From assembly GCA_025558075.1 (NCBI GenBank), contig JAHLKF010000035.1, positions 84,951-148,950 of the forward strand: 64,000 nucleotides of DNA, written 5' to 3'. Every line of letters begins with the position of its first letter. Position 1 is the stretch's first letter. The notes beneath the pieces were generated by a model. That model was not told where the DNA came from. It saw nothing but the letters and a program-made list of their open reading frames with translations, and ran no database searches. Origin of the DNA: Gaertneriomyces semiglobifer (Eukaryota > Chytridiomycota > Chytridiomycetes > Spizellomycetales > Spizellomycetaceae). Position numbers and translations under genes: made by a program. Positions 1 through 64,000 of the stretch are shown one piece after another.

Positions 1-3000
1 TCGACCGCTTCTCCTTTTCGGTGGTGTAGATGCCGTTGTAGACGTTATCGTCATCGCCCTTCGTTTCGGCGGTGTAGATGCCGTTGTAGTTGTTGTCGTC
101 ATCGCCTTTCTACAATGCTATACCTTGACGCTTTCGAGATCCTCTCTACAGAGGCACGTTGCACATTATGCGGCATCACTCTTGAGAACAAAATCCACAT
201 CTTACGTCGGCATTTGACCTCCACACGACACATTCGTGAAACGCATCGTCATCAGCGTCTGCTGCGAAATCAGAGCTCACAATCTGTCAGAAGAGGTACA
301 CCTACACCAAGTGATGCACCAACAGTACCGGCATCCGAAGGTTCAGACTTCCAATCTGCGAATTTCAATCCAGAGGCATTTTCGTTTGTCCACGCTCAGA
401 ATTCATATACAGAAGAGAAATATTATGGGCACGTAAGAGAATGGAGATACACAGAACGTGAATTGATCGAACGTACCTTCGACAGAATTGCGGATGAAGT
501 AGAAGTAGCACAAGTCGTCGATGTGTTCGATGACGCTGGGAGCTCTACGGGAGGTTCGACACAAGATGTTAGCTCGGATACCGACTCGGAATTCGACTTT
601 GACAGTACCGACAGTGATGCAGAGAATGATTTTCCTTGTGATCTCGGTGGGTCGGCTGACTACGCTCCGTTCTCGAGCAAAGGAGTTGCTCTTTGCGCTT
701 TCTTATTGACGCTTCTTCGACATCCAATCTCAGAGGGACTTGCGAAACTAATATAGTGGTGGGCCCGGCAGCTCAGAGCGACATTGCCATCATACAAAAG
801 CATCAAGAATGAGATTGAAAAAATCAAATGTACTATCAGCATGCATATGCACCAAAGAACCACCGCTTCAGGTGATGTGCTCTTCGTAAACGACATCAAC
901 GATATCATCAAACAAGAGCTCGCCAATTCCCGGGTGATGCAGCACCTGCGTCTCTTTCCAGAAGATACCGGCAATGCCGTCGCCGAACTGTATCAATCCA
1001 CACGGTGGAAAACAGATCCACATTTTGCGGCCCCAATGATCTCCCAGGGAATATTCAGCTACTATGTTGGCGAGTTAGCTTGGTGTCAATCGGGTGGCGG
1101 TGATGTTGACCTGCTACTTATCGAAGGTTTCTGTGTGCGGCAGGGATATCTCCATGTCAAGGGCAAATTCGTCTTCGAAGTTGACAATGGGTACTGGATC
1201 AGCAATGACGAAGGATTATTTCGAACGGAATGTCTTCTCGAACCTGGTCCAGATACGTCGGAGGTCCGTGGGAGGTACGAGATTGATTGTGAATCTTCCA
1301 TTCGATGACGCATTCACTACAACAGAGAGTATGCATTAGCGATCAGCGACAGAGCCAGGTTTCTGCGAGAAAAGGCCCAAGGCAAGCGTATCGTCATGGT
1401 TCCATTGATTCTCTTTTGCGATGATGTCTCCGGGAATGTCTCTAAGAAATGGAATGCCCATTACAATTGGTATTTCCAGCTTGCCGGCCTTCCGTTTGAG
1501 TATACTCAACTCGATTATAATGTCCACTTTCTTGCGACGTCGAACACTCTTTCTCCTTTGCAAATCGGCCGCGAAGTGCTCCAAGACGTTGTATCTGGGT
1601 TGGAAAAGGGCATCAATGCATACGACGTGATGCAAAGGGAAGAGATACTTGCCGTAGGTGGTGTATTTCTCATCGAATGCGATAATCCAATGGCCAATGA
1701 GCTTGCAGCAGGTATTGACATTCAACGAGGTCTTCGGTTTTGTCGCTTTTGTGAAGTAAAAAGGGATGCAACGACAGTTGATGGTTTATACGGAATGACA
1801 ACGACAGAAACCCACCAGAGAAGGCAATGGGGAGGTACGCAGGAGGTCCTGCGTCGCAGGTTGCTTGTCGCATTAGATCCTCATACAACGAAGGCAGCTC
1901 TTGACCACAATAAGAAGTCGACCGGCATTGATTGTAAGTACGGTGCATTCTTCATATCCAAAATGCGAGAATTCATCGATTGAAATCCTGGATGTACGCG
2001 CGAGGATGTGCAGGGTCATATGCAGGTGTCATTTCCGGCGATTTCTGTTGAAGATATGATCAGTCCAATGTTTCGACTTGGATATGGGTTCAGCGGACAT
2101 CGACACATCCCTGTGGAAATCCTTCATACGTTGTCGCGCGGTTTGATCGAGTATCTCATGGTCGCAGCTATAAAAGAACTTTCAGATAAGGATCAGAAAG
2201 TGTTGACAGTGCGCATCGATGCATTGTCATCAGTGGGATTTCCAAGACCATTGCGTGGCAATCAGCTCGTTCAGTACATTGGGTCATTGCAGGGAAAAGA
2301 TCGCCGAGCATTTGTCCAAGTGGCTGTACCGGTGTTCCAAGGCCTGTTGTCGCAGAAATGGCTGAAAGCATGGCAATATTTAGCGACGGTGTCGGTACAG
2401 TTGTTCAGTCGCAGGATCTTCGACGTCGATACTTATCTCGATGTTCTTCAACGGTCTCTACAAGCAATGATGGCAACCATTGCAGATATCAATGTGTCAT
2501 GGCTCTCTGCCCATGCGAAGTACCACACCCTTGCACATGTCGTTGAAAATATCCGCGAGTTCGGCCCGGCAGTGTTGTACATGTCAGAGAAGTTTGAGTC
2601 ATTCAACAAAGTAATGAGAAATCATACTGTGCATACCAACAGGCATGGGCCTTCTGTGGATGTTGCTAGGAGGTTCACTCGATATGCCGTCGTTCGACCC
2701 CGATTGTCGGGTGGAATGTTCAAATCAGAAGGCCGCTGGAGCTCCCCAGGAGATGGGCTACGTCAGACCTTCTATGATCGGATAGTACAGCGAGTTCTTG
2801 GCTATAAGGAAGAAGGTAAACCTGCATTAAAACTCAAACAACACATAGATAGCATACCTGTCGATTTCCAGGCGACGCGCACAGCGCATAAGCTACCGCT
2901 ACCGGGTCCTGATAAGATGTTGCGTCGTTGGAAACGTATCATTCTTGATGAGAAACGGGTATGCGATTCTGGTTCGTTTGTTCAGGTTCAGTATCAAGAA

Positions 3001-3720
3001 GGGGAGGAATCGACGATTGCGATTGCACGTATCTGTCAAATCATCCAGATCGAACCCACAAAAAAGATCCATGTGTCTGTCGATCTGTCTGCCTTTGAAA
3101 AGAATGATGATATCGTGAGCCGTTGGTATGGGCACCCAATCCTCCAATCAATCAACGTTTACCGATGGGTCAATGTCGAAGAAATTGTCGGGCCGGTGAA
3201 TGTTCAACACTACTGTGCCGTGTCCGGATGTCGACAGGGAACCACCCAGGGCATTCTACAAGAAAGAGTGCATTTAACCAAGGAGGTACCAGCGGTAATC
3301 CATACTCACCAGGTTCGGGATAGATTCCTGGTGAACCTTTTCTGTCACAACACACCCTGGCTTCGTGATATCCTGGAGTTTGAGGTTGAGGAGCTCAATG
3401 TCCGTGAGAAGATTGCCGTCGCAATAGGCCAACGGAATGAGGCAACTGTGCAGCGCACAGACCATCAGGTTGCTCTAGGGCAGAGGAGGTCAATAAGAGC
3501 AAATACGGCAGCAGGAACTCACCAATCGCAATCGCAAGAACAATCTCCATCTCTCCAAATGAATGCTGACCGAGGTAACGTCAAAATCGGCAGTGAATCG
3601 GTGTTCTCCTTAAGACCATTGGTCAACGTCGGTACGGGACTTGCAGGAGTCGCAGGACTCGGTTTCGACATGGTAGGAGGAGGAGGAGGTGCTCCAGGTA
3701 GGCCCAGGTATTCAGGTTGA
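1..3720 (+). pseudogene. Plavaka-like (CMC/CACTA-type) DNA transposase, three in-frame stops
   Basis: One reading frame runs from before the window start to the TGA at 3718-3720. It is interrupted only by TAG at 754-756, TGA at 1306-1308 and TGA at 1981-1983. The N-terminal part (from ATG 115) has a C2H2-like finger (CTLC...H...H). The middle contains VPLILFCDDVSGNVSKKWN, which I recognise from fungal Plavaka-type transposases. Further on, KYHTLAHVVENIREFGPAVL followed by EKFESFNKVMRNH matches the conserved C-terminal block of the same family. There is no frameshift, only nonsense codons, so decay is recent or by point mutation only. The stops do not look like introns because sequence on both sides stays in frame. 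No terminal repeats were found, and the 5' end lies outside the window. Family assignment is from remembered motifs; the inactive status is inferred. Confidence 0.75.
19..112. repeat. 48-bp direct repeat, two copies
   Basis: The block beginning CGGTGGTGTAGATGCCG at 19 recurs with a few substitutions at 67, giving a period of 48 bp. It lies just upstream of and in frame with the transposase frame, so it may be coding repeat or leader. Confidence 0.75.
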
Positions 3721-4172
3721 CGAATAACGACACCACCAGCATCAGAAAATGCAAAATCGATGAATGTGCAGTTCAAGAAGGTGTAAGAAAATGCAGAAGA
3801 TGGAGGATGCGCAGTTCCAGGAGGTGTCGAGGGAATGCCTTGGGGGAAGTTTTGCAGGGGTCCTTGGCCCGTTGACGCGTACATTTAGCTATCAATAACT
3901 TAAATATTATGCGTTTATTGCAATCAATACAGGTTTGTAACCGCGTCAGATTTTGTCCTCCCCCGGGTTTCAGGCACGGGACCTCCCGGGGAGGTCCAGG
4001 GAGCGATAAAACCTTTTTCTTCACCCCTTCGGCGCCGCAACTGCATAGTAACCTCTTTATAGGAGCTGTCGAAAATGCGGCAACCTCTTGTTCAGCATCT
4101 GCGACATGGTATTTTTCCATTGCGAAACGACAGGCAGCCGCATTTTCGACAGTTCTTAACATGTGTCCAATC
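3721..4172. other. Intergenic stretch with two inverted repeats
   Basis: No gene is supported here. GGACCTCCC at 3979-3987 pairs with GGGAGGTCC at 3989-3997. A 16-bp perfect inverted repeat, CTGTCGAAAATGCGGC at 4066-4081 and its complement at 4137-4152, encloses 55 nt and ends 20 nt before the next ATG. It could be a small MITE or a transcript hairpin in the leader of the next gene. Confidence 0.6.
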
Positions 4173-4706
4173 ATGGCGTCAAAATCTCCTGCTCGGGCCG
4201 CAAGGCGGGTGAACATTGACCTTTCTCTTTCGTCTGCTTACCCTCCATCAATTCCTTTTTCAGAGCTGCAAGCATCGAACAAGGAGAATCATCCCGATAC
4301 GAGGAACGTCAACAACAAACGTCCATCTTCTGAACCAGCTGCTACAATGCCTCCAAGACGTACACCTGCCCGCCAGCCTGCCACCAGCCTATCAACCTCT
4401 CTGACAAGGGTTCAAGCTATAGCTGTGATCGAGGCAAAAGGTCTTGAAGGTGACAACAAGGAAGAAGCGGTCACCTTTTCGCAAAAAGGGTTTGCGGAGC
4501 AGCTTTTGGGCCTCAAGTGTGATCTCTTAGAGCTCAAAAAGATGTCATCACAGAGCTCCAAGATGGTGGTGCAGAACTTTGAATTGTCGGAGAGCGGAAA
4601 GGTGAAAGCTTCTTGTTCATTGTTGACGTCGCTGTAGCTGACAACCCTCCAGAAAAGCATCAGGGCTGCCGCAAGGAAGCTTGTTCACAATCCCAAGGCA
4701 CGACGA
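4173..4706 (+). CDS. 5' exons of a host-type gene truncated by the viral insertion
   Basis: ATG 4173 opens a frame of about 143 codons. The start is Ser/Pro/Arg-rich and disordered (MASKSPARAARRVNID), followed by a Lys/Glu/Leu-rich, probably coiled-coil part. A plausible 51-nt intron runs from GTGAAA at 4602 to CAG at 4652, with GCTGAC as branch-like sequence. Splicing keeps the frame and adds exon sequence KSIRAAARKLVHNPKARR. The frame then runs into the half-palindrome at 4707 and the left TIR at 4737. I do not recognise the family. The fragment may be the N-terminal half of the gene that resumes near 32331, because orientation and composition agree, but this is inference. Confidence 0.5.
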
Positions 4707-4746
4707 TTGTCACAGTGCAGACCGACATTGCATATGCACACAACGA

Positions 4747-5131
4747 ACGGATATGAGTTGGTCCAACCACTCCGTCTGGACAAGTGCCGCTCGATCCGAA
4801 GAGCCTTGCCAGGAGATTGCCGCTTTTGCAAGCACAAAAAGGGCGCTCCCCTCCCCGGAGCACACACAATCAGTAGTAGACAGGACGGATATGAGTTGGT
4901 CCAACCACTCCGTCTGGACAAGTGCCGCTCGATCCGAAGAGCCTTGCCAGGAGATTGCCGCTTTTGCAAGAGCATAAAGAAGCGCTCCCCTCCCTGCGCA
5001 CACACAATCGGAAGTAGACAGGACGGATATGAATTGATCCAACCACTCCGTCTGGACAAGTACTGCTCGGTGCGAGGAATCTTGCCAGGAGATTGCCGCT
5101 TTTGCAAGAGCATAAAGAAGCGCTCCCCCCG
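4747..5131. repeat. 138-bp tandem array at the outer end of the left TIR
   Basis: ACGGATATGA starts at 4747, 4885 and 5023, giving two full 138-bp units and one partial unit. Each holds GTTGGTCCAACCACTCCGTC (or a close variant) and GCCAGGAGATTGCCGC. Long open frames here exist on both strands in every copy, which is expected of a stop-poor repeat rather than a gene. The TIR terminus itself is a variant of the unit junction. Confidence 0.9.
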
Positions 5132-5834
5132 TTCAACTGAACGGCATACGGCTAGCTACCGAGAGTCGCGCAATACCCAGATTGCACGCCGTAAACTGAA
5201 ACTCACCGACTTCGTATGGGCAGCGTCTTGATATCGGTCCTTCCACAAAGGGCGGCATTGTCACGCATGACCGACATAGTCGGTCCACTGCGCATCCGGC
5301 TTGCCCTCAGGAAAGCCACTTGAGCATTGCCCCCGTCGTGATCTGTGTGTTAGAGAAAAGGAATGCGACTGTCTGGGAGGTTGGCCCGACAGGTCGCCTT
5401 TTATAGGGTGTCGCACGCGTGGGAATCCCAGACAGCCCTAACACCCGCATTGGCTGTGGCAAAGTCGCATTAGCTTAATTACACCCCTAACCCTACCGCA
5501 CTCCCAGCGCACCTCCATTTTTCCCTCCCCCGGGACATGCCCGAGCGCATGTAAAAGACATACCGTCAGACGTCCGACGGACATTTTCAGTTCGATCTCC
5601 GTCAGCACTCCAAGGCCTTGATCTCCGTGGGACATCCAGCTTTTTAGCATCAGAGCTCCTGCGGACATCCTGTGGATGTGCGTGGGTGCCCGGATACCTT
5701 TTACCAGGACATTCGCAGGGGGTTCCCTGCAGATAGCTCATATTGGGTATACCGCTGAACGCTGCTTATAACCGATAATACTATTGCATTATTATACATC
5801 AGCAATGTTTATATGACTGTCTGTTTGATTTTGA
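5132..5834. other. Non-coding part of left TIR (mirror 31101-31803)
   Basis: No convincing gene. Open frames are short and present on both strands. The stretch contains a TATA-like CTTTTATAGGG near 5399 and a single CCCTAACCCT-like motif near 5487 that is not a telomere array. Confidence 0.5.
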
Positions 5835-6678
5835 TCACTGTTCCTCGTCAGGATCGCTGCTTTCCACTTCCTCCACTTCCTCCACTTCCTCCAAACCCTC
5901 CATCGGCTCCGCGGTACCTTCTTCTTCTATTTCTCCTTCCTCAGTACCCTCGGACGTGGTTTCGGTGATGTCTTGGGTCTCGGTCTCCATGATATCAGCG
6001 GGTGGGGGCACATTGTGCGAATAAACGAACTCCACAGACTCTATGTCAATGACAAGATCGAGTTCATCCGGGTCCTCCCTGGGCTTCTCGAAACTCATAG
6101 GTGCACGGGTGAACTTGATCTTGTCGTTGTGGATAATCCGGTCAAAATACCTATTGAACTCTATGTCAGTTAACCGGTTTGCATGCAGTTTCAAGATCGC
6201 TCCACCCACTCAGCGAGCTCCTGGCCGGTTCTCATGTCATAAGAACCCCTGATGCTGTTATCCAAGGTCTTCCAGAAGCTCTGGCCGAACTTTTCTTGGC
6301 CGTAATCTCTCTCCATGGCGGCGACCACTGCCCTCTATGACGGTGGTCAATGGTGTCAGTGTCATGGATATCTCTCGGGCAACACTTGACAATGGCACTT
6401 ACCATCAATGCAGCCCGTTTAAGATGGGCATCTGTTACTGTTTTCGTGCAGAAGAGAAGCTCAGCAAAGGAAAGCAAATGAAGGTCATTCACCTTCTTGT
6501 CACCAGGAGTTCCAACAACCAAAACAGCCTTCATGTCGCTCTTCACACGGGTCAATGAGTTGGAGGCGACCTTGCGGACCTTGGCGACAATTGCGGCATT
6601 GCTCTCCATGGTGCGGGTAACACCCCACTGCTTCTTGAAGGCAAGAGCAGTCAATCCTTCAGCTTCATTGATGTATCG
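5835..6678 (-). CDS. TIR-encoded spliced gene of unknown function, left copy
   Basis: Reading the minus strand, exons at 6404-6678 (open at the 5' side), 6206-6334 and 5835-6158 join in frame across two GT-AG introns: 68 nt (6335-6402, GTAAGT...CATAG) and 47 nt (6159-6205, GTGGAG...ATAGAG). Approximate limits are offset by one at most. The product has a basic helical N-terminal part (about 90 residues), a central part with FGQSFWKTLDNSIRG, and a C-terminal acidic tail rich in Glu/Val repeats ending SSDPDEEQ. The first in-frame ATG is at 6609 (complement); similarity-like sequence extends upstream of it to the palindrome, so a 5' exon may be missing. The family is not recognised. An identical copy lies in the right TIR, so gene dosage is two. 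Confidence 0.55.
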
Positions 6679-6732
6679 TTGTCACAGTGCAGACCGACAT
6701 TGCATATGCAATGTCGGTCTGCACTGTGACAA
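6679..6732. repeat. 54-bp perfect palindrome in left TIR
   Basis: Arms of 27 nt, beginning TTGTCACAGTGCAGACCGAC, meet at TGCATATGCA with no spacer and no mismatch. It sits immediately upstream of the TIR gene. A half-copy (first 32 nt) lies at 4707-4738, straddling the outer edge of this TIR. Confidence 0.95.
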
Positions 6733-6845
6733 TGGACATTGTTGAGTCATATGGACATTGCTGACTGACAATGGACATTGCTGGCTCAATCTGGACATTG
6801 CTGAAATCTGGACATTGTTGACCCATTCTGGACATTGTTGACACC
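6733..6845. repeat. Six TGGACATTG repeats (mirror 30090-30202)
   Basis: TGGACATTG occurs six times, spaced irregularly by roughly 16-25 nt, most copies followed by TTG or CTG. The regular but imperfect spacing resembles an array of protein-binding sites next to the palindrome, upstream of the TIR gene. Confidence 0.8.
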
Positions 6846-7083
6846 GTAACGCTTAATATCACCTAATAACAAGTGATGTCTACTTATAACACCAAGTGAA
6901 AACTGGGTTGAGTTAGAATATTTTTCTTATGTCAATCTTAACCCGCAAAATCACCTACCATGTATTATCAAGCGCCCCCTTCCTGTTGACCTTCCAATCC
7001 CTCCATATTTCATCGAGTGCCGCGCCTATGAAACTTCCGCGTCCTGTCGCACCTATCCATATCCTTATATATGCCTCGTCTTC

Positions 7084-7132
7084 ATCGATAAGTGTCTCAA
7101 TCTGACATCACCCAAGTCAGACACTTATCGAT
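7084..7132. repeat. TTATCGATAA-type hairpin (mirror 29803-29851)
   Basis: ATCGATAAGTGTCT at 7084-7097 is the exact complement of AGACACTTATCGAT at 7119-7132, with a 21-nt loop. The TTATCGATAA decamer recurs upstream of the 21059 gene. Confidence 0.85.
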
Positions 7133-7299
7133 AAATCCTCAATGCTTCGCGAATATATCTTATGAACCTTATCGAATCAAACGCGCGCGTTCATTTCGTC
7201 GATAAACGGCCCTCGCCCATGGCGCTACGGGACTTGTATTTGTAGAGTTCATTATATCTGTCTCCTTCCGTCAGCCGCTCCATATACTATTGCAACACC

Positions 7300-7592
7300 C
7301 CACATTTCATACTTTATCAAGTCGTGCACAGATGGCACAGATGCACAGATGCACAGATGCCTTTCAGTCCGGAGAATACCATTTTCCAAAAAAAATTCAT
7401 TCAACCCTCTGTGAACTTTTTTTTTTGAAATCCCGTCTCTTAAACCTAAAATCATCTGTGCCATCTGTGCCATCTGTGCTTCTACATTAATTTTACTACA
7501 TACAATTTATATAATTACTACTACTTATCTACATATCCTCTACATAGCACAGATGCCCGCACAGATGTGAATCATCTAAATTCATCTGTGCC
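7300..7592. repeat. CACAGATG iteron-like array, left TIR inner end
   Basis: Direct GCACAGATG repeats near 7330-7360 face inverted CATCTGTG repeats near 7450-7480 across an A/T-tract core containing TTCAACCCTCTGTGAAC. More copies lie at 7545-7590. The array ends the TIR, next to the small HTH-like gene. Confidence 0.85.
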
Positions 7593-7611
7593 TTTAAATC
7601 CTTATATATGA

Positions 7612-7824
7612 TTATTGCTTTTCTAACTTGTACACTCTTATTGGTTTGCGAGCACCAGGATATGTCTCCCCATTCAGATCTGCGAGACGCTTGACAGTGG
7701 CATGACACACACCGAGCATATCTTTCAACTGATTTAGCGACTTGGCACGGAACTCCTTTCGCAGGTCGGAGAACTCGTATACGGCAAGGTAGTTATGTGT
7801 TGGATGAGGCATTGACGGTTTCAA
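7612..7824 (-). CDS. Small helix-turn-helix / NUMOD1-like protein
   Basis: A 70-residue frame starting MKPSMPHPTHNY. The part AVYEFSDLRKEF, then LNQLKDMLGVCHATVKRLADL, then PIRVYKLEKQ resembles the beta-turn plus helix-turn-helix layout of NUMOD1-like DNA-binding modules. It reads away from the helicase gene and toward the left TIR, ending 19 nt inside the TIR boundary. It could be a DNA-binding regulator or the remnant of a homing-endonuclease module. No nuclease domain is attached. The assignment is by pattern only. Confidence 0.5.
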   Translation of the reverse strand: MKPSMPHPTHNYLAVYEFSDLRKEFRAKSLNQLKDMLGVCHATVKRLADLNGETYPGARKPIRVYKLEKQ

Positions 7825-7956
7825 TGTATGTCAATATATATCTATATATATATATAGAGTGGGAATTTATATTGGTATTGTGGGGACGCACATTCGATGC
7901 TTTTGACGCAACCATCCGCGTAATGTAAAATTTCGATGCAAATGCGTTTCAACATA

Positions 7957-7964
7957 TATATAAA
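7957..7964 (+). promoter_or_regulatory. TATA box of the helicase gene
   Basis: TATATAAA lies only 16 nt upstream of the helicase ATG at 7980, within an AT-rich divergent promoter. The short distance implies a very short leader or a downstream start. Confidence 0.45.
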
Positions 7965-7979
7965 CCGATATTATTTTGT

Positions 7980-10403
7980 ATGTTCAAATATAGATACTCA
8001 AAACTTATCGAAATAATGACCTGCTCATTCTATGAAGATGAGTTCTTTCCGGTTGACAATGCGGATATGCCAACTATTCTTACAAAGATCGAGTTGTGCG
8101 ACAAATCCAAACTCTGCCATCTCATCAAGAACAAGTATATGGATTCCAAATGGAGAAAACTGTATAAAGCCTACTTAAAGAAATGTTGGGTCCAAGGGAA
8201 TGAGTTCCGAGTAGAATATACATACTCGAAATATTCGTATGAAAATACTGGACGGCTGTTTTGTCGCAATGGGCTTGGACTTCAAGCCTTCCCTAGGGAC
8301 GTCAGGGCGTACCTATGTGGAGAGTTTTACGATGATATTGACCAAGTAAACAGTATGCCTGTTCTGTTGGCCCAAGTCTTTGAATCATACAATATCTCTG
8401 TACCCGAATTGGAGGAGTATGTTAATAATCGAAGTGCTTTCTTAGATAAAGAGCACCTTACTAAGAAAGATGTCCTTTCGCAACTGTTGACATCCTATAA
8501 ACCACCCTCCAACTCTCTACTCAAAAAGATCCATGCCGACATTTATACCAAACTGGTCCCCATCCTACAAAAAGAAGGCTGGTCCGAGAAAGTCTGGACT
8601 CATTTGAATACAGTACGCCACAAAGTTATCAAAGGCAACCTTCCTGGGTGCTTTCTGAGCCTTGTGATGCAGACACATGAACATGAAACCCTTAACGAGA
8701 TGTTCAACTTCTTTGAGTCCATGTACTTCTCTCCAGATGTGCCCGTGTTTGATGGAGGGCAGGTTCGAAAAGATCCCAGTCGAATTATTACTCAACATAC
8801 ACTTGATAAGTGTGAAGCGCAAGTACTAAATAATGCTGCGTTTTCTGTTAAACTTGCGATAAAACCCATGGAAGTATCGCCCGAATTCTATACAAAGTAC
8901 CACATCAGTGAAGACGACCTGCTTGATGATGATGAACAAAATGTAGAGAAAGACTTGGATATGGACGAGTATGTCATGGATATTCCTGATGATGAGGAGT
9001 TCCATTTACAGAAACTACAAAGATTTTATAATGATGGGTACTGCCCAAATCGAGCAGTGGCATATCTCAATAACTTTCTTGCCAAAATTACTCATGAGTC
9101 AACCGTATTTTATTGTTGGCGAGATTCACGTATGGAACCTTGGCTGCTTCGCGATAAGTCAACAACCAGAGGATCACTTAGCCATCGCTATCTCAAAAAG
9201 AAAGTTAAAACGGAGGACTCCAAGAAATGTAAATATGTTGATGTCCCAATGTTTAACGTGTGGGATGAAAACCCCTTCATCCTCACTTTCAAACGCGTTG
9301 TTATGAATCCTACCTACACCGGCGACATCAATTTTAAAGAACTTAATCTTTTCCGTGGATTCAAAGCAAAGCGTCTGGCCAAGTACGATCCTCAGGTTAT
9401 CGAACCTATTTTGCACCACATCAAGTACGTTATCAATTCTGATAATCAAGAGCATGCTGATTACACACTATCATGGTTGGCCCACATTGTCCAACATCCA
9501 GAAGAGAAGAATCGCACGGCACTTGTCCTCTACGGGAATCAAGGAACTGGAAAAAACATTCTCTTCGAGTTCTTTGGTGAAAAGATCATTGGCCGTGATC
9601 ATTATCTGTACTTGAACAATCTAGAGGACCTTACAGGACAGTTCACTTCATTGTCCGCTGCAAAAATCTTTGTTCTTGGTGATGAAATCTCATTCGCAGG
9701 GGGATATCGCACCAACAGCATCATCAAAAGCAAAGTCACACAATCATGGCAGAAACTTGAAAAGAAAGGTGTCGATCCTGTTATGATTGATGACTTTATG
9801 AACCTTTGTTTCTTATCGAACCATGATGATTGCATGCGTATCGAAGACACTGATCGTAGATACTTTGTTAAAAGGACTTCAAGCAAACACCGGAATGATC
9901 ACGAGTACTTCAATGCTCTTGCTGCACGATTGACACATGAGGCTGCGAATCACTTCTATACCTATCTTATGGAGCGAGATCTATCTGCCTTCAATGTACG
10001 TGACATTCCTGAAACAGAGGAGAAACAAAGTATGAAAATATATGCAAAAGCGCCTTTAGAGTTGTTTGCAGATGATCTATTGAATGGACAGATCAAGATC
10101 AATTCAGTGGTTACTTTGTGTGCGGATTCAGAAGAGGAAGAAGAAGAAGAGGAAGGTGAGCATGGCCGTCAAAGTCTCTACTTTGAAAGAAACAAAACCT
10201 ATGAAACCACGATCAATGTATTATTCAATCTTTATCGGGAGTACGTTGATGCAGGATTTGCTGGACGCAAAGCAGGTGCTGACTTACCAAAAATTGCCTT
10301 CAGTAGAGCCATCAGAAAACATCTGAAAATCGAGAACAAGTCAGGTCACCGCCACAATGGAACCCCTATTCTGTTAACTGTGGCTTCCCCAACCGAGGTC
10401 TGA
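7980..10403 (+). CDS. SF3 helicase replication protein with polymerase/primase-like N-terminal region
   Basis: The 807-residue product is the likely replicative protein. The superfamily 3 helicase core is at about residues 490-660: Walker A GNQGTGKN near 519-526, Walker B-like FVLGDEIS near 563, motif C CFLSNHDD near 609, then an arginine-rich DTDRRYFVKR. This is the helicase type of virophages and Polinton-like viruses. The N-terminal half has NTGRLFCRNGLGLQAFPRDV then YDDIDQVNSMPVLLAQ (about 95-135), a block I associate with the polymerase- or primase-like N-termini of such proteins. That part of the assignment is tentative. An eight-residue Glu tract lies near residue 720. No family B polymerase occurs in the element, so this gene is the best candidate for replication initiation. 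Confidence 0.88.
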   Translation: MFKYRYSKLIEIMTCSFYEDEFFPVDNADMPTILTKIELCDKSKLCHLIKNKYMDSKWRKLYKAYLKKCWVQGNEFRVEYTYSKYSYENTGRLFCRNGLGLQAFPRDVRAYLCGEFYDDIDQVNSMPVLLAQVFESYNISVPELEEYVNNRSAFLDKEHLTKKDVLSQLLTSYKPPSNSLLKKIHADIYTKLVPILQKEGWSEKVWTHLNTVRHKVIKGNLPGCFLSLVMQTHEHETLNEMFNFFESMYFSPDVPVFDGGQVRKDPSRIITQHTLDKCEAQVLNNAAFSVKLAIKPMEVSPEFYTKYHISEDDLLDDDEQNVEKDLDMDEYVMDIPDDEEFHLQKLQRFYNDGYCPNRAVAYLNNFLAKITHESTVFYCWRDSRMEPWLLRDKSTTRGSLSHRYLKKKVKTEDSKKCKYVDVPMFNVWDENPFILTFKRVVMNPTYTGDINFKELNLFRGFKAKRLAKYDPQVIEPILHHIKYVINSDNQEHADYTLSWLAHIVQHPEEKNRTALVLYGNQGTGKNILFEFFGEKIIGRDHYLYLNNLEDLTGQFTSLSAAKIFVLGDEISFAGGYRTNSIIKSKVTQSWQKLEKKGVDPVMIDDFMNLCFLSNHDDCMRIEDTDRRYFVKRTSSKHRNDHEYFNALAARLTHEAANHFYTYLMERDLSAFNVRDIPETEEKQSMKIYAKAPLELFADDLLNGQIKINSVVTLCADSEEEEEEEEGEHGRQSLYFERNKTYETTINVLFNLYREYVDAGFAGRKAGADLPKIAFSRAIRKHLKIENKSGHRHNGTPILLTVASPTEV

Positions 10404-10459
10404 ATATGGTGCTAAGTTACTCGAGATATGGAGCATATTGAACAATGAAATATAGTCCC

Positions 10460-10715
10460 ATCATCTGTGCCTAGTTAAGTAGATCATCTGTGCGGGGATC
10501 TGTGCATGGAGAGGGTATGTAGATAATTGTCAGTAATTGTAATAATTAATGAAGAGAAATTAATGTAGAAGCACAGATGGCACAGATGGCACAGATGATT
10601 TTGGATTCTTGCAATCGCTTTTCAAAAAAAAAAGTTCACAGAGGGTTGAATCAACTTTTTTCTGAAAACGGTTTTCTACGGACAGAAAGGCATCTGTGCA
10701 TCTGTGCATCTGTGC
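10460..10715. repeat. Third, diverged CACAGATG module in the element interior
   Basis: Same architecture as the TIR arrays: GCACAGATGGCACAGATG, then an A-tract and GTTCACAGAGGGTTGAAT, then CATCTGTGCATCTGTGC. The core has diverged from the TIR copies. It lies between the helicase gene and the Zn-ribbon gene. Candidate replication origin, packaging site or MITE. Confidence 0.8.
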
Positions 10716-10799
10716 GCCGCTCCACGATATCAACAATTGAATCGTTCTTCGTCACTTTCCGAGTCAGGTAGCAGGACAAAGTCTTTGACTTCGCGGCGT

Positions 10800-10949
10800 T
10801 TAATTCCAGCATTCGAGGCAATACGGTCTAGATCTTAATTTTGGAATAATCGCTCCGCAATCCTTGCATGTTGTGCAGCGATCTGGAATAATTAGATTGC
10901 CTTGTTTATCGCGTTGGAGTTGATAAACCGGGAATGTTTCTTTGGCCAT
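10800..10949 (-). CDS. Small zinc-ribbon protein
   Basis: A 49-residue frame from MAKETFPVYQ. It has two CxxC pairs, CTTCKDC and YCLEC, the usual layout of a zinc ribbon. An in-frame upstream Met would add 20 hydrophobic residues, but the internal Met at 10947-10949 gives a conventional soluble protein. It lies between the interior CACAGATG module and the 11056 gene. Role unknown; small zinc ribbons are common in transcription-linked viral proteins. Confidence 0.55.
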   Translation of the reverse strand: MAKETFPVYQLQRDKQGNLIIPDRCTTCKDCGAIIPKLRSRPYCLECWN

Positions 10950-11055
10950 GTTGTATTTCTTTAAATAGGAAACGAGGGAATAAAGTAGGACTGCGGTTGG
11001 AATGAACATATAACTTTGCGGCCAATGTTTAAATAGGATTTTTGATATTTGGTAA

Positions 11056-11325
11056 ATGTTGCGATTCAGTGAAGAATATTATGATACACCTAGAGAATGT
11101 GTTCAAGTGTCGTGTTTAGAATTGTTCGAGTCGTTAAAGCCAGAATTTCAGGAACAGTTCGTGAAAGATCTTGAAGAGATGAATACTGATGATGTTGTTG
11201 ACACCGGAACATTCAAAGTTCTGAAATGGTCGCTTCTATTCAGTAAACTGAGTTTGAAGTACAAAGATCATGTCAAAGTTGAAGAAGCACCAAAGAAAAG
11301 AAAGCGCAAAGCACCCAGCATCTAG
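11056..11325 (+). CDS. Unknown 89-residue protein with C-terminal basic motif
   Basis: Begins MLRFSEEYYDTPREC and ends in EEAPKKRKRKAPSI. The KKRKRK run is a good candidate nuclear localisation signal. The body is predicted helical and acidic. It is divergent from the Zn-ribbon gene, with a 106-bp shared upstream region. Not recognised. Confidence 0.5.
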   Translation: MLRFSEEYYDTPRECVQVSCLELFESLKPEFQEQFVKDLEEMNTDDVVDTGTFKVLKWSLLFSKLSLKYKDHVKVEEAPKKRKRKAPSI

Positions 11326-11598
11326 GGCGCTTAAATAAAATGTTAATCGATAAGGATTTCTATGACGTATGAATGTACGTCACAGAAAACCTGTGGAGCC
11401 TGCTTATTAGTCGGAAGTGCTCATGGCCTGTTGCTTGTTTGTTTTATGGGTCGGCTTAAACGTAGTAACAAAAACATGCCGGAGTCACAAATCTATTCAA
11501 TGAAGGTGCCATCACACAAGACGTTGGCTGCTCCTTGGGAGAGGGCCCAATCTCTCCCAATCATATGTTCTGAAAAAAAGATTTGTCCTAAACGCAAT
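11326..11598. other. Short intergenic region with CRE-like palindrome
   Basis: TGACGTA at 11373-11379 and TACGTCA at 11386-11392 form a 7-bp inverted repeat around ATGAAT/G. An open frame crossing this region on the plus strand overlaps the 3' end of the capsid gene and has no protein-like features. Confidence 0.5.
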
Positions 11599-12813
11599 CT
11601 ATACATCAGCAACGACTCCACCAATGCTCAGCGTAACATTCTCGTAGTAGTTCACAAGTAAACGAACCGACTCGGGAAGAGGATCCTTGTGAATAGTGGC
11701 AATTTTAAGTGACGAATTTGTTCCTTCAAATGACAAACCAGCGCTTGAAGACTTGGTGCGGTCCTGGAACGACCAGCCAAAGGAGAATTGCTTCTTGTCA
11801 TAATCAGCAAATGAGATATCCATATCGCCGAGACTGTCAAAATCAGTCTGCGATAACAGACTGGCGAGCAATGTCTGATTGTCGGTTGGTGAATGCGTGA
11901 AGCCGGCTTTCCCGCTGGGAATTGCGGTCATACCAAGAACAAGACGCCACTCCCTGAGATCCCAAGAGGAATAGTTCAAAGCAGCATCCTTTGTAGTATC
12001 AGCATTTGCGTCAACAAACATTGCATCAAATCCCTGCAAGGATCGCACTCCAGACATATTCAGATTAAAAATATTCTTTTCAGTGCCAGAAGCCGGCAGA
12101 AGAGCCTGGGTTGTTCTCGTATATTCATAGGAGATCCCTGCCGGGATTGGTCGCTCCGCGCCCGGCATGGCTCGAGTTGCATTAACGAACTGAGGGCTCG
12201 GAGTATGATAAGGCATCAAGAGCCTAATGTTCCTGACACGGATTTCGTCCACATTCGCACTTGGGAATACGGAGGCTGGGTCTGCAAGGACGATGGTGAA
12301 CTCCAGTGCCTGGTTCGGGAGTGCAAACACGTGAAAGAAACTTTTATTCTGAGGATTACAAAAACCAACCCATGGATGCATGTTCATGGAGACAGTTGCT
12401 CGAGTGTCGAATATATTATCGTTTGAATAACCGCTAAGTTGTCTCAACAATTTCTTATGTCCGGCCGGCATGTTCTTATAAACAGAGTTAAGATACGCCG
12501 GGAAGGACTCAATTTTTTCGACTATCTCCCCTCCGGCTACAATAGTCAAAGACTGAATGATGCTTTCCAGACCGAGATAAGTATTCTTAACATCGGCACC
12601 AGGAGTAATAGCGGTTCCGTTATTATATGCGGAAACATCCATGGAAAGGACCATTCTTGTAAGGTCAAATGATGTTGTGCAGGAATCACATACAATACGG
12701 ATGGGAGTCGAACTGCGGTCCTTTGAAGAATATTCGGCTTGATCGGTAGGAGAGAAGAAATGTATACCTTTTCCCAAAGGGTCACCAAATTGCCGAGCAG
12801 GAATTTCAGACAT
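11599..12813 (-). CDS. Major capsid protein, paralogue 1 (double jelly-roll type)
   Basis: A 404-residue product, the expected size for a Polinton-like virus major capsid protein. Blocks shared with the second capsid gene at 15043 are LPNQALEFTIVL, SSWDLREWRLVLG, and the C-terminal segment LKIATIHKDPLPESVRLLV followed by VTLSIGG. The residue pattern alternates beta-strand-like stretches as in double jelly-roll capsid proteins. It is on the minus strand, 63 bp from the packaging ATPase with the same orientation, forming a morphogenesis pair. Identity between the two paralogues is low, so they are not a recent duplication. Confidence 0.8.
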   Translation of the reverse strand: MSEIPARQFGDPLGKGIHFFSPTDQAEYSSKDRSSTPIRIVCDSCTTSFDLTRMVLSMDVSAYNNGTAITPGADVKNTYLGLESIIQSLTIVAGGEIVEKIESFPAYLNSVYKNMPAGHKKLLRQLSGYSNDNIFDTRATVSMNMHPWVGFCNPQNKSFFHVFALPNQALEFTIVLADPASVFPSANVDEIRVRNIRLLMPYHTPSPQFVNATRAMPGAERPIPAGISYEYTRTTQALLPASGTEKNIFNLNMSGVRSLQGFDAMFVDANADTTKDAALNYSSWDLREWRLVLGMTAIPSGKAGFTHSPTDNQTLLASLLSQTDFDSLGDMDISFADYDKKQFSFGWSFQDRTKSSSAGLSFEGTNSSLKIATIHKDPLPESVRLLVNYYENVTLSIGGVVADV

Positions 12814-12876
12814 GGAACGTTTCGTTTGATAATAGAAAACGAGGTAATTTATTAGTGCTGCGTTTAAGGCCCATGC

Positions 12877-13611
12877 TTATTCTGTGCTCGGTTTTCCCTC
12901 GGTGAACACGTCCTCATTCTTTGGTGTCTTTAGATCAATGTAGAGGAATGAATAAGGTTCTTTCGTTGCTCGATCTGCCACATCGATAAACTCGCGTTCA
13001 GTAAGGTGACATCTCAGTTCAGGTGCGATCTTTTCATATTGTTTCATATTCAGTCGATAAAGAATGACGTGTGTGTTATTAACACGCTGCAATGGCGTCA
13101 TTTGCAAAGTCTCATGAAAGGAGCACATTAATGAAATGCCGCTGTGTCTCGCTCGAGAGTAAAGAGTGTCAAGCATCTCTTTGATACCGCTGGATATTTC
13201 TTCATGTTTCTTGAGTTCCTTCTTCGGATCATTCCCGGTCTGTCGAGCGAGTATTCCGTAGTCGTCGATAACAATAAGAATGTGCTGCCGTGTCTTATCT
13301 CTTTTGTAGAGTTCTCTTTGTTTCTCAAACAAGGCGTTGAGGACATGGTTGGAGACTAAATGAGAAATGTATACATTGTTCTTTCGCTTAAGGCTGCTCC
13401 ATATGGGATCTTCAATAGAGGGAGTAAATATACACACGGCTGAATATGCTGGAGCGAGTTTCTCGATAAGGTTTACTTGACATGTTGTTTTACCGGATCG
13501 TGAAGAGCCGACAATGGAGAGAACAAAGAACTTTCTGGGAAATCCGGGCGGTGTCTTATCGATGAGTTTGACCTCGTTTTCTTTGGGGATCTTTACCTTG
13601 TGAATGTACAT
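12877..13611 (-). CDS. A32/FtsK-HerA-type genome packaging ATPase
   Basis: The 244-residue product has Walker A GSSRSGKTT at about residues 35-43 and Walker B ILIVIDDYG at 111-119. A downstream LYSRARHSGISLMCSFHE block carries the sensor and arginine-type residues typical of A32-like packaging ATPases in Polintons, virophages and large DNA viruses. Length is usual for the family. It would pump the genome into preformed capsids. It is upstream of and co-oriented with the first capsid gene and divergent from the penton gene across 53 bp. Confidence 0.9.
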   Translation of the reverse strand: MYIHKVKIPKENEVKLIDKTPPGFPRKFFVLSIVGSSRSGKTTCQVNLIEKLAPAYSAVCIFTPSIEDPIWSSLKRKNNVYISHLVSNHVLNALFEKQRELYKRDKTRQHILIVIDDYGILARQTGNDPKKELKKHEEISSGIKEMLDTLYSRARHSGISLMCSFHETLQMTPLQRVNNTHVILYRLNMKQYEKIAPELRCHLTEREFIDVADRATKEPYSFLYIDLKTPKNEDVFTEGKPSTE

Positions 13612-13664
13612 AGCGGATTAATTTCTTCTTAATAGTATAACAAGCAACATATTTTGTCGTCTAT

Positions 13665-14414
13665 ATGTATAGAGAATATATTCTGAATACGGCCATAGTC
13701 GGGGACTCGAGCAATGCTACATTCTATATCTCTCCTCCTCAGAGCATCTATGCATTCCGTGTGATCTCGGTGAATTTCATTCAATCGTGGGACATGATGA
13801 ATAGTACTAACAATACCATCCTCTTTGCAGAGATGGGCGATACCACTCCACGAAAAGCCACAATCGCACCAGGACACTACAATGCCTTTAACATTGGTGG
13901 AGCAGTAGCAACTGCAATGTCGAATGCAGGTGGACAGACGTACACCTGCACCTATGACGAGCGAACTCGACGGTTGAGGATTGAAACGACGGGAAGTAAA
14001 GAATTCAAACTGATTGAAGGTGCACGAGGTAGCACTGCATACTTGCAACTCGGAATGAGTAAATCGAGCGAAAGCGGTTACGCATTACCGGGCTTTACTC
14101 TGCCTGCTCCATTAAATCTATCTGCAAGTCAACCGATTCTTCTCACTAGCAGAACTCTGCAAACGTCAAATGGGATCACATACGTTGCAGGAATCAACAG
14201 TGATATGAACGTTCTTGCGTGTATCACACCGGACTCCTTTAATGATGTAGTGTCCTGGGTAAACCCGAGTGACAAAATGTTCCAGACGGGAGAAATCAGC
14301 ATGAGTTCTATTGATATTCAACTATTTGACAGCCAAACGATGCAACAAATCAAGACAACGGCTCCAATCGTTGTTGTTCTTGGTGTTTATGATGATCCTG
14401 CAGACCTCTTTTGA
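13665..14414 (+). CDS. Penton (minor capsid) protein, single jelly-roll type
   Basis: The 249-residue product starts MYREYILNTAIVGDSSNATF. It shows the pattern of Polinton-like minor capsid proteins: an N-terminal strand ending in a proline (ISPPQS), the block IAPGHYNAFNIGGAVATAM, then TYDERTRRLRIET, and a final strand pair ISMSSIDIQLFDS / APIVVVLGVYDD. Size and position beside the ATPase and capsid genes fit. It would occupy icosahedral vertices and hold the fibre. The stop is TGA at 14412-14414, and reading through it gives no plausible protein, which shows TGA is a true stop in this element. Confidence 0.78.
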   Translation: MYREYILNTAIVGDSSNATFYISPPQSIYAFRVISVNFIQSWDMMNSTNNTILFAEMGDTTPRKATIAPGHYNAFNIGGAVATAMSNAGGQTYTCTYDERTRRLRIETTGSKEFKLIEGARGSTAYLQLGMSKSSESGYALPGFTLPAPLNLSASQPILLTSRTLQTSNGITYVAGINSDMNVLACITPDSFNDVVSWVNPSDKMFQTGEISMSSIDIQLFDSQTMQQIKTTAPIVVVLGVYDDPADLF

Positions 14415-14455
14415 AGTTTTTTTTTCTTGATAGTGTTCAAGAAATCAACGATAAA

Positions 14456-14983
14456 ATGGATGAAGAACAGCAAAAATCGATCGCCGCAGCCCATCCCGAG
14501 GTTGAAGCAAGCCCTGCACAGGATGCAGTACACGAAAATGTACAGGATCACGCGGAGGATGCTCCAAAGCCAAAGGTGAAGAGGCAGATGACTGAAAAGC
14601 AAAAGGCGGCACTCAACGCCGCTCGAGAGAAACGCACAGCGAGATTGAGAGAAATGTCCAAGCAGAAGGCTGAAGAGGATGAGAAAAAACGGCTTGAGGA
14701 GGCCAAGAGACTGCTTGAAGAGGAAAAGGCAAAGAAGAAGGCCGCGAGATTAGCAAAGGCAGCAGCAAAAAACCCAGTTAAGGAAACTAAACTAAAGGAA
14801 CCAACACCTAAGAAGAAGCCAGTAAAAGCAAAGGCGCCAGTTGAACCTGAAGAGGAACATTCACCTCCCAATATAAAGATTCAGCCAACAAATCCAATTG
14901 CGTCAAGATTATACGATCAACAGGCCGAGGTCGCATTCAATAATCCTTATGATGTTATATTTGGGAATACATACAGAAGGTAA
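14456..14983 (+). CDS. Lys/Glu-rich coiled-coil virion-type protein
   Basis: ATG 14456 gives a product of about 175 residues. An acidic start (MDEEQQKSIAAAHPEVE) leads into a long charged helix of KAALNAAREKRTARLREMSK type (about residues 40-110). A Lys/Pro-rich linker follows, then a tail ending YDVIFGNTYRR. An earlier in-frame start would overlap the penton stop and add hydrophobic residues, so 14456 is preferred. The basic composition suggests nucleic-acid packaging or scaffolding. No family recognised. It lies between the penton and second capsid genes. Confidence 0.6.
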   Translation: MDEEQQKSIAAAHPEVEASPAQDAVHENVQDHAEDAPKPKVKRQMTEKQKAALNAAREKRTARLREMSKQKAEEDEKKRLEEAKRLLEEEKAKKKAARLAKAAAKNPVKETKLKEPTPKKKPVKAKAPVEPEEEHSPPNIKIQPTNPIASRLYDQQAEVAFNNPYDVIFGNTYRR

Positions 14984-15042
14984 AAGACATTCGGTGCTTT
15001 GAATATTTTTTTAGTTGACATCTTGTAAGAAAACCCTTCAAG

Positions 15043-16290
15043 ATGTCAATTAACAATCAAACTTCCGGTTCCACATATCCTGTCGTCCCCCAAAATTGGA
15101 TCTATGCATCTCGCCAATTTGAGATGAACAGTGATGCATTAAGTGAAAACATAATGATATATAGAGGAATCAAGGACAGCCACGACTCTCGTGCCTCAGG
15201 ATCTCCAATCAAGGTGGTGATTGACTCTCCAAGTTCTTTTCTAAGGCCGCAAAGAACCTACATGTCGTGTAGGATCACCCACTATAATGCCGACGGTACT
15301 CCAAACACAAATATCACAGCATCAGAAATTGGATTAATGTCTCATTTCAAGACCGCCACACTGCGTGTCTCAGGGAAAATTGCTGAGGAGTACTCGGACT
15401 ATCCGGAGCATGTTGGACAGCAATATACGTATGAAACGGCCGCGAGACGCAAGTATTTGCGATTGCTCGAAGGGGCTGGAAATGCCAACGCTATTAAGAA
15501 TGATGATGGCTCTGCCGTTGTCAGACATCACCTTCGTTTTGGACTTTTGAACAACATTAATGGGAACCCTTTGCCCCTTTGTTTGCTTCCGAACCAAGCC
15601 GTGGAACTGACGCTTACATTGAATACTCCACAGCAAGCAGTTACCAATGCGCCAGCGGGTGGCTATTTCATTGTCGATGATTTCCGAATAGTTGCCCAGT
15701 TAGTGACCCCCAGCGCAGAGTTCTTATCGAGTGCTTGGGCAGGTATTCGAAACGGCAAGTACCTCGAGTTGGACTACGTAGCCGGAGTGCAAACGGTAAA
15801 CAACTGCTCCGGAGCATCGCAAAACAATTTCATTATTCCATTGAGCAATTCTCGAGTAGTAGGGCTGATGCATCGCTTCAGAAAGAATGATGCTTATACG
15901 GCTACAACAGGGGACAAGTCGTTGATTTACGACAAAGCCAATTTGGTTTCTTGGAGATACCAGTTGGGCCAATGGCGTCTTCCATTGACAGAAGATTTCA
16001 AGGTAGAGGATGCTCTTATCAACGGTGCTTTATCGATGTCGGATTCAGAAAACTACGAAGCGGAGGATGTTGACTTTGATAACTTTGACTCGAAGCGGTT
16101 CACCATCCGTCACAACTTCCAATCGATTGATGAAGGAATGTCGAGCGCTTTAAATCTGACAGGGTCAGATGGAAACCTCAAATTGATTACTACACATTCA
16201 AGCCCACCTCCACCTACAAGTACAGTTCTTCTTACCACCGTGTTTGTTCACAGGACACTCTTGATTGGAAATACTATTGACACGGTCTGA
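15043..16290 (+). CDS. Major capsid protein, paralogue 2 (double jelly-roll type)
   Basis: A 415-residue product that aligns by eye with the 404-residue capsid protein. Shared blocks are LLPNQAVELTLTL, VSWRYQLGQWRLPL, and the C-terminal LKLITTHSSPPPP...TLLIGN. The central region carries an acidic insertion (ENYEAEDVDFDNFD). Whether one protein forms the capsid shell and the other a special position, or whether they are alternative shells, cannot be told from sequence. It ends at TGA 16288-16290. Confidence 0.78.
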   Translation: MSINNQTSGSTYPVVPQNWIYASRQFEMNSDALSENIMIYRGIKDSHDSRASGSPIKVVIDSPSSFLRPQRTYMSCRITHYNADGTPNTNITASEIGLMSHFKTATLRVSGKIAEEYSDYPEHVGQQYTYETAARRKYLRLLEGAGNANAIKNDDGSAVVRHHLRFGLLNNINGNPLPLCLLPNQAVELTLTLNTPQQAVTNAPAGGYFIVDDFRIVAQLVTPSAEFLSSAWAGIRNGKYLELDYVAGVQTVNNCSGASQNNFIIPLSNSRVVGLMHRFRKNDAYTATTGDKSLIYDKANLVSWRYQLGQWRLPLTEDFKVEDALINGALSMSDSENYEAEDVDFDNFDSKRFTIRHNFQSIDEGMSSALNLTGSDGNLKLITTHSSPPPPTSTVLLTTVFVHRTLLIGNTIDTV

Positions 16291-16387
16291 TTCGACAAAC
16301 ATGGAGCGAAGACCGATAAAGTGTGAAAGAAACTTGTATTTTGATGGATCATAAAATCTATCAGAACACAATAATCAGATAAATGGA

Positions 16388-16549
16388 CTACTTTTTCATA
16401 CGTTTAAGCACGTACGGAAGTAACTGGGGAGGGACTTTGGAGAGATCCTTCTTTCCTTTCTTAGGAGGAGGTCTAATTTTTTGTGAGATAGTGGCCCTCC
16501 AATTGGGGGATGGAGCAATTTTAGACGCTTTCATTCTTTTACCGGGCAT
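16388..16549 (-). CDS. 53-residue highly basic protein
   Basis: Starts MPGKRMKASKIAPSPNW at 16549 and ends VLKRMKK at the stop 16388-16390. About a third of residues are Lys/Arg, with Pro-rich stretches (IRPPPKKGKK). This composition is like small DNA-condensing core proteins of DNA viruses, but no homology is claimed. It is co-oriented with the disordered protein at 16592-18070, with 42 bp between them. Confidence 0.5.
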   Translation of the reverse strand: MPGKRMKASKIAPSPNWRATISQKIRPPPKKGKKDLSKVPPQLLPYVLKRMKK

Positions 16550-16591
16550 TCTATGATATACGGGTATTATCTACTTATAAGCAACACTATT

Positions 16592-18070
16592 TTATTTCTT
16601 TCTGATGTAACCTTTGTTGCTACGAGCATCTGGTGGCCGATAATCCACATCCTTCCTCTTTCGTGTGCTTCGTCTCAAAGCAGGAGGATTTGCAACAACT
16701 GGTGTCGACACCAGCCCCGAGCCTGGGGCAGGCGGGACTAGGGGTGTGGATGCAGTATGAAGCGGTGTTCCAAAAGCCGGCATTTGTGGAGCCGTACTTA
16801 CCGGACCAGGGATCGAAGCCCTTGGAGTTGGAGTATCAGGAGAGATATTGATCGGCGAATGCGAAAACGCACCTGGCATAGTAACTCGCGGATTCAGCAT
16901 TCCTCTTCGGGCTGCAACTGATGTGGGAAGGATTCGCCTTGGAGAAATACCGGGACTCGAACCGGGAGAAGATGATGCAGAGGAAGATGAAGATGAGGAA
17001 GCCGAAAAAGGTGAACCTCCGCCACCCCCTGGAGGCCTCCACCAACCCATGTTGGGATCATGTGTGGGAATGAACGGTGCATTCAAAAGTTGCATTCGCG
17101 TTCGGGCTTCGTGGTCGTCTTCAACAACACGCTTACTCCATGGGCCTGTCGATGGGGCTCGAAGCAGATGGGTTCGGGTGTATAACTCTTCATCGCTGTT
17201 TTCCTTAGGAACCTTGGGCCAACTGATTTTCTTGCTATCTGGTTGCTTCGGAGGATCATATTTAGTTGGTGATGGATATTTGATATCGACGTCCATTGGC
17301 TCTAATTTGTACTCTGCGGGTTCCGCCTTCACGTCAATGTCCATAGGACTACCACTCTTGGGACTTGTTCTAAAGTCTTTTGTGACTGAATCCGATGGGA
17401 ACTGAATGGGAGAGGTTGCATGAGACTGGAACTCTATCTTGTTAGTACTTCCGATCCGACCCACTTCAGTAGATGTTTGTGTTCCAGAATTGGTGAGATT
17501 CACCGTGTGATTCTGTCCTAGAATGACATTCTTCTCCTTTGCATTGGCAACCGCTGGAGACCTTGGGTCCGTTGCGACCTCGACTTTCTTTGTAGTGTCG
17601 CCGAGGGTTTGATTTTGTTGCGCTCGCATCCATCCTGGTTGGTGGTATGCAGAAGTTGTCCCATCATCATTAACTTGAACAGCAACACTTCTGGGCAGAG
17701 CAATATGTTGACCTCATCTGGGGAACAAATTACCTTCATCTAATGAGTCAAAGTATGCTTGTCTTGACTTCTCTTTCTCGACAGCAAGAAATGCAGCAAC
17801 TGCATCTTTTTCGACTTTGCTTACATAGTCCGCTTCTCTGAAGCGAGCGTTACCATTTGGAGGGAACTTCAAGTCGGTGGTAACACTTAATACCTCGCCT
17901 TTAGGAACAAAGAAGTGATCACGGAATTCTCGATTGAAAGTATTCTCAGGACCTGGCTTCCCATCGATAAACCCATATTGTCGTGCTTGGATGTTGGGAA
18001 TAGGACGGTCCGGAAAGCCAGTCGGGTTCCATGTCGGCAGTCTTAGATTTTCATTGTAGACAGCACTCAT
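16592..18070 (-). pseudogene. Disordered virion-type protein, one in-frame TGA
   Basis: From ATG 18070 the frame encodes 118 residues (MSAVYNENLRLPTWNPTGFP...). It meets TGA at 17714-17716, then continues open in the same frame for about 375 residues to 16592. The first part is a compact domain with aromatic residues. The rest is low-complexity Pro/Ser/Gly-rich, with PMDIDVKAEP/EPMDVDIKYP repeats, a WWRPPGGGGGSPF block and a basic end (RRSTRKRKDVDYRPPD...KGYIRKK). Two overlapping genes are possible, but the only ATG of the second part is 87 nt downstream of the TGA, and in-frame sequence between them (GQHIALPRSVAVQV) looks coding. I therefore read it as one interrupted gene. No family recognised. 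Confidence 0.55.
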
Positions 18071-18116
18071 TTTTTTGTATAGTCTTCTTAATAAGACTCG
18101 TACAAGATAATTTCAG

Positions 18117-18419
18117 ATGGCCAATTTTTTCCAAAGAGTGAAGGGCAAAGCCAACACCTTTTTCAAGAATGCACCAGCCAATATAACAAAAGCAAGAAAT
18201 TTCTTTTCAGGAGCAGTCAAAACCGCTGGAAAGGCGAATCGCTTCATTCAACATGTAAACAAGGGTGTGCAAGAGAATGACGTTTTTGGAGCCAAAGTCA
18301 AAGACGTTGGAAAGCAAGTGTCAGACTTTTCTGACATCGGTTTGAAAAGGATCCAGGATGTTCATGAGAAAGGAAGTAAATTTGCCGATCATGTTGCTCG
18401 ATTTGATCCAAACGCATAA
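18117..18419 (+). CDS. Small 100-residue basic, helical protein
   Basis: Starts MANFFQRVKGKANTFFKNAP. It contains repeated short amphipathic segments (NFFSGAVKTAGKANRF, DVFGAKVKDVGKQVSDF). It is divergent from the interrupted gene across a 46-bp promoter region. Amphipathic N-terminal helices with basic residues occur in virion proteins that interact with membranes or DNA, but no specific homologue is recognised. Confidence 0.55.
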   Translation: MANFFQRVKGKANTFFKNAPANITKARNFFSGAVKTAGKANRFIQHVNKGVQENDVFGAKVKDVGKQVSDFSDIGLKRIQDVHEKGSKFADHVARFDPNA

Positions 18420-18456
18420 TATTCACGCTCCTTGAAGATATAGAGATCTCCCAGAT

Positions 18457-19698
18457 ATGGCAGACATATTTCAGTGAAGAAATTACTTCAAACCGATCTC
18501 TGAAGAGGATGAACGGAACTTGAAATCAATGTTCTATTCCGACATGGCTTTCATGGGACGAGATCGTCTATGGCATTTATTCAAGAGCCGATACCCTGAT
18601 AGCAAGATATCGCAAAGGGCCGTGCTAGATTGGTTAAAAAAACAGGAAATCCATCAAAAGATGACTAGGCCTATCGTATCAAAGGGAGGAATAAAACCGA
18701 TTCTGAGTTCAAAACCAGGTTCACTGCAGATTGATACGATCAATATGAGTTCTGTTTCATATAACGGCTACAGTTATATCATTAATTGTATTGATATTCT
18801 GACTAAGCGACTATATTCTCGAGCGATTCGGGCGAACACTCAACAAAACATTCGTAATTTTCTTCAATCGCTCGTAGATGATGGAGTGCAAATAAGATCG
18901 ATCCAAAGTGACAACGGTGTCGAGTTCCAAGGGATAGTTCAGGAATTTGCAAGATCGAGGGATATCCCTTGGCGTTTCAGCAAGGCGGGTTCACCGCAAA
19001 CAAACGCGCTGGTAGAACGCATGAACGCAACACAAAAGAAAATGATCTATTCCTCGATAAAACTTGGAGACCGTAATTGGGTAGAGAGTCTGCCCAAGAT
19101 TGTCAATAATATTAATTCGGCGGTAAGTTTTGGAAGTGGTAAGAAACTGTTAACTCCTGATCAAATTGAACGCAATGTAGAAGAAAGTTATCGAGCGCAG
19201 GTTACTCTGAGGACAAAAGGGCGAGGAGTAAAAGTGCTTCCACCATTCAAAATTGGGGATAAGGTGCGGCTGCTTATACAAGAGAACACAGACATTAGAC
19301 GACCATCGAAAACAGGATATTTTGGCGATGAAATTCATACGATCGAGGGAGTTGTTCCGAACCCACACCCGAATTATATGGATGCGTACAAGTTGGAAGG
19401 TAAGTCTGGGTTATACGCGGCGTATCGTTTACGTCTCGTCCCCCCAGGTACTGTCATCACACCAGCAAATGCTACGGTTGATGACGATGACAGCGATGAA
19501 GAACCTGGAAGCGAAGGGGATTACGAGGTCGAAACAATATTGGATAAGCGCACTCGACGTCGACGAAGAGGTCAATCTCAAGTAACAGAGTATCTTGTTC
19601 TATGGAGAGGATATGATCGTAGTGAAGCGACATGGGAGCCGGTGTCGAACTTACAAAACGCTAGGGAAGCCATATATGCGTTTGAAAACACCCACTAG
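18457..19698 (+). CDS. DDE (rve) integrase with C-terminal chromodomain, N-terminal in-frame TGA
   Basis: The catalytic core has D in LQIDTINMSSVSYNGYSYI, D in IQSDNGVEFQG and E in TNALVERMNATQKK, with 34 residues between the last two. This is the DD(34/35)E arrangement of retroviral-type integrases. The C-terminus (about the last 60 residues) is a chromodomain: YEVETILDKRTRR...EYLVLWRGYDRSEATWEP. This pairing is typical of Polinton integrases. ATG 18457 gives MADIFQ, then TGA at 18475-18477, and the open frame continues RNYFKPISEEDERN into the domain. Re-initiation at ATG 18529 (MFYSDMAF) would still yield the whole catalytic core. The chromodomain probably directs integration to particular chromatin. 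Confidence 0.88.
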
Positions 19699-19699
19699 A

Positions 19700-19763
19700 A
19701 CTACGATGTAAGCCAAAATCATCGATGTAACTACGATGTAAGTATTTACATCGGCCGATGTAA
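19700..19763. promoter_or_regulatory. Operator-like repeats upstream of the tyrosine recombinase gene
   Basis: CTACGATGTAAG occurs at about 19700 and again at about 19731, with ATCGATGTAA between. A perfect 18-bp palindrome TTACATCGGCCGATGTAA lies at 19746-19763. All share the GATGTAA half-site. The cluster sits just upstream of the TATA box at 19775. Confidence 0.6.
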
Positions 19764-19774
19764 TTTTATTTTCC

Positions 19775-19782
19775 TATATAAG
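19775..19782 (+). promoter_or_regulatory. TATA box of the tyrosine recombinase gene
   Basis: TATATAAG lies 50 nt upstream of ATG 19833, a usual eukaryotic core-promoter spacing for a short leader. Confidence 0.5.
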
Positions 19783-19832
19783 AGGAAGGTACAAGTGTAT
19801 AACAACGTCCATTGTTAGTATCAAAATAGACA

Positions 19833-20882
19833 ATGTCAGCCGAAGCAGGAAGGAAGCGGAAGTTCTGCGAGTATTCATTGGAGGAAATTGCTCAAATCAA
19901 GAAATTACAACCCAACCATAACATTGTTAAGACTTTAAAGAACCAACTGTTAGTGGAAGGTATCGACGAGATCATTGGTGATCCTCACCTTCTTATTGAG
20001 TTTTACCGTAAGCCTTTGAAACACCTGAATGAGAATTCCTTCGGCAATTATGTGGGCTACATGGCCACATTCTTAAAGCAATGCAACGAGAAAGGTGAAC
20101 TCGATCAGGAGATGGATAAAGTCATTGAAGTACTGCAAAAGGAAGCAAAGGAACTACGGGCTCCTGCTGCCGAAAAACGTACTAAAGGAGAACCTAGTGA
20201 GCGTGAATTGAAACGAGGCGTCACAGGTTTCCAATTCCCAACCATCCTTTCAGCAGTTGAACGGAATTATGAACATGTCGTCAAGGGCTTGTTCTTGAAA
20301 TCAGAGATCCACAGGCTTCAAAAGCAAGAGTACATTGAACTCCTCCGCGGCGTCATTCTGTGTGCATGTACTATGATGCCAAACATCCGCTCCATGTGGA
20401 CTCGAGTAAAAATGTCGCCATTCAACACTGACACGGAGGATGGCATTCTCTTCTCGAACAAACGTGCGATTCTGATGTTCAATAGTAACCGAAAACGACA
20501 ACATGATCCTTATATTCAAGATATCAAGGATCCCAAATTATTCCAGATCCTAGTAAAATGGAAGAGGTTCCTAAATCGTCAATTTCCAAATGGGACCACG
20601 TACTTCTTTGTGGACTATGATGGCAATCAGATGACACCTAAAAAGTTCACAGGATACATTCAAGAGTGTTGCAACAAGTTGGTACAAAAGAAACTTGGTA
20701 TATCGGATTTGCGACGTATGCAGATTACCGATTTAATCAACAAGCATGGCAATAATCCGCCATCCATCAATGCAATTTACAAGGATTTCCACCATACTCG
20801 TGCGGAATTTGACAAGTATTATAAGACAAACAATGTTGACGTAGAACCGGTAGATGATTCCTTCTTTGATGTGGACGAGTAG
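19833..20882 (+). CDS. Tyrosine recombinase-like protein
   Basis: The 349-residue product shows a plausible SAM-like core-binding domain (about residues 30-95) and a catalytic domain. Candidate catalytic residues are Arg in PNIRSMWTRVKM (box I, about 185), Lys/Arg in NSNRKRQ, Arg in SDLRRMQITDL (about 293), and HHTRAEFDKYY (about 319-329) carrying the His and nucleophile Tyr in the H-x-x-R...Y layout. This resembles recombinases of Crypton-like and virophage/Polinton-like elements. Assignment is by motif order, without an alignment. Its presence with a DDE integrase in one element is unusual; it might resolve concatemers, circularise the genome or excise it. Confidence 0.7.
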   Translation: MSAEAGRKRKFCEYSLEEIAQIKKLQPNHNIVKTLKNQLLVEGIDEIIGDPHLLIEFYRKPLKHLNENSFGNYVGYMATFLKQCNEKGELDQEMDKVIEVLQKEAKELRAPAAEKRTKGEPSERELKRGVTGFQFPTILSAVERNYEHVVKGLFLKSEIHRLQKQEYIELLRGVILCACTMMPNIRSMWTRVKMSPFNTDTEDGILFSNKRAILMFNSNRKRQHDPYIQDIKDPKLFQILVKWKRFLNRQFPNGTTYFFVDYDGNQMTPKKFTGYIQECCNKLVQKKLGISDLRRMQITDLINKHGNNPPSINAIYKDFHHTRAEFDKYYKTNNVDVEPVDDSFFDVDE

Positions 20883-20930
20883 CAGAGTTCGTGTTAGTCA
20901 CAAAGGCGGTTAGAGTATCCCATAAATAGT

Positions 20931-20957
20931 TTATCGATAAAAATGTTTTATCGATAA
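20931..20957. promoter_or_regulatory. Paired TTATCGATAA sites
   Basis: Two perfect copies of the palindromic decamer at 20931-20940 and 20948-20957, about 100 bp upstream of the 21059 gene. The same decamer is in the TIR hairpin. Possible binding site of a shared regulator. Confidence 0.5.
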
Positions 20958-21058
20958 GGCTTGTCTTTTATTGTGTTTAATACAGGTTCAAACGCGAATG
21001 CGTTTGTTCTTCAAGTTTATATTATTTATTCTGGTCTCCGTAAGTAAATAAAAAGGAC

Positions 21059-21352
21059 ATGCCAAAGAGATACGTTTATCGAGCAGTGGCCAAGAATCTG
21101 AACGGAACGGAAACAGTTGTCGAGTCCAGATTGATACGTGAGTTCATGCGCATATTGGATATCAGTAACCATATGGAGTTGTACCGGATTCTTGAAGGGG
21201 ACATTGAATATTCCTTTGTAAGCGATGTAACAATAAGTCGAAGGGCCATTGGTGAGGCCATTGATGAGCCTTCAGAAGACGATCTGCAAAGGAACCCGAA
21301 CAATCCAGGTGATCTCCTTCATCATTTATCGATGAAACCGAAAGAAGAGTGA
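21059..21352 (+). CDS. Unknown 97-residue protein
   Basis: Begins MPKRYVYRAVAKNLNGTETV and has an acidic, proline-containing C-terminus (EPSEDDLQRNPNNPGD...MKPKEE). The frame starts two bases after GGAC in an AT-rich leader. No family recognised. It follows the recombinase in the same orientation. Confidence 0.45.
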   Translation: MPKRYVYRAVAKNLNGTETVVESRLIREFMRILDISNHMELYRILEGDIEYSFVSDVTISRRAIGEAIDEPSEDDLQRNPNNPGDLLHHLSMKPKEE

Positions 21353-22104
21353 CGATATTTATTGTTCGACGCGTGTTTGTGAATAGCGTCGCTCCACCTG
21401 TCGCCAGAAATCGTATATAAAGAACTCGTATATGCACGGATGTACTACCGCTGCCAGCGGGTGCTTGCTGTTGGGAGTAGCAAGCGTCGCGAACTACCGG
21501 AGGCAGCACGTAGATGTACTACCGCTGGAAGCAAGAGGTGTTGCTGTCGGGAGCAGCACACGTCCCGAACTACCGGAGTCAGTACAGTAGATGTACTACC
21601 GCTGGAAGCAACAGGTGTTGCTGTCAGGAGTAGCACAAGAACATCCCAACACCGGCAGGGCAGCACTTCGACTCATCGAAGGATAAGTACGGTATTGTGC
21701 GATGGGGGGCGAAAGGTCAAGGGGGGTGCTTTTATATGCGAGACGGTTATGTCAAAGGACGTAGCCACAGGCTATTTTTAGAGTTCTTGCCTTGCTATTT
21801 AAAGAGCAAAAGACCTCCTTTTACAGGAAAGATGAAAGAACTTGAAGGGCCTCCGCTGCTCCTTCATGAAAGGGAAAAGAATTCAAACTCCAGTACTTTA
21901 AAAGGCCAATGCTTTGCCGCCATCTCCACCTCTTGACTCTATCTGAAGTGCTGTGACATTAGCATCCCGAGCATCAACTACCAGTTGCAGCATTTGCTCA
22001 AACTACCAGCGGCAGCATTTGCTCAACTACCAGCGGCAGCATTTGCTCAACTACCAGCGGCAGCATTTGCTCAACTACCAGCGGCAGCATTTGCTCACCT
22101 ACCA
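21353..22104. repeat. Region of two tandem repeat families
   Basis: GATGTACTACCGCTG starts at 21439, 21513 and 21590, giving a 74-77 bp tandem array to about 21660. From 21976 to 22098, five units of about 24 bp (AACTACCAGCGGCAGCATTTGCTC) follow. Both families share an ACTACCRGNGGCAGCA-like core. The second array is open in frame with the next gene and would encode LPAAAFAQ repeats, but no ATG precedes it, so it may be leader sequence. No other gene is supported here. Confidence 0.75.
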
Positions 22105-23199
22105 ATGGAAACGGCAGTTGCGCCCACTGAGAACAATGAAGGACTACCAGTGGCAGTACAAGGACCAAGTGTTGCACCCACGAATGAAGAAGGTGAAGAA
22201 GATGAAGAGAGTGATCTTGAAATCACTGAAGGAAATGATCCACCATCAGAGGACAGTGGTGATCCCGTCAATGTTACCCCATGGGACGCGGCGTGGGTTA
22301 CTGAAGCATTAGAAAAATCTAAAAAGACACTTGTCGATCCATCGGATGTGGAGAATGCTCGTAATATGTTACTGGGGCTTGTGGATTACTATAACAAGGC
22401 CAACCTGCCAAGTTCCTGGGAACTTGTACAATGTTTCATACGCATTGCAAAAGCCAAGTTGACAGCGAGCCCTTCGATAGTCGAACAAGTGCAAGAATAT
22501 TTGGAAGGGCCTATCCCAAACGTTGCGCCTGGTAAAATCAGTGATCGTCACATTCAGAGAGCATTGAAGGCAAAAAATGAAAAGGATATTGTACGCGAAC
22601 TGGAGAAGATCAAGGTGGACAATGATATAGATGCTATGCATCGAGCCATATGTTATTACCATGCAGGCTTAGTTTGGGAAAAGTTGCCAAAGAGCCAAAA
22701 AGAAGCATTGAATTCGGCGGCGACAAACAAAATGAACAAATCAGCAAAGTCATTGAACAACATTCGACAACGAGCAGCAAGAATGTTCCGGTGTGTGAAC
22801 AAAATCGGACATGGGATCCTTTTTCACAAAGCCCTCCGGAGTGATAATTTCATCAAGAGGATCACAAAGGAAATGTATCCTCAGATTCAGAAAATAATGG
22901 AAAACGACTCGTATTGCCAATGGCCCAGGGCCGATATGTACAAGGATTATGTGCAGAAGATTCTGGAAGGTACTCCGCATGATCGAGATAACGGTACTCC
23001 AAGTGACAACTTGAATAGTTCATCCCACAAGAGGGCAATGGAGGATGGACCAGCCATCAGAAAGCCCCAGAAAAAGGTTAAGGGCAAGGAGCCTGTGCAG
23101 GGGAAGGAGCCTGGGCAGGATAATGGGCCTGGGCAGAGGTCCGTAGCATCCTACTTTCAATCACAAGCAAGACGTTCAACGATGTCGGTCGAAGAATAA
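22105..23199 (+). CDS. Acidic-helical protein with C-terminal PIP-box-like motif
   Basis: ATG 22105 gives about 364 residues. It has an acidic N-terminal region (EEGEEDEESDLEITEG), then a predicted all-helical middle (PWDAAWVTEALEKSKK... to IQKIMEN), a basic GKEP repeat, and QRSVASYF near the end. That last motif fits the Q-x-x-hydrophobic-x-x-aromatic-aromatic rule of PCNA-interacting peptides and sits, as usual, in a disordered tail. If real, the protein would tether to the host sliding clamp. The helical middle is not recognised. The start upstream is unclear because the preceding repeats are in frame but lack an ATG. Confidence 0.55.
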   Translation: METAVAPTENNEGLPVAVQGPSVAPTNEEGEEDEESDLEITEGNDPPSEDSGDPVNVTPWDAAWVTEALEKSKKTLVDPSDVENARNMLLGLVDYYNKANLPSSWELVQCFIRIAKAKLTASPSIVEQVQEYLEGPIPNVAPGKISDRHIQRALKAKNEKDIVRELEKIKVDNDIDAMHRAICYYHAGLVWEKLPKSQKEALNSAATNKMNKSAKSLNNIRQRAARMFRCVNKIGHGILFHKALRSDNFIKRITKEMYPQIQKIMENDSYCQWPRADMYKDYVQKILEGTPHDRDNGTPSDNLNSSSHKRAMEDGPAIRKPQKKVKGKEPVQGKEPGQDNGPGQRSVASYFQSQARRSTMSVEE

Positions 23200-23211
23200 C
23201 TATAGAAATGG

Positions 23212-23898
23212 TCAGCCGCAATACTCTTCAACAATCTTGTAAATCTCGTTGAATTGGTAGCCTTGGTCTTTTGAAATGAAATCGTTCATTCCGCTTTCGA
23301 GTGCACGTTCCTTGTACTGTTTCTGGGTGTAACCTGAAACACCAATGATAGGAATAGGTCTTGAACCCTTTTCTATTTCGTATGCTCAAATCTCTCGTGC
23401 AACTGTCAGACCGTCTTTAATAGGGATTTCGATATCCAAGAAGATGATGGAGAACATTCTCGCTTTGAACATTTCGATGGCCTCTTGGCCGTTTGAGGCG
23501 ACGAACACGTTGTGACCCTTTTTCTGCCACCATTTTTTGAAGATTTCCTGAAGAATCTTCGAGTCCTCCACTAGAAGAATGTTCAATATCTTACCTTCAA
23601 GTGTTTTCAACGGAGTGTTGCGTTGTTGGTCGGTCGGTGGATCGTCATAAGGCAGTTGCGTCTCAGAGTCGCCAGGCGACTCTTTCTTCAATCTGTCATA
23701 TATATCAGTCAAGGTCTCAATGACGTTGAGAAGATCGTTCAGAATGTCTTTATCGATACGGGGTTGTTCTGGTTCTTTGGCACTATAAAGTACATATTGC
23801 TCTAGAGCGGCCAAGCGTTTTTCAAGTTCTAGACGTTTGCGCTCGGAGACCTCGTAGCGATTCTTGTAAATGTTGTCCAAATTCCTTCTCGCCTCCAT
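23212..23898 (-). pseudogene. Coiled-coil plus response-regulator receiver domain, one in-frame TGA
   Basis: The N-terminus (1-70) is a predicted coiled coil (ERKRLELEKRLAALEQYV). From residue about 103 a two-component receiver domain is plain: NILLVEDSK (acidic pair 111-112), IIFLDIEIPIKDG (phosphoacceptor Asp155), then VSGY (Ser188) and DFISK (Lys210). Between ...LTVAREI and AYEIEKGSRPIP the frame is broken by TGA at 23386-23388, where the family usually has Arg/Lys, consistent with CGA to TGA. Without that stop the product would be 228 residues with all receiver motifs. There is no kinase or output domain. Receiver-only proteins are known in fungal and bacterial phosphorelays; in a virus of this type I know of no precedent. 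Confidence 0.8.
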
Positions 23899-23964
23899 TG
23901 AAGCGTCCCAAATAAAAAAATATAACTTGCTTATGTAAAGAGGAGAGCCTTTACATAGACAATA

Positions 23965-26900
23965 ATGAGCGGATTGAATAGTAGGACTTCAAGCGGTTTG
24001 CGAACGCTGACAGATACGAACATCGTTAGCGGAATCGTTAGTGGCGAAGGATTGAAGGCAGAAGGGAATAACGTTAATTTGGAGGGTTTCCACACTGCTC
24101 GAGTCGTTGAACTAGAGAATAAGAATGGTCCACTCGAGGTTAACGCGATATCAAGCGAAGCACCCATTTCCAGCACTGCTGAAGACGGTCAAGTACACGT
24201 TTCCCTAGAGTTCTCTGAGGAGGATTTCCTTGTAAATGAGGAAGGCCAGTTGGCTTCCAAGAATCGTGTTGCGGCTGAGTTTCCGCTATGGGTTGATCGA
24301 ACGGAACAAACTTCCGTTGTGGGTATTCATACTGCTCTGCCGCTAGGGATCTCCGAGAACGGCTTGTCATTGTTCACCGATAATTCGCTTACTCTAGATG
24401 ATGACGGGAAATTAAAAGTTATCGATAAGAACTTCATTGAACCCCTCCAACATACAAATGGTGAGGTGCGTTTGAACATTGACTCTCCATTGGTTGTAAA
24501 GGATGGCAAACTAGGTGTTGATCAAAAAGAATTGTCGAAAGGAATCGGGGCCATTTCAGTATACTCTGCGATGGACGAGATCATCCCTGGAGTGGGCGAC
24601 TGGATAGATATCCCGGACTTACCAGGAGACATGGAGGAGTATATCGGCAACGGCACATTGGTGAAATTGTCTACATCGGACGACTTCCAACAAGCAGGAT
24701 CTCGCTTAGCAATTCGAAGTAAAGGTATGCATGAGATTCCATATTATGGAGGATTGAGCGGTTTAAATTCTTCGAACCGTTTTACTTATAACGAAACCCT
24801 CAGCACATTAACGGCACCGACATTCCATGCTGAAGCGGTCGACTACAATGTAACCGAGCCGCTTCAATTACCAACTGCCGGCTATGTGCATCAACTTTAT
24901 CAATCCCAAGCCGGTTCAGCGATAGATATCTCCGAAGTCGCGAATGGGAGGAAACTAATCAAGGTGACTCATGATACGACACTCAACATCAATGAGTCGA
25001 ACCAACTCGAAGTGAATGTACCCACCATCGCGGACGGCACTTCGGTGAAGGCGGTTAATGGCAAGTTGACAGTCGATCCCTATACCGCAGGAGATGGAAT
25101 ATCTATTGCGGACAATGTGGTTTCTTCTACACTGACATATGGAGGCAGCCTTCGAAGAGAAGGCGACCAAGTCATTGGAAAAACGGTTATCAGCGGTTCC
25201 AGTAATGTTACTGTTACCCAAACGAATCCCTTCTCGTATGCAGTGTCAGTCACAAGCAACCAATCGCAACTCGATAACCTGGAGGACAAGGTGGATGATC
25301 TTAACGAAAAAACGGATCAGAACAAGACAGAAACGGATAACAAACTGAATGACTTGGAGAATGAGGATATACGCCTCGATAACAAAATTGATACGGTTGA
25401 GAATCGATTGACAGAGCAAGAAACCAAGAGCGATCTTCTCTCGAACGATATCACCACAAACAGAGGGAGCATCAATCAGTTGAACACGGCTAAACAGCAA
25501 ATGCAGGGTGACCTTATCAACCTTGCAGCCGATTTGACAGGAACCACCGAGTTACTTGGAACAATCCAGACTGCTCAATCGGCGATACAGGTTGCTAATG
25601 CCGTGATGAAGGGAGATGTGACTTCGTTGCAAGGAATCGCTACGTCTCTGGCTGGTCAAGTCACTGGGCTCGACGCTGCGTTGACAGCCTATACGTCTCT
25701 CCCAGTTGTTTGTGGGGTCATCGGAATCGGGCTAATTGTTGGCCCGCCCGATCCGATTACAGGCATAATTACAATTACTAATACCAGTGCTCCCTTGATG
25801 GCGGAAAAACCACCGCCCCCTGTGAACCCAGAAAACAAGGGAGGTGGTGGCGGGACTTTGAAGGACACATATAAAAACGAGGAAGGCGGGGGCGGTTTGA
25901 ACGGGGGTGGTGGAACAGGGGGAGATGGAGAAGGATCCACAGGAGGGGGCAGCGGCGGTGGTTTGAACGGGGGAGGATCCGTTGGAGAATCCTCATCAGG
26001 ATCGGCTAAACCTACAGAAACACCTATTTTACCACCTATCAATCCTGTAGATCTTCAAAATACGGGTCGGATTGGAGGCACAGATGGTAATGACTTGCTT
26101 CCATGTCTGAATGGACTGCCTCCAATTTTCAAAGGACGTGATGATAAGGGAGAAAACACTTGGTTTGTTGATTCATGGGGGCGAAGATGGAGTGAGGAAC
26201 TGCAGTTAGAAATTATTGAAGATGGAATAGAAAGATCTGTGATTGAATTGGATGAACATGGTGTTCCTATTACTGAAAAAGGACACATTGATATTATCTT
26301 GCGTGGTTCTGATGATGATCGTATTTCAACAGCGATATTGACTCATGACAGGCACCTTCAGAGCGGATACATTCAGCAGGGAGGGATCCTATTTGAGCAT
26401 CCAACTACCGTGCCCAATATAGCCATGGTGTATCAGGCTTATGAGAAGTACATTCTCCCCTATGTGGAATCGTGTAATTACATCAACGTTTCACAAGGAC
26501 TTGTGAAAGATGGGAACACCATTTCTTTGAGTGAAGATCTCTCGACATTTGCAAAGACAAGCAGCATCAAAGCATTAGGATTTAAAGATACCTTGTCCTA
26601 TTCGGAGTTAACGGGACGTCCCACACTTGGGACATTGGCAGCGAAGAATAGCATTGCCTGGACGGAAATCACATCTCGTCCTACTTTAGGAACCTTATCG
26701 ACCAAGAATACACTGGATTGGAATGGAACAGATATTCTAAATAAACCGACGGATTTGACCACCAAGACTTATGTTGATTCTTTATCGTATCTCACGATTG
26801 GAACTGGGTTGGTCAAAACGGGGAGCACAATTAGTCTGGGGTCGGATCTCGGTGCTTTTGAAGTCAAAACCAATCTCAAGGCTCTTGCTTACAAGGACTC

Positions 26901-29280
26901 TTTGAGTTGGACTGAGATTACTTCGAAACCAACACTGGGAACACTTGCTTCAAAATCGAGCGTGTCTTGGACAACTGAAGTGGCAAATAAGCCAACGCTT
27001 GGAACCTTATCGACAAAAAACAACATTGATTACAACTCGACAGATATAATCAACAAACCGGACTTGTCAATCTATGAAACTAAAACATCGCTTAAAGGAT
27101 TGGCTTACAAAGACAAGGTTGATTATGCGACCGATGTAATTAATGCTCCAGCCCCCGTTACATTTGGAAGCGGTTTGCTGTTCAGTGAAAATACGGTATC
27201 ATTGAACCCAGCAGTCAGTGTAGATTCTTTGGCGACTGTAGGAGGAATTTCATTTGGGGGAAATATGTCCGGAACAGGAAATGTTTCCATAGGAGGTACC
27301 TTTACGGCAACGAAGAATGCCAACATTGCGTTCAACCATATATTGAACAACCAATCGGCAGCATCAAATTCTTGTACATCATTGCACCTGCGTGCTGGTG
27401 GTACACAGGGTTTATACCTGCATATTAACAGCGTTGGTAGAGGAGTGTATGGAGGAGCAAGCGCTGGAACCATTCAAAACTATGCAGGTGCATTAAGGTT
27501 GCTAACGAGAACGGAAACTGGTGGTATTGTGATTGATGATGTGGGTGATGTCGATATTTCCCAACGTCTCTCGGTTGGAATGGGCAACGACATTGTATCC
27601 TTTCCTCCTGTCAATTTGTGGGCTAACACAGGCGTGGTTTCCGCCCGACCATATGGGAACGGTGTGTATACAACCAGTGCTAGTTCCAATAATGGATATT
27701 TACCTTACATGGCTTTTACGAATGTCAATACAACCAACTGGGCATGGATGTCGGCAAATTCAAAATACAGCACAACTGCACAATATAACTACATTGGATC
27801 TGCTGTTACATTGGTTGATGCGACAAATATAAGTGGAGAGTGGTTGCAGTTGGAAATGCCTCTTGATGTCAAACTGACATCATTTGACATTTCTATTCGA
27901 CAATCACGTTTTATCAAAGACGTTGTGCTTGCTGGATCCAACGATGGAACCACATTCGCAATGGTGATGTCTTCAACGGCAACATGGAGTGCCGATCCAG
28001 AACAAACCTTGTCATTTACAGTTTCATCAAACAAGTCATTCAAGATACTTCGCCTAATTGTACTCTCTGTGAACCACAATGGAGGGTTCTCAGACGTGTA
28101 TAGATTGATGTTCTATGGTGTTCCTGTCTCTGTGAACATCAAGGGTATGCTATCTACGAAGCAGATTCTGACAGAGAACTTGATATGTTCGGGTGATCTT
28201 TCAATCGACAACGATGTCGCATTCAAAAATGATATTGTCGACTCTATCAAATATCCTCAGATACAGTTGACCGGTGCAACTACCGCAGGATATATTGCGA
28301 ATGCAAGTAGTTACTTGAATGGAACATCGGCAGGCTGGAAGGCTTTCACTAATTCCTTGGAGATTAATGACTCTTATTGGTCCGCATCAACATATTCCGG
28401 TGGTGAACAGAACATGTATCAAGGTACAGTTATTACTGTTGTAGATGGTTCTAATATCAAAGGCGAATGGGTTGAACTTGAGATGCCCGAAGCAATCGCT
28501 ATCAATGCATTTTCATTTGCCGCCAGAACACCTGAAATGCCAATGTTTCCTAAGAATTACACCATATGTGGATCGGATGACCGCAGCAACTGGACAGAGA
28601 TCTCCTCTGGAACAATGACATATACGATATATCAAAATTCCACTTCAGTAGACCGATATATACCGATCAAGAACTACACTATGAAGAAGTTTAAAGTCCT
28701 TAGGTTCATCATTCGGAACATTATTTCTTCTACATATGTCCATATTGGTAAACTGACATTCTATGGATCCAATACCACACGTAAAATCATAGATGCTCCA
28801 TCTGCGAAAATTAACAATATGGCTTTGACCGCTCCAGCATATGGAATGTTCCAATTGCATTCGAGTCAAGCGTTTTCTGTAAACGGCACAGCGTATCAGT
28901 TAATAACTAAATGGACACCTTCCTTTGGTATGGAAAGCGATACGATTACTTGTTCAACAAATTCGCAAGATATTGTCATTAAGTTACCGGGAATATACAA
29001 GGTTGAATTCGATTTAGATGTGTTTCAGTCAGGTTCCGGATCGGTCAATAGTTATTTTGGTTTTATGAGCCCTGGTGCCACTGTGTATTACGAAGATGGT
29101 TATCATGTAAGAAAACACAGCATGGTTGCCGGCCAGAAAGTAACAGGATCTTCTATATGTCGTGTGGTAGAAGCAGACACCAAGATGATTCTTCGCTTCA
29201 TATCCGCAAGTTCATCGGGCGGGATTACTGGCTCTCAAGCATCTCGGTTGATCATATATCGTATTGCGCCATTGGCCTAA
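23965..29280 (+). CDS. 1771-residue modular fibre / receptor-binding protein
   Basis: Order of parts: about 1-190, repeats like SPLVVKDGKLGV and NSLTLDDDGKLKV, resembling adenovirus fibre-shaft beta-spiral repeats; about 430-520, a heptad coiled coil (LDNLEDKVDDLNEKTDQNK); about 620-675, a Gly/Ser-rich hinge; about 690-850, a unique domain; about 865-1055, repeats of GRPTLGTLAAKNS / KPTLGTLSTKN type, common in phage tail fibres; about 1210-1390 and 1430-1605, two discoidin-like (F5/8C) domains with GEWLQLEMP / GEWVELEMP and a terminal FYG; about 1620-1771, a beta-rich head resembling C1q/TNF-type or fibre-knob trimers. Such a protein would trimerise and bind cell-surface glycans. The function is inferred from architecture. 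Confidence 0.8.
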   Translation: MSGLNSRTSSGLRTLTDTNIVSGIVSGEGLKAEGNNVNLEGFHTARVVELENKNGPLEVNAISSEAPISSTAEDGQVHVSLEFSEEDFLVNEEGQLASKNRVAAEFPLWVDRTEQTSVVGIHTALPLGISENGLSLFTDNSLTLDDDGKLKVIDKNFIEPLQHTNGEVRLNIDSPLVVKDGKLGVDQKELSKGIGAISVYSAMDEIIPGVGDWIDIPDLPGDMEEYIGNGTLVKLSTSDDFQQAGSRLAIRSKGMHEIPYYGGLSGLNSSNRFTYNETLSTLTAPTFHAEAVDYNVTEPLQLPTAGYVHQLYQSQAGSAIDISEVANGRKLIKVTHDTTLNINESNQLEVNVPTIADGTSVKAVNGKLTVDPYTAGDGISIADNVVSSTLTYGGSLRREGDQVIGKTVISGSSNVTVTQTNPFSYAVSVTSNQSQLDNLEDKVDDLNEKTDQNKTETDNKLNDLENEDIRLDNKIDTVENRLTEQETKSDLLSNDITTNRGSINQLNTAKQQMQGDLINLAADLTGTTELLGTIQTAQSAIQVANAVMKGDVTSLQGIATSLAGQVTGLDAALTAYTSLPVVCGVIGIGLIVGPPDPITGIITITNTSAPLMAEKPPPPVNPENKGGGGGTLKDTYKNEEGGGGLNGGGGTGGDGEGSTGGGSGGGLNGGGSVGESSSGSAKPTETPILPPINPVDLQNTGRIGGTDGNDLLPCLNGLPPIFKGRDDKGENTWFVDSWGRRWSEELQLEIIEDGIERSVIELDEHGVPITEKGHIDIILRGSDDDRISTAILTHDRHLQSGYIQQGGILFEHPTTVPNIAMVYQAYEKYILPYVESCNYINVSQGLVKDGNTISLSEDLSTFAKTSSIKALGFKDTLSYSELTGRPTLGTLAAKNSIAWTEITSRPTLGTLSTKNTLDWNGTDILNKPTDLTTKTYVDSLSYLTIGTGLVKTGSTISLGSDLGAFEVKTNLKALAYKDSLSWTEITSKPTLGTLASKSSVSWTTEVANKPTLGTLSTKNNIDYNSTDIINKPDLSIYETKTSLKGLAYKDKVDYATDVINAPAPVTFGSGLLFSENTVSLNPAVSVDSLATVGGISFGGNMSGTGNVSIGGTFTATKNANIAFNHILNNQSAASNSCTSLHLRAGGTQGLYLHINSVGRGVYGGASAGTIQNYAGALRLLTRTETGGIVIDDVGDVDISQRLSVGMGNDIVSFPPVNLWANTGVVSARPYGNGVYTTSASSNNGYLPYMAFTNVNTTNWAWMSANSKYSTTAQYNYIGSAVTLVDATNISGEWLQLEMPLDVKLTSFDISIRQSRFIKDVVLAGSNDGTTFAMVMSSTATWSADPEQTLSFTVSSNKSFKILRLIVLSVNHNGGFSDVYRLMFYGVPVSVNIKGMLSTKQILTENLICSGDLSIDNDVAFKNDIVDSIKYPQIQLTGATTAGYIANASSYLNGTSAGWKAFTNSLEINDSYWSASTYSGGEQNMYQGTVITVVDGSNIKGEWVELEMPEAIAINAFSFAARTPEMPMFPKNYTICGSDDRSNWTEISSGTMTYTIYQNSTSVDRYIPIKNYTMKKFKVLRFIIRNIISSTYVHIGKLTFYGSNTTRKIIDAPSAKINNMALTAPAYGMFQLHSSQAFSVNGTAYQLITKWTPSFGMESDTITCSTNSQDIVIKLPGIYKVEFDLDVFQSGSGSVNSYFGFMSPGATVYYEDGYHVRKHSMVAGQKVTGSSICRVVEADTKMILRFISASSSGGITGSQASRLIIYRIAPLA

Positions 29281-29342
29281 GCCAGGATGCGTGACTCGAT
29301 AAACGCGTGTGAAAGTGTGATTAGAATGTGTTATGTAGTGTC

Positions 29343-29635
29343 GGCACAGATGAATTTAGATGATTCACATCTGTGCGGGCATCTGTGCTATGTAGAGGAT
29401 ATGTAGATAAGTAGTAGTAATTATATAAATTGTATGTAGTAAAATTAATGTAGAAGCACAGATGGCACAGATGGCACAGATGATTTTAGGTTTAAGAGAC
29501 GGGATTTCAAAAAAAAAAGTTCACAGAGGGTTGAATGAATTTTTTTTGGAAAATGGTATTCTCCGGACTGAAAGGCATCTGTGCATCTGTGCATCTGTGC
29601 CATCTGTGCACGACTTGATAAAGTATGAAATGTGG
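29343..29635. repeat. CACAGATG iteron-like array, right TIR inner end
   Basis: Mirror of 7300-7592. It lies directly after the end of the fibre gene. Confidence 0.85.
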
Positions 29636-30202
29636 GGTGTTGCAATAGTATATGGAGCGGCTGACGGAAGGAGACAGATATAATGAACTCTACAAATACA
29701 AGTCCCGTAGCGCCATGGGCGAGGGCCGTTTATCGACGAAATGAACGCGCGCGTTTGATTCGATAAGGTTCATAAGATATATTCGCGAAGCATTGAGGAT
29801 TTATCGATAAGTGTCTGACTTGGGTGATGTCAGATTGAGACACTTATCGATGAAGACGAGGCATATATAAGGATATGGATAGGTGCGACAGGACGCGGAA
29901 GTTTCATAGGCGCGGCACTCGATGAAATATGGAGGGATTGGAAGGTCAACAGGAAGGGGGCGCTTGATAATACATGGTAGGTGATTTTGCGGGTTAAGAT
30001 TGACATAAGAAAAATATTCTAACTCAACCCAGTTTTCACTTGGTGTTATAAGTAGACATCACTTGTTATTAGGTGATATTAAGCGTTACGGTGTCAACAA
30101 TGTCCAGAATGGGTCAACAATGTCCAGATTTCAGCAATGTCCAGATTGAGCCAGCAATGTCCATTGTCAGTCAGCAATGTCCATATGACTCAACAATGTC
30201 CA

Positions 30203-30256
30203 TTGTCACAGTGCAGACCGACATTGCATATGCAATGTCGGTCTGCACTGTGACAA
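30203..30256. repeat. 54-bp perfect palindrome in right TIR
   Basis: Mirror of 6679-6732. It adjoins the GGACATTG repeats on one side and the TIR gene on the other. Confidence 0.95.
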
Positions 30257-31100
30257 CGATACATCAATGAAGCTGAAGGATTGACTGCTCTTGCCTTCAA
30301 GAAGCAGTGGGGTGTTACCCGCACCATGGAGAGCAATGCCGCAATTGTCGCCAAGGTCCGCAAGGTCGCCTCCAACTCATTGACCCGTGTGAAGAGCGAC
30401 ATGAAGGCTGTTTTGGTTGTTGGAACTCCTGGTGACAAGAAGGTGAATGACCTTCATTTGCTTTCCTTTGCTGAGCTTCTCTTCTGCACGAAAACAGTAA
30501 CAGATGCCCATCTTAAACGGGCTGCATTGATGGTAAGTGCCATTGTCAAGTGTTGCCCGAGAGATATCCATGACACTGACACCATTGACCACCGTCATAG
30601 AGGGCAGTGGTCGCCGCCATGGAGAGAGATTACGGCCAAGAAAAGTTCGGCCAGAGCTTCTGGAAGACCTTGGATAACAGCATCAGGGGTTCTTATGACA
30701 TGAGAACCGGCCAGGAGCTCGCTGAGTGGGTGGAGCGATCTTGAAACTGCATGCAAACCGGTTAACTGACATAGAGTTCAATAGGTATTTTGACCGGATT
30801 ATCCACAACGACAAGATCAAGTTCACCCGTGCACCTATGAGTTTCGAGAAGCCCAGGGAGGACCCGGATGAACTCGATCTTGTCATTGACATAGAGTCTG
30901 TGGAGTTCGTTTATTCGCACAATGTGCCCCCACCCGCTGATATCATGGAGACCGAGACCCAAGACATCACCGAAACCACGTCCGAGGGTACTGAGGAAGG
31001 AGAAATAGAAGAAGAAGGTACCGCGGAGCCGATGGAGGGTTTGGAGGAAGTGGAGGAAGTGGAGGAAGTGGAAAGCAGCGATCCTGACGAGGAACAGTGA
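30257..31100 (+). CDS. TIR-encoded spliced gene of unknown function, right copy
   Basis: Mirror copy of the left TIR gene. Exons are up to 30532, 30601-30729 and 30777-31100. The intron at 30533-30600 starts GTAAGT and ends CATAG. The one at 30730-30776 starts GTGGAG, has GTTAACTGACATAGAG at its 3' end, and joins ...ELAEW to FNRYFDRIIHNDK in phase. Without the second splice the first product would end at ...AEWVERS. In-frame ATG 30326 is the earliest usable start. The frame stays open back to a TGA at 30251, inside the palindrome, which hints that the original 5' end was displaced. Confidence 0.55.
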
Positions 31101-31803
31101 TCAAAATCAAACAGACAGTCATATAAACATTGCTGATGTATAATAATGCAATAGTATTATCGGTTATAAGCAGCGTTCAGCGGTATACCCAATATGAGCT
31201 ATCTGCAGGGAACCCCCTGCGAATGTCCTGGTAAAAGGTATCCGGGCACCCACGCACATCCACAGGATGTCCGCAGGAGCTCTGATGCTAAAAAGCTGGA
31301 TGTCCCACGGAGATCAAGGCCTTGGAGTGCTGACGGAGATCGAACTGAAAATGTCCGTCGGACGTCTGACGGTATGTCTTTTACATGCGCTCGGGCATGT
31401 CCCGGGGGAGGGAAAAATGGAGGTGCGCTGGGAGTGCGGTAGGGTTAGGGGTGTAATTAAGCTAATGCGACTTTGCCACAGCCAATGCGGGTGTTAGGGC
31501 TGTCTGGGATTCCCACGCGTGCGACACCCTATAAAAGGCGACCTGTCGGGCCAACCTCCCAGACAGTCGCATTCCTTTTCTCTAACACACAGATCACGAC
31601 GGGGGCAATGCTCAAGTGGCTTTCCTGAGGGCAAGCCGGATGCGCAGTGGACCGACTATGTCGGTCATGCGTGACAATGCCGCCCTTTGTGGAAGGACCG
31701 ATATCAAGACGCTGCCCATACGAAGTCGGTGAGTTTCAGTTTACGGCGTGCAATCTGGGTATTGCGCGACTCTCGGTAGCTAGCCGTATGCCGTTCAGTT
31801 GAA

Positions 31804-32188
31804 CGGGGGGAGCGCTTCTTTATGCTCTTGCAAAAGCGGCAATCTCCTGGCAAGATTCCTCGCACCGAGCAGTACTTGTCCAGACGGAGTGGTTGGATCA
31901 ATTCATATCCGTCCTGTCTACTTCCGATTGTGTGTGCGCAGGGAGGGGAGCGCTTCTTTATGCTCTTGCAAAAGCGGCAATCTCCTGGCAAGGCTCTTCG
32001 GATCGAGCGGCACTTGTCCAGACGGAGTGGTTGGACCAACTCATATCCGTCCTGTCTACTACTGATTGTGTGTGCTCCGGGGAGGGGAGCGCCCTTTTTG
32101 TGCTTGCAAAAGCGGCAATCTCCTGGCAAGGCTCTTCGGATCGAGCGGCACTTGTCCAGACGGAGTGGTTGGACCAACTCATATCCGT
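31804..32188. repeat. 138-bp tandem array at the outer end of the right TIR
   Basis: Mirror of the array at 4747-5131, so the provirus carries the same array at both extremities. Placement at the very ends suggests a role in end recognition, end replication or telomere-like maintenance, which is inference. Confidence 0.9.
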
Positions 32189-32330
32189 TCGTTGTGTGTC
32201 CCTGCGGGCCCGCTGCGCAATACCTTACCTGTGCACTTACGGTTATCGGCGAATGCTTCGACTGGAACCTTGAGCTTTCTAATGCCTCTTTCCTATCGAC
32301 TTCCTTTCTTCTGCGATTTCGAATTACAAG

Positions 32331-33880
32331 GCGTGTCGCACATTCAAGGCCGAGAAGAAGGCACGGGTACGTCATTCAAACATCTTTGCATGCAGAATTC
32401 TGCCACTAGTACTAACGCACCTGAAAATCGTGTTAATAGGCCAATCTGCTGCAGGAGGAGCTACAGCTTCATCGGGTGGCTGGGACCATTGTTGGCGATT
32501 TTACCAGCGCCCACCGAACCCGCACCGAAACTGTTTGCGGCCTCCTTCAATCGCCCACGCGCAAGAGGCGCCGGACCTCTTCAGGCTCTCCTGGCCCGCT
32601 TCCCAGACTTCCGCCCCGCCGTCCTAACTTTTCCCGGGGGTCCAGTCCGGACAGTGCAGCGACTGACGACCTCGGGGATATTGATAACCTTTCCGAATGG
32701 CGTGAACGAGTCGTGGATTCGTTGGCTGCCTTGAAAGGCCATCGCGTCCTGCTCAATGGGGTCAATGCAGCCAAGATACTGAGGAACTACCAGAAGGTGC
32801 TCGTGGACTCCGTCGGTGGCGAGGAATCCATCGAGTTAAAAAATTCCGAAATGTACTTGGCTGCATCTGGTTGCTTGCTACTGACCCGACAGATGCCACG
32901 TGCCTACCAAGCTTGCGTGACGGATGAAGACTACGCAAAGCTTGTCGCTTATTACTCGGAACGAAGGCTGCCGTCCGTCGACATCGACTCATTGTCCGAC
33001 ATTTTTCCAGATGTCCAGTCATTGACGGCAGCAGTTGAAGAGGTAAGCACCGTTCCTTGTGTATTGATGTCCAATGAATGAAAGCTGATGGTGTCAACGG
33101 CTTGAATCAGAAACGGGCGGACACGTGGCTTCCGCGAGCGTTGGACCCAAAGGCATGTACGGCGGAGCATGTGGCAAGGCAGCGTTGCATTTCCTCTTTG
33201 GCGGTTCATCTTGGGACGAGAGCCCTATCGGACGAGCACTGCCAAAAAGGAACCTGGTAAGACCAGTTTGATTGATGCAGCTTCACTTCTCCGCCGTCAT
33301 TGCCTGACTCTTCCATATTACTGACAGGGTTGCAAAGCACGTCTTACCCTTGATGGCGTTGATGCGTAGCGCCGACATCTGTTACGATGTTGACGCTACG
33401 ACTGAGTACAACATCAAGCGGCCTGATGTGTTTCTCCAACTTGGGGACCATCTCGAGCACGCTGGCCGAGCCATTTCATCCTGGGAAGTGAGGCCACATG
33501 GTGCATCTTCTGTCGAAAAGCAACAGGATCTTGCGCGGGTGATTGTCTCCTGTATTCAGTACCTGAAGGCCGAGCACAGCAAGTTTGTCGGAGAAGTGAC
33601 GGCTCAGTACAAGCTGGCTGTCCACCTTCATGGTTGGGAGGGTACGGTTTAGGAGGTGTTTCTCCTGCCCAAGATCTTCGTTGCTGTGGAAGTAGGCACA
33701 GTGACATTACCGCGGTCACTTAAGTCCGGCCAAGAGATTCCCATCGCGACTGCGATCCGTCAATGGGAACATCTTTTTGAGGGCGTACGGGTATTGAAGG
33801 ATCTTATGCTTCATGACACTGTGCGTGCTCGAGGGGAGACTGGGAGATTGCTTCTACCAACTCCGGTCAAAAAAGACTAA
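32331..33880 (+). pseudogene. Exons of a host-type gene at the right flank, in-frame TAG
   Basis: Exons 32331-32366, 32440-33042, 33111-33256 and 33328 onward join in phase across GT-AG introns. The first intron (32367-32439) contains a TACTAAC branch point. The product reads ACRTFKAEKKAR, then ANLLQEELQLHRV, then a basic Arg/Pro/Ser-rich segment (SPTRKRRRTSSGSPG), then a helical part. TAG at 33650-33652 stops the frame after HGWEGTV, but the same frame stays open for 76 more codons to 33880. No family recognised. This may be the 3' part of the gene starting at 4173, split by the viral insertion. The 5' splice acceptor before 32331 is a guess. Confidence 0.5.
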
Positions 33881-34789
33881 GCCGAAACCACGTTCTCACA
33901 AAGGTGCCGCCAGAGCTGGATCATCAGACTCTACGTAAGTCTGGTTGGCTGTGTGCTGCGGTAGACTTCATGCCATGCTGGTTTGAGTGGCAGGGGAAGC
34001 GTCTGTTTTCAGATGTGGTAGGCCGTATGCCATCGAGCTGGGGACTATGCGCTCAGCAGTTGATGATCTTGTGGTGAGATTGAAGCAGCATGTGCCCGTT
34101 ATATATAGTGATAGTAATTAGAATGAGTAACCAATGTATTTGTCTGTATATAACATTAGATAATATATGTATTCCCACCTAATTGTAATTCTCGGTGGTC
34201 CATTCGTTGTGTCCAGCCATACTGCCTGCAAGGTGCTCGCGGTGGAGTATGCATGAATTGGTGATATCCATCGCTATGAACGTAAAGTGCTGGTCGTAGC
34301 ATCGAGGCTTGAGGCTAGTCAACTGGACTCCAACGAAGATATGCTTTTGGAGCACAAGGAGTGTCTACCTGAAGAAAGAGGCATATAGATTACGACGTAT
34401 CATTTAGGACATCATTGTTGGCTTCCATTAGCGTTGGTTCCCCCTTTTAAGCTTATCTGCAGTTTCCTGCTCTGGTGGTTGCAAAGCTGTACTCGAGATT
34501 TGGCCTTTGCAGTGCGTCGGCGTTATGTAACGCGTAGTTCACCTTCAAGGTCCCACAATCGCACTCAGAGCTCAGCCGCAACTCTTCAATGGTGTCAGAC
34601 AAGTAGATATCTCAAGCGGATCTAGAATTGGGGTTCCATCAGGCTTCCAAGCAGAGTGTTTCACGATGTACTTCCGCTAATTCTCCGGTTCAAGCTTCTG
34701 TTAGAGTCGACATTCTGTTACTTAAAAAAGCCGCGTGAGAGATCTTTCTCGCCAAGATAGCTCAAACTTTCCCGAAACGTTCGTCAAGT
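33881..34789. other. Gene-free stretch, 0.9 kb
   Basis: No open frame with protein-like features. AT-rich around 34100-34190. The last 100 bp are the presumable promoter of the synaptojanin-like gene. Confidence 0.5.
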
Positions 34790-37700
34790 ATGGAGCGGCA
34801 ATCACTCATATTTGTCCGCTCCAGGCCTCGCACGATTGTCTTGCGGCCGGCAGTAAATGTATCCAACACTGCCCTCGTCTTCGAATGCCTTGAAGCTGGG
34901 ACTACTGTTCGATCGACTGCGAGATTTCAACCGTCGAGTACTTTAAACTTTGCAACATTTCGACCGTTACATCTTCGACCCGTCTTTGGGTGCTTGGGTC
35001 TTGTGCAAGTACTCGATGATCTCTTCATCGGCATTGTCACAGAAGCTGCAAAAGTGGGTGACCTGGAGGGTTCGCCCATTTACAGGATACACAAAGTAGC
35101 CTTCTATTCCTTGCTTTCAGACAAGTATGACTACCAGTCACCGGACGCTACGGATGGCCTACGCAGCTCCAATCCGGTTGGCACTTTACCTGAGGAAGGC
35201 CCCAGTCTGCATCCTTGTGCGTCCTTAGTAAAGTTGCTGTCGACTGGATCATTCTACTTCAGTCCGGTGTTGGACTTGACGCGATCGACGCAAAAGCGAG
35301 CGGTGGACGCACAGCAAGGTGCATCGGAGATCAGTATATTGGAAAGCGCCGATGCTCATTTCGTTTGGAATAAGCATTTGCTCAGTGGTTTGCTCCAAAT
35401 CAGAGAACAGGAACTCACGGCCGAGGAACGCGATGACCTGGATAAGGGAGGGCTGCTGATTACGGCGATGCAAGGATATGTGGGAATGATAGACTTTAGC
35501 ATCAGCTCATTGCCCTGTCGGATGGCATTGATATCCAGACTGAGCTGTAAGCGAGCTGGAACGAGGTTGCTGTCTCGCGGTGTCAACGACGACGGCCATG
35601 TTTCCAACTTTGTGGAGACAGAGTTTATCATCTTTATTGGGCAGTCCAAGTTCTCGTTTGTGCAGATTCGTGGCAGTGTTCCGGTCTTCTGGGAGCAGAC
35701 CGGGATACAGATGACCCACAAAGTGACAATCTCAAGAGGTGCTGAATCGTCAGCACCAGCAACGCGGATGCACTTTATGGATCTGCTTGACCGTTATGGA
35801 CGAGTACATATCGTGAACTTACTTGGACAAGGATCAAGCGAGCAAATGCTGAGCGAACTGTACCGCACCAGCGTAATGTCAATGAGAGATCTTGCGGAGT
35901 CGGTTACTTACACAGAATTCGATTTTCATCAGAAAGTCAAGAACGGCGGTTATGAGAGACTTGTAGAGCTGGTGACGGAGATTAGGAAGATTCTAGACAG
36001 CTTTTCTTTCTTCCTTTATGATCAAGATACCAAATCGATAGTTCTGCAGCAACAAGGAGCTGTCAGAACGAATTGCCTGGACTGTCTGGATAGAACCAAT
36101 GTGGTACAAACCCGCATTGCCAAGTATGTCATGGATGTTCAGCTGCGGCAGCTGGGCAAGCAGTTCGGCCTATATGAAGAGGAGAGCTTTGCTACCGCTT
36201 TCAACGGTCTGTGGGCGGATAACGGTGATTGGCTGAGTCGTATCTATGCCGGAACTGGCGCGATGAAGTCGTCCTATACTCGTAAAGGCAAAGCGACCGT
36301 TCTGGGCTTCCTCGATGACGCCGCAAAGTCAGTGAACCGATTCGTAATCAACAATTTCCAGGACAAAACCAGGCAGGAAGCTATTGACTTGCTGCTAGGA
36401 AAGTTGGCCCTCCCAGGCAGCAACATTCTATTGAGGAACCCCATGCATGACGCTGTTGTAAAAGAGATGAAAGCGCGTTTACATGAGTACTCTTCAGCAC
36501 GGATGGTCACGCTGTTTCTTGGAACATGGAACGTCAATGGCCGGCAGAGTCGCGGCGAAAGCCTAAATTCGTGGCTCTTTTCTGATAAAGTGAAGTTTCC
36601 TGAGGTCTACGCTATAGGAGTGCAAGAGCTGATCGAACTCACACCTGGAGCGTACATTACGATCGACACCAACAAGCTGCGGTTGGAATGGGAGGCTACG
36701 TTAAAAGCTGCACTCAATAGTCAGTCTGACACCAGTTACGTCTTGCTTCGCTCACTGCACCTGGTAGCCCTAGGACTCTTTGTATTTGTGCGATCTGATT
36801 GTGTCGGGATGATTCGGCATGTGGAGAGCTCAACCAAAAAGACTGGTATGGGGGGTATGGCCGCCAATAAAGGTGGCATTGGCCTCAGCCTGTCAATCCA
36901 CGACACAAGTGTTGCCTTTGTCACAGCGCACTTGGCTGCCGGCCAAGGTGCAGTGGACGAGCGCAATCGAGACTATTGGACTATTCACAATGGGCTGAGC
37001 TTCCGCGGGAGAAAACTTGCTGAGCACGACATGACCTTTTGGTTCGGTGACTTCAATTATCGTATCAATCGATCTAACGAGGAAGTCAGAATGAGTATTA
37101 GAAAAGGAGATTTGGAAGCACTTTACATGAATGACCAGTTATATGATCAACGTGCCCAGGGGCGAGCTTTTGATGAATTTTTGGAAGGTCCAATAACTTT
37201 TGACCCAACGTACAAGTATGACAACAACACAGTGACATACGACACCAGTGAAAAGTGCAGGATCCCAGCTTGGACCGACCGCATATTGTATAAAGGCCGA
37301 AGCATTGATTTGAAGGAGTACCAGCGGGCAGAACTTCTCATGTCCGACCATCGCCCAGTGCGCGCCATTTTCGAGCTCCAAACTAGTATTGTCGACAAGG
37401 TTAAGGAGGAAGCAATACGTAAAGAGGTATATGCCGAAAAAATGGCCACGAAGGACATCCCACCGCCGTTACCGGTTAGGCCACAGGGACCGCCGAGAAA
37501 TGTCCCTGCAGCACCGTCTACGGATTTACTCATCAACCTTGCGGAGGACGACGACGAGCCTCAGCAGACCGAAATCCCTCCAAGTGCGGGACCCGTGAAA
37601 AGTATGTCACATGCATTCTACTTTCGCACATTGCGTGTTGCAGGCTAATGACATTATAATCACTGCGTAGCACAAGTGACAGGCTCTGCCCCAGACCTCG

Positions 37701-38519
37701 CTGCTGTCTTTGGCTTTCGTGACTCGTTTCCACCCAAACAAGCAGAGTCTTTACCCGCACCGTCTTCTGAGAGATCGAAGTGGTGGGAACGCGATGTGGG
37801 TGATGCTTGGATACCACAGGCACCCGTGGAGGATGTGAGTCAGCCTCGCGAATGTTTCGTGATAACCAGTATTGACCTCTCTTTCTCAATGTTGATATAA
37901 CCAGAATCCGTTTTATGACCTGTCAAATGCTCCACCTTCCGCTAAATCGTTAGATTCAATAGCAACGGCATTTGCTTCGCTTTCTACTGAATCACCCAAG
38001 AATCGTTCACAACCATCAGTGGAATCGCAACCATTGCCACAATGGCAATTGCAACCCCAAGTCCAGCGGCAAGCACAACCGCAAATTCAGCCTCATCCAC
38101 AGGCGTCTTTGCAATCAGGGCCACCAAATACGCTGTCTCAACCGCAGTCAGTGTGGTCACCTCCAAACCAGCTGCCATTGCAATCCTTTGACTCGGCATC
38201 GGGATTCCATAGTCCCGCGGCCAACCGATCTCCTTTAGCCGCGCGATCTGCGACATTACATGCCGCCCAGCCGGCCTCCCATTCTGCCACACCATCGACG
38301 ACTGGTTTACCATCCCGAGCGTTTACTCTCACTCCCACTACGTCTACTGCGGCGGCAAGCGTACATAACCCTTTCATTGATCCGCCAAGAGCCGCTACGC
38401 ATAACCCATGGGCTGTTCCTCCCGCAACACCGGCTAACTTTGGCGCAGCGCAACAGCAAACTGCGCCGAAACAAGCCAAGCTGAACCAGGAAATGCTGAA
38501 ACTTTTTGAGCAATCGTAG
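34790..38519 (+). CDS. Synaptojanin-like inositol polyphosphate 5-phosphatase with Sac1 domain
   Basis: Exons 34790-37601, 37671-37834 and 37905-38519 join in phase (introns GTATGT...GTAG and GTGAGT...CCAG). The Sac1 domain (about 1-530) has the CX5R signature RTNCLDCLDRTNVV. The 5-phosphatase domain (about 575-865) has FLGTWNVNG, GMGGMAANKGG, FWFGDFNYRI and PAWTDRIL. The C-terminus is Pro/Gln-rich with two NPF motifs (NPFYD, NPFID), which bind EH-domain endocytic proteins. It should hydrolyse PI(4)P and PI(4,5)P2 at sites of endocytosis, like yeast Inp52/53. All catalytic motifs are present. Confidence in family is very high; exon ends come from splice consensus only. Confidence 0.93.
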
Positions 38520-38699
38520 AGCACCGTCATAATCGATTTTGGATGAAATGTATTCGTAATTCTATGCACAAAATTGTGCGATTCTGCAAATATCATAGTC
38601 AGAAATAAATGTGATTAACAAGGGTCGTGAAATTTGAAATTTGACATTTCCAGATGATGGGATTGCACCTTAGGCTTGCGTAGCATTATATTATTCAGG

Positions 38700-41329
38700 C
38701 TACTGTTCCATTCCGATAATTACATGAGCGACCATATTCAATGGCCAATACACCAGACATATGAACGGCAACAACCAGGCGCGGTATATCAGCCATCCAT
38801 CCACCGCAGCACTTGCAAGTGACATGGCGGTATCCAAGCCACTCCATACAGCTACAGCTGCCAACAAGCCCAGCGGGGACGCTATCGATACTGCAGCCAA
38901 TGATAAGAAAAACCTGATATAGCTCTTTGCCGGTCGGGCGAGGACAAACGCAGGTACGGTGGGTAATGCCAGCGCGACAGATAAACTGGGATTAAGTGTT
39001 GCAAGTGCAATCAGGGCGGCAGCGAGTTCCGCCGAGGCGAGGCACTTTAGCATCATCCATGCGGGCGCAGATTCCGAGGTTCCAGCGCCCGACCCTTGAA
39101 GGAGACGTTGGAGCATGGGAATGAGGAAACTATAAAGCACTGTGCTGGCAATGAAAGCACCAATAGCGACATTGAATGACTGATATGGAATGGATCAGAA
39201 TCGCGGAAGCATAAGTTGCGGACTCTACTACTGTTCTCCTGATACACGTACCGTCAAATGTCCCAATGCCGTCAGAACACGCAACGTTGGTGCAAGATAA
39301 AACGTGAGGAAGCCTGTGGCATGACACATAATCAACGTCGCCAATGGAAGGAAAAGCGGTCTGTCGCGTCTTGGAAAGGACGGTATTTCTTTCGGTCTCA
39401 TCACCAGGCCAGACTTTGGAAGTATTTTCGGTCTCGGTGGAGGATGTGTGGGCGTGTCACCAGACTCCCACCACAACTTTAGCGACTTGAAGAAACAAAC
39501 AGTTACGAAAACGGTCTGCTACATAGAGCCGCGACAACGCATACCTGAAATATGAGCGTGACAGACAAAAGGATGATTGGCGGTATATACACCGATATAG
39601 GAATATATGCGAAGGCGGAGGGCATCAAATAGAACCAATACGCATGATGAAGTCGTTCCAGTAAATTATTGAGACTTCGTAATGCAGATTCAATCGCCCT
39701 GAAAAGCCAATGAGAACCGATGAGACGACCGCACCTAAACAGGAAAAATAGGCTTAATAAGCTTACCGTCCTATTTGTGGGGCACCGACTTTATATGTTT
39801 CAGGTCCGTTCATCCCACGGATGGTCAAAGCTTCGATATGATACCTACCAATACGCACCAGTAAGTTGTACAGTTCCATTCGAAAATTCGACTAACTGTT
39901 CCTTACCGTGAATACAATGCATGATTCGCCATTGGAAGGCCGGGTGCCTGAACGGTCATGTACCCCAAGATACTTTCCAAGTTGAAAAGGTATCGTGCCC
40001 AGTTATCGGCAAAATAGGTCGGCGTTATGGTGTCATGAAGACCAACGGGAATCGACTCATATTTCGCCGTAGAAACCACAGTTGTCACTAAATCGGCATT
40101 CGGGAGTTGTCCATTAAGGCCCTCTGGTCAGAATCAATGATACCATCAGCACGCGCTTCTGTGTTCGTCGATTGAAAACTGCTTGCTTTTTACCTACGAA
40201 CACACCCAAACCAGTGTATTGCCCATCACCGCAAAACTCTAGGTTGATTGCTTCCTGGATAACACCGCTATGTCGGGCGAGAGGGTCATATTGTAAAACT
40301 ACAGGCAGGTAAATTGATGAGCTGCGCCCGGATAAGATACCTACGCTATCCGCACTTACTGTCTTTAGGACCGGACTGCTGCCCATGATACGCTTCCAAC
40401 CATGCGTGGGTCCCGATCGGGCTCGGATTGGTTATAAGGAAAACAAAATCCTTGGCCCAATGGGAGAATTCTATAACTGCTATTAGTCCTATTAGTCATC
40501 TTGAAGGTGCTTGGGTGGTTACACTCACTTGGAAGAAAGTTGGCAAGGCCAAGCACGTAGCTCACGCCATCCGCGTTTACTGTAGAGAAACACGCGCTGA
40601 TGAGCCTTCACATTGAAGGACGCACTTCAAGATAGAGTTGCACCCACATTTCCCATCACCACACGTCCATGGCGCAGATATAACTATTGCTTCTGTCCCA
40701 TCCGCTCGTGGCGCCCGAAAGATTCCATAAGCATTTGCCCCCTGCACCTTCTTTTCATGTGTGTAAACCACAAAGTCTTGTACAGAACCATCCAGCCCTA
40801 GTTCTTTAAACTGCTCAGATAAGAAATCCGCTTTCCTAAGCACCAAATCATATTTGAGAAACGGTGTTGGTCCTCAACCGAAAGATACACGCAGTATTGA
40901 TGACCGGTGAACACACGCTTACACTGTAGCATTCGCTCCAGACAACGAGGACACTTTCTTCAATTGCTGTCGATATTCGTTGACGGCGTGCACGTCGAGT
41001 GCAGACCAGTATTTGTTGGCTTGTCCCGGTAATAGCGCATTTTCATCCGTTCTTGCACGATGGTGTAATTTTTCGTACGGAAGGAGCAAGAGCACAACTA
41101 GGCCAACAATATAAAAGATCCAGCTACACCGCAGGAGATACTTTGGTTAACAACGGCCGCGGGATTGATTCCAGATGCACTGTTGAACTAACCTGGAAGA
41201 TGCTGCCAGCCGTTGTAGGTAATACGATACTACGCGGCGGTAATGCACCCGTAGTAGCTGCTTTGGCAGGCTGGGTTCCGTTGAAGGCTTCCCATCCTTT
41301 CGCCTGCGTAGTAGAGCCAGCAACCCCAT
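38700..41329 (-). CDS. GAA1: GPI transamidase subunit GAA1/GPAA1, multi-exon
   Basis: Minus-strand pieces in order fit GAA1. The start is MGLLALLRRRKDGKPSTEP at 41329, then a membrane helix SWIFYIVGLVVLLLLPYEK near 41110. Next come SALDVHAVNEYRQQL, VQGANAYGIFRAPRADGTEA followed by IVISAPW, and YFADNWARYLFNLESILGYM near 40000. C-terminal membrane segments end ...MVAHVIIGMEQ at 38700. GAA1 is a polytopic ER membrane subunit of the complex that attaches GPI anchors to proteins. The luminal domain resembles M28 peptidases. At least six exons are needed; I did not resolve every junction, especially in 39140-39900. Confidence 0.75.
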
Positions 41330-41546
41330 TGCGTGCTCATTTCCATTTGTTAACAGTTTCTGTGTGGTCGGTTCACCCAATCGCCGCGTGTGGCAATATA
41401 CTTATCAATCACCAAAACGTTGCTAACTGAAAAGGTTTCCCGCGCCCGAAATGCAAGTAGCACTTCGAATTGGAAAACTTTCGTTCACGTAGCAGCACTA
41501 CCATACTCATAATAAATTATCTACAGACTAATACGAAACAGCTTCA

Positions 41547-44500
41547 CTAAGCCTTGTGAGTAATTACGTCAATGGAATGGACTAGTCCAGTTCCCAAGCG
41601 TTCCATTTCAGCAGCCATCGCTGCGAAATTCGGTCGCACCGTCCACGCCTGCTTCTTTTTCTTACTCGCACCATTCTTTTGCTGCACAAGTATGCACCAG
41701 CAATTAATCAACCAGCATTACGAGTTATAACAACAAGAACAAGATGCTTACCTCACTCTCACTCATCACGGCTTCAGCATTATAATGCAAGTTTACTTTC
41801 CAACTCTGCGTAACAGTGGCCTTAGGGTTCCATACCACACCAATCACATCACCACCATAACGGTCATGGAAAAACAGCGCGACATCTCCGAATGCACTCT
41901 GCAATTCCTCCAAATACAATTCCGCAGGATCAATATGTGACAGTAGTGCCAGCTCCGCGTCCTTTACTTGCAGCAAATTCTTATACTTTGCTTTGAGTTC
42001 CGCGCTTTCAGGGTCGTAAGACAAGCTCTCTCGGAACCTTGTAAGTCTGGCTGGGTGCAGACGGATGAGCATGTCGTATCCCTTAGGCGGCGCAACAAAA
42101 ACTTTGGAAAGAGATGTTTCTGTGATATTTCCGTACACCACGTCTTCAACATGTTGCAACGTCGCTACCGCCAAGTGTCGGATACGTTCGACAATGACAG
42201 CCGTCGGTTTGTCCCATGTCCACCATCGACTTTCCGTATCAGGCTCGGTCGCAAGCCACATGACGGGTTTAAGCTTCAAGGGCCCATCAGTGCCAAGCCC
42301 GCGCTCTTTCCGGAATGTATCAGCAATCCTGTTACGTTTTTCAACAGTGAGGCTTCCTTTCTCCAATTCGACAATCATGCATTCCCGTTTCCAGTCCCAG
42401 TTCTTGAACAGGTCGAGCACACGTAGGAAACCAACCCATCCGCTCGCCGGTGCCTCAAAAGCTTCCGAGTCGACAAACACTTTACAGCAAATCAGTTCGA
42501 TCGCTTCATCGGTGATCTGCGTTGACAACAAATGTGCAGCAAGCCATCGCTTAACCAACCGAATGGTTTGCGGGAGGAAAGGGTAGCGGAGACACAAGTT
42601 TTGTATCCGGGTAGACACGAACGGAACACGAACAAAAGTATGATCGTACGCGGCTTTGGCGATTGTCAGTGCTTCGACCTCTGAACTTGGCGTTGTTGGG
42701 TTTTGAATGGCACGCTCCAGAAGAGCTCCTTCGCGATCAACATGAATTACACATCGGAATGTGTACCCCATTGCAGTCGTGACTTCCAAAGCACCATTAT
42801 CCAACCGGTGTCGTCCACGACCGGTGCTCACAACCGCGCGAGATCCGGGATGTTGTTGCATGAACATCTCTGCAATTTTAAGATAAAGCGCGCGTTTGGT
42901 GAGTTCTATGGCTGTAATGTCATCGGGCCATTTCCCAGATCCTTCAAGTTCGAGTACCACATCGAGTGGAGGATAGTACGGTCGGTATGCCTCCACAGAC
43001 GCTTCCGCATCGTCCATTCGCGGCTGAGGGATGAACACCGACGTGTAGCGAAGGCCATCTGAAGCGGGCACGACTTGATTGATAGTCAGTGGTACCCCAT
43101 CTAACCGCCTAATATCTTTCGCAAACTGGTTAAAGTCTTCCATGACTCCTTGGAACGATGGCACTTGCATTTCAATTCCGGGCGCACGTAGGAACTTATT
43201 CAACTGTCCCGCCCAATAATGCAAGTCCTCTTTCGGCACAAGTCCCAAATGATGATGCAGGAGGTACCCCACCATTCTACCAACGATCAGCGCCCGCTGT
43301 TCCAAAGTGCCATCACAGTCAAAGACCACACTTTCCAAAATGCTCCCATCCTTGAACCGTCTCAGCTCAGATTTATCGCCCCAAAGTTGACGGAAAGCTT
43401 CGCAGGCTTCGGTGTCTTCTGCTGCAGGGCCATGCTCAACAACAGTGATCGATACTTCTGGGTCCAAGATCAGCCCTAAGTGCATGGAGGTTTTCAATTT
43501 TTCATGCGTGTGGGGTTCCTGATCGCAATTCCAGGAGGGCAGCCGTTCAGAGCGCACACAAGCCAGTCGGATCCGTTTGGCTAGAGCTTTTTTGAGCAAC
43601 CGGGGGATAAACCCCGCTAAAAAGTCGTGTATGCTGGGAAAATCCAACGCAATTGCAGGGGTATAAACACTAGGATTGCGCTCAATGGCATCAATCCTAG
43701 CGATATTATCATACTTGATACGTGGGAGGTCCACTTTTTTCAAGAACAGCGCCTCAAAGTGATCTGTCTCATTATCGCTCAGCATCTGCAGACTTCTCCG
43801 AGCTTCGTACTGTAGTTCGTCCAAATCAGCGGCGGTCATGCGAGCGGCAAGGTTGATCCTCCCCGACGGATCCACTATCACAACATCATACTGACTCTTG
43901 AACGAATCCACGCCAAACTCAGTGTCTGCAATAGGTTTTCCATCCGCGGTCATAAAAATCGGATCACGTCCGAAATCATGGGTAGCCAAGAATTGCATGG
44001 TCACCTTGAAGAGCTGGAACGAACTGAAACTATTCTGCAGCAAGCGATTTCCAAACTTGTCGTTCACACGTAATAGATATCCAATGATCATAGCAAAAAG
44101 GAACCCGTTGAAACCACCCGACAGGCCGTTGAATCCTCGCTGGTACAACCAGACTTTGGAAAGCATGCATGCATCTCGAAATCCCGCGCAAGTCGTGGCA
44201 TGGTGATGCAGCAGGTTCATATGCGCAACCAACCCCGTGTCCTGCAACAACGCGGCGTTGTAACGCGGAGTGGGTGTCTGATCATGTGTCGAGGCATGGA
44301 TCACCGCAGGCCGCACGTTATTGCGAGCGGGTGCAAGTTTGGAAACGGGAAACACGCTCTGGGATACCGTCGGGAAGATCCGGATGTAAAACCCAGTCCT
44401 GGAAAAATCATACTCGGACACTTTACCCGTAGATCGCAGCACCAATACCGGTCGTCTGCGGTCTCCTTGAAACGCTTCAAATTCAAGAGTCAGCCCCAAT

Positions 44501-45267
44501 TCTGACCGTCGCTTGTTGATTTCTGCCGCGAGCAGGGCAAGGTAATATGCCCGCTTGTAGAAGTATCGGTAATTCACGTGATCCTTTTGTTGGAAAAGCT
44601 CATCAGGCATCTGAACTGCCATATCCACATTCACACCATTTGGTTGTTTGGCGGCCGTGCGGACGAGGTAGCTCCCCACAACGAACACCTTTGTTGGTTT
44701 CTTAAAGGCCAGTTTGTATTGGGCATCGCTCGGTGGCGCGGGGTCCGGATACGGCACCCGAATCCCTTCATTCAGTAACCCGCTAGTGGCTTCTGAAACA
44801 CTGAGATCCGGAATATCAAGCAACGAGTCCAGTATCGTCTTGACGCTTCTTAGCGCCTTTTCTAAAGTAGTGGTTTTTGTTGGGTTGGTCCGCACTTCCG
44901 AAAGGAGTTCGTCCGTTTGAAGTTTGAAAAGATTGGATTTGAAAAGATCAGAGGTTTCCTTAAGTTGTTGGATTTCGTCATTGGTAGGGGGTTTGTACAG
45001 ACTTTTCGACGATACTGTGGATTTCGGGTGGCCAGTAACAGACATGGCGTCGTCATCTTCACCTCCTTCAACATTTTCTGCCTCCTTTTCACTCTCATCA
45101 TCACTTTCTTCAACGAAATCGCCTCCCTCTGCTGACGCTTCATCCTCGCTTATCGAATCGTCATCCTCACTGCCTTCATCATCAATATACGGATCCTTAA
45201 ACGCCTCCACCCGCTTCTTTGCAGGCGTTCCCACACTCGGAGCTGCTTTTCGTTTAACTGACACCAT
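41547..45267 (-). CDS. UTP22: Utp22/Nrap nucleolar pre-rRNA processing protein
   Basis: Main exon 41752-45267, a 70-nt intron 41682-41751 (GTAAGC...GCAG) and a last exon 41547-41681, ending ...VHSIDVITHKA. The product is about 1215 residues, near the usual length. The acidic, basic-flanked N-terminus (KRKAAPSVGTPAKKR, then an Asp/Glu/Ser stretch) is typical of nucleolar proteins. Nrap blocks include NLLHHHATTCAGFRDACML, WGDKSELRRFKDGSILESVV, LVKRWLAAHLLSTQ and FFHDRYGGDVIGVVWNP. Utp22 belongs to the UTP-C module of the small-subunit processome and has a degenerate nucleotidyltransferase fold. Without splicing, the protein would end prematurely at SILFLLL. Confidence 0.93.
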
Positions 45268-45953
45268 CGCTCCCTATTCGATTTCGCCCCAGCGTTTACC
45301 AAAAAATGCTTGTTTTACTCCAAAGCTTTTCGTAAATTTGCAGAATTCCTCAAAATCCAAAAACAAATAACCGACCACGTCCTGGTTAGGGTTTCTTGCT
45401 TGCGTAATAAAGTCCGCTCGTCAAAGCGCGTTGATCGGTTTCCTAATTGCTTTATGCTGGAATGCTTTTTTGGGGGTGTACGCCATGTTTTAATAGTTCA
45501 TTTCTGCCCTGCGTAAACAAAAAAACCCTGAAGTGCGGGTGGTTTATGTAACACTTCTTCGTTTGGGCTTCTCCGTATGTAGCATCTATGCTCAACTTTT
45601 AAGCGTTTGTATGTTCCCTCGGTTAACAGACTTTTTGGGTCCCAAAGCGAGAATTCTTTTGAACTCCTCCTCCTGTTCAGAACGGGCGACGTAGTAGATG
45701 GGAGAAGGAGGGGCTACATACTTTGGATAAAGATCAAAGATAAAGGCGATTTTGTGCAGCCTACACGAGTGAACCGATTCCGCTGGTTCCTACAACCTAC
45801 AAACGTCAAAGTCCATCTTATTTTCCCATTGAACGCCTCATTCCACGACCACAAGTGCCGATATCGCATTACTCTGCCCCGTTCCCGTGAAGAGTCCCGC
45901 GCCTTGTACACTTACCTCACACTGAACGTTGCATCTGCTAACCGACCAAAACG
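45268..45953. other. Intergenic region between divergent genes
   Basis: About 690 bp shared upstream by Utp22 (minus) and the channel gene (plus). A plus-strand frame from 45607 into the channel exon exists in another frame but has no recognisable domain. Confidence 0.4.
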
Positions 45954-48240
45954 ATGGGGGACAAGAACTCCCTCACAGTCCCGGGATCACTCCCCCCGCT
46001 ACAACACGACAACAGTGGCAACAACCTCCCCATCCCGTCCCTCGCCGTCCCCACAAAATCCAAACACCACCACCACAAAAAGAAGCCCAAAATCACCCAA
46101 CAAAAAATCGAACCCCTCGCTGCACCCACCCTCTACGAACGGCTATGTTACTTTCTCGATATCCTCGTCCCGGAGGACGCCATTGACACCATGGACGTGC
46201 CAGAGGGTCATTTCTTACAACAAGTGCATTACGGAAAGATCCATAAATGGCGAGTTGCGCAGAACCACGATGCGGGGTTACCCGATTATTTGACGGACCA
46301 TAAAGACCCGGCGCCGCAGTATAAAGTCGTGGTTGAGAAGCAGGGGTTTCTGCCGATTTTTGATTTGACGAGCAAGTTTTTGAAGAGGTGGGATATGCTG
46401 ACGTTGGTGTTGCTGTTGTTTACGGCGAGTGTGACGCCTTTTGAAACTGCGTGAGTATTTTTTCGTTTGTCCTATTGTGTGTTTGTTTCCACAGTGATGT
46501 TTCGGTTTGCTCGCTTGTTCTTGTTGTTCGGAAGGATGAGAAACACTGTTACTCATATCTCCTTTTTTCCTTTGAATTTTCATATTGAACAGATTTCGAA
46601 CTGGAACCCTGCAGATCGACATCCTCTTTCTCATCAACCGACTTGTGGATTTAATTTTCTTCTTTGACATGTTCATTCAAATGCGAACTCCCTACCGGGA
46701 CGCGCAAACGGGGCGGCTCGTGCGTGACGGCAAAGCCATCTTTCTACGGTACTTTAAATCCTGGTTCTTCTTGGATCTTGTTTCTGTCATTCCATTCGAA
46801 GTCGTGAGTCTCGGACAGAGTGAGACGGAGAGGTCGACGGGACTCACTCAGATGCGGTTGTTGAGGTTTTTGAGGTTGGCGCGGTTGTTAAAGTTGTTGA
46901 GAGTGTTGAGAGCGAGCAGGAAGTTGAAGCAGTGGCAGGTGTATATTAATATGAGATATGCCAAGCTGAAAATCATGCAGGTAAATATTTGTTGTTTTTT
47001 TCACTTTTCGTGGGTGGGCGCTTTTTGCCGGGTGGATCCATTCAAGAATCTTACAAAAGCTTTTTACTCTCTATCGTTTCATTTTAAAAAACCCACAAAT
47101 CTATTTAGTACGCTATCACGATTTTCTTTCTCATCCATTGGATTGCCTGCGGATACCGTCTCTCCGAGGAAAAAAACCACCCCAACGACCCATCCGGCTG
47201 GCTCGTCCACTACGCCAACTACCGCGGAGTCGACATCCACGCCATCTCCATTTGGGAAGCCTACGTGATCGCCATCTACTGGTCCTCCGCAACCCTCACC
47301 CTCATCGGCCCCTCCTGGGACGTCATCGCACCCACCACCCCGCGCGAACTCGGATACTCCTTTTTCGCCAACTTTATCGGCTTCCTCTGCGCCCTCTACT
47401 ACATCGCGGCCCTCGTCAACGTCCTGAACGTCGCTGACCGCGTACAGAGGGAACACGATCTCCGAGTCGACACCTACCTCGAAATGTTCGACCGTCTCAA
47501 ACTCGATCAACGGCTCAAATTCCGTGTACACGCTTACCTCAGTGACCATTTTGCAGCTGCCACCACGGAAGCGTACACCGCTATGCTCAAAGACCTCCCC
47601 ACGCAACTCCACGGATTCATCACTGTAGAGATCTTTTTGGATTTTGTGGAGATGATCCCGTATTTGGAACCGTTTATTGATCGGGAACCCGCGTTGATAC
47701 AGGAGTTGTGTAGAGGCATCACGATCAAGATCATCCCGGCCAATGCTCATATCTTTACGGACGGGTATGAGGGAGTGTATTTCTTGGAACACGGGATTGT
47801 AGCAATCGAAGGCCGAGTCTATCCCAGGTAAAGAAAAAGCCCCTTTCGTTTATCCATCCTTCATTCATTTCACATTTTCTCACCACACATAAAAACGGAA
47901 CTATAGTGGGAGAATCTTTGGCCGCACCGTTCTCCGCGAAACCATCAAACAAACCGAAGGCCGCGCTCTCACAAACGCAACCCTCCACTTCCTCCCTCGC
48001 TCCGTCCTCAAATCCGCGCTCGACAAGTACCCCAAAATCAGATACTACGCCAAACGATGGACCGCGTGGCAGCTCCTCCGCAGATACATCTACACTTATA
48101 CCCATCTCTACTATACCGCCGCGAAAAGAGGTGCGAGAATGAGACCCCCTTTGACGTCGATGAGACCGAATATCAAGGAGGGCGAGTTTGATGATATTGA
48201 TATTGCAGTGTTGGAGCATATGACTGAATTTGGGTACTAA
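45954..48240 (+). CDS. CNG/HCN-like six-transmembrane cation channel with atypical pore and degenerate CNBD
   Basis: Exons 45954-46450, 46593-46980, 47109-47827 and 47907-48240 join in phase. The cytosolic N-terminus is His/Lys-rich. S1 begins at WDMLTLVLLLFTASVTPFE. S4 is MRLLRFLRLARLLKLLRVLR, with regularly spaced arginines. The pore loop reads YWSSATLTLIGPSWDV and so lacks GYGD; it resembles the TIGETP-type loop of CNG channels, suggesting a non-K-selective filter. The C-linker follows, then a cyclic-nucleotide-binding-like domain (IFTDGYEGVYFLEHGIVAIEG, then GRIFGRTVLRE). There the usual FGE acidic residue and the RTAS arginine are not seen, so nucleotide binding is doubtful. It would sit in the plasma or ciliary membrane. 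Confidence 0.85.
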
Positions 48241-48605
48241 AAGAAAGGCGACAAAGGGTGGCCCGGCGTGGATTGTTTTTTTGTAACATTATGTTTAAAG
48301 CTAAGGAGGAAACTGGTGCATGTCAAGTACAAAACATAGTCGGGACAAACAAAGAACATTTTTTCTCGCATGCACAAAACTTTCTCTCTCATACACAATA
48401 AGCTCACATTCGTTCGCAAAAACAGTAGGCACATAGCAAAGTTGTATTAGATAGCTGCATCAGCATTTATCATATTTATTTTTTACTACATCCAACGATA
48501 TCGGAATACCCATGTTTTTTATCCAATAAACGTCAACAAGCTCCACCACTCTGTGACCCTATCATTGCACGGCTACGAGGGTGCAAAAGTGTACAGGCGA
48601 CGTGC

Positions 48606-49486
48606 TTACTGGCGCTTGCCGGACTTGGCGAGAAAGTCGGACCATTCCTGGTAAGGGCTCTTGGTGAACCTGGTCTCGGCCCAGAGGTCGGGGGTGAGGA
48701 AACCGTAGGTGTTGCCGATAGCCATAAAGGTGGCCTTGACAAAGTTACCGAGCGTCTTGGTGGAACCACGGGTAGTAGTGTAACAGTCCTGGATACCGGC
48801 AAGCTGGAGGAGCTTCTTGGGCACGGGGGCGGCAACGAGACCGGTACCACGGGGAGCGGGGACAAGACGAGCAGTGACGGAACCGCACTTGCCGGTCACC
48901 TTGGCGGGGACGGTGTGGGGCTCACCGAGAATGGTACCCCAGTAACCGCGACGCACGGGGATCACGCTCAACTTGGCAAGGATGATAGCACCACGGATGG
49001 CAGTGGCGACTTCCTTGGAGCACTTGACACCGAGACCGACGTGACCGTTGTAGTCGCCGATAACGACGAAAGCCTTGAAACGGGTACGCTGACCGGCACG
49101 GGTCTGCTTCTGAACGGGCATGATCTTCATCACCTCATCCTTGAGCTTGGGGAGGAAAAAGTCGACGATCTGGTATTCCTTGATAGGAAGAGAGAACAAG
49201 TAGATCTCTTCGATCGACTTGATCTTGCCATCCTTTACAAGACGTCCGAGCTTGGTAACGGGAACCCACTCCTTGGCACCGTCATCCTTGCGGCCTGGTT
49301 GCGGGGAAAAGGTCAATGTCTCCCCAATTTCGTCTGTTCCTCTCGTCGGACTTTTGTGTACTCACCACCACGACGACCCCTTCCACGGTCACCACGGCGT
49401 CCACGTCCACGGTCTCCTCCACGTCCCCGGTCACCGCGACCAAAGCCTCCACGTCCACGACCTTCGGCCGAGCTGTTGTCAGCCAT
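48606..49486 (-). CDS. RPS2: 40S ribosomal protein uS5 (RPS2)
   Basis: Exon 1 49366-49486 encodes [18 protein letters not shown] and further RG repeats. A 71-nt intron (49295-49365) follows, then exon 2 48606-49294, starting ...[20 protein letters not shown]. Family blocks are [55 protein letters not shown] and [20 protein letters not shown]. The RGG-rich N-terminus, a methylation target in eukaryotic uS5, is present. A first exon ending just after the N-terminal repeats is usual in fungi. Product about 269 residues, normal length. Confidence 0.96.
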
Positions 49487-50652
49487 TTGCTATATGAGGT
49501 GAGGGACGGTAGAAAAAGAAAATGAGGGATTCCCTTTTTGGTTAGTGTCTCAGATGAGGACCCCAAAAAAACACACAAGCAGTCCCATTCCGATTCTGCT
49601 ATTCCACTTCTGCCATTCTAGATTCTGCGGTATGTAGAATTTCTCCAACTGGCCGAGTATGATGTCATACTGTTGAATCTTCAAGCGATTGACGTTCGTC
49701 CGTCGATCCGTCCGCTGTTGCTTCGTTGTGCTGCTTTTCTGTTCCCCATCCTCTCTCTGTTGTCACTCTGTCATCTCTGTCACTCTGTCCATCATCGTCT
49801 CATCGTCTCTCTTGCACCTCTCTCTGTCACTCCTCCCACCCCTCTCCATCCTCTCTCAAACACCCCATCGCAACAACCTCACAACCCCATCGCGACCCCC
49901 AAAACACCTCACAGACAGGGATACATACAGGGTCAATTAATGTGAGTATTGATATTCTCTAGAGAGAGTGTAAAATCGCCTAGAAGAAGCCCATGTACTC
50001 GTGAAGAAAGCAGAAGGAAAGAAAGGGGCAAGCGCATTGGGGCGGAAAGCGGTTGCAAAGCAGAAAATTGCTTGGGTCAGGAACGCGCTGTGCCGCAATT
50101 CAGAGTTAGGGTTGGGGATGACACGCGTGTGTTGCGCGTTATTGGTTGGTTGGGGTGTTGGTTGGATTGGGGTTGGGGTTGGGTGTTATTGTTATTGGTG
50201 GGTTGTGGTTGTGTGTGTGCACGTGTGTTATTGAGCTTGAGAGTGTGAATTCTGAATTTGAATTGAAGGGGCATGGGGGTGAGATGAGATATATCAGAGA
50301 GAGAGAGAGAGAGTGATATGATCTTGACCAGATAGATCAGAGAGTGAGAACGCAAGGAGACAGAGAGATAGGAGGCAATTGGTTGGGTATTTATTAGTGG
50401 AAGGAATTATATAGAAGGGATCGTGTTATAATACGTGCTTAATACTGCTGCTGGTATTATTCGTTGGTACTAGTTTAAAGCAATACTAGTAGTATGATAC
50501 TATTAGAATTGCTAGTTGACCAAGTAATATTACTGGTACTAGCCCAGTAATAGTGGTACCACAGGATCACGATTATTGACAAAGTTATACGATTTTATAT
50601 TAGGGGAAGCAGTGAGGTGGGGTCATATATACAAAACACATCGACTCTGGGT
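49487..50652. other. Gene-free, low-complexity stretch
   Basis: CT-rich tract at 49730-49880, a G/T-rich tract with repeated GGTTGGGG at 50130-50215 that could form G-quadruplexes, a (GA)n run near 50297-50313, and TACTAGTA-like self-complementary motifs at 50460-50560. No gene supported; it includes the promoter of the uS5 gene. Confidence 0.5.
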
Positions 50653-51325
50653 TTAGCATCCGTCAAAGTCAAAGTCGTCTGCAAAAAGATATATACATAA
50701 TGAGCGTTGGGCGGAAATTACAGCACAAAGAGACAACAAACTCACCGCCAAAGACAACGTCGTCGTCAGAGTCGTCGTTGCTGGCCTCAGGGAAGAGCTT
50801 CAAGGACCGGAGGTACTCAATGGACTTGGTAAGAGCCTCGTCACGCATCTTGAGCGTGAAACGGCCAGCCGCGGGGTTGGCTGGGATCTCACCCGCAGAC
50901 AAGTTGCCGTCTCCAGAGAGGTACTTGCCCTCGAAAGACGCAACAACCGTCTCCAACCACGTCTTGGCATCAATCTGATCCTTGAACGCAGTGGGCACGT
51001 AGGCGACAACAGCAACACGGTCGTCGTTGGATGAAAAGATCATCTTGCCAATCTCGCCAGATCCACCGCGGCGCTCCTCCTCGGTCTCGTCAACTTCGGT
51101 GTTCATGGCCTTGACGGACTCGAGCAGCAACTCGACATCACCCTCGGGCTCATCCACCTTGCTAAAATCATGAACGTGGTTAACTTGGCGTTCATGAGTT
51201 TCCTTTTATTACAATACTCACGTGCAGAAGAAAGAGAGACCACCCATAGAGGCAGCACCCTCGATCTCAACACCACGCTTTCCACCCTCCTTGATGACCT
51301 TCTTGAGCTTCTTGTCGTCGACCAT
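50653..51325 (-). CDS. Small acidic-tailed protein, three exons, unrecognised family
   Basis: Exons 51222-51325, 50746-51161 and 50653-50678 join in phase with GTGAGT donors and TTTTAG/TTGCAG acceptors, giving 181 residues. It begins MVDDKKLKKVIKEGGKRGVE then ASMGGLSFFC. The middle has GKMIFSSNDDRVAVVAYVP and AGRFTLKMRDEALTKSIEYL, and the end is VVFGGDDFDFDGC. Clean splicing, a 26-nt last exon and an acidic tail argue for a real expressed gene. I do not recognise the family. Confidence 0.75.
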
Positions 51326-53232
51326 GTTGAATATGAGAGTACTAACTAGTAGTGTGATGAGGGGGATAATAAGATGAGGGGAATGGGGAGACTGAAGAGA
51401 CACGGACAACAACAACAGAAATCCAGAGTCGGTGTTAGGGCCGCGCGACGCGGTCTGACTCAGGGCATGTGCGCTCACGTGTAATTGTACACGTGGGGTC
51501 ACGCGAAAATTCCGTGAGAAACTTGCGGAGGTGATATCGACACATCCTCTGCCAGCCCATCAGTTGATGGTACGTCGTTCTCCTGACTGGCCACAGCGTT
51601 GGATGGATGTATATATCTATGTATATTGTAGGTAGTTGTGGGGGAGAGTGTGGATGGGGCTGACATTTGTGTTTGTTTTTTCATCCCCCACATCTTAAAA
51701 TTACGTTACGTGCGGGACAATCGATAGCTGTGTCCATCCGGCTGCGTGCGGAGACCCGTTTTCCCACCCCCGCCAAAATGAGTTCTCGGTGGTCTAACTG
51801 CGTAGCCAACCTTTCTTGCCACTCCTCCCAACTTTCATTTGTACAGGCTTTCCGTCCTCTCCCGCCACATGCACACGGCCTGACAGTCTCTTTCTCACAT
51901 GGTTCTTCATCGCCTATTCCGCGCTTCCTATTTCCACCTCCCGCAATTGAAATTGACGCGTCTCACTTTCAACCGGTATTTCTCGACCACACAGGCTCTT
52001 CAATCTACCCCCGGCGGACCGCTCAGGAGATGCATAAATTGCGCGCGCGAAAACGTTTCGTGATGGTTGGGTTGGGGCATGCTGTTAGCAGTTAGTGTCA
52101 GCCAGGTGTCGCCATCAAGTGGATCTTGGCGCATAAGTTATGGAGGAACTGAACGTTAAGCAGGCTTTGGCATAAGGGTGCGAAAATCGACACAATCAAA
52201 GTGAGGGTTTTTGTTTTGTTTTGGCGGGCGGGAGAGTAATGTTCTCGTCCTCCGTCAAGTGTGAGTGTTTGGAAGATTATTTTGGTGAAACTGCAAAAAG
52301 TGGAATTGGGAAGGCACTGTGTCTTCTGAGCAGGTAACGTTGGTCCCTATTATTATGTGTTTTTTTTACAACGACTCTCTCATTACGTGGTCGTAGAAAC
52401 TTCAATCTTACAATCGACATTCAACACGGTGGTTTGGTGTGGCGGGTCCATTTTCAAGGACTACCTCAAATGCTGACCGCGAGCAGTACTGTTTGTTCTG
52501 AGCGATGAGCATACCATGATGGGCATCGAGAACGCAAAATTGCAAGTATTAGAAGAACGACAGGACATTTTCTGAATCCAATGCAGATTATGGAGCAAGT
52601 TGGGGAGTGTCTTTAAGTCACAATGTCGAAACAAAGGGCTGTAAGGTCCAACAAACGGCAAAACTATCTCGTCGTGCTTGAGTCGCAAAAGCCCTACTCT
52701 TGAGTTGAAATGCAGTTCAACTGGAGACGCCGGTTGCCCACGTATCTCTCGTAGAAAACCTTACGGATTCAGGCTGCCGGATTTTCTCACGCTGGCGGGG
52801 AGCATATTTTTCCAAGTAACCTTTGTTCGTTCGAGTTTGAGCCAATTTTGCACTTTATTTTTTTGGCTGTTCATGATAATGTCAGGTCGCATGCCGATTT
52901 GTCCGTGAAGCCTACCGTGCGTTTTACGTTGACTAACCTGCTTTCGTTCTCGTCTATCTCTTCGCCGCGATCATGACCTGTCACAAAGGGGGCTTCGTCC
53001 GGTCCGTAAGATATGGATATGTATGGCTTCAAACAGATACAAGAGACATCCATTTCAGTGACAGCATGCGAACCAAGTATTGATTCCTGTAACATATACA
53101 TATATATAGATTAATTTGGGGTTTACATGTCTCCAATCCACCCAACGTCAACCAAGTCAACCGGTTCGTTGACTCTCGTTTTGTCGTTGGGGGACGCCTC
53201 TCTTTCCCAAGTTGTCAATCACCCTTCTCCCA
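51326..53232. other. Gene-free stretch, 1.9 kb
   Basis: Open frames are short or compositionally biased (for example a Pro/Ser-rich one at 51667-52095) and none shows a domain. ATATATATAGATTA near 53097 is simple sequence. Nothing else is supported. Confidence 0.45.
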
Positions 53233-54041
53233 TCATCTGAACATTTCCGTATTGCGAAAGGACGAATTGTCCGCCACAGAGCTCTTGTGTGCCTTGTACT
53301 CCATGATACAATTGGGCGGGAGATTCAGCACTCGTTTCAGCGTGTCCCTAATACGAAGATTGACTCTGCCATCATCGGCACTCTTGTTCCACAACGAAAG
53401 AATATCTTCACTGTGTCTGATGGAAACCACAGCGCCACAAATCTCATTTCCGACATCAAACTGATCCCCGACCATGGCCATGACGAGACTCTCCCAATAT
53501 CTGGATGCAAGACCTTTTTTCAATCGGACGATCCATTTTCCGCCTGTCAGGTTATCCTCCCACACGGGTTTGACGCCCAATTTGAAGAGATGGTAGTCGG
53601 AGATGGAGGTGAGATCGAACGGTCGACGCATACGAGAGTAGCAGCCCCAAAAATCGTGGAGGGTGTAGAGGGTGGCTATTTTCGTGAGCGCAGAGGTGTA
53701 GTCTTGGAGTTTTGAACCTGGTTCACGATGCATGAACCAGAACACCCAAGGGTGTTTGAGAGGATACTGCGACAACGACGACGAGGGTATTTCCGTAGAA
53801 GAAGCGTTGCTGGTGCTGTTATTGGTGTCATCTGATGACAGTAGGAATGAAGAGTTATTCTGGTTGCTGTTGCTGTTGTTGGAAGGCCGTTGTTGCTGCT
53901 GTTGCTGTTGCTGTGGTGGTGGTTGTGCTGGTTGCGCCCTAAGGAGATTGAAAGGTTAATGGAGGTGCCTAAGGAACATGAGAATGAATCCACATGGACA
54001 TACCAAGCGCTGTTCGCCGTTGATGCCATGACAGATGCCAT
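53233..54041 (-). CDS. Eukaryotic initiation factor 4E, class II (4EHP-like)
   Basis: Exon 1 54004-54041 (MASVMASTANSA) and exon 2 53233-53938 join in phase across a 65-nt intron (GTATGT...CTTAG). After a Gln/Asn/Ser-rich N-terminus comes the cap-binding fold: HPWVFWFMHREPG, TLHDFWGCYSRMRRP, KPVWEDNLTGGKWIVRLKKG and ASRYWESLVMAMVGDQF. Tyr/Trp usage and the block GGKWIVRLKKGLASRYWE fit class II 4E proteins, which bind mRNA caps but generally repress rather than start translation. The poly-Q stretch is coded by CAG/CAA repeats near 53890-53935. Confidence 0.92.
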
Positions 54042-55989
54042 TGTGTATTCGAGTGTGTTTACTAGTCAAGTGTTCTGTTATGTTTGTGTGGGTGCGTTTG
54101 TGAGTGCAAAGAGAGTAAAAAGATTGGCAGCTTCGTTCCAGCGCGCTCAGTAGTTCCCCCGGCGGCCGTGAAGCATGTTGGGTTGCAACGGAGGTTACCA
54201 GTACCATGACAGGCAACTGTAAAGGAGTCAATCAATGGCCAGCAGTATGAGAACGAATGGCTTCTCGTATGAAGGATGGGTCTTTATGAAACTGCAGTGT
54301 CTCTGAGCTGGCCCCCCTTCTCACGAGGAATGCTCCTCTTGTACACAATGTTTGAACTGCTATCAAGGCAGTTTATTGGGGGAGCTTTGAAAAGCAAGCT
54401 CCATAGGATAGGCTGCTGAATGTATATTAGTACAGCATGTATGTACTGTCTGGCGTTAACAGGCACCCAGCAGAATATGTGATCAGTGTCGCACGCTGCC
54501 GTGAAAACTGTATACTGCAACCCGCTTGTGGCGTTGAGATGCTTTGTTCGAACGGCGAGAACGACGAGAAAAGACGCTGGGCGGGAGGCTTCTTGCATGA
54601 AGCGCTCTAATGTGGGTGATCCCACTTGTTCGTCAACAACCGGGGACTCTCTCATCAAAGGTTCCAGATCTGTCTTAGAAGCGCTCTTCTTTGGGAGATG
54701 ACATCAGGAACTGTGCAATTGGCGTGGACAGCGTCGACCAGACCTCCTCAGCATTTTCATGTGTGGAACGAGCGGCTATGTTTGGGGGCACTTACCGTTG
54801 CAGGTAGGTCTCGATATTGTATTTCTTTTGAACAGCGTGAGCACCCTTATTGGATCTCTCTAGATCTCGTTTCGATATTGAAGCCTTGCATCGGATTGAC
54901 TTGTCGTGCGCTTGCGACAAGCCAACCTCCCGTTATCACAATTCAGAGTACAACTATTTGTTGTATGTACTCTGAACTGTGACATTGGTTGGTAAAGTCT
55001 CCTCCTCTACAAATAACAGCAGTGTTGTGCGTACGCACGCTCTCACGGCCATGATATGACACACTCCAGTTCATCTGGCATAGTGCTTCCTTCTCTTATA
55101 GGCGCCTTTTAAGAATCACCGTCGGCAAGCGGCAAAGCCCTGGAAAGCATAACAACCTCCCTGTGCTCTAGCATCCAACAGGCTAGAATAGTGGCAGCAA
55201 CACCAACACTGGCATGTCTGCCAATATACCCGATGTATATCAGAGTTGCCTGCAAAATTCACAGAGTTAAACGCTACCGCTGAACACATTTCCAGTTAAC
55301 TGGCGCTGCTACGTACCAATCACTTCGCAATATACGTTAGTACCGTATGAACCCAGTGAGTGCAAGCGCATCCTAAGACGATCGTGACCGTGAAGATGCC
55401 CCATCTACCGCAGTATACATGCTTTGCACAACCCCAACGTTACCATGTTTATTACTTAACTGTTCTAGACCTATGCACGACCTCCGAAGCGTATTCCAAG
55501 GATTCGTTTGTCGTCGCGCGTTTTTGCAGTCCGTTAACAAAATCGTGAGTTCTCGCAGTACACCTCCGTTCTACTGTCAAGAAAGATGAAAATTCTGGGG
55601 CGGATGCGGATGTCGATTAGCGGTTCGTCTGCGTTGCGAAGATGTGAACATCCAACGCCGGAAAGTCACCCAACAGCCGGGACGACCGTAGCGGAAACGC
55701 ACTAACGACAGCTCGAAACCTGCTCTGCATTTCGTGCAAGCAGCGCTAACAAGGCTAAGCAAAGCACGTCGCGGCACCTTCGCTCACGACAGCAGTCCAT
55801 TCTAGCGCTAGCTAGGTTCGCATGGGATTTTGGATCGTCATGCAGTTCATCAACGCTCACACCGCGGGCTGGTTGACGCCGGTGGTGAGAGTTGCATCGA
55901 AACGCTCGCTCACGTCTGAGGTAAAAAGATGCATTGACGAACAGGCCCCTAGTTGGCGCTTATAATGTTTACTTTTGCACTTAAATGTG
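54042..55989. other. Gene-poor stretch with one MITE-like palindrome
   Basis: No domain-bearing frame. At 54936-54982 TCACAATTCAGAGTACAAC is followed, after a short loop, by its near-complement GTTGTATGTACTCTGAACTGTGA. Flanking CCAACC/GGTTGG extend the pairing. The arms start like the 54-bp palindrome of the viral TIR (TCACA..NCAGA). Confidence 0.5.
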
Positions 55990-56192
55990 CAGGATTTGTT
56001 CCCATTACCCAAGCGAATGGAGTCCGAAACAGTCAACCAAGTTGGTGAACAGTTCTTTGATGAGCAAAGACTGTCTACAGAAACCGGAAAGCGTTTCTTG
56101 GAAAGGCTATCGATCTTACATTAGAGCCATGGGAGGTTGGCCTGTTGTGGCCATCGTGGGCGCAGTGCTCCTTCTTCAAGAAGGAGCTTGGG
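55990..56192 (+). pseudogene. ABC transporter (ABCC-type) fragment
   Basis: In one frame the sequence reads ESVSWKGYRSYIRAMGGWPV then VAIVGAVLLLQEGAWG, followed by GTAAGT. This resembles the linker and first helix of the second membrane domain of ABCC/MRP transporters. The upstream part (ESETVNQVGEQFFDEQRLST) is in a different frame, and no nucleotide-binding domain or further membrane helices are found nearby. I read it as an eroded relic. Confidence 0.4.
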
Positions 56193-56869
56193 GTAAGTAT
56201 CGGATCCTCGGGGTTTGTATGATTTATTTTCAACGCTCTACCAACATAAGCATATATCTTATTTTCGTTGTAGTAATGAGCCAGCTGTTACTATTAGCCA
56301 ACCTATTGTTGTCCTTGAGCTGCGGCTGCGAGTAGCCCGCCACCACGCTAACCAAGTTACTGGCTGCTGCGAGAAGCACTGGGTCCCTCTGCTGCTGCGG
56401 CTGCTGATATTTCAGACCGTCGATCGACCAGCCAGTCAGTTGCTCGCGGCAGGAACAAGAAACGGAACAGCAGTTGCATTGGAAGCCGCTAGCTGGCCAG
56501 CCGAAACGTCACACCGACGATAGGGAACACGTTCACCCGGACAAAGGACGAAGAGTCCGAAGAGGACTTGGAGCGAAAGATCCTCGTCGATTGTTGGGGG
56601 GTAAGTATCTCCATCGCTACAGTCTTCCATCCGTCAGCGGGACTGATTCTCACATACCTCAAAAATGACAGTCTGTTCTTCCATCAAAGGCATCAGCCAT
56701 CTAACCGAGTGCTGTCAAAAGGCTACGACTCTCCCAAAGTAGCAATTCTTCCATCGTTTCCGCCCAGACGGATTGCAGCTTCACTCTCAAAGGCCGCCGC
56801 AGCGGCAGTATCTCTACCACCTGTCCCTAGCACTTCTTCCTCCTTCCACTCTGCAACCCAGGCGCACCT

Positions 56870-57663
56870 CGCCTCTGCGCTCGCCGCCGCCGAAGAACCC
56901 AAATTAAACAAGACCGACGTGTACTTGTCGTCTACAAGAACACCATCGAATGTCCTATCTGCGTTCTGTACTACCCTTTCAACATCAACTACTCGCGATG
57001 CTGCGACCAGCCCATCTGCAGCGAATGCTTTCTCCAGATCAAACGCTCCGAGAATAACACGGACCCCACCTCCTGCCCATACTGTGTCGAACCCAACTTG
57101 GGGATTTGCTATCACCGCCCTCGTCTCCGAAAATACACAATCAAACTCCACCAATCCCATCCCTCCCGCTCCCTTCCTCGCCCCTCCCCACCACCTCCAT
57201 CACCCCATCCGTCTCCACCACCACCACCTCGACCGTCGGAAATCCATGTCGCACACCTCTCGGGGCGTAGTCACCTCCGACACCCTCCGGCCTGATCTCA
57301 TTCGGAAGCAGCAGCAAGCCTACCTTGCGAGATTGACGCGTGAGCTCGTGGGGAGGCGGGCGCCGCGGGTCATCACCATACCTGCCGGCGACGCCGCGGC
57401 GTTGATGGAACAGATGGTATCGTCGCCGTCGACCGGTGGGAGCGGGAGCGAGAGTGGGCGGAGGAGGGGGAAGAGGAGGGAAGAGTTGGAAACAGGATAT
57501 CTTTGAAAGTGAGTTAAAACAACAAACGCATTTCTATATTTCCTGTGATGCCCATGACTTCCTCACTCACGCTATTCCCGCCCTGTAGCGATGAGGAGTA
57601 TGGGTGCCGACCTTGAAGAACTCATGTTGATGGAAGCCATCCGTTGCGGTCTGCAGGAATCGC

Positions 57664-57695
<32 letters not shown>

Positions 57696-58019
57696 CCACC
57701 TCAACATCAACAACAACAACAGTTCCACCACTCATCCCGATCGCAACAGGATACCCTTGCCACCACATTCGCCTCCACCGACTCGCCGCGCATCCAGACC
57801 GCACCGTTTACCACCGTTGATAGCGTCGACGACCACAACCACGACGACGGTGGTGAAGCGACAGACGACGCCCGGCCGGTGACAACATCCAAGAGGCCGA
57901 TGGTGCTGCAGTCGACGAAGCGTGTGGTGCTGTTGTCGATGAAGAGGCTTGTGCAGATGAGGGCCTGCTGGTGGAGTCACATCATATTCGACTACGTAGG
58001 TTACCGGCCGTCAGGGTGA
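56870..58019 (+). CDS. Sip5-like RING-type protein, frame disrupted
   Basis: A C4C4-like RING is clear at about 56955-57100: ECPICVLYYPFNINYSRCCD, QPICSECFLQIKRSE and SCPYCVEPNLGICY, as in fungal Sip5. Downstream, RRKSMSHTSRGVVTSDTLRP (57233 on) and RAPRVITIPAG also fit Sip5 but lie in a different frame. After an apparent intron ending near 57589, GADLEELMLMEAIRCGLQES is the conserved Sip5 block, followed by a CAA-coded poly-Q. Upstream EEPKLNKTDVYL is in the same frame as the RRKS part. No GT-AG intron explains the shifts, so two compensating indels (mutation or assembly error) are likely. The 5' end is not resolved. Confidence 0.6.
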
Positions 58020-58879
58020 TGAACATGTCGCGCAGTGATGGTTCCTACCTAACCAAACGGGGTACTTGAACCTGGGAATGTGTCTGAGGCCGGTGCTGCG
58101 CTTGGAAATGTCGATGAGGCCGGTGGTGGATTTGTTATGCGCGTTGAGGCCGGTACATTGATAACTTTTGACGGGAGGAGCAGCGAAGACTTCCGCTTCT
58201 TACTGACTGGGGTGTGGACTGTGGTCGATGAGTCGTGGCCCCGGACTCTGGCGGCTCTACCGCCTTTGCTTCGAGGGCTTTTTATCACAGGGAATGGGGC
58301 CGATAAGGCCTGCCCTTTTGATGAATCTGCTGCATCAGCGAGTCGCGTCGATGTTCAGCGCTGTTCAACCTGCGAAGGTGGGCTCGTCAGGTCAATGGGA
58401 GGACAGGGCGTGTTACCCGTATGCCTAACAGGGCTGGTCGCCGCTGATGGTGGAGGAGTCGATCGGTTCGGGCGTAAGGCGACCGATACCGCGAGGCACG
58501 TGTACTTCTGACAACCAATAGGTTTGGCGAACGCAATGACCGATAAGCTGACAGATCATATGTGGATAAGGTAGACCTCTCTGATGATGAGGAGGATATG
58601 GTCGACTGTACAGATGATGAGGGGGATACCGTCGGGGATCGCTGAGGAGTAGCGCATGTGTCAGGCGATAACAGGAACAGGATTCCGGCTCCACCGTGCT
58701 CAACTGAGGATCCTCCACTTGCACGGTGATCAACTGAGGATCTTCCACTTGCACCATGCGGATCTGAGGATCTTCCGAACCAGAGACGAGATGGCACGGG
58801 CTTTTTTCAGCATGGATAATTGGGCGGGGACCTACAAGAGATGATCGACAAGGTGGACTGCTCATCGATGGCACATAAG

Positions 58880-59143
58880 CTATACGCGGTTGAACTTACT
58901 GGAAGTTTGTTCTTGTGGTCCCACTGCACGTTGCTGCTCTTCTGCTAACGTTTGACCGACCACGGCATTCATTTCCTCATCCAGAGGATCGACCCCGAAC
59001 GGGCGCTCAGGATCGAATAAGGGTGGTATTCTCGTCATTCCAACGGCTAAACGCTCCCATCGACGGCCAAGACTGTCCATCGATCGTGAAATTCCCCGTC
59101 GAATTCGTTTGCTCTTTGAAATATGTTCGTCGTCGTGGGGCAT
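58880..59143 (-). CDS. Hypothetical protein or first exon
   Basis: ATG 59143 opens MPHDDEHISKSKRIRRGISR, then SMDSLGRRWERLAVG and PPLFDPERPFGVDPLDEEMN. A GTAAGT donor lies just before the stop, so it may be exon 1 of a longer gene running below 58880. Charged, helical, not recognised. Confidence 0.35.
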   Translation of the reverse strand: MPHDDEHISKSKRIRRGISRSMDSLGRRWERLAVGMTRIPPLFDPERPFGVDPLDEEMNAVVGQTLAEEQQRAVGPQEQTSSKFNRV

Positions 59144-59197
59144 CTTGGCTGTTTGATGAATTGATTGATTAGAAAAAGATATATAAAAGGCTGATGA

Positions 59198-59815
59198 TTG
59201 TTGAACAAAGCAACTGAAGAGGGGAGGGAAGGCATCGGTAAGCGGGCGACTTTTATACACAGGGCAGCTGAAGCGGAATGCACCGGCACGGAGGATCTAC
59301 GCGGATATCGGCCCGCTTCAATGTGGGCTGTCGAATTGATGAAGTCCGCCCCGTTCATCGGCCTGTGGAAGCGGAATGTGGATCCGGCATCGACGCTTTT
59401 ACAAGCGTGGATGACTGTGCCGCACAGCGGTCGCCGATACACGACTTGCGGTCGCCGACAAATGGCCACCGAGCCATCATGCGCAAAGGACAACAAGTGG
59501 TCGGTAACTTCAAAGCCTGTAAGAAGACCGATGGATGAATTTTCTTTATTGAGTGAATTGGATTCTCACTCTCAACAGCCCGATGACTCCAAGGAACCCG
59601 TTAACTACGGTACGACCAATACTTCTTTCGTGTATCTTGGCGTCAATGAGACACCAGCCGATATCGCACCAGTGGATAACTCCCAAACCGTTGGGCAAAT
59701 GCACTTCCATCGGTCACCGGCAAATGAAACTAGAGAACATGTACATGGTGTTGCGAGGTTGCCCGATAGAGTGTCCCCCGTACGTTGCAACCTGTTGCTA
59801 ATCCCGCCGATGTGA
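59198..59815 (+). CDS. Hypothetical open frame, 205 codons
   Basis: Long for chance but with no recognisable domain. The second half (MDEFSLLSELDSHSQQPDDS...) has more protein-like composition than the first. It starts from a TTG, so a real start would be internal. Doubtful. Confidence 0.2.
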   Translation: MLNKATEEGREGIGKRATFIHRAAEAECTGTEDLRGYRPASMWAVELMKSAPFIGLWKRNVDPASTLLQAWMTVPHSGRRYTTCGRRQMATEPSCAKDNKWSVTSKPVRRPMDEFSLLSELDSHSQQPDDSKEPVNYGTTNTSFVYLGVNETPADIAPVDNSQTVGQMHFHRSPANETREHVHGVARLPDRVSPVRCNLLLIPPM

Positions 59816-61117
59816 TGAGCCGGCCGCTGGCATCGCCTCGGGCATGTACTCGTGGAGCAGTCAATCAGCCTTCGACACGTACGCCTGCTAGAATATTGCA
59901 AAGGCCATCGATTGATGTAAATCCGTTCTTTTCAGACGCCCGTGTCTCCATGATTGAACACATGGTTGAAGAAGCTGAACAGGATCCGTATCCTACCTAT
60001 TAAGGCAAAGATATTGCTCTGGTCGACAATGATAATTACAATATTGTCTAAGGTGTGTGGGATAAGGATCTCGAGGATGCCTTACCTTATGTCTAAAAAT
60101 GTGCTATGGAAAATCCCACAGAATGTCCGGACACATTTCAACGTACAGACATCAAAGCAGTCGTTGCTCTGAGACAGGCCCTAAATAACAAGTATTTGCG
60201 TGAGGGATATGGGCAGAATAGCAATGTGCCCCTCAGTGTATGTCAAGTATGCGTCAATGCATCTGTGCGCCCATCATTGCACCCTACAAAACATCCATCT
60301 GCTGCATGACAGCCTTAACACAGTCTTTTCCACATGTTCAGCAGACGCACAAACCGTCGAGCAGGTGTTGTAATGTCCGAATGAAAGATCTTTCTGCTAT
60401 CAACAGAATCTGGTATTATGTATAACCATACTGCGCCATGCGGACGGCCAGGTACTAGTTCGACCGGTCAACCATCACAAAGTTCGTCCTTGCCAGAGTG
60501 AAACGCGTGCGGACGCCAAGCAGCAGTGGCCGGTTTTTAAGAACTGGATGAACAACATGACATCAGAAGTATTCAACGCCCTGATAGTGAACGGCGCATC
60601 TCAGACGCATGGGAAACTACCTGCCGGCCGGCCTTTGACTGATAACTGACACTTCTCATCTTTTGCCGTTGCAGTTCAAGAAGGCGATGGGTTACATCTG
60701 TCAAGCATGTGGAACTTTCGGGATAGTCAGTACGAAATGCACCGCAAAACACCAAATATATGCATAACACAGACATAAGTACTTATATTTTTCATTCTTG
60801 TGCTCCCTCACAATGTCGTAGACAACGGGCGGAGCCATACGCGTTGAGGCCTGAGGTACACAAGAACTTCGAGCCAAATCGCAAGCACTTCAAAGTGGTA
60901 ATCGCATGTAATTGTCATGGTCAATCGGACAGTTTAACAAGACAAGTTTGATGGACACCAAAAGTTAGGAAGCGCCAGCCCTCTACAACATAATCTTTCG
61001 CAAGTATAGGATTCAATGTCGTGGCAAACAATCGAATACTCACTCTTGTAAAGCTCATCTCCGCTTACCGTTCCCAGTCGCCTGGTGCGTCGCGCACCTT
61101 TTTTCCCTGCCCGTTGT
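59816..61117. other. Gene-free stretch, 1.3 kb
   Basis: Only short frames on either strand, without domains, and no repeats of note. Confidence 0.4.
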
Positions 61118-61565
61118 CAGAATATGGTAGCGCGAATACTGAGAGCCGCTTCAGGACCCATCTGCTTTGCAGAAGGATTGCCTCCACAGCACGCACAGCA
61201 ACCGCTATCCTTGCACACCCCGATTCTTCTAGGAAAAGGAGTGCCATATTCTCATGCCCCCCTGCAACCTCACTTTAAGGATTTACAGCAGGCGACACTA
61301 TGCCACGAAAGAGCACACTGCAGTTGCGTAGTGCACCGTTTTCTTGGAACAATGAGACCCCGTAACAATCCACTTGCCACACCAGAATATGGTAGCGCGA
61401 ATACTGAGAGCCGCTTCAGGACCCATCTGCTTTGCAGAAGGATTGCCTCCACAGCACGCACAGCAACCGCTATCCTTGCACACCCCGATTCTTCTAGGAA
61501 AAGGAGTGCCATATTCTCATGCCCCCCTGCAACCTCACTTTAAGGATTTACAGCAGGCGACACTA
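61118..61565. repeat. 183-bp direct duplication
   Basis: CAGAATATGGTAGCGCGAAT begins at 61118 and 61383. The two 183-bp copies (61118-61300 and 61383-61565) match by eye and in all translations, separated by 82 bp. Likely a recent segmental tandem duplication. Confidence 0.92.
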
Positions 61566-61790
61566 CGCTACGGCGCAACAGGCACCATAGAATGTGACCG
61601 TGAAGAATGAGACGAAGACGGGAGTCGACCTTGCCGATGAATTCTTGGTGTGTGTTGTTTGGGTGTGAAAGTGGCAAAAACGTCCAGCTCCAATAAAGTG
61701 AGACGCGTCCGAACAAACCAGTACGTATTGAATACAGGCTCTCACGCGTTATATATACCTGCAAACGTATATCGCATTTCAGCAAGAATC

Positions 61791-62204
61791 ATGACAGCGC
61801 AACCAAAGAGTATACCACAGTTGCAATACGAATGGTTCCGGGATAGGCTGGAGCCGCCTCAATTCATCGCGAATGTGTCGCTGCCAAAGTTCTTCAAGAA
61901 GTTTGCTTTCGCACCTGATGATCGCGTCCTCGCAGAAGGGGACGTTCTAACGGCATTGACCAGAGTCTTGCAGAATAGCCGACTGTCTCCAAGCAAACGC
62001 GACGCCGCGGGAAACCTCATCAAAGAGTCCACGTTGCATTTCCGTTCGTGTGACCAGTATTGGGCTGACCTTGCCGCGAACCAGGTGGCGAGCAAACACA
62101 ACGAGAAGATTTTGACCGACACCATGCGGAAACATGAGATGGCTTCAGACCTTTTGGTGGATCAATTTGCATCATTCACAAGCAAGACGACATTAATGTC
62201 CTGA
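61791..62204 (+). CDS. Hypothetical protein, probably multi-exon
   Basis: ATG 61791 opens MTAQPKSIPQLQYEWFRDRL, followed by a helical, well-composed sequence (FIANVSLPKFFKKFAFAPDD, LHFRSCDQYWADLAANQ) to a TGA at 62202. Sequence after it in another frame (DHYVPLAAEKYDASLESLK) and the frame 62339-62734 (AEAARKLVRSATACRDVCLR) look coding too, so the gene probably continues through introns. Not recognised. Confidence 0.45.
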   Translation: MTAQPKSIPQLQYEWFRDRLEPPQFIANVSLPKFFKKFAFAPDDRVLAEGDVLTALTRVLQNSRLSPSKRDAAGNLIKESTLHFRSCDQYWADLAANQVASKHNEKILTDTMRKHEMASDLLVDQFASFTSKTTLMS

Positions 62205-62827
62205 CCATTACGTTCCGCTGGCAGCGGAGAAGTACGATGCGAGTCTCGAGAGCTTGAAACTAGTACGGAAAACAATCTGGATTATCTCTTGGTATACCAC
62301 TCTCGTACCGTACCTTCGGCACATTCCCGCGCTAACTTGTGACTTTCCAGACGGACTCAACTGGTACTGGTCGTCGGGGAACCGAATTATCTCTAGGTGA
62401 ATCCTTAGGGCGAATGGGGATCAGTACGGCGGAAGCCGCACGGAAACTCGTCCGATCAGCGACGGCATGCCGAGACGTGTGCCTGCGCAAAGCAGATGAG
62501 ACGAAATCCGAATATGCGGAATGCGTCAAGATACCGTGGTTTTTCCATAATCATCGCATTGCAGTGGCATTCATCATGCGGCCATTGTTTGCAAACATTG
62601 TCGTTGCCAATTATGTGGGGGAATTCAACAACCCTTTTTACGCAAATCTTGTTGGCGAAGCACTCCAGGGAGTTAAGCTTTTCTTACATGCGAGGGTAAA
62701 GAGTCAATTGTTCAGTTTCCTTTACTTTCGATGATATTCACTTTCTCCACCCTCTTCATAGAGTGTTGCACTTGCAACGGCCTCCTTACCTAAAAGATTA
62801 TCAGCAGCAAAGCAAACCGAAGGGAGC

Positions 62828-63046
62828 GTGCCCACCTCGGCTAAGAAAAAGACTAAGCTCTTTATCACCGATAAGCCGACGCTGCAATACAGCTTCAAGC
62901 AGCGATTGATCACAGCTACGGAATTTGAGGAAAGTGCGCTCCAGATCGAACAAGCCCAGGTCACTGGAAATAAAGAGGCCATCTGTAAGTACTTCATTCG
63001 TGGCCGCTGCAAGAGAGGTCTGCGGTGTGCCTTTGCGCATCAGTGA
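62828..63046 (+). CDS. Terminal exon with a CCCH zinc finger
   Basis: The frame ends CKYFIRGRCKRGLRCAFAHQ, a C-x7-C-x5-C-x3-H zinc finger of the RNA-binding type, directly before TGA. Upstream are basic and helical residues (AKKKTKLFITDKPTLQYSF). It is probably the last exon of a gene whose earlier exons include 62339-62734; the junctions are unclear. Confidence 0.45.
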   Translation: MPTSAKKKTKLFITDKPTLQYSFKQRLITATEFEESALQIEQAQVTGNKEAICKYFIRGRCKRGLRCAFAHQ

Positions 63047-63517
63047 ATGAACAGGCCGTGGAGTGACAGAAAATAATGAACTCGGAATGTTTCGTGAATG
63101 CAGGAAGTAGTAGAAGTACTGTAGTAGATATTGCATGGAAGCATTGGAAGGTTTCGCGTTTCGCGTCGACAAGGAACCACATTAATTAGCGGAGCGGGAG
63201 CGGAGTAATTATCTGATGCTGCAGGGTTGTCGTGCTTCTGAGCGAGATCCATGCTTATCAGCGCTCAGTTGCTTCGACCAAGCGAGTCAACCCGGCCACG
63301 TCTTCCCCGCCTTGCGGCTAGTTCACGGACGTAATCACCAGCACGGTTGAATTTTTTGGAAAGACATACTGAGTATTGTAGGAATGAATGACAACTAATG
63401 TATAGTCAGAGGTGTTTATGGTATCGCACCTTTATGTTCTGCGGCTTCAGCGGCTTCCATCCTAGCCTCTCACGGTTCAGGCCTGCTACAGCTTACTTGA
63501 ACCAAAAGCATCTCAAC
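63047..63517. other. Intergenic stretch
   Basis: No supported gene. A short GGAGCGGGAGCGGAG repeat lies near 63190. Confidence 0.4.
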
Positions 63518-63785
63518 ATGCGCTCGCGCATTCATATTGCGCTTCTTGGCGGTACAATCCTTGACAACGCCCCATATGTGGCGGAAGGAAAAGCCGTCGC
63601 TTCTCACTTTCGCAATGAACTTCAGCGTCAATTCCCGGATACTCCCACCAAAGTGACCCTATTGGCCCGTGACGGTGCTACGCTTGCTGGTATTGCACAT
63701 CAGGTGAGACAAGTTGAAGAAACTAGACGATGTCACCCACGTCTTTGTTCAAGTCAATCGCGCGCTTGCTGAGCTAATCCTTTGA
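63518..63785 (+). pseudogene. SGNH/GDSL-type hydrolase fragment, altered motifs
   Basis: MRSRIHIALLGGTILDNAPY then VTLLARDGATLAGIAHQ resembles a single-domain SGNH hydrolase family, but the GDS nucleophile block is GGT. After HQVRQ the similarity continues in another frame (LKKLDDVTHVFVQVNRALAE), where the expected GGND is also missing, and a stop follows. Frame shift plus loss of both catalytic blocks suggests a relic. An intron starting GTGAGA at the frame change is possible, and the window ends soon after. Confidence 0.4.
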
Positions 63786-64000
63786 CGGATCAACACGTCG
63801 CATCCAACTTTCTGTCGAGTTCCAGTTGCAGACGAAGATCATTGCCGCTCGGATATGCCGTCTCCTCGAACGTACTTGACAGTTACCGTGACCTACTTTC
63901 TGCTTCGGCCTTATCTTCCTCACAAACCTCTCACCATTCTCATCTCAATCATCGGCATTGTCGGTGTTGTGCATCTCTTTTGGGGATGGTATGCTCATGG

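Follow-up and report, generated by a model that had tools for sequence, protein, structure and literature searches.

Within a 20.9-Mb assembly of a soil chytrid, which protein matches identify as Gaertneriomyces semiglobifer, we found an integrated virus of 23,576 bp (6680..30255 of the window, the whole 64,000-nucleotide stretch of DNA that was analyzed), which reads 5'-TGTCACAG...CTGTGACA-3' and has terminal palindromes, a 5-bp target site duplication (TSD) outside them and empty-site paralogs. We consider it likely that this is an integrated chytrid Polinton-like virus (PLV) with palindromic, hairpin-primed or hairpin-capped ends, which inserted at TG...CA ends, underwent break-and-copy repair at its left end, and carries a mosaic gene set. 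An earlier note on this DNA had recognized an integrated PLV in a fungal-type genome, and the double jelly roll (DJR) major capsid protein (MCP), the A32-type ATPase and their chytrid homologs bear this out.

Borders of the element and its host junctions

The earlier note had placed a 27.5-kb element at 4737..32198, between exactly equal inverted arms. The equality was confirmed: the arms at 4737-7592 and 29343-32198 are each 2,856 nt long and 100% complementary. However, host DNA accounts for the outermost 1,943 bp of each arm, and therefore the virus measures 23.6 kb with terminal inverted repeats (TIRs) of 913 bp; its host junctions lie at 6679/6680 and 30255/30256. The left TIR (6680..7592, plus strand) consists of the palindrome and 861 bp, and the homology of related copies starts at the palindrome; the right TIR (29343..30255, minus strand) is identical to it. 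The native right host flank (30256..32198, plus strand), taken previously for the outer part of the right TIR, opens with one copy of the TSD, ACGAT (30256..30260), directly outside the right palindrome. In two paralogs, L052 and L053, its first 1,204 bp have a 98% identical counterpart that joins the left flank without interruption, and the virus-free empty sites (L053 on C7 and L054 on C21) read GGCACGACGAT joined directly to ACATCAATG. An inverted copy of this right flank (4737..6679, minus strand) forms what had been taken for the outer portion of the left TIR. The left ACGAT (4703..4707) now lies apart from the intact element. It is followed by a broken terminal palindrome (4708..4738, plus strand) that retains a single 26-nt arm and 5 further nt, ending in a CA that also belongs to the host-flank copy. 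Such a broken palindrome is present at the outer left junction only, where the break lies 5 nt beyond the centre and 2 bp overlap.

The TSD and the empty sites show that insertion took place at the TG...CA ends of the virus and duplicated 5 bp of the target, presumably through the viral DDE integrase. The left palindrome would then have broken near its centre, and the broken end, as the junctions suggest, would have used the right TIR and the adjoining 1,943 bp of host flank as a template before rejoining, which would have produced the apparent 2,856-bp TIR. That the arms are instead genuine 2,856-bp TIRs of a 27.5-kb element, as their equal length and complete identity had suggested, is almost certainly wrong, given that the outer 1,943 bp begin with the TSD and continue as host sequence found in the paralogs, and that related copies end at the palindrome and not at the outer edge of the arms. 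The separate lineage argued from the long TIRs falls with it, since host flank, present a second time as an inverted copy, makes up about two-thirds of each arm; exact long TIRs can thus contain duplicated host DNA, which should serve as a warning. The inverted flank copy might also be an assembly artefact, e.g. from a missed-adapter read or a TIR misjoin, with the virus lying plainly between two copies of ACGAT. The 100% identity of the copies favors this, as do six contigs that all stop at one position within a related element and so mark these repeats as hard to assemble, but a palindrome broken 5 nt past its centre with a 2-bp overlap argues against it, and the inverted flank copies of the C31 element (1,113 bp) are only 98.65% identical, too diverged for an artefact of this kind. 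We therefore regard the artefact as unlikely and retain break-and-copy repair for the present element. The repair model does not fit C31 simply, because the outer junction there adjoins the palindrome of another element, not its own broken one. The six contig ends were rejected as subtelomeric, since all lie at the same internal base, and were taken to show where assembly had halted in a repeat that was collapsed; the copies were not dated by their identity.

The host-genome search that the earlier note had proposed yielded both related elements and uninterrupted paralogs. For the sister family, the left flanks and the right flank on C32 give a TSD of CTCGT, and its site also occurs uninterrupted. 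Other 5-bp TSDs were CCGTG (C21a) and CTCGT (C38b), while the flank match of C6d was 4 bp (ACGG), not 5. To the left of the insertion lies a host repeat (1-4707) that may be Plavaka/KDZ-like; a Pfam scan of its main ORF gave no match, and an Rfam scan of 4500-32400 found nothing. To the right, a 138-bp array ends approximately 10 bp before 32198, without the run past this position that host continuity would predict, and for this reason it was not used as evidence of continuity.

Gene content and mosaic origin

Two capsid proteins are encoded. The structural model of MCP-A (11599..12813, minus strand; 404 aa), compared with PBCV-1, Sputnik and PRD1, is a DJR capsid protein, and MCP-B (15043..16290, plus strand; 415 aa) is 28-30% identical to it, a query with MCP-A finding MCP-B copies with E values down to 2.2e-33. 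The packaging ATPase (12877..13611, minus strand; 244 aa) matched PF04665 at 30.1 bits (cut-off 22.8), as expected of the A32-type ATPase of a PLV, and has chytrid and environmental homologs. A 249-aa protein (13665..14414, plus strand), with 38 matches in the genome, is probably the penton, judging from its conserved position beside the ATPase and MCP in related elements and from a weak hhalign match to a protein with a DUF5901 hit (probability 11%, E 0.0027). Next to it, a lysine-rich protein (14456..14983, plus strand; 175 aa; dN/dS 0.55) is a possible core protein by composition and, by eye, resembles the N-terminal region of P0016, a Phlyctochytrium gene model that ends in an MCP-A. A fibre-like protein (23965..29280, plus strand; 1771 aa) contains F5/8 type C domains (PF00754, 40.6 bits), and an ORF that looks similar by eye lies at the right end of another element on C43.

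The replication protein (7980..10403, plus strand; 807 aa) has an SF3 helicase in its C-terminal half (PF19263, 69.1 bits), while its N-terminal half may resemble the PolA-like TVpol. A DDE (rve) integrase with a chromodomain (18529..19698, plus strand; 389 aa; PF00665, 44 bits; PF00385, 56 bits) is followed by a 349-aa protein (19833..20882, plus strand) that is a probable tyrosine recombinase, according to an R-K-LRR-HH-Y pattern conserved in 7 copies. The best PDB match of its profile was an integrase (E 0.099) and its AF2 model had a pLDDT of 39; Pfam assigned none of six relatives to a recombinase family, and PHROGs returned one weak match, to an unnamed family. The remaining genes encode a Ser/Pro-rich ORF product (16592..17629, minus strand; 345 aa; dN/dS 0.105), two small proteins (17714..18070, minus strand, 118 aa, dN/dS 0.14; 18117..18419, plus strand, 100 aa, dN/dS 0.024) and a 364-aa ORF product with no Pfam match above the cut-off (22105..23199, plus strand). 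A response-regulator receiver gene (23386..23898, minus strand; PF00072, 45.5 bits) is broken by an in-frame stop; the match reaches only as far as position 64 of the 111-position profile, and the frame reads on past the stop.

Thus, where the earlier note had listed capsid, penton, ATPase, SF3 helicase and integrase genes between the repeats, Pfam supports the ATPase, integrase and helicase, and the model supports the capsid, while the penton depends on its conserved neighborhood and a weak profile match. The second, paralogous MCP, the probable tyrosine recombinase, the terminal palindromes, the TSD and the broken response-regulator gene had been missed. In agreement with the note, neither a family B polymerase nor an Ulp1/adenain-type protease was matched by Pfam in 23 of the 27 listed ORFs of at least 100 aa in 4600-32400, a scan confined to unspliced reading frames of this size. 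IMG/VR scans with the ATPase and with the MCP alignment gave no confirmed relatives, and among phages a tblastn query with MCP-A returned a single match at chance level (E 6). In the PDB, nothing credible matched the MCP profile, the recombinase as a single sequence, the penton or the fibre, the ATPase profile had only one weak match, to HypB, and NCBIfam added nothing on the recombinase and penton.

The hybrid gene set described previously is real and goes deeper than was claimed, since the capsid genes derive from two different lineages and the replication genes have been exchanged. It is a mosaic in which a B-type core (MCP-B, penton and ATPase) gained MCP-A and an SF3 replication gene. By sequence comparison, both acquisitions appear close to the genes of A-type relatives in the same host, and the 807-aa protein is 93% identical to the gene of an A-type element. 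The sister family has an ATPase that is 98% identical, yet it carries Prim-Pol and SF3 instead. MCP-A groups in one clade with S. punctatus proteins and may belong to the MCP cluster of the S. punctatus group of PLVs. The dual-MCP mosaic appears to be new, and one genome with two capsid lineages and recombinants carrying both constitutes a natural record of the exchange of capsid and replication modules.

Terminal palindromes and end replication

The perfect 52-bp palindromes at the left (6680..6731; 54 bp with the flanking T/A) and right (30204..30255) ends have the form 5'-TG...CA-3'. This sequence folds as a hairpin of -30.9 kcal/mol with DNA parameters, and the end of each strand is able to form a hairpin with a 24-bp stem. 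We found 42 sites of this type in the assembly, versus 1 for a reversed-pattern control. They represent 19 left stems, most of the single-copy ones not tied to an element, and several sites are the ends of other PLV lineages. Inside, 30 of the 42 are perfectly self-complementary and 9 have at least two mismatches, at least two of these (C2:1056221 and C6:638591) being no better than chance. The outer 8-12 bp are conserved across lineages, while the inner stems differ between families and stay complementary. Among four element pairs, one (C6d) differed only at the central base, two were identical, and the C31a pair differed at another base; two stem families show either base at the centre. Together, this is weak evidence for flip-flop isomers. 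A similar pattern gave 21 matches in IMG/VR, none perfect inside (best, 12 of 17 pairs), and these were read as chance rather than as relatives, their interiors being just partly complementary. The terminal palindromes of these PLVs appear to be new.

To our knowledge, no mechanism has been established by which PLVs lacking a protein-primed polymerase finish their linear ends, a gap that we infer from the replication proteins described for PLVs. Judged from integrated copies only, the palindromes show the pattern expected of hairpin telomeres. The linear viral genome would have ended in the 52-bp palindromes, and the hairpin would prime or cap end replication, in rolling-hairpin or closed-hairpin style, standing in for a terminal protein and PolB, neither of which was found in the element. 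We propose tentatively, at somewhat less than even confidence, that a clade of chytrid PLVs replicates its ends in this way, that a self-copying palindrome, whose stem varies by family while its self-complementarity is kept, replaces protein-primed replication, and that breakage of these palindromes within the host's chromosome also causes host DNA to be duplicated in inverted orientation. A palindrome that stays symmetric although its sequence varies offers a concrete, testable answer to how PLVs replicate their ends.

Alternatively, the palindromes could be paired integrase-binding sites, without any replication hairpin, if a symmetric integrase complex requires TGTCACAG on both sides. The common outer 8-12 bp and the TG...CA form, which is expected of rve integrases, are consistent with this, as is the occurrence of palindromes on C21a and C6d, elements without a detected recombinase relative. 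However, protein binding would keep the sequence and not its self-complementarity, whereas the inner stems vary by family yet remain complementary, and we hold this explanation to be the less probable one. It is more doubtful still that the 349-aa protein is a telomere resolvase, i.e., a tyrosine recombinase resembling protelomerases that would turn the palindromes into covalently closed hairpins. Its tyrosine-recombinase-like motifs across the 7 copies and an N15-like arrangement with a palindrome of about 50 bp would fit, but some elements for which no relative of the protein turned up are likewise palindrome-ended, and the low-confidence model gives the proposed fold little backing.

Comparison with known viruses

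Poxviruses, asfarviruses and chloroviruses have much larger genomes. Like the present virus, they combine linear dsDNA with TIRs, and its palindromic terminal sequences are those expected of hairpin telomeres of the pox/asfar type once opened; it differs from them in having a DDE integrase, in being integrated, and in that its ends are known from integrated copies alone. The available text of PMC11814242 describes all three groups as hairpin-ended, and the palindromic ends thus form a link to hairpin-ended giant viruses.

With Polintons/Mavericks (Polintoviricetes), the element has in common the rve integrase (PF00665 and PF00385), packaging ATPase, DJR MCP and TIRs, which here are 913 bp long and identical, as in a PLV. 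It differs in its palindromic ends and in that no pPolB or protease was found in the ORFs scanned. Its TSD is 5 bp, versus the 6 bp given as typical of rve integrases in the portion of the literature available. The accessible parts of PMC12220804 and PMC11071308 describe PolA(TVpol)-S3H and AEP-S3H PLVs, which have non-PolB replication proteins with an SF3 helicase, as do the element and its sister family; a Polinton-type integrase together with a replication protein and no PolB found is in line with these accounts. Here, in contrast, two close families differ in their replication protein.

Chytrid PLVs as such are already known, from the Spizellomyces punctatus group and as Powellomyces MELD viruses. 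The former are likewise integrated PLVs of a chytrid host, with TSDs of 5-7 bp in three integrated elements (Bellas & Sommaruga 2021, PMC7805220), compared with 5 bp here, and the available text of that paper does not describe terminal palindromes or dual MCPs for them. It reports a chitinase in 52% of the group, which is thus not obligatory; Pfam found no chitinase domain in the scanned ORFs of our element. MCP-A is 55-57% identical to S. punctatus SPPG_02195, which we assume to be the MCP of PMC7805220. Powellomyces chytrid fungus MELD viruses 1-6 (NCBI taxonomy) also have a chytrid host, and in a comparison with one hexon sequence, that of MELD virus 5 (P0020), MCP-A was 55% identical.

Ends of the integrated virus

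The earlier note placed the Polinton-like virus (PLV) at 4737..32198 between equal terminal inverted repeats (TIRs) of 2856 bp. The two segments, 4737-7592 and 29343-32198, are indeed identical and exactly 2,856 nt long, but their outer 1,943 bp proved to be host flank. A perfect 54-bp palindrome lies in each arm (6679-6732 and 30203-30256), and comparison of copies from this palindrome showed that its inner side is common and its outer side unlike among the window, contigs C32 and C43, and a related PLV family of the same genome (the sister or C19 family). With the ends trimmed to TG...CA, the target-site duplication (TSD) is ACGAT, forming the last 5 nt of the left host flank (4703-4707) and the first 5 nt of the right flank (30256-30260). 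The left host flank is multicopy, occurring at 6 further places (1 partial). Among three host paralogs of the insertion site that we fetched (L052, L053 and L054), L053 and L054 run uninterrupted across the junction with a single ACGAT, and 1,204 bp of right flank have a 98% match in L052 and L053, where they are contiguous with the left flank. Palindrome-bounded homology, the TSD and the uninterrupted paralogs therefore place the virus at 6680-30255 rather than 4737/32198. A second element, C21a, has its left end in L054, 136 bp beyond the junction, with the TSD CCGTG.

The left outer 1,943 bp are the right host flank copied in inverted orientation, and this copy meets a palindrome that is truncated five bases beyond its centre, with a junction overlap of 2 bp. 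The broken palindrome copy (4707-4738) adjoins the outer left end, and the assembly holds 11 full sites of this palindrome sequence in all, besides this half site. We infer that the 2,856-bp arms arose by breakage, copying and joining: an extruded palindrome would break, the broken end would copy the opposite TIR on into the host flank, and end joining would close the break, yielding exactly the left structure observed. Alternatively, the inverted flank copy of the window may be an artefact. An element on contig C31 (95887-120214) also carries inverted host-flank copies (1,113 bp, 98.65% identity), and its outer end adjoins a palindrome with another stem sequence (L080:2328-2374).

Terminal palindromes across the genome

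A search of the assembly (66 contigs, 20.86 Mb; window at C35:84951-148950) with the pattern TGTCACAG-N14-44-CTGTGACA gave 42 sites, with 19 different left stems, versus 1 for the reversed pattern used as a control. Interior to the 8-bp arms, complementarity was perfect in 30 of the 42 and had at most one mismatch in 33; the 9 sites with at least two interior mismatches include some at chance level. In a chance control on IMG/VR, a similar pattern had 21 matches, none perfect inside. The larger stem families coincide with ends of elements mapped by gene search, and most single-copy stems have no element tied to them. Among five palindrome pairs examined, 5-bp TSDs flank C21a and C38b, a flank match of 4 bp was seen at C6d, and C31a has inverted flanks. 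C31b was rejected as a pair, being two right ends. As judged from sequence, terminal palindromes are general among these elements. From the integrated copies we infer that the ends are replicated by way of hairpins; the central bases of the palindromes suggest flip-flop only weakly. Among the matches listed for literature on Gaertneriomyces viruses and on hairpin or palindromic ends of PLVs, Polintons or virophages, the portions of text available held no account of such ends in PLVs.

Selection on virus genes and their functions

For dN/dS, window genes were compared with the sister family, using the C19 copy for the capsid gene MCP-A and the ATPase and C59 for the other eight. Values were 0.06-0.08 for the ATPase, probable penton and MCP-B (the paralogous capsid protein), 0.024, 0.105 and 0.14 for the 100-aa, 345-aa and 118-aa proteins, 0.18 for the integrase, 0.197 for the probable recombinase, 0.41 for MCP-A (over 369 of its 404 codons) and 0.55 for a lysine-rich protein. 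Because dS ranges from 0.07 (recombinase) to 1.29 (MCP-B), the comparison indicates recombination. Constraint is weaker on MCP-A, the second capsid gene, by this measure, and the gene may be dispensable. A segment of the inner TIR recurs between helicase and MCP-A as a 167-bp copy with 87% identity (10549-10715), bordering a block unlike the sister family. For adintoviruses, the available part of PMC11071296 mentions duplicated hexon ORFs; the matches listed for Polintons with two MCPs, as far as their text was available, contained no account of the window's dual-MCP arrangement in PLVs.

Scores for the DDE integrase and its chromodomain exceed Pfam cut-offs, and the 5-bp TSDs point to this enzyme as the probable agent of insertion. 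A 349-aa protein keeps the pattern IRS / NRK / GISD[LM]RR / FHHT..EFD.Y in 7 copies, which we take to be tyrosine-recombinase motifs. Pfam named no recombinase family for this candidate, and the best match of its profile against PDB was an integrase (E 0.099, C-terminal part). A response-regulator receiver gene within the virus (23386-23898, minus strand), its frame broken by an in-frame stop, was possibly captured from a cellular gene.

Related elements and host setting

Six contigs (C2, C19, C30, C34, C39 and C47) break off within a sister element, all at one and the same base, so the assembly has probably collapsed copies of the sister family, whose number is uncertain. The sister family is inserted into a gene that belongs to a further multicopy element of PLV-like character (L046, around C7:918323-919486; L016:732-1157). 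This element encodes a 332-aa protein whose DUF5901 match falls below the cut-off and a 338-aa neighbour that is capsid-like by eye; a Pox_A32 fragment lies in the flank. Contigs C7, C1, C38 and C20 hold uninterrupted copies of this insertion site, and C28 matches part of the flank.

A PLV in Spizellomyces punctatus, with a group named after it, is described in the part seen of Bellas & Sommaruga 2021 (PMC7805220); the portion available of Bellas et al. 2023 indicates that Fungi were left out of the genomes downloaded. Powellomyces chytrid fungus MELD viruses 1-6 have entries in NCBI taxonomy. The top matches of the packaging ATPase are Gaertneriomyces semiglobifer proteins (P0001, 98%), followed by chytrid and environmental sequences. 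Downstream of the element, two large ORFs are ordinary eukaryotic host genes (synaptojanin-like and Nrap), and the host part of the window also holds a pair of 190-bp direct repeats with 99% identity (61118-61572).
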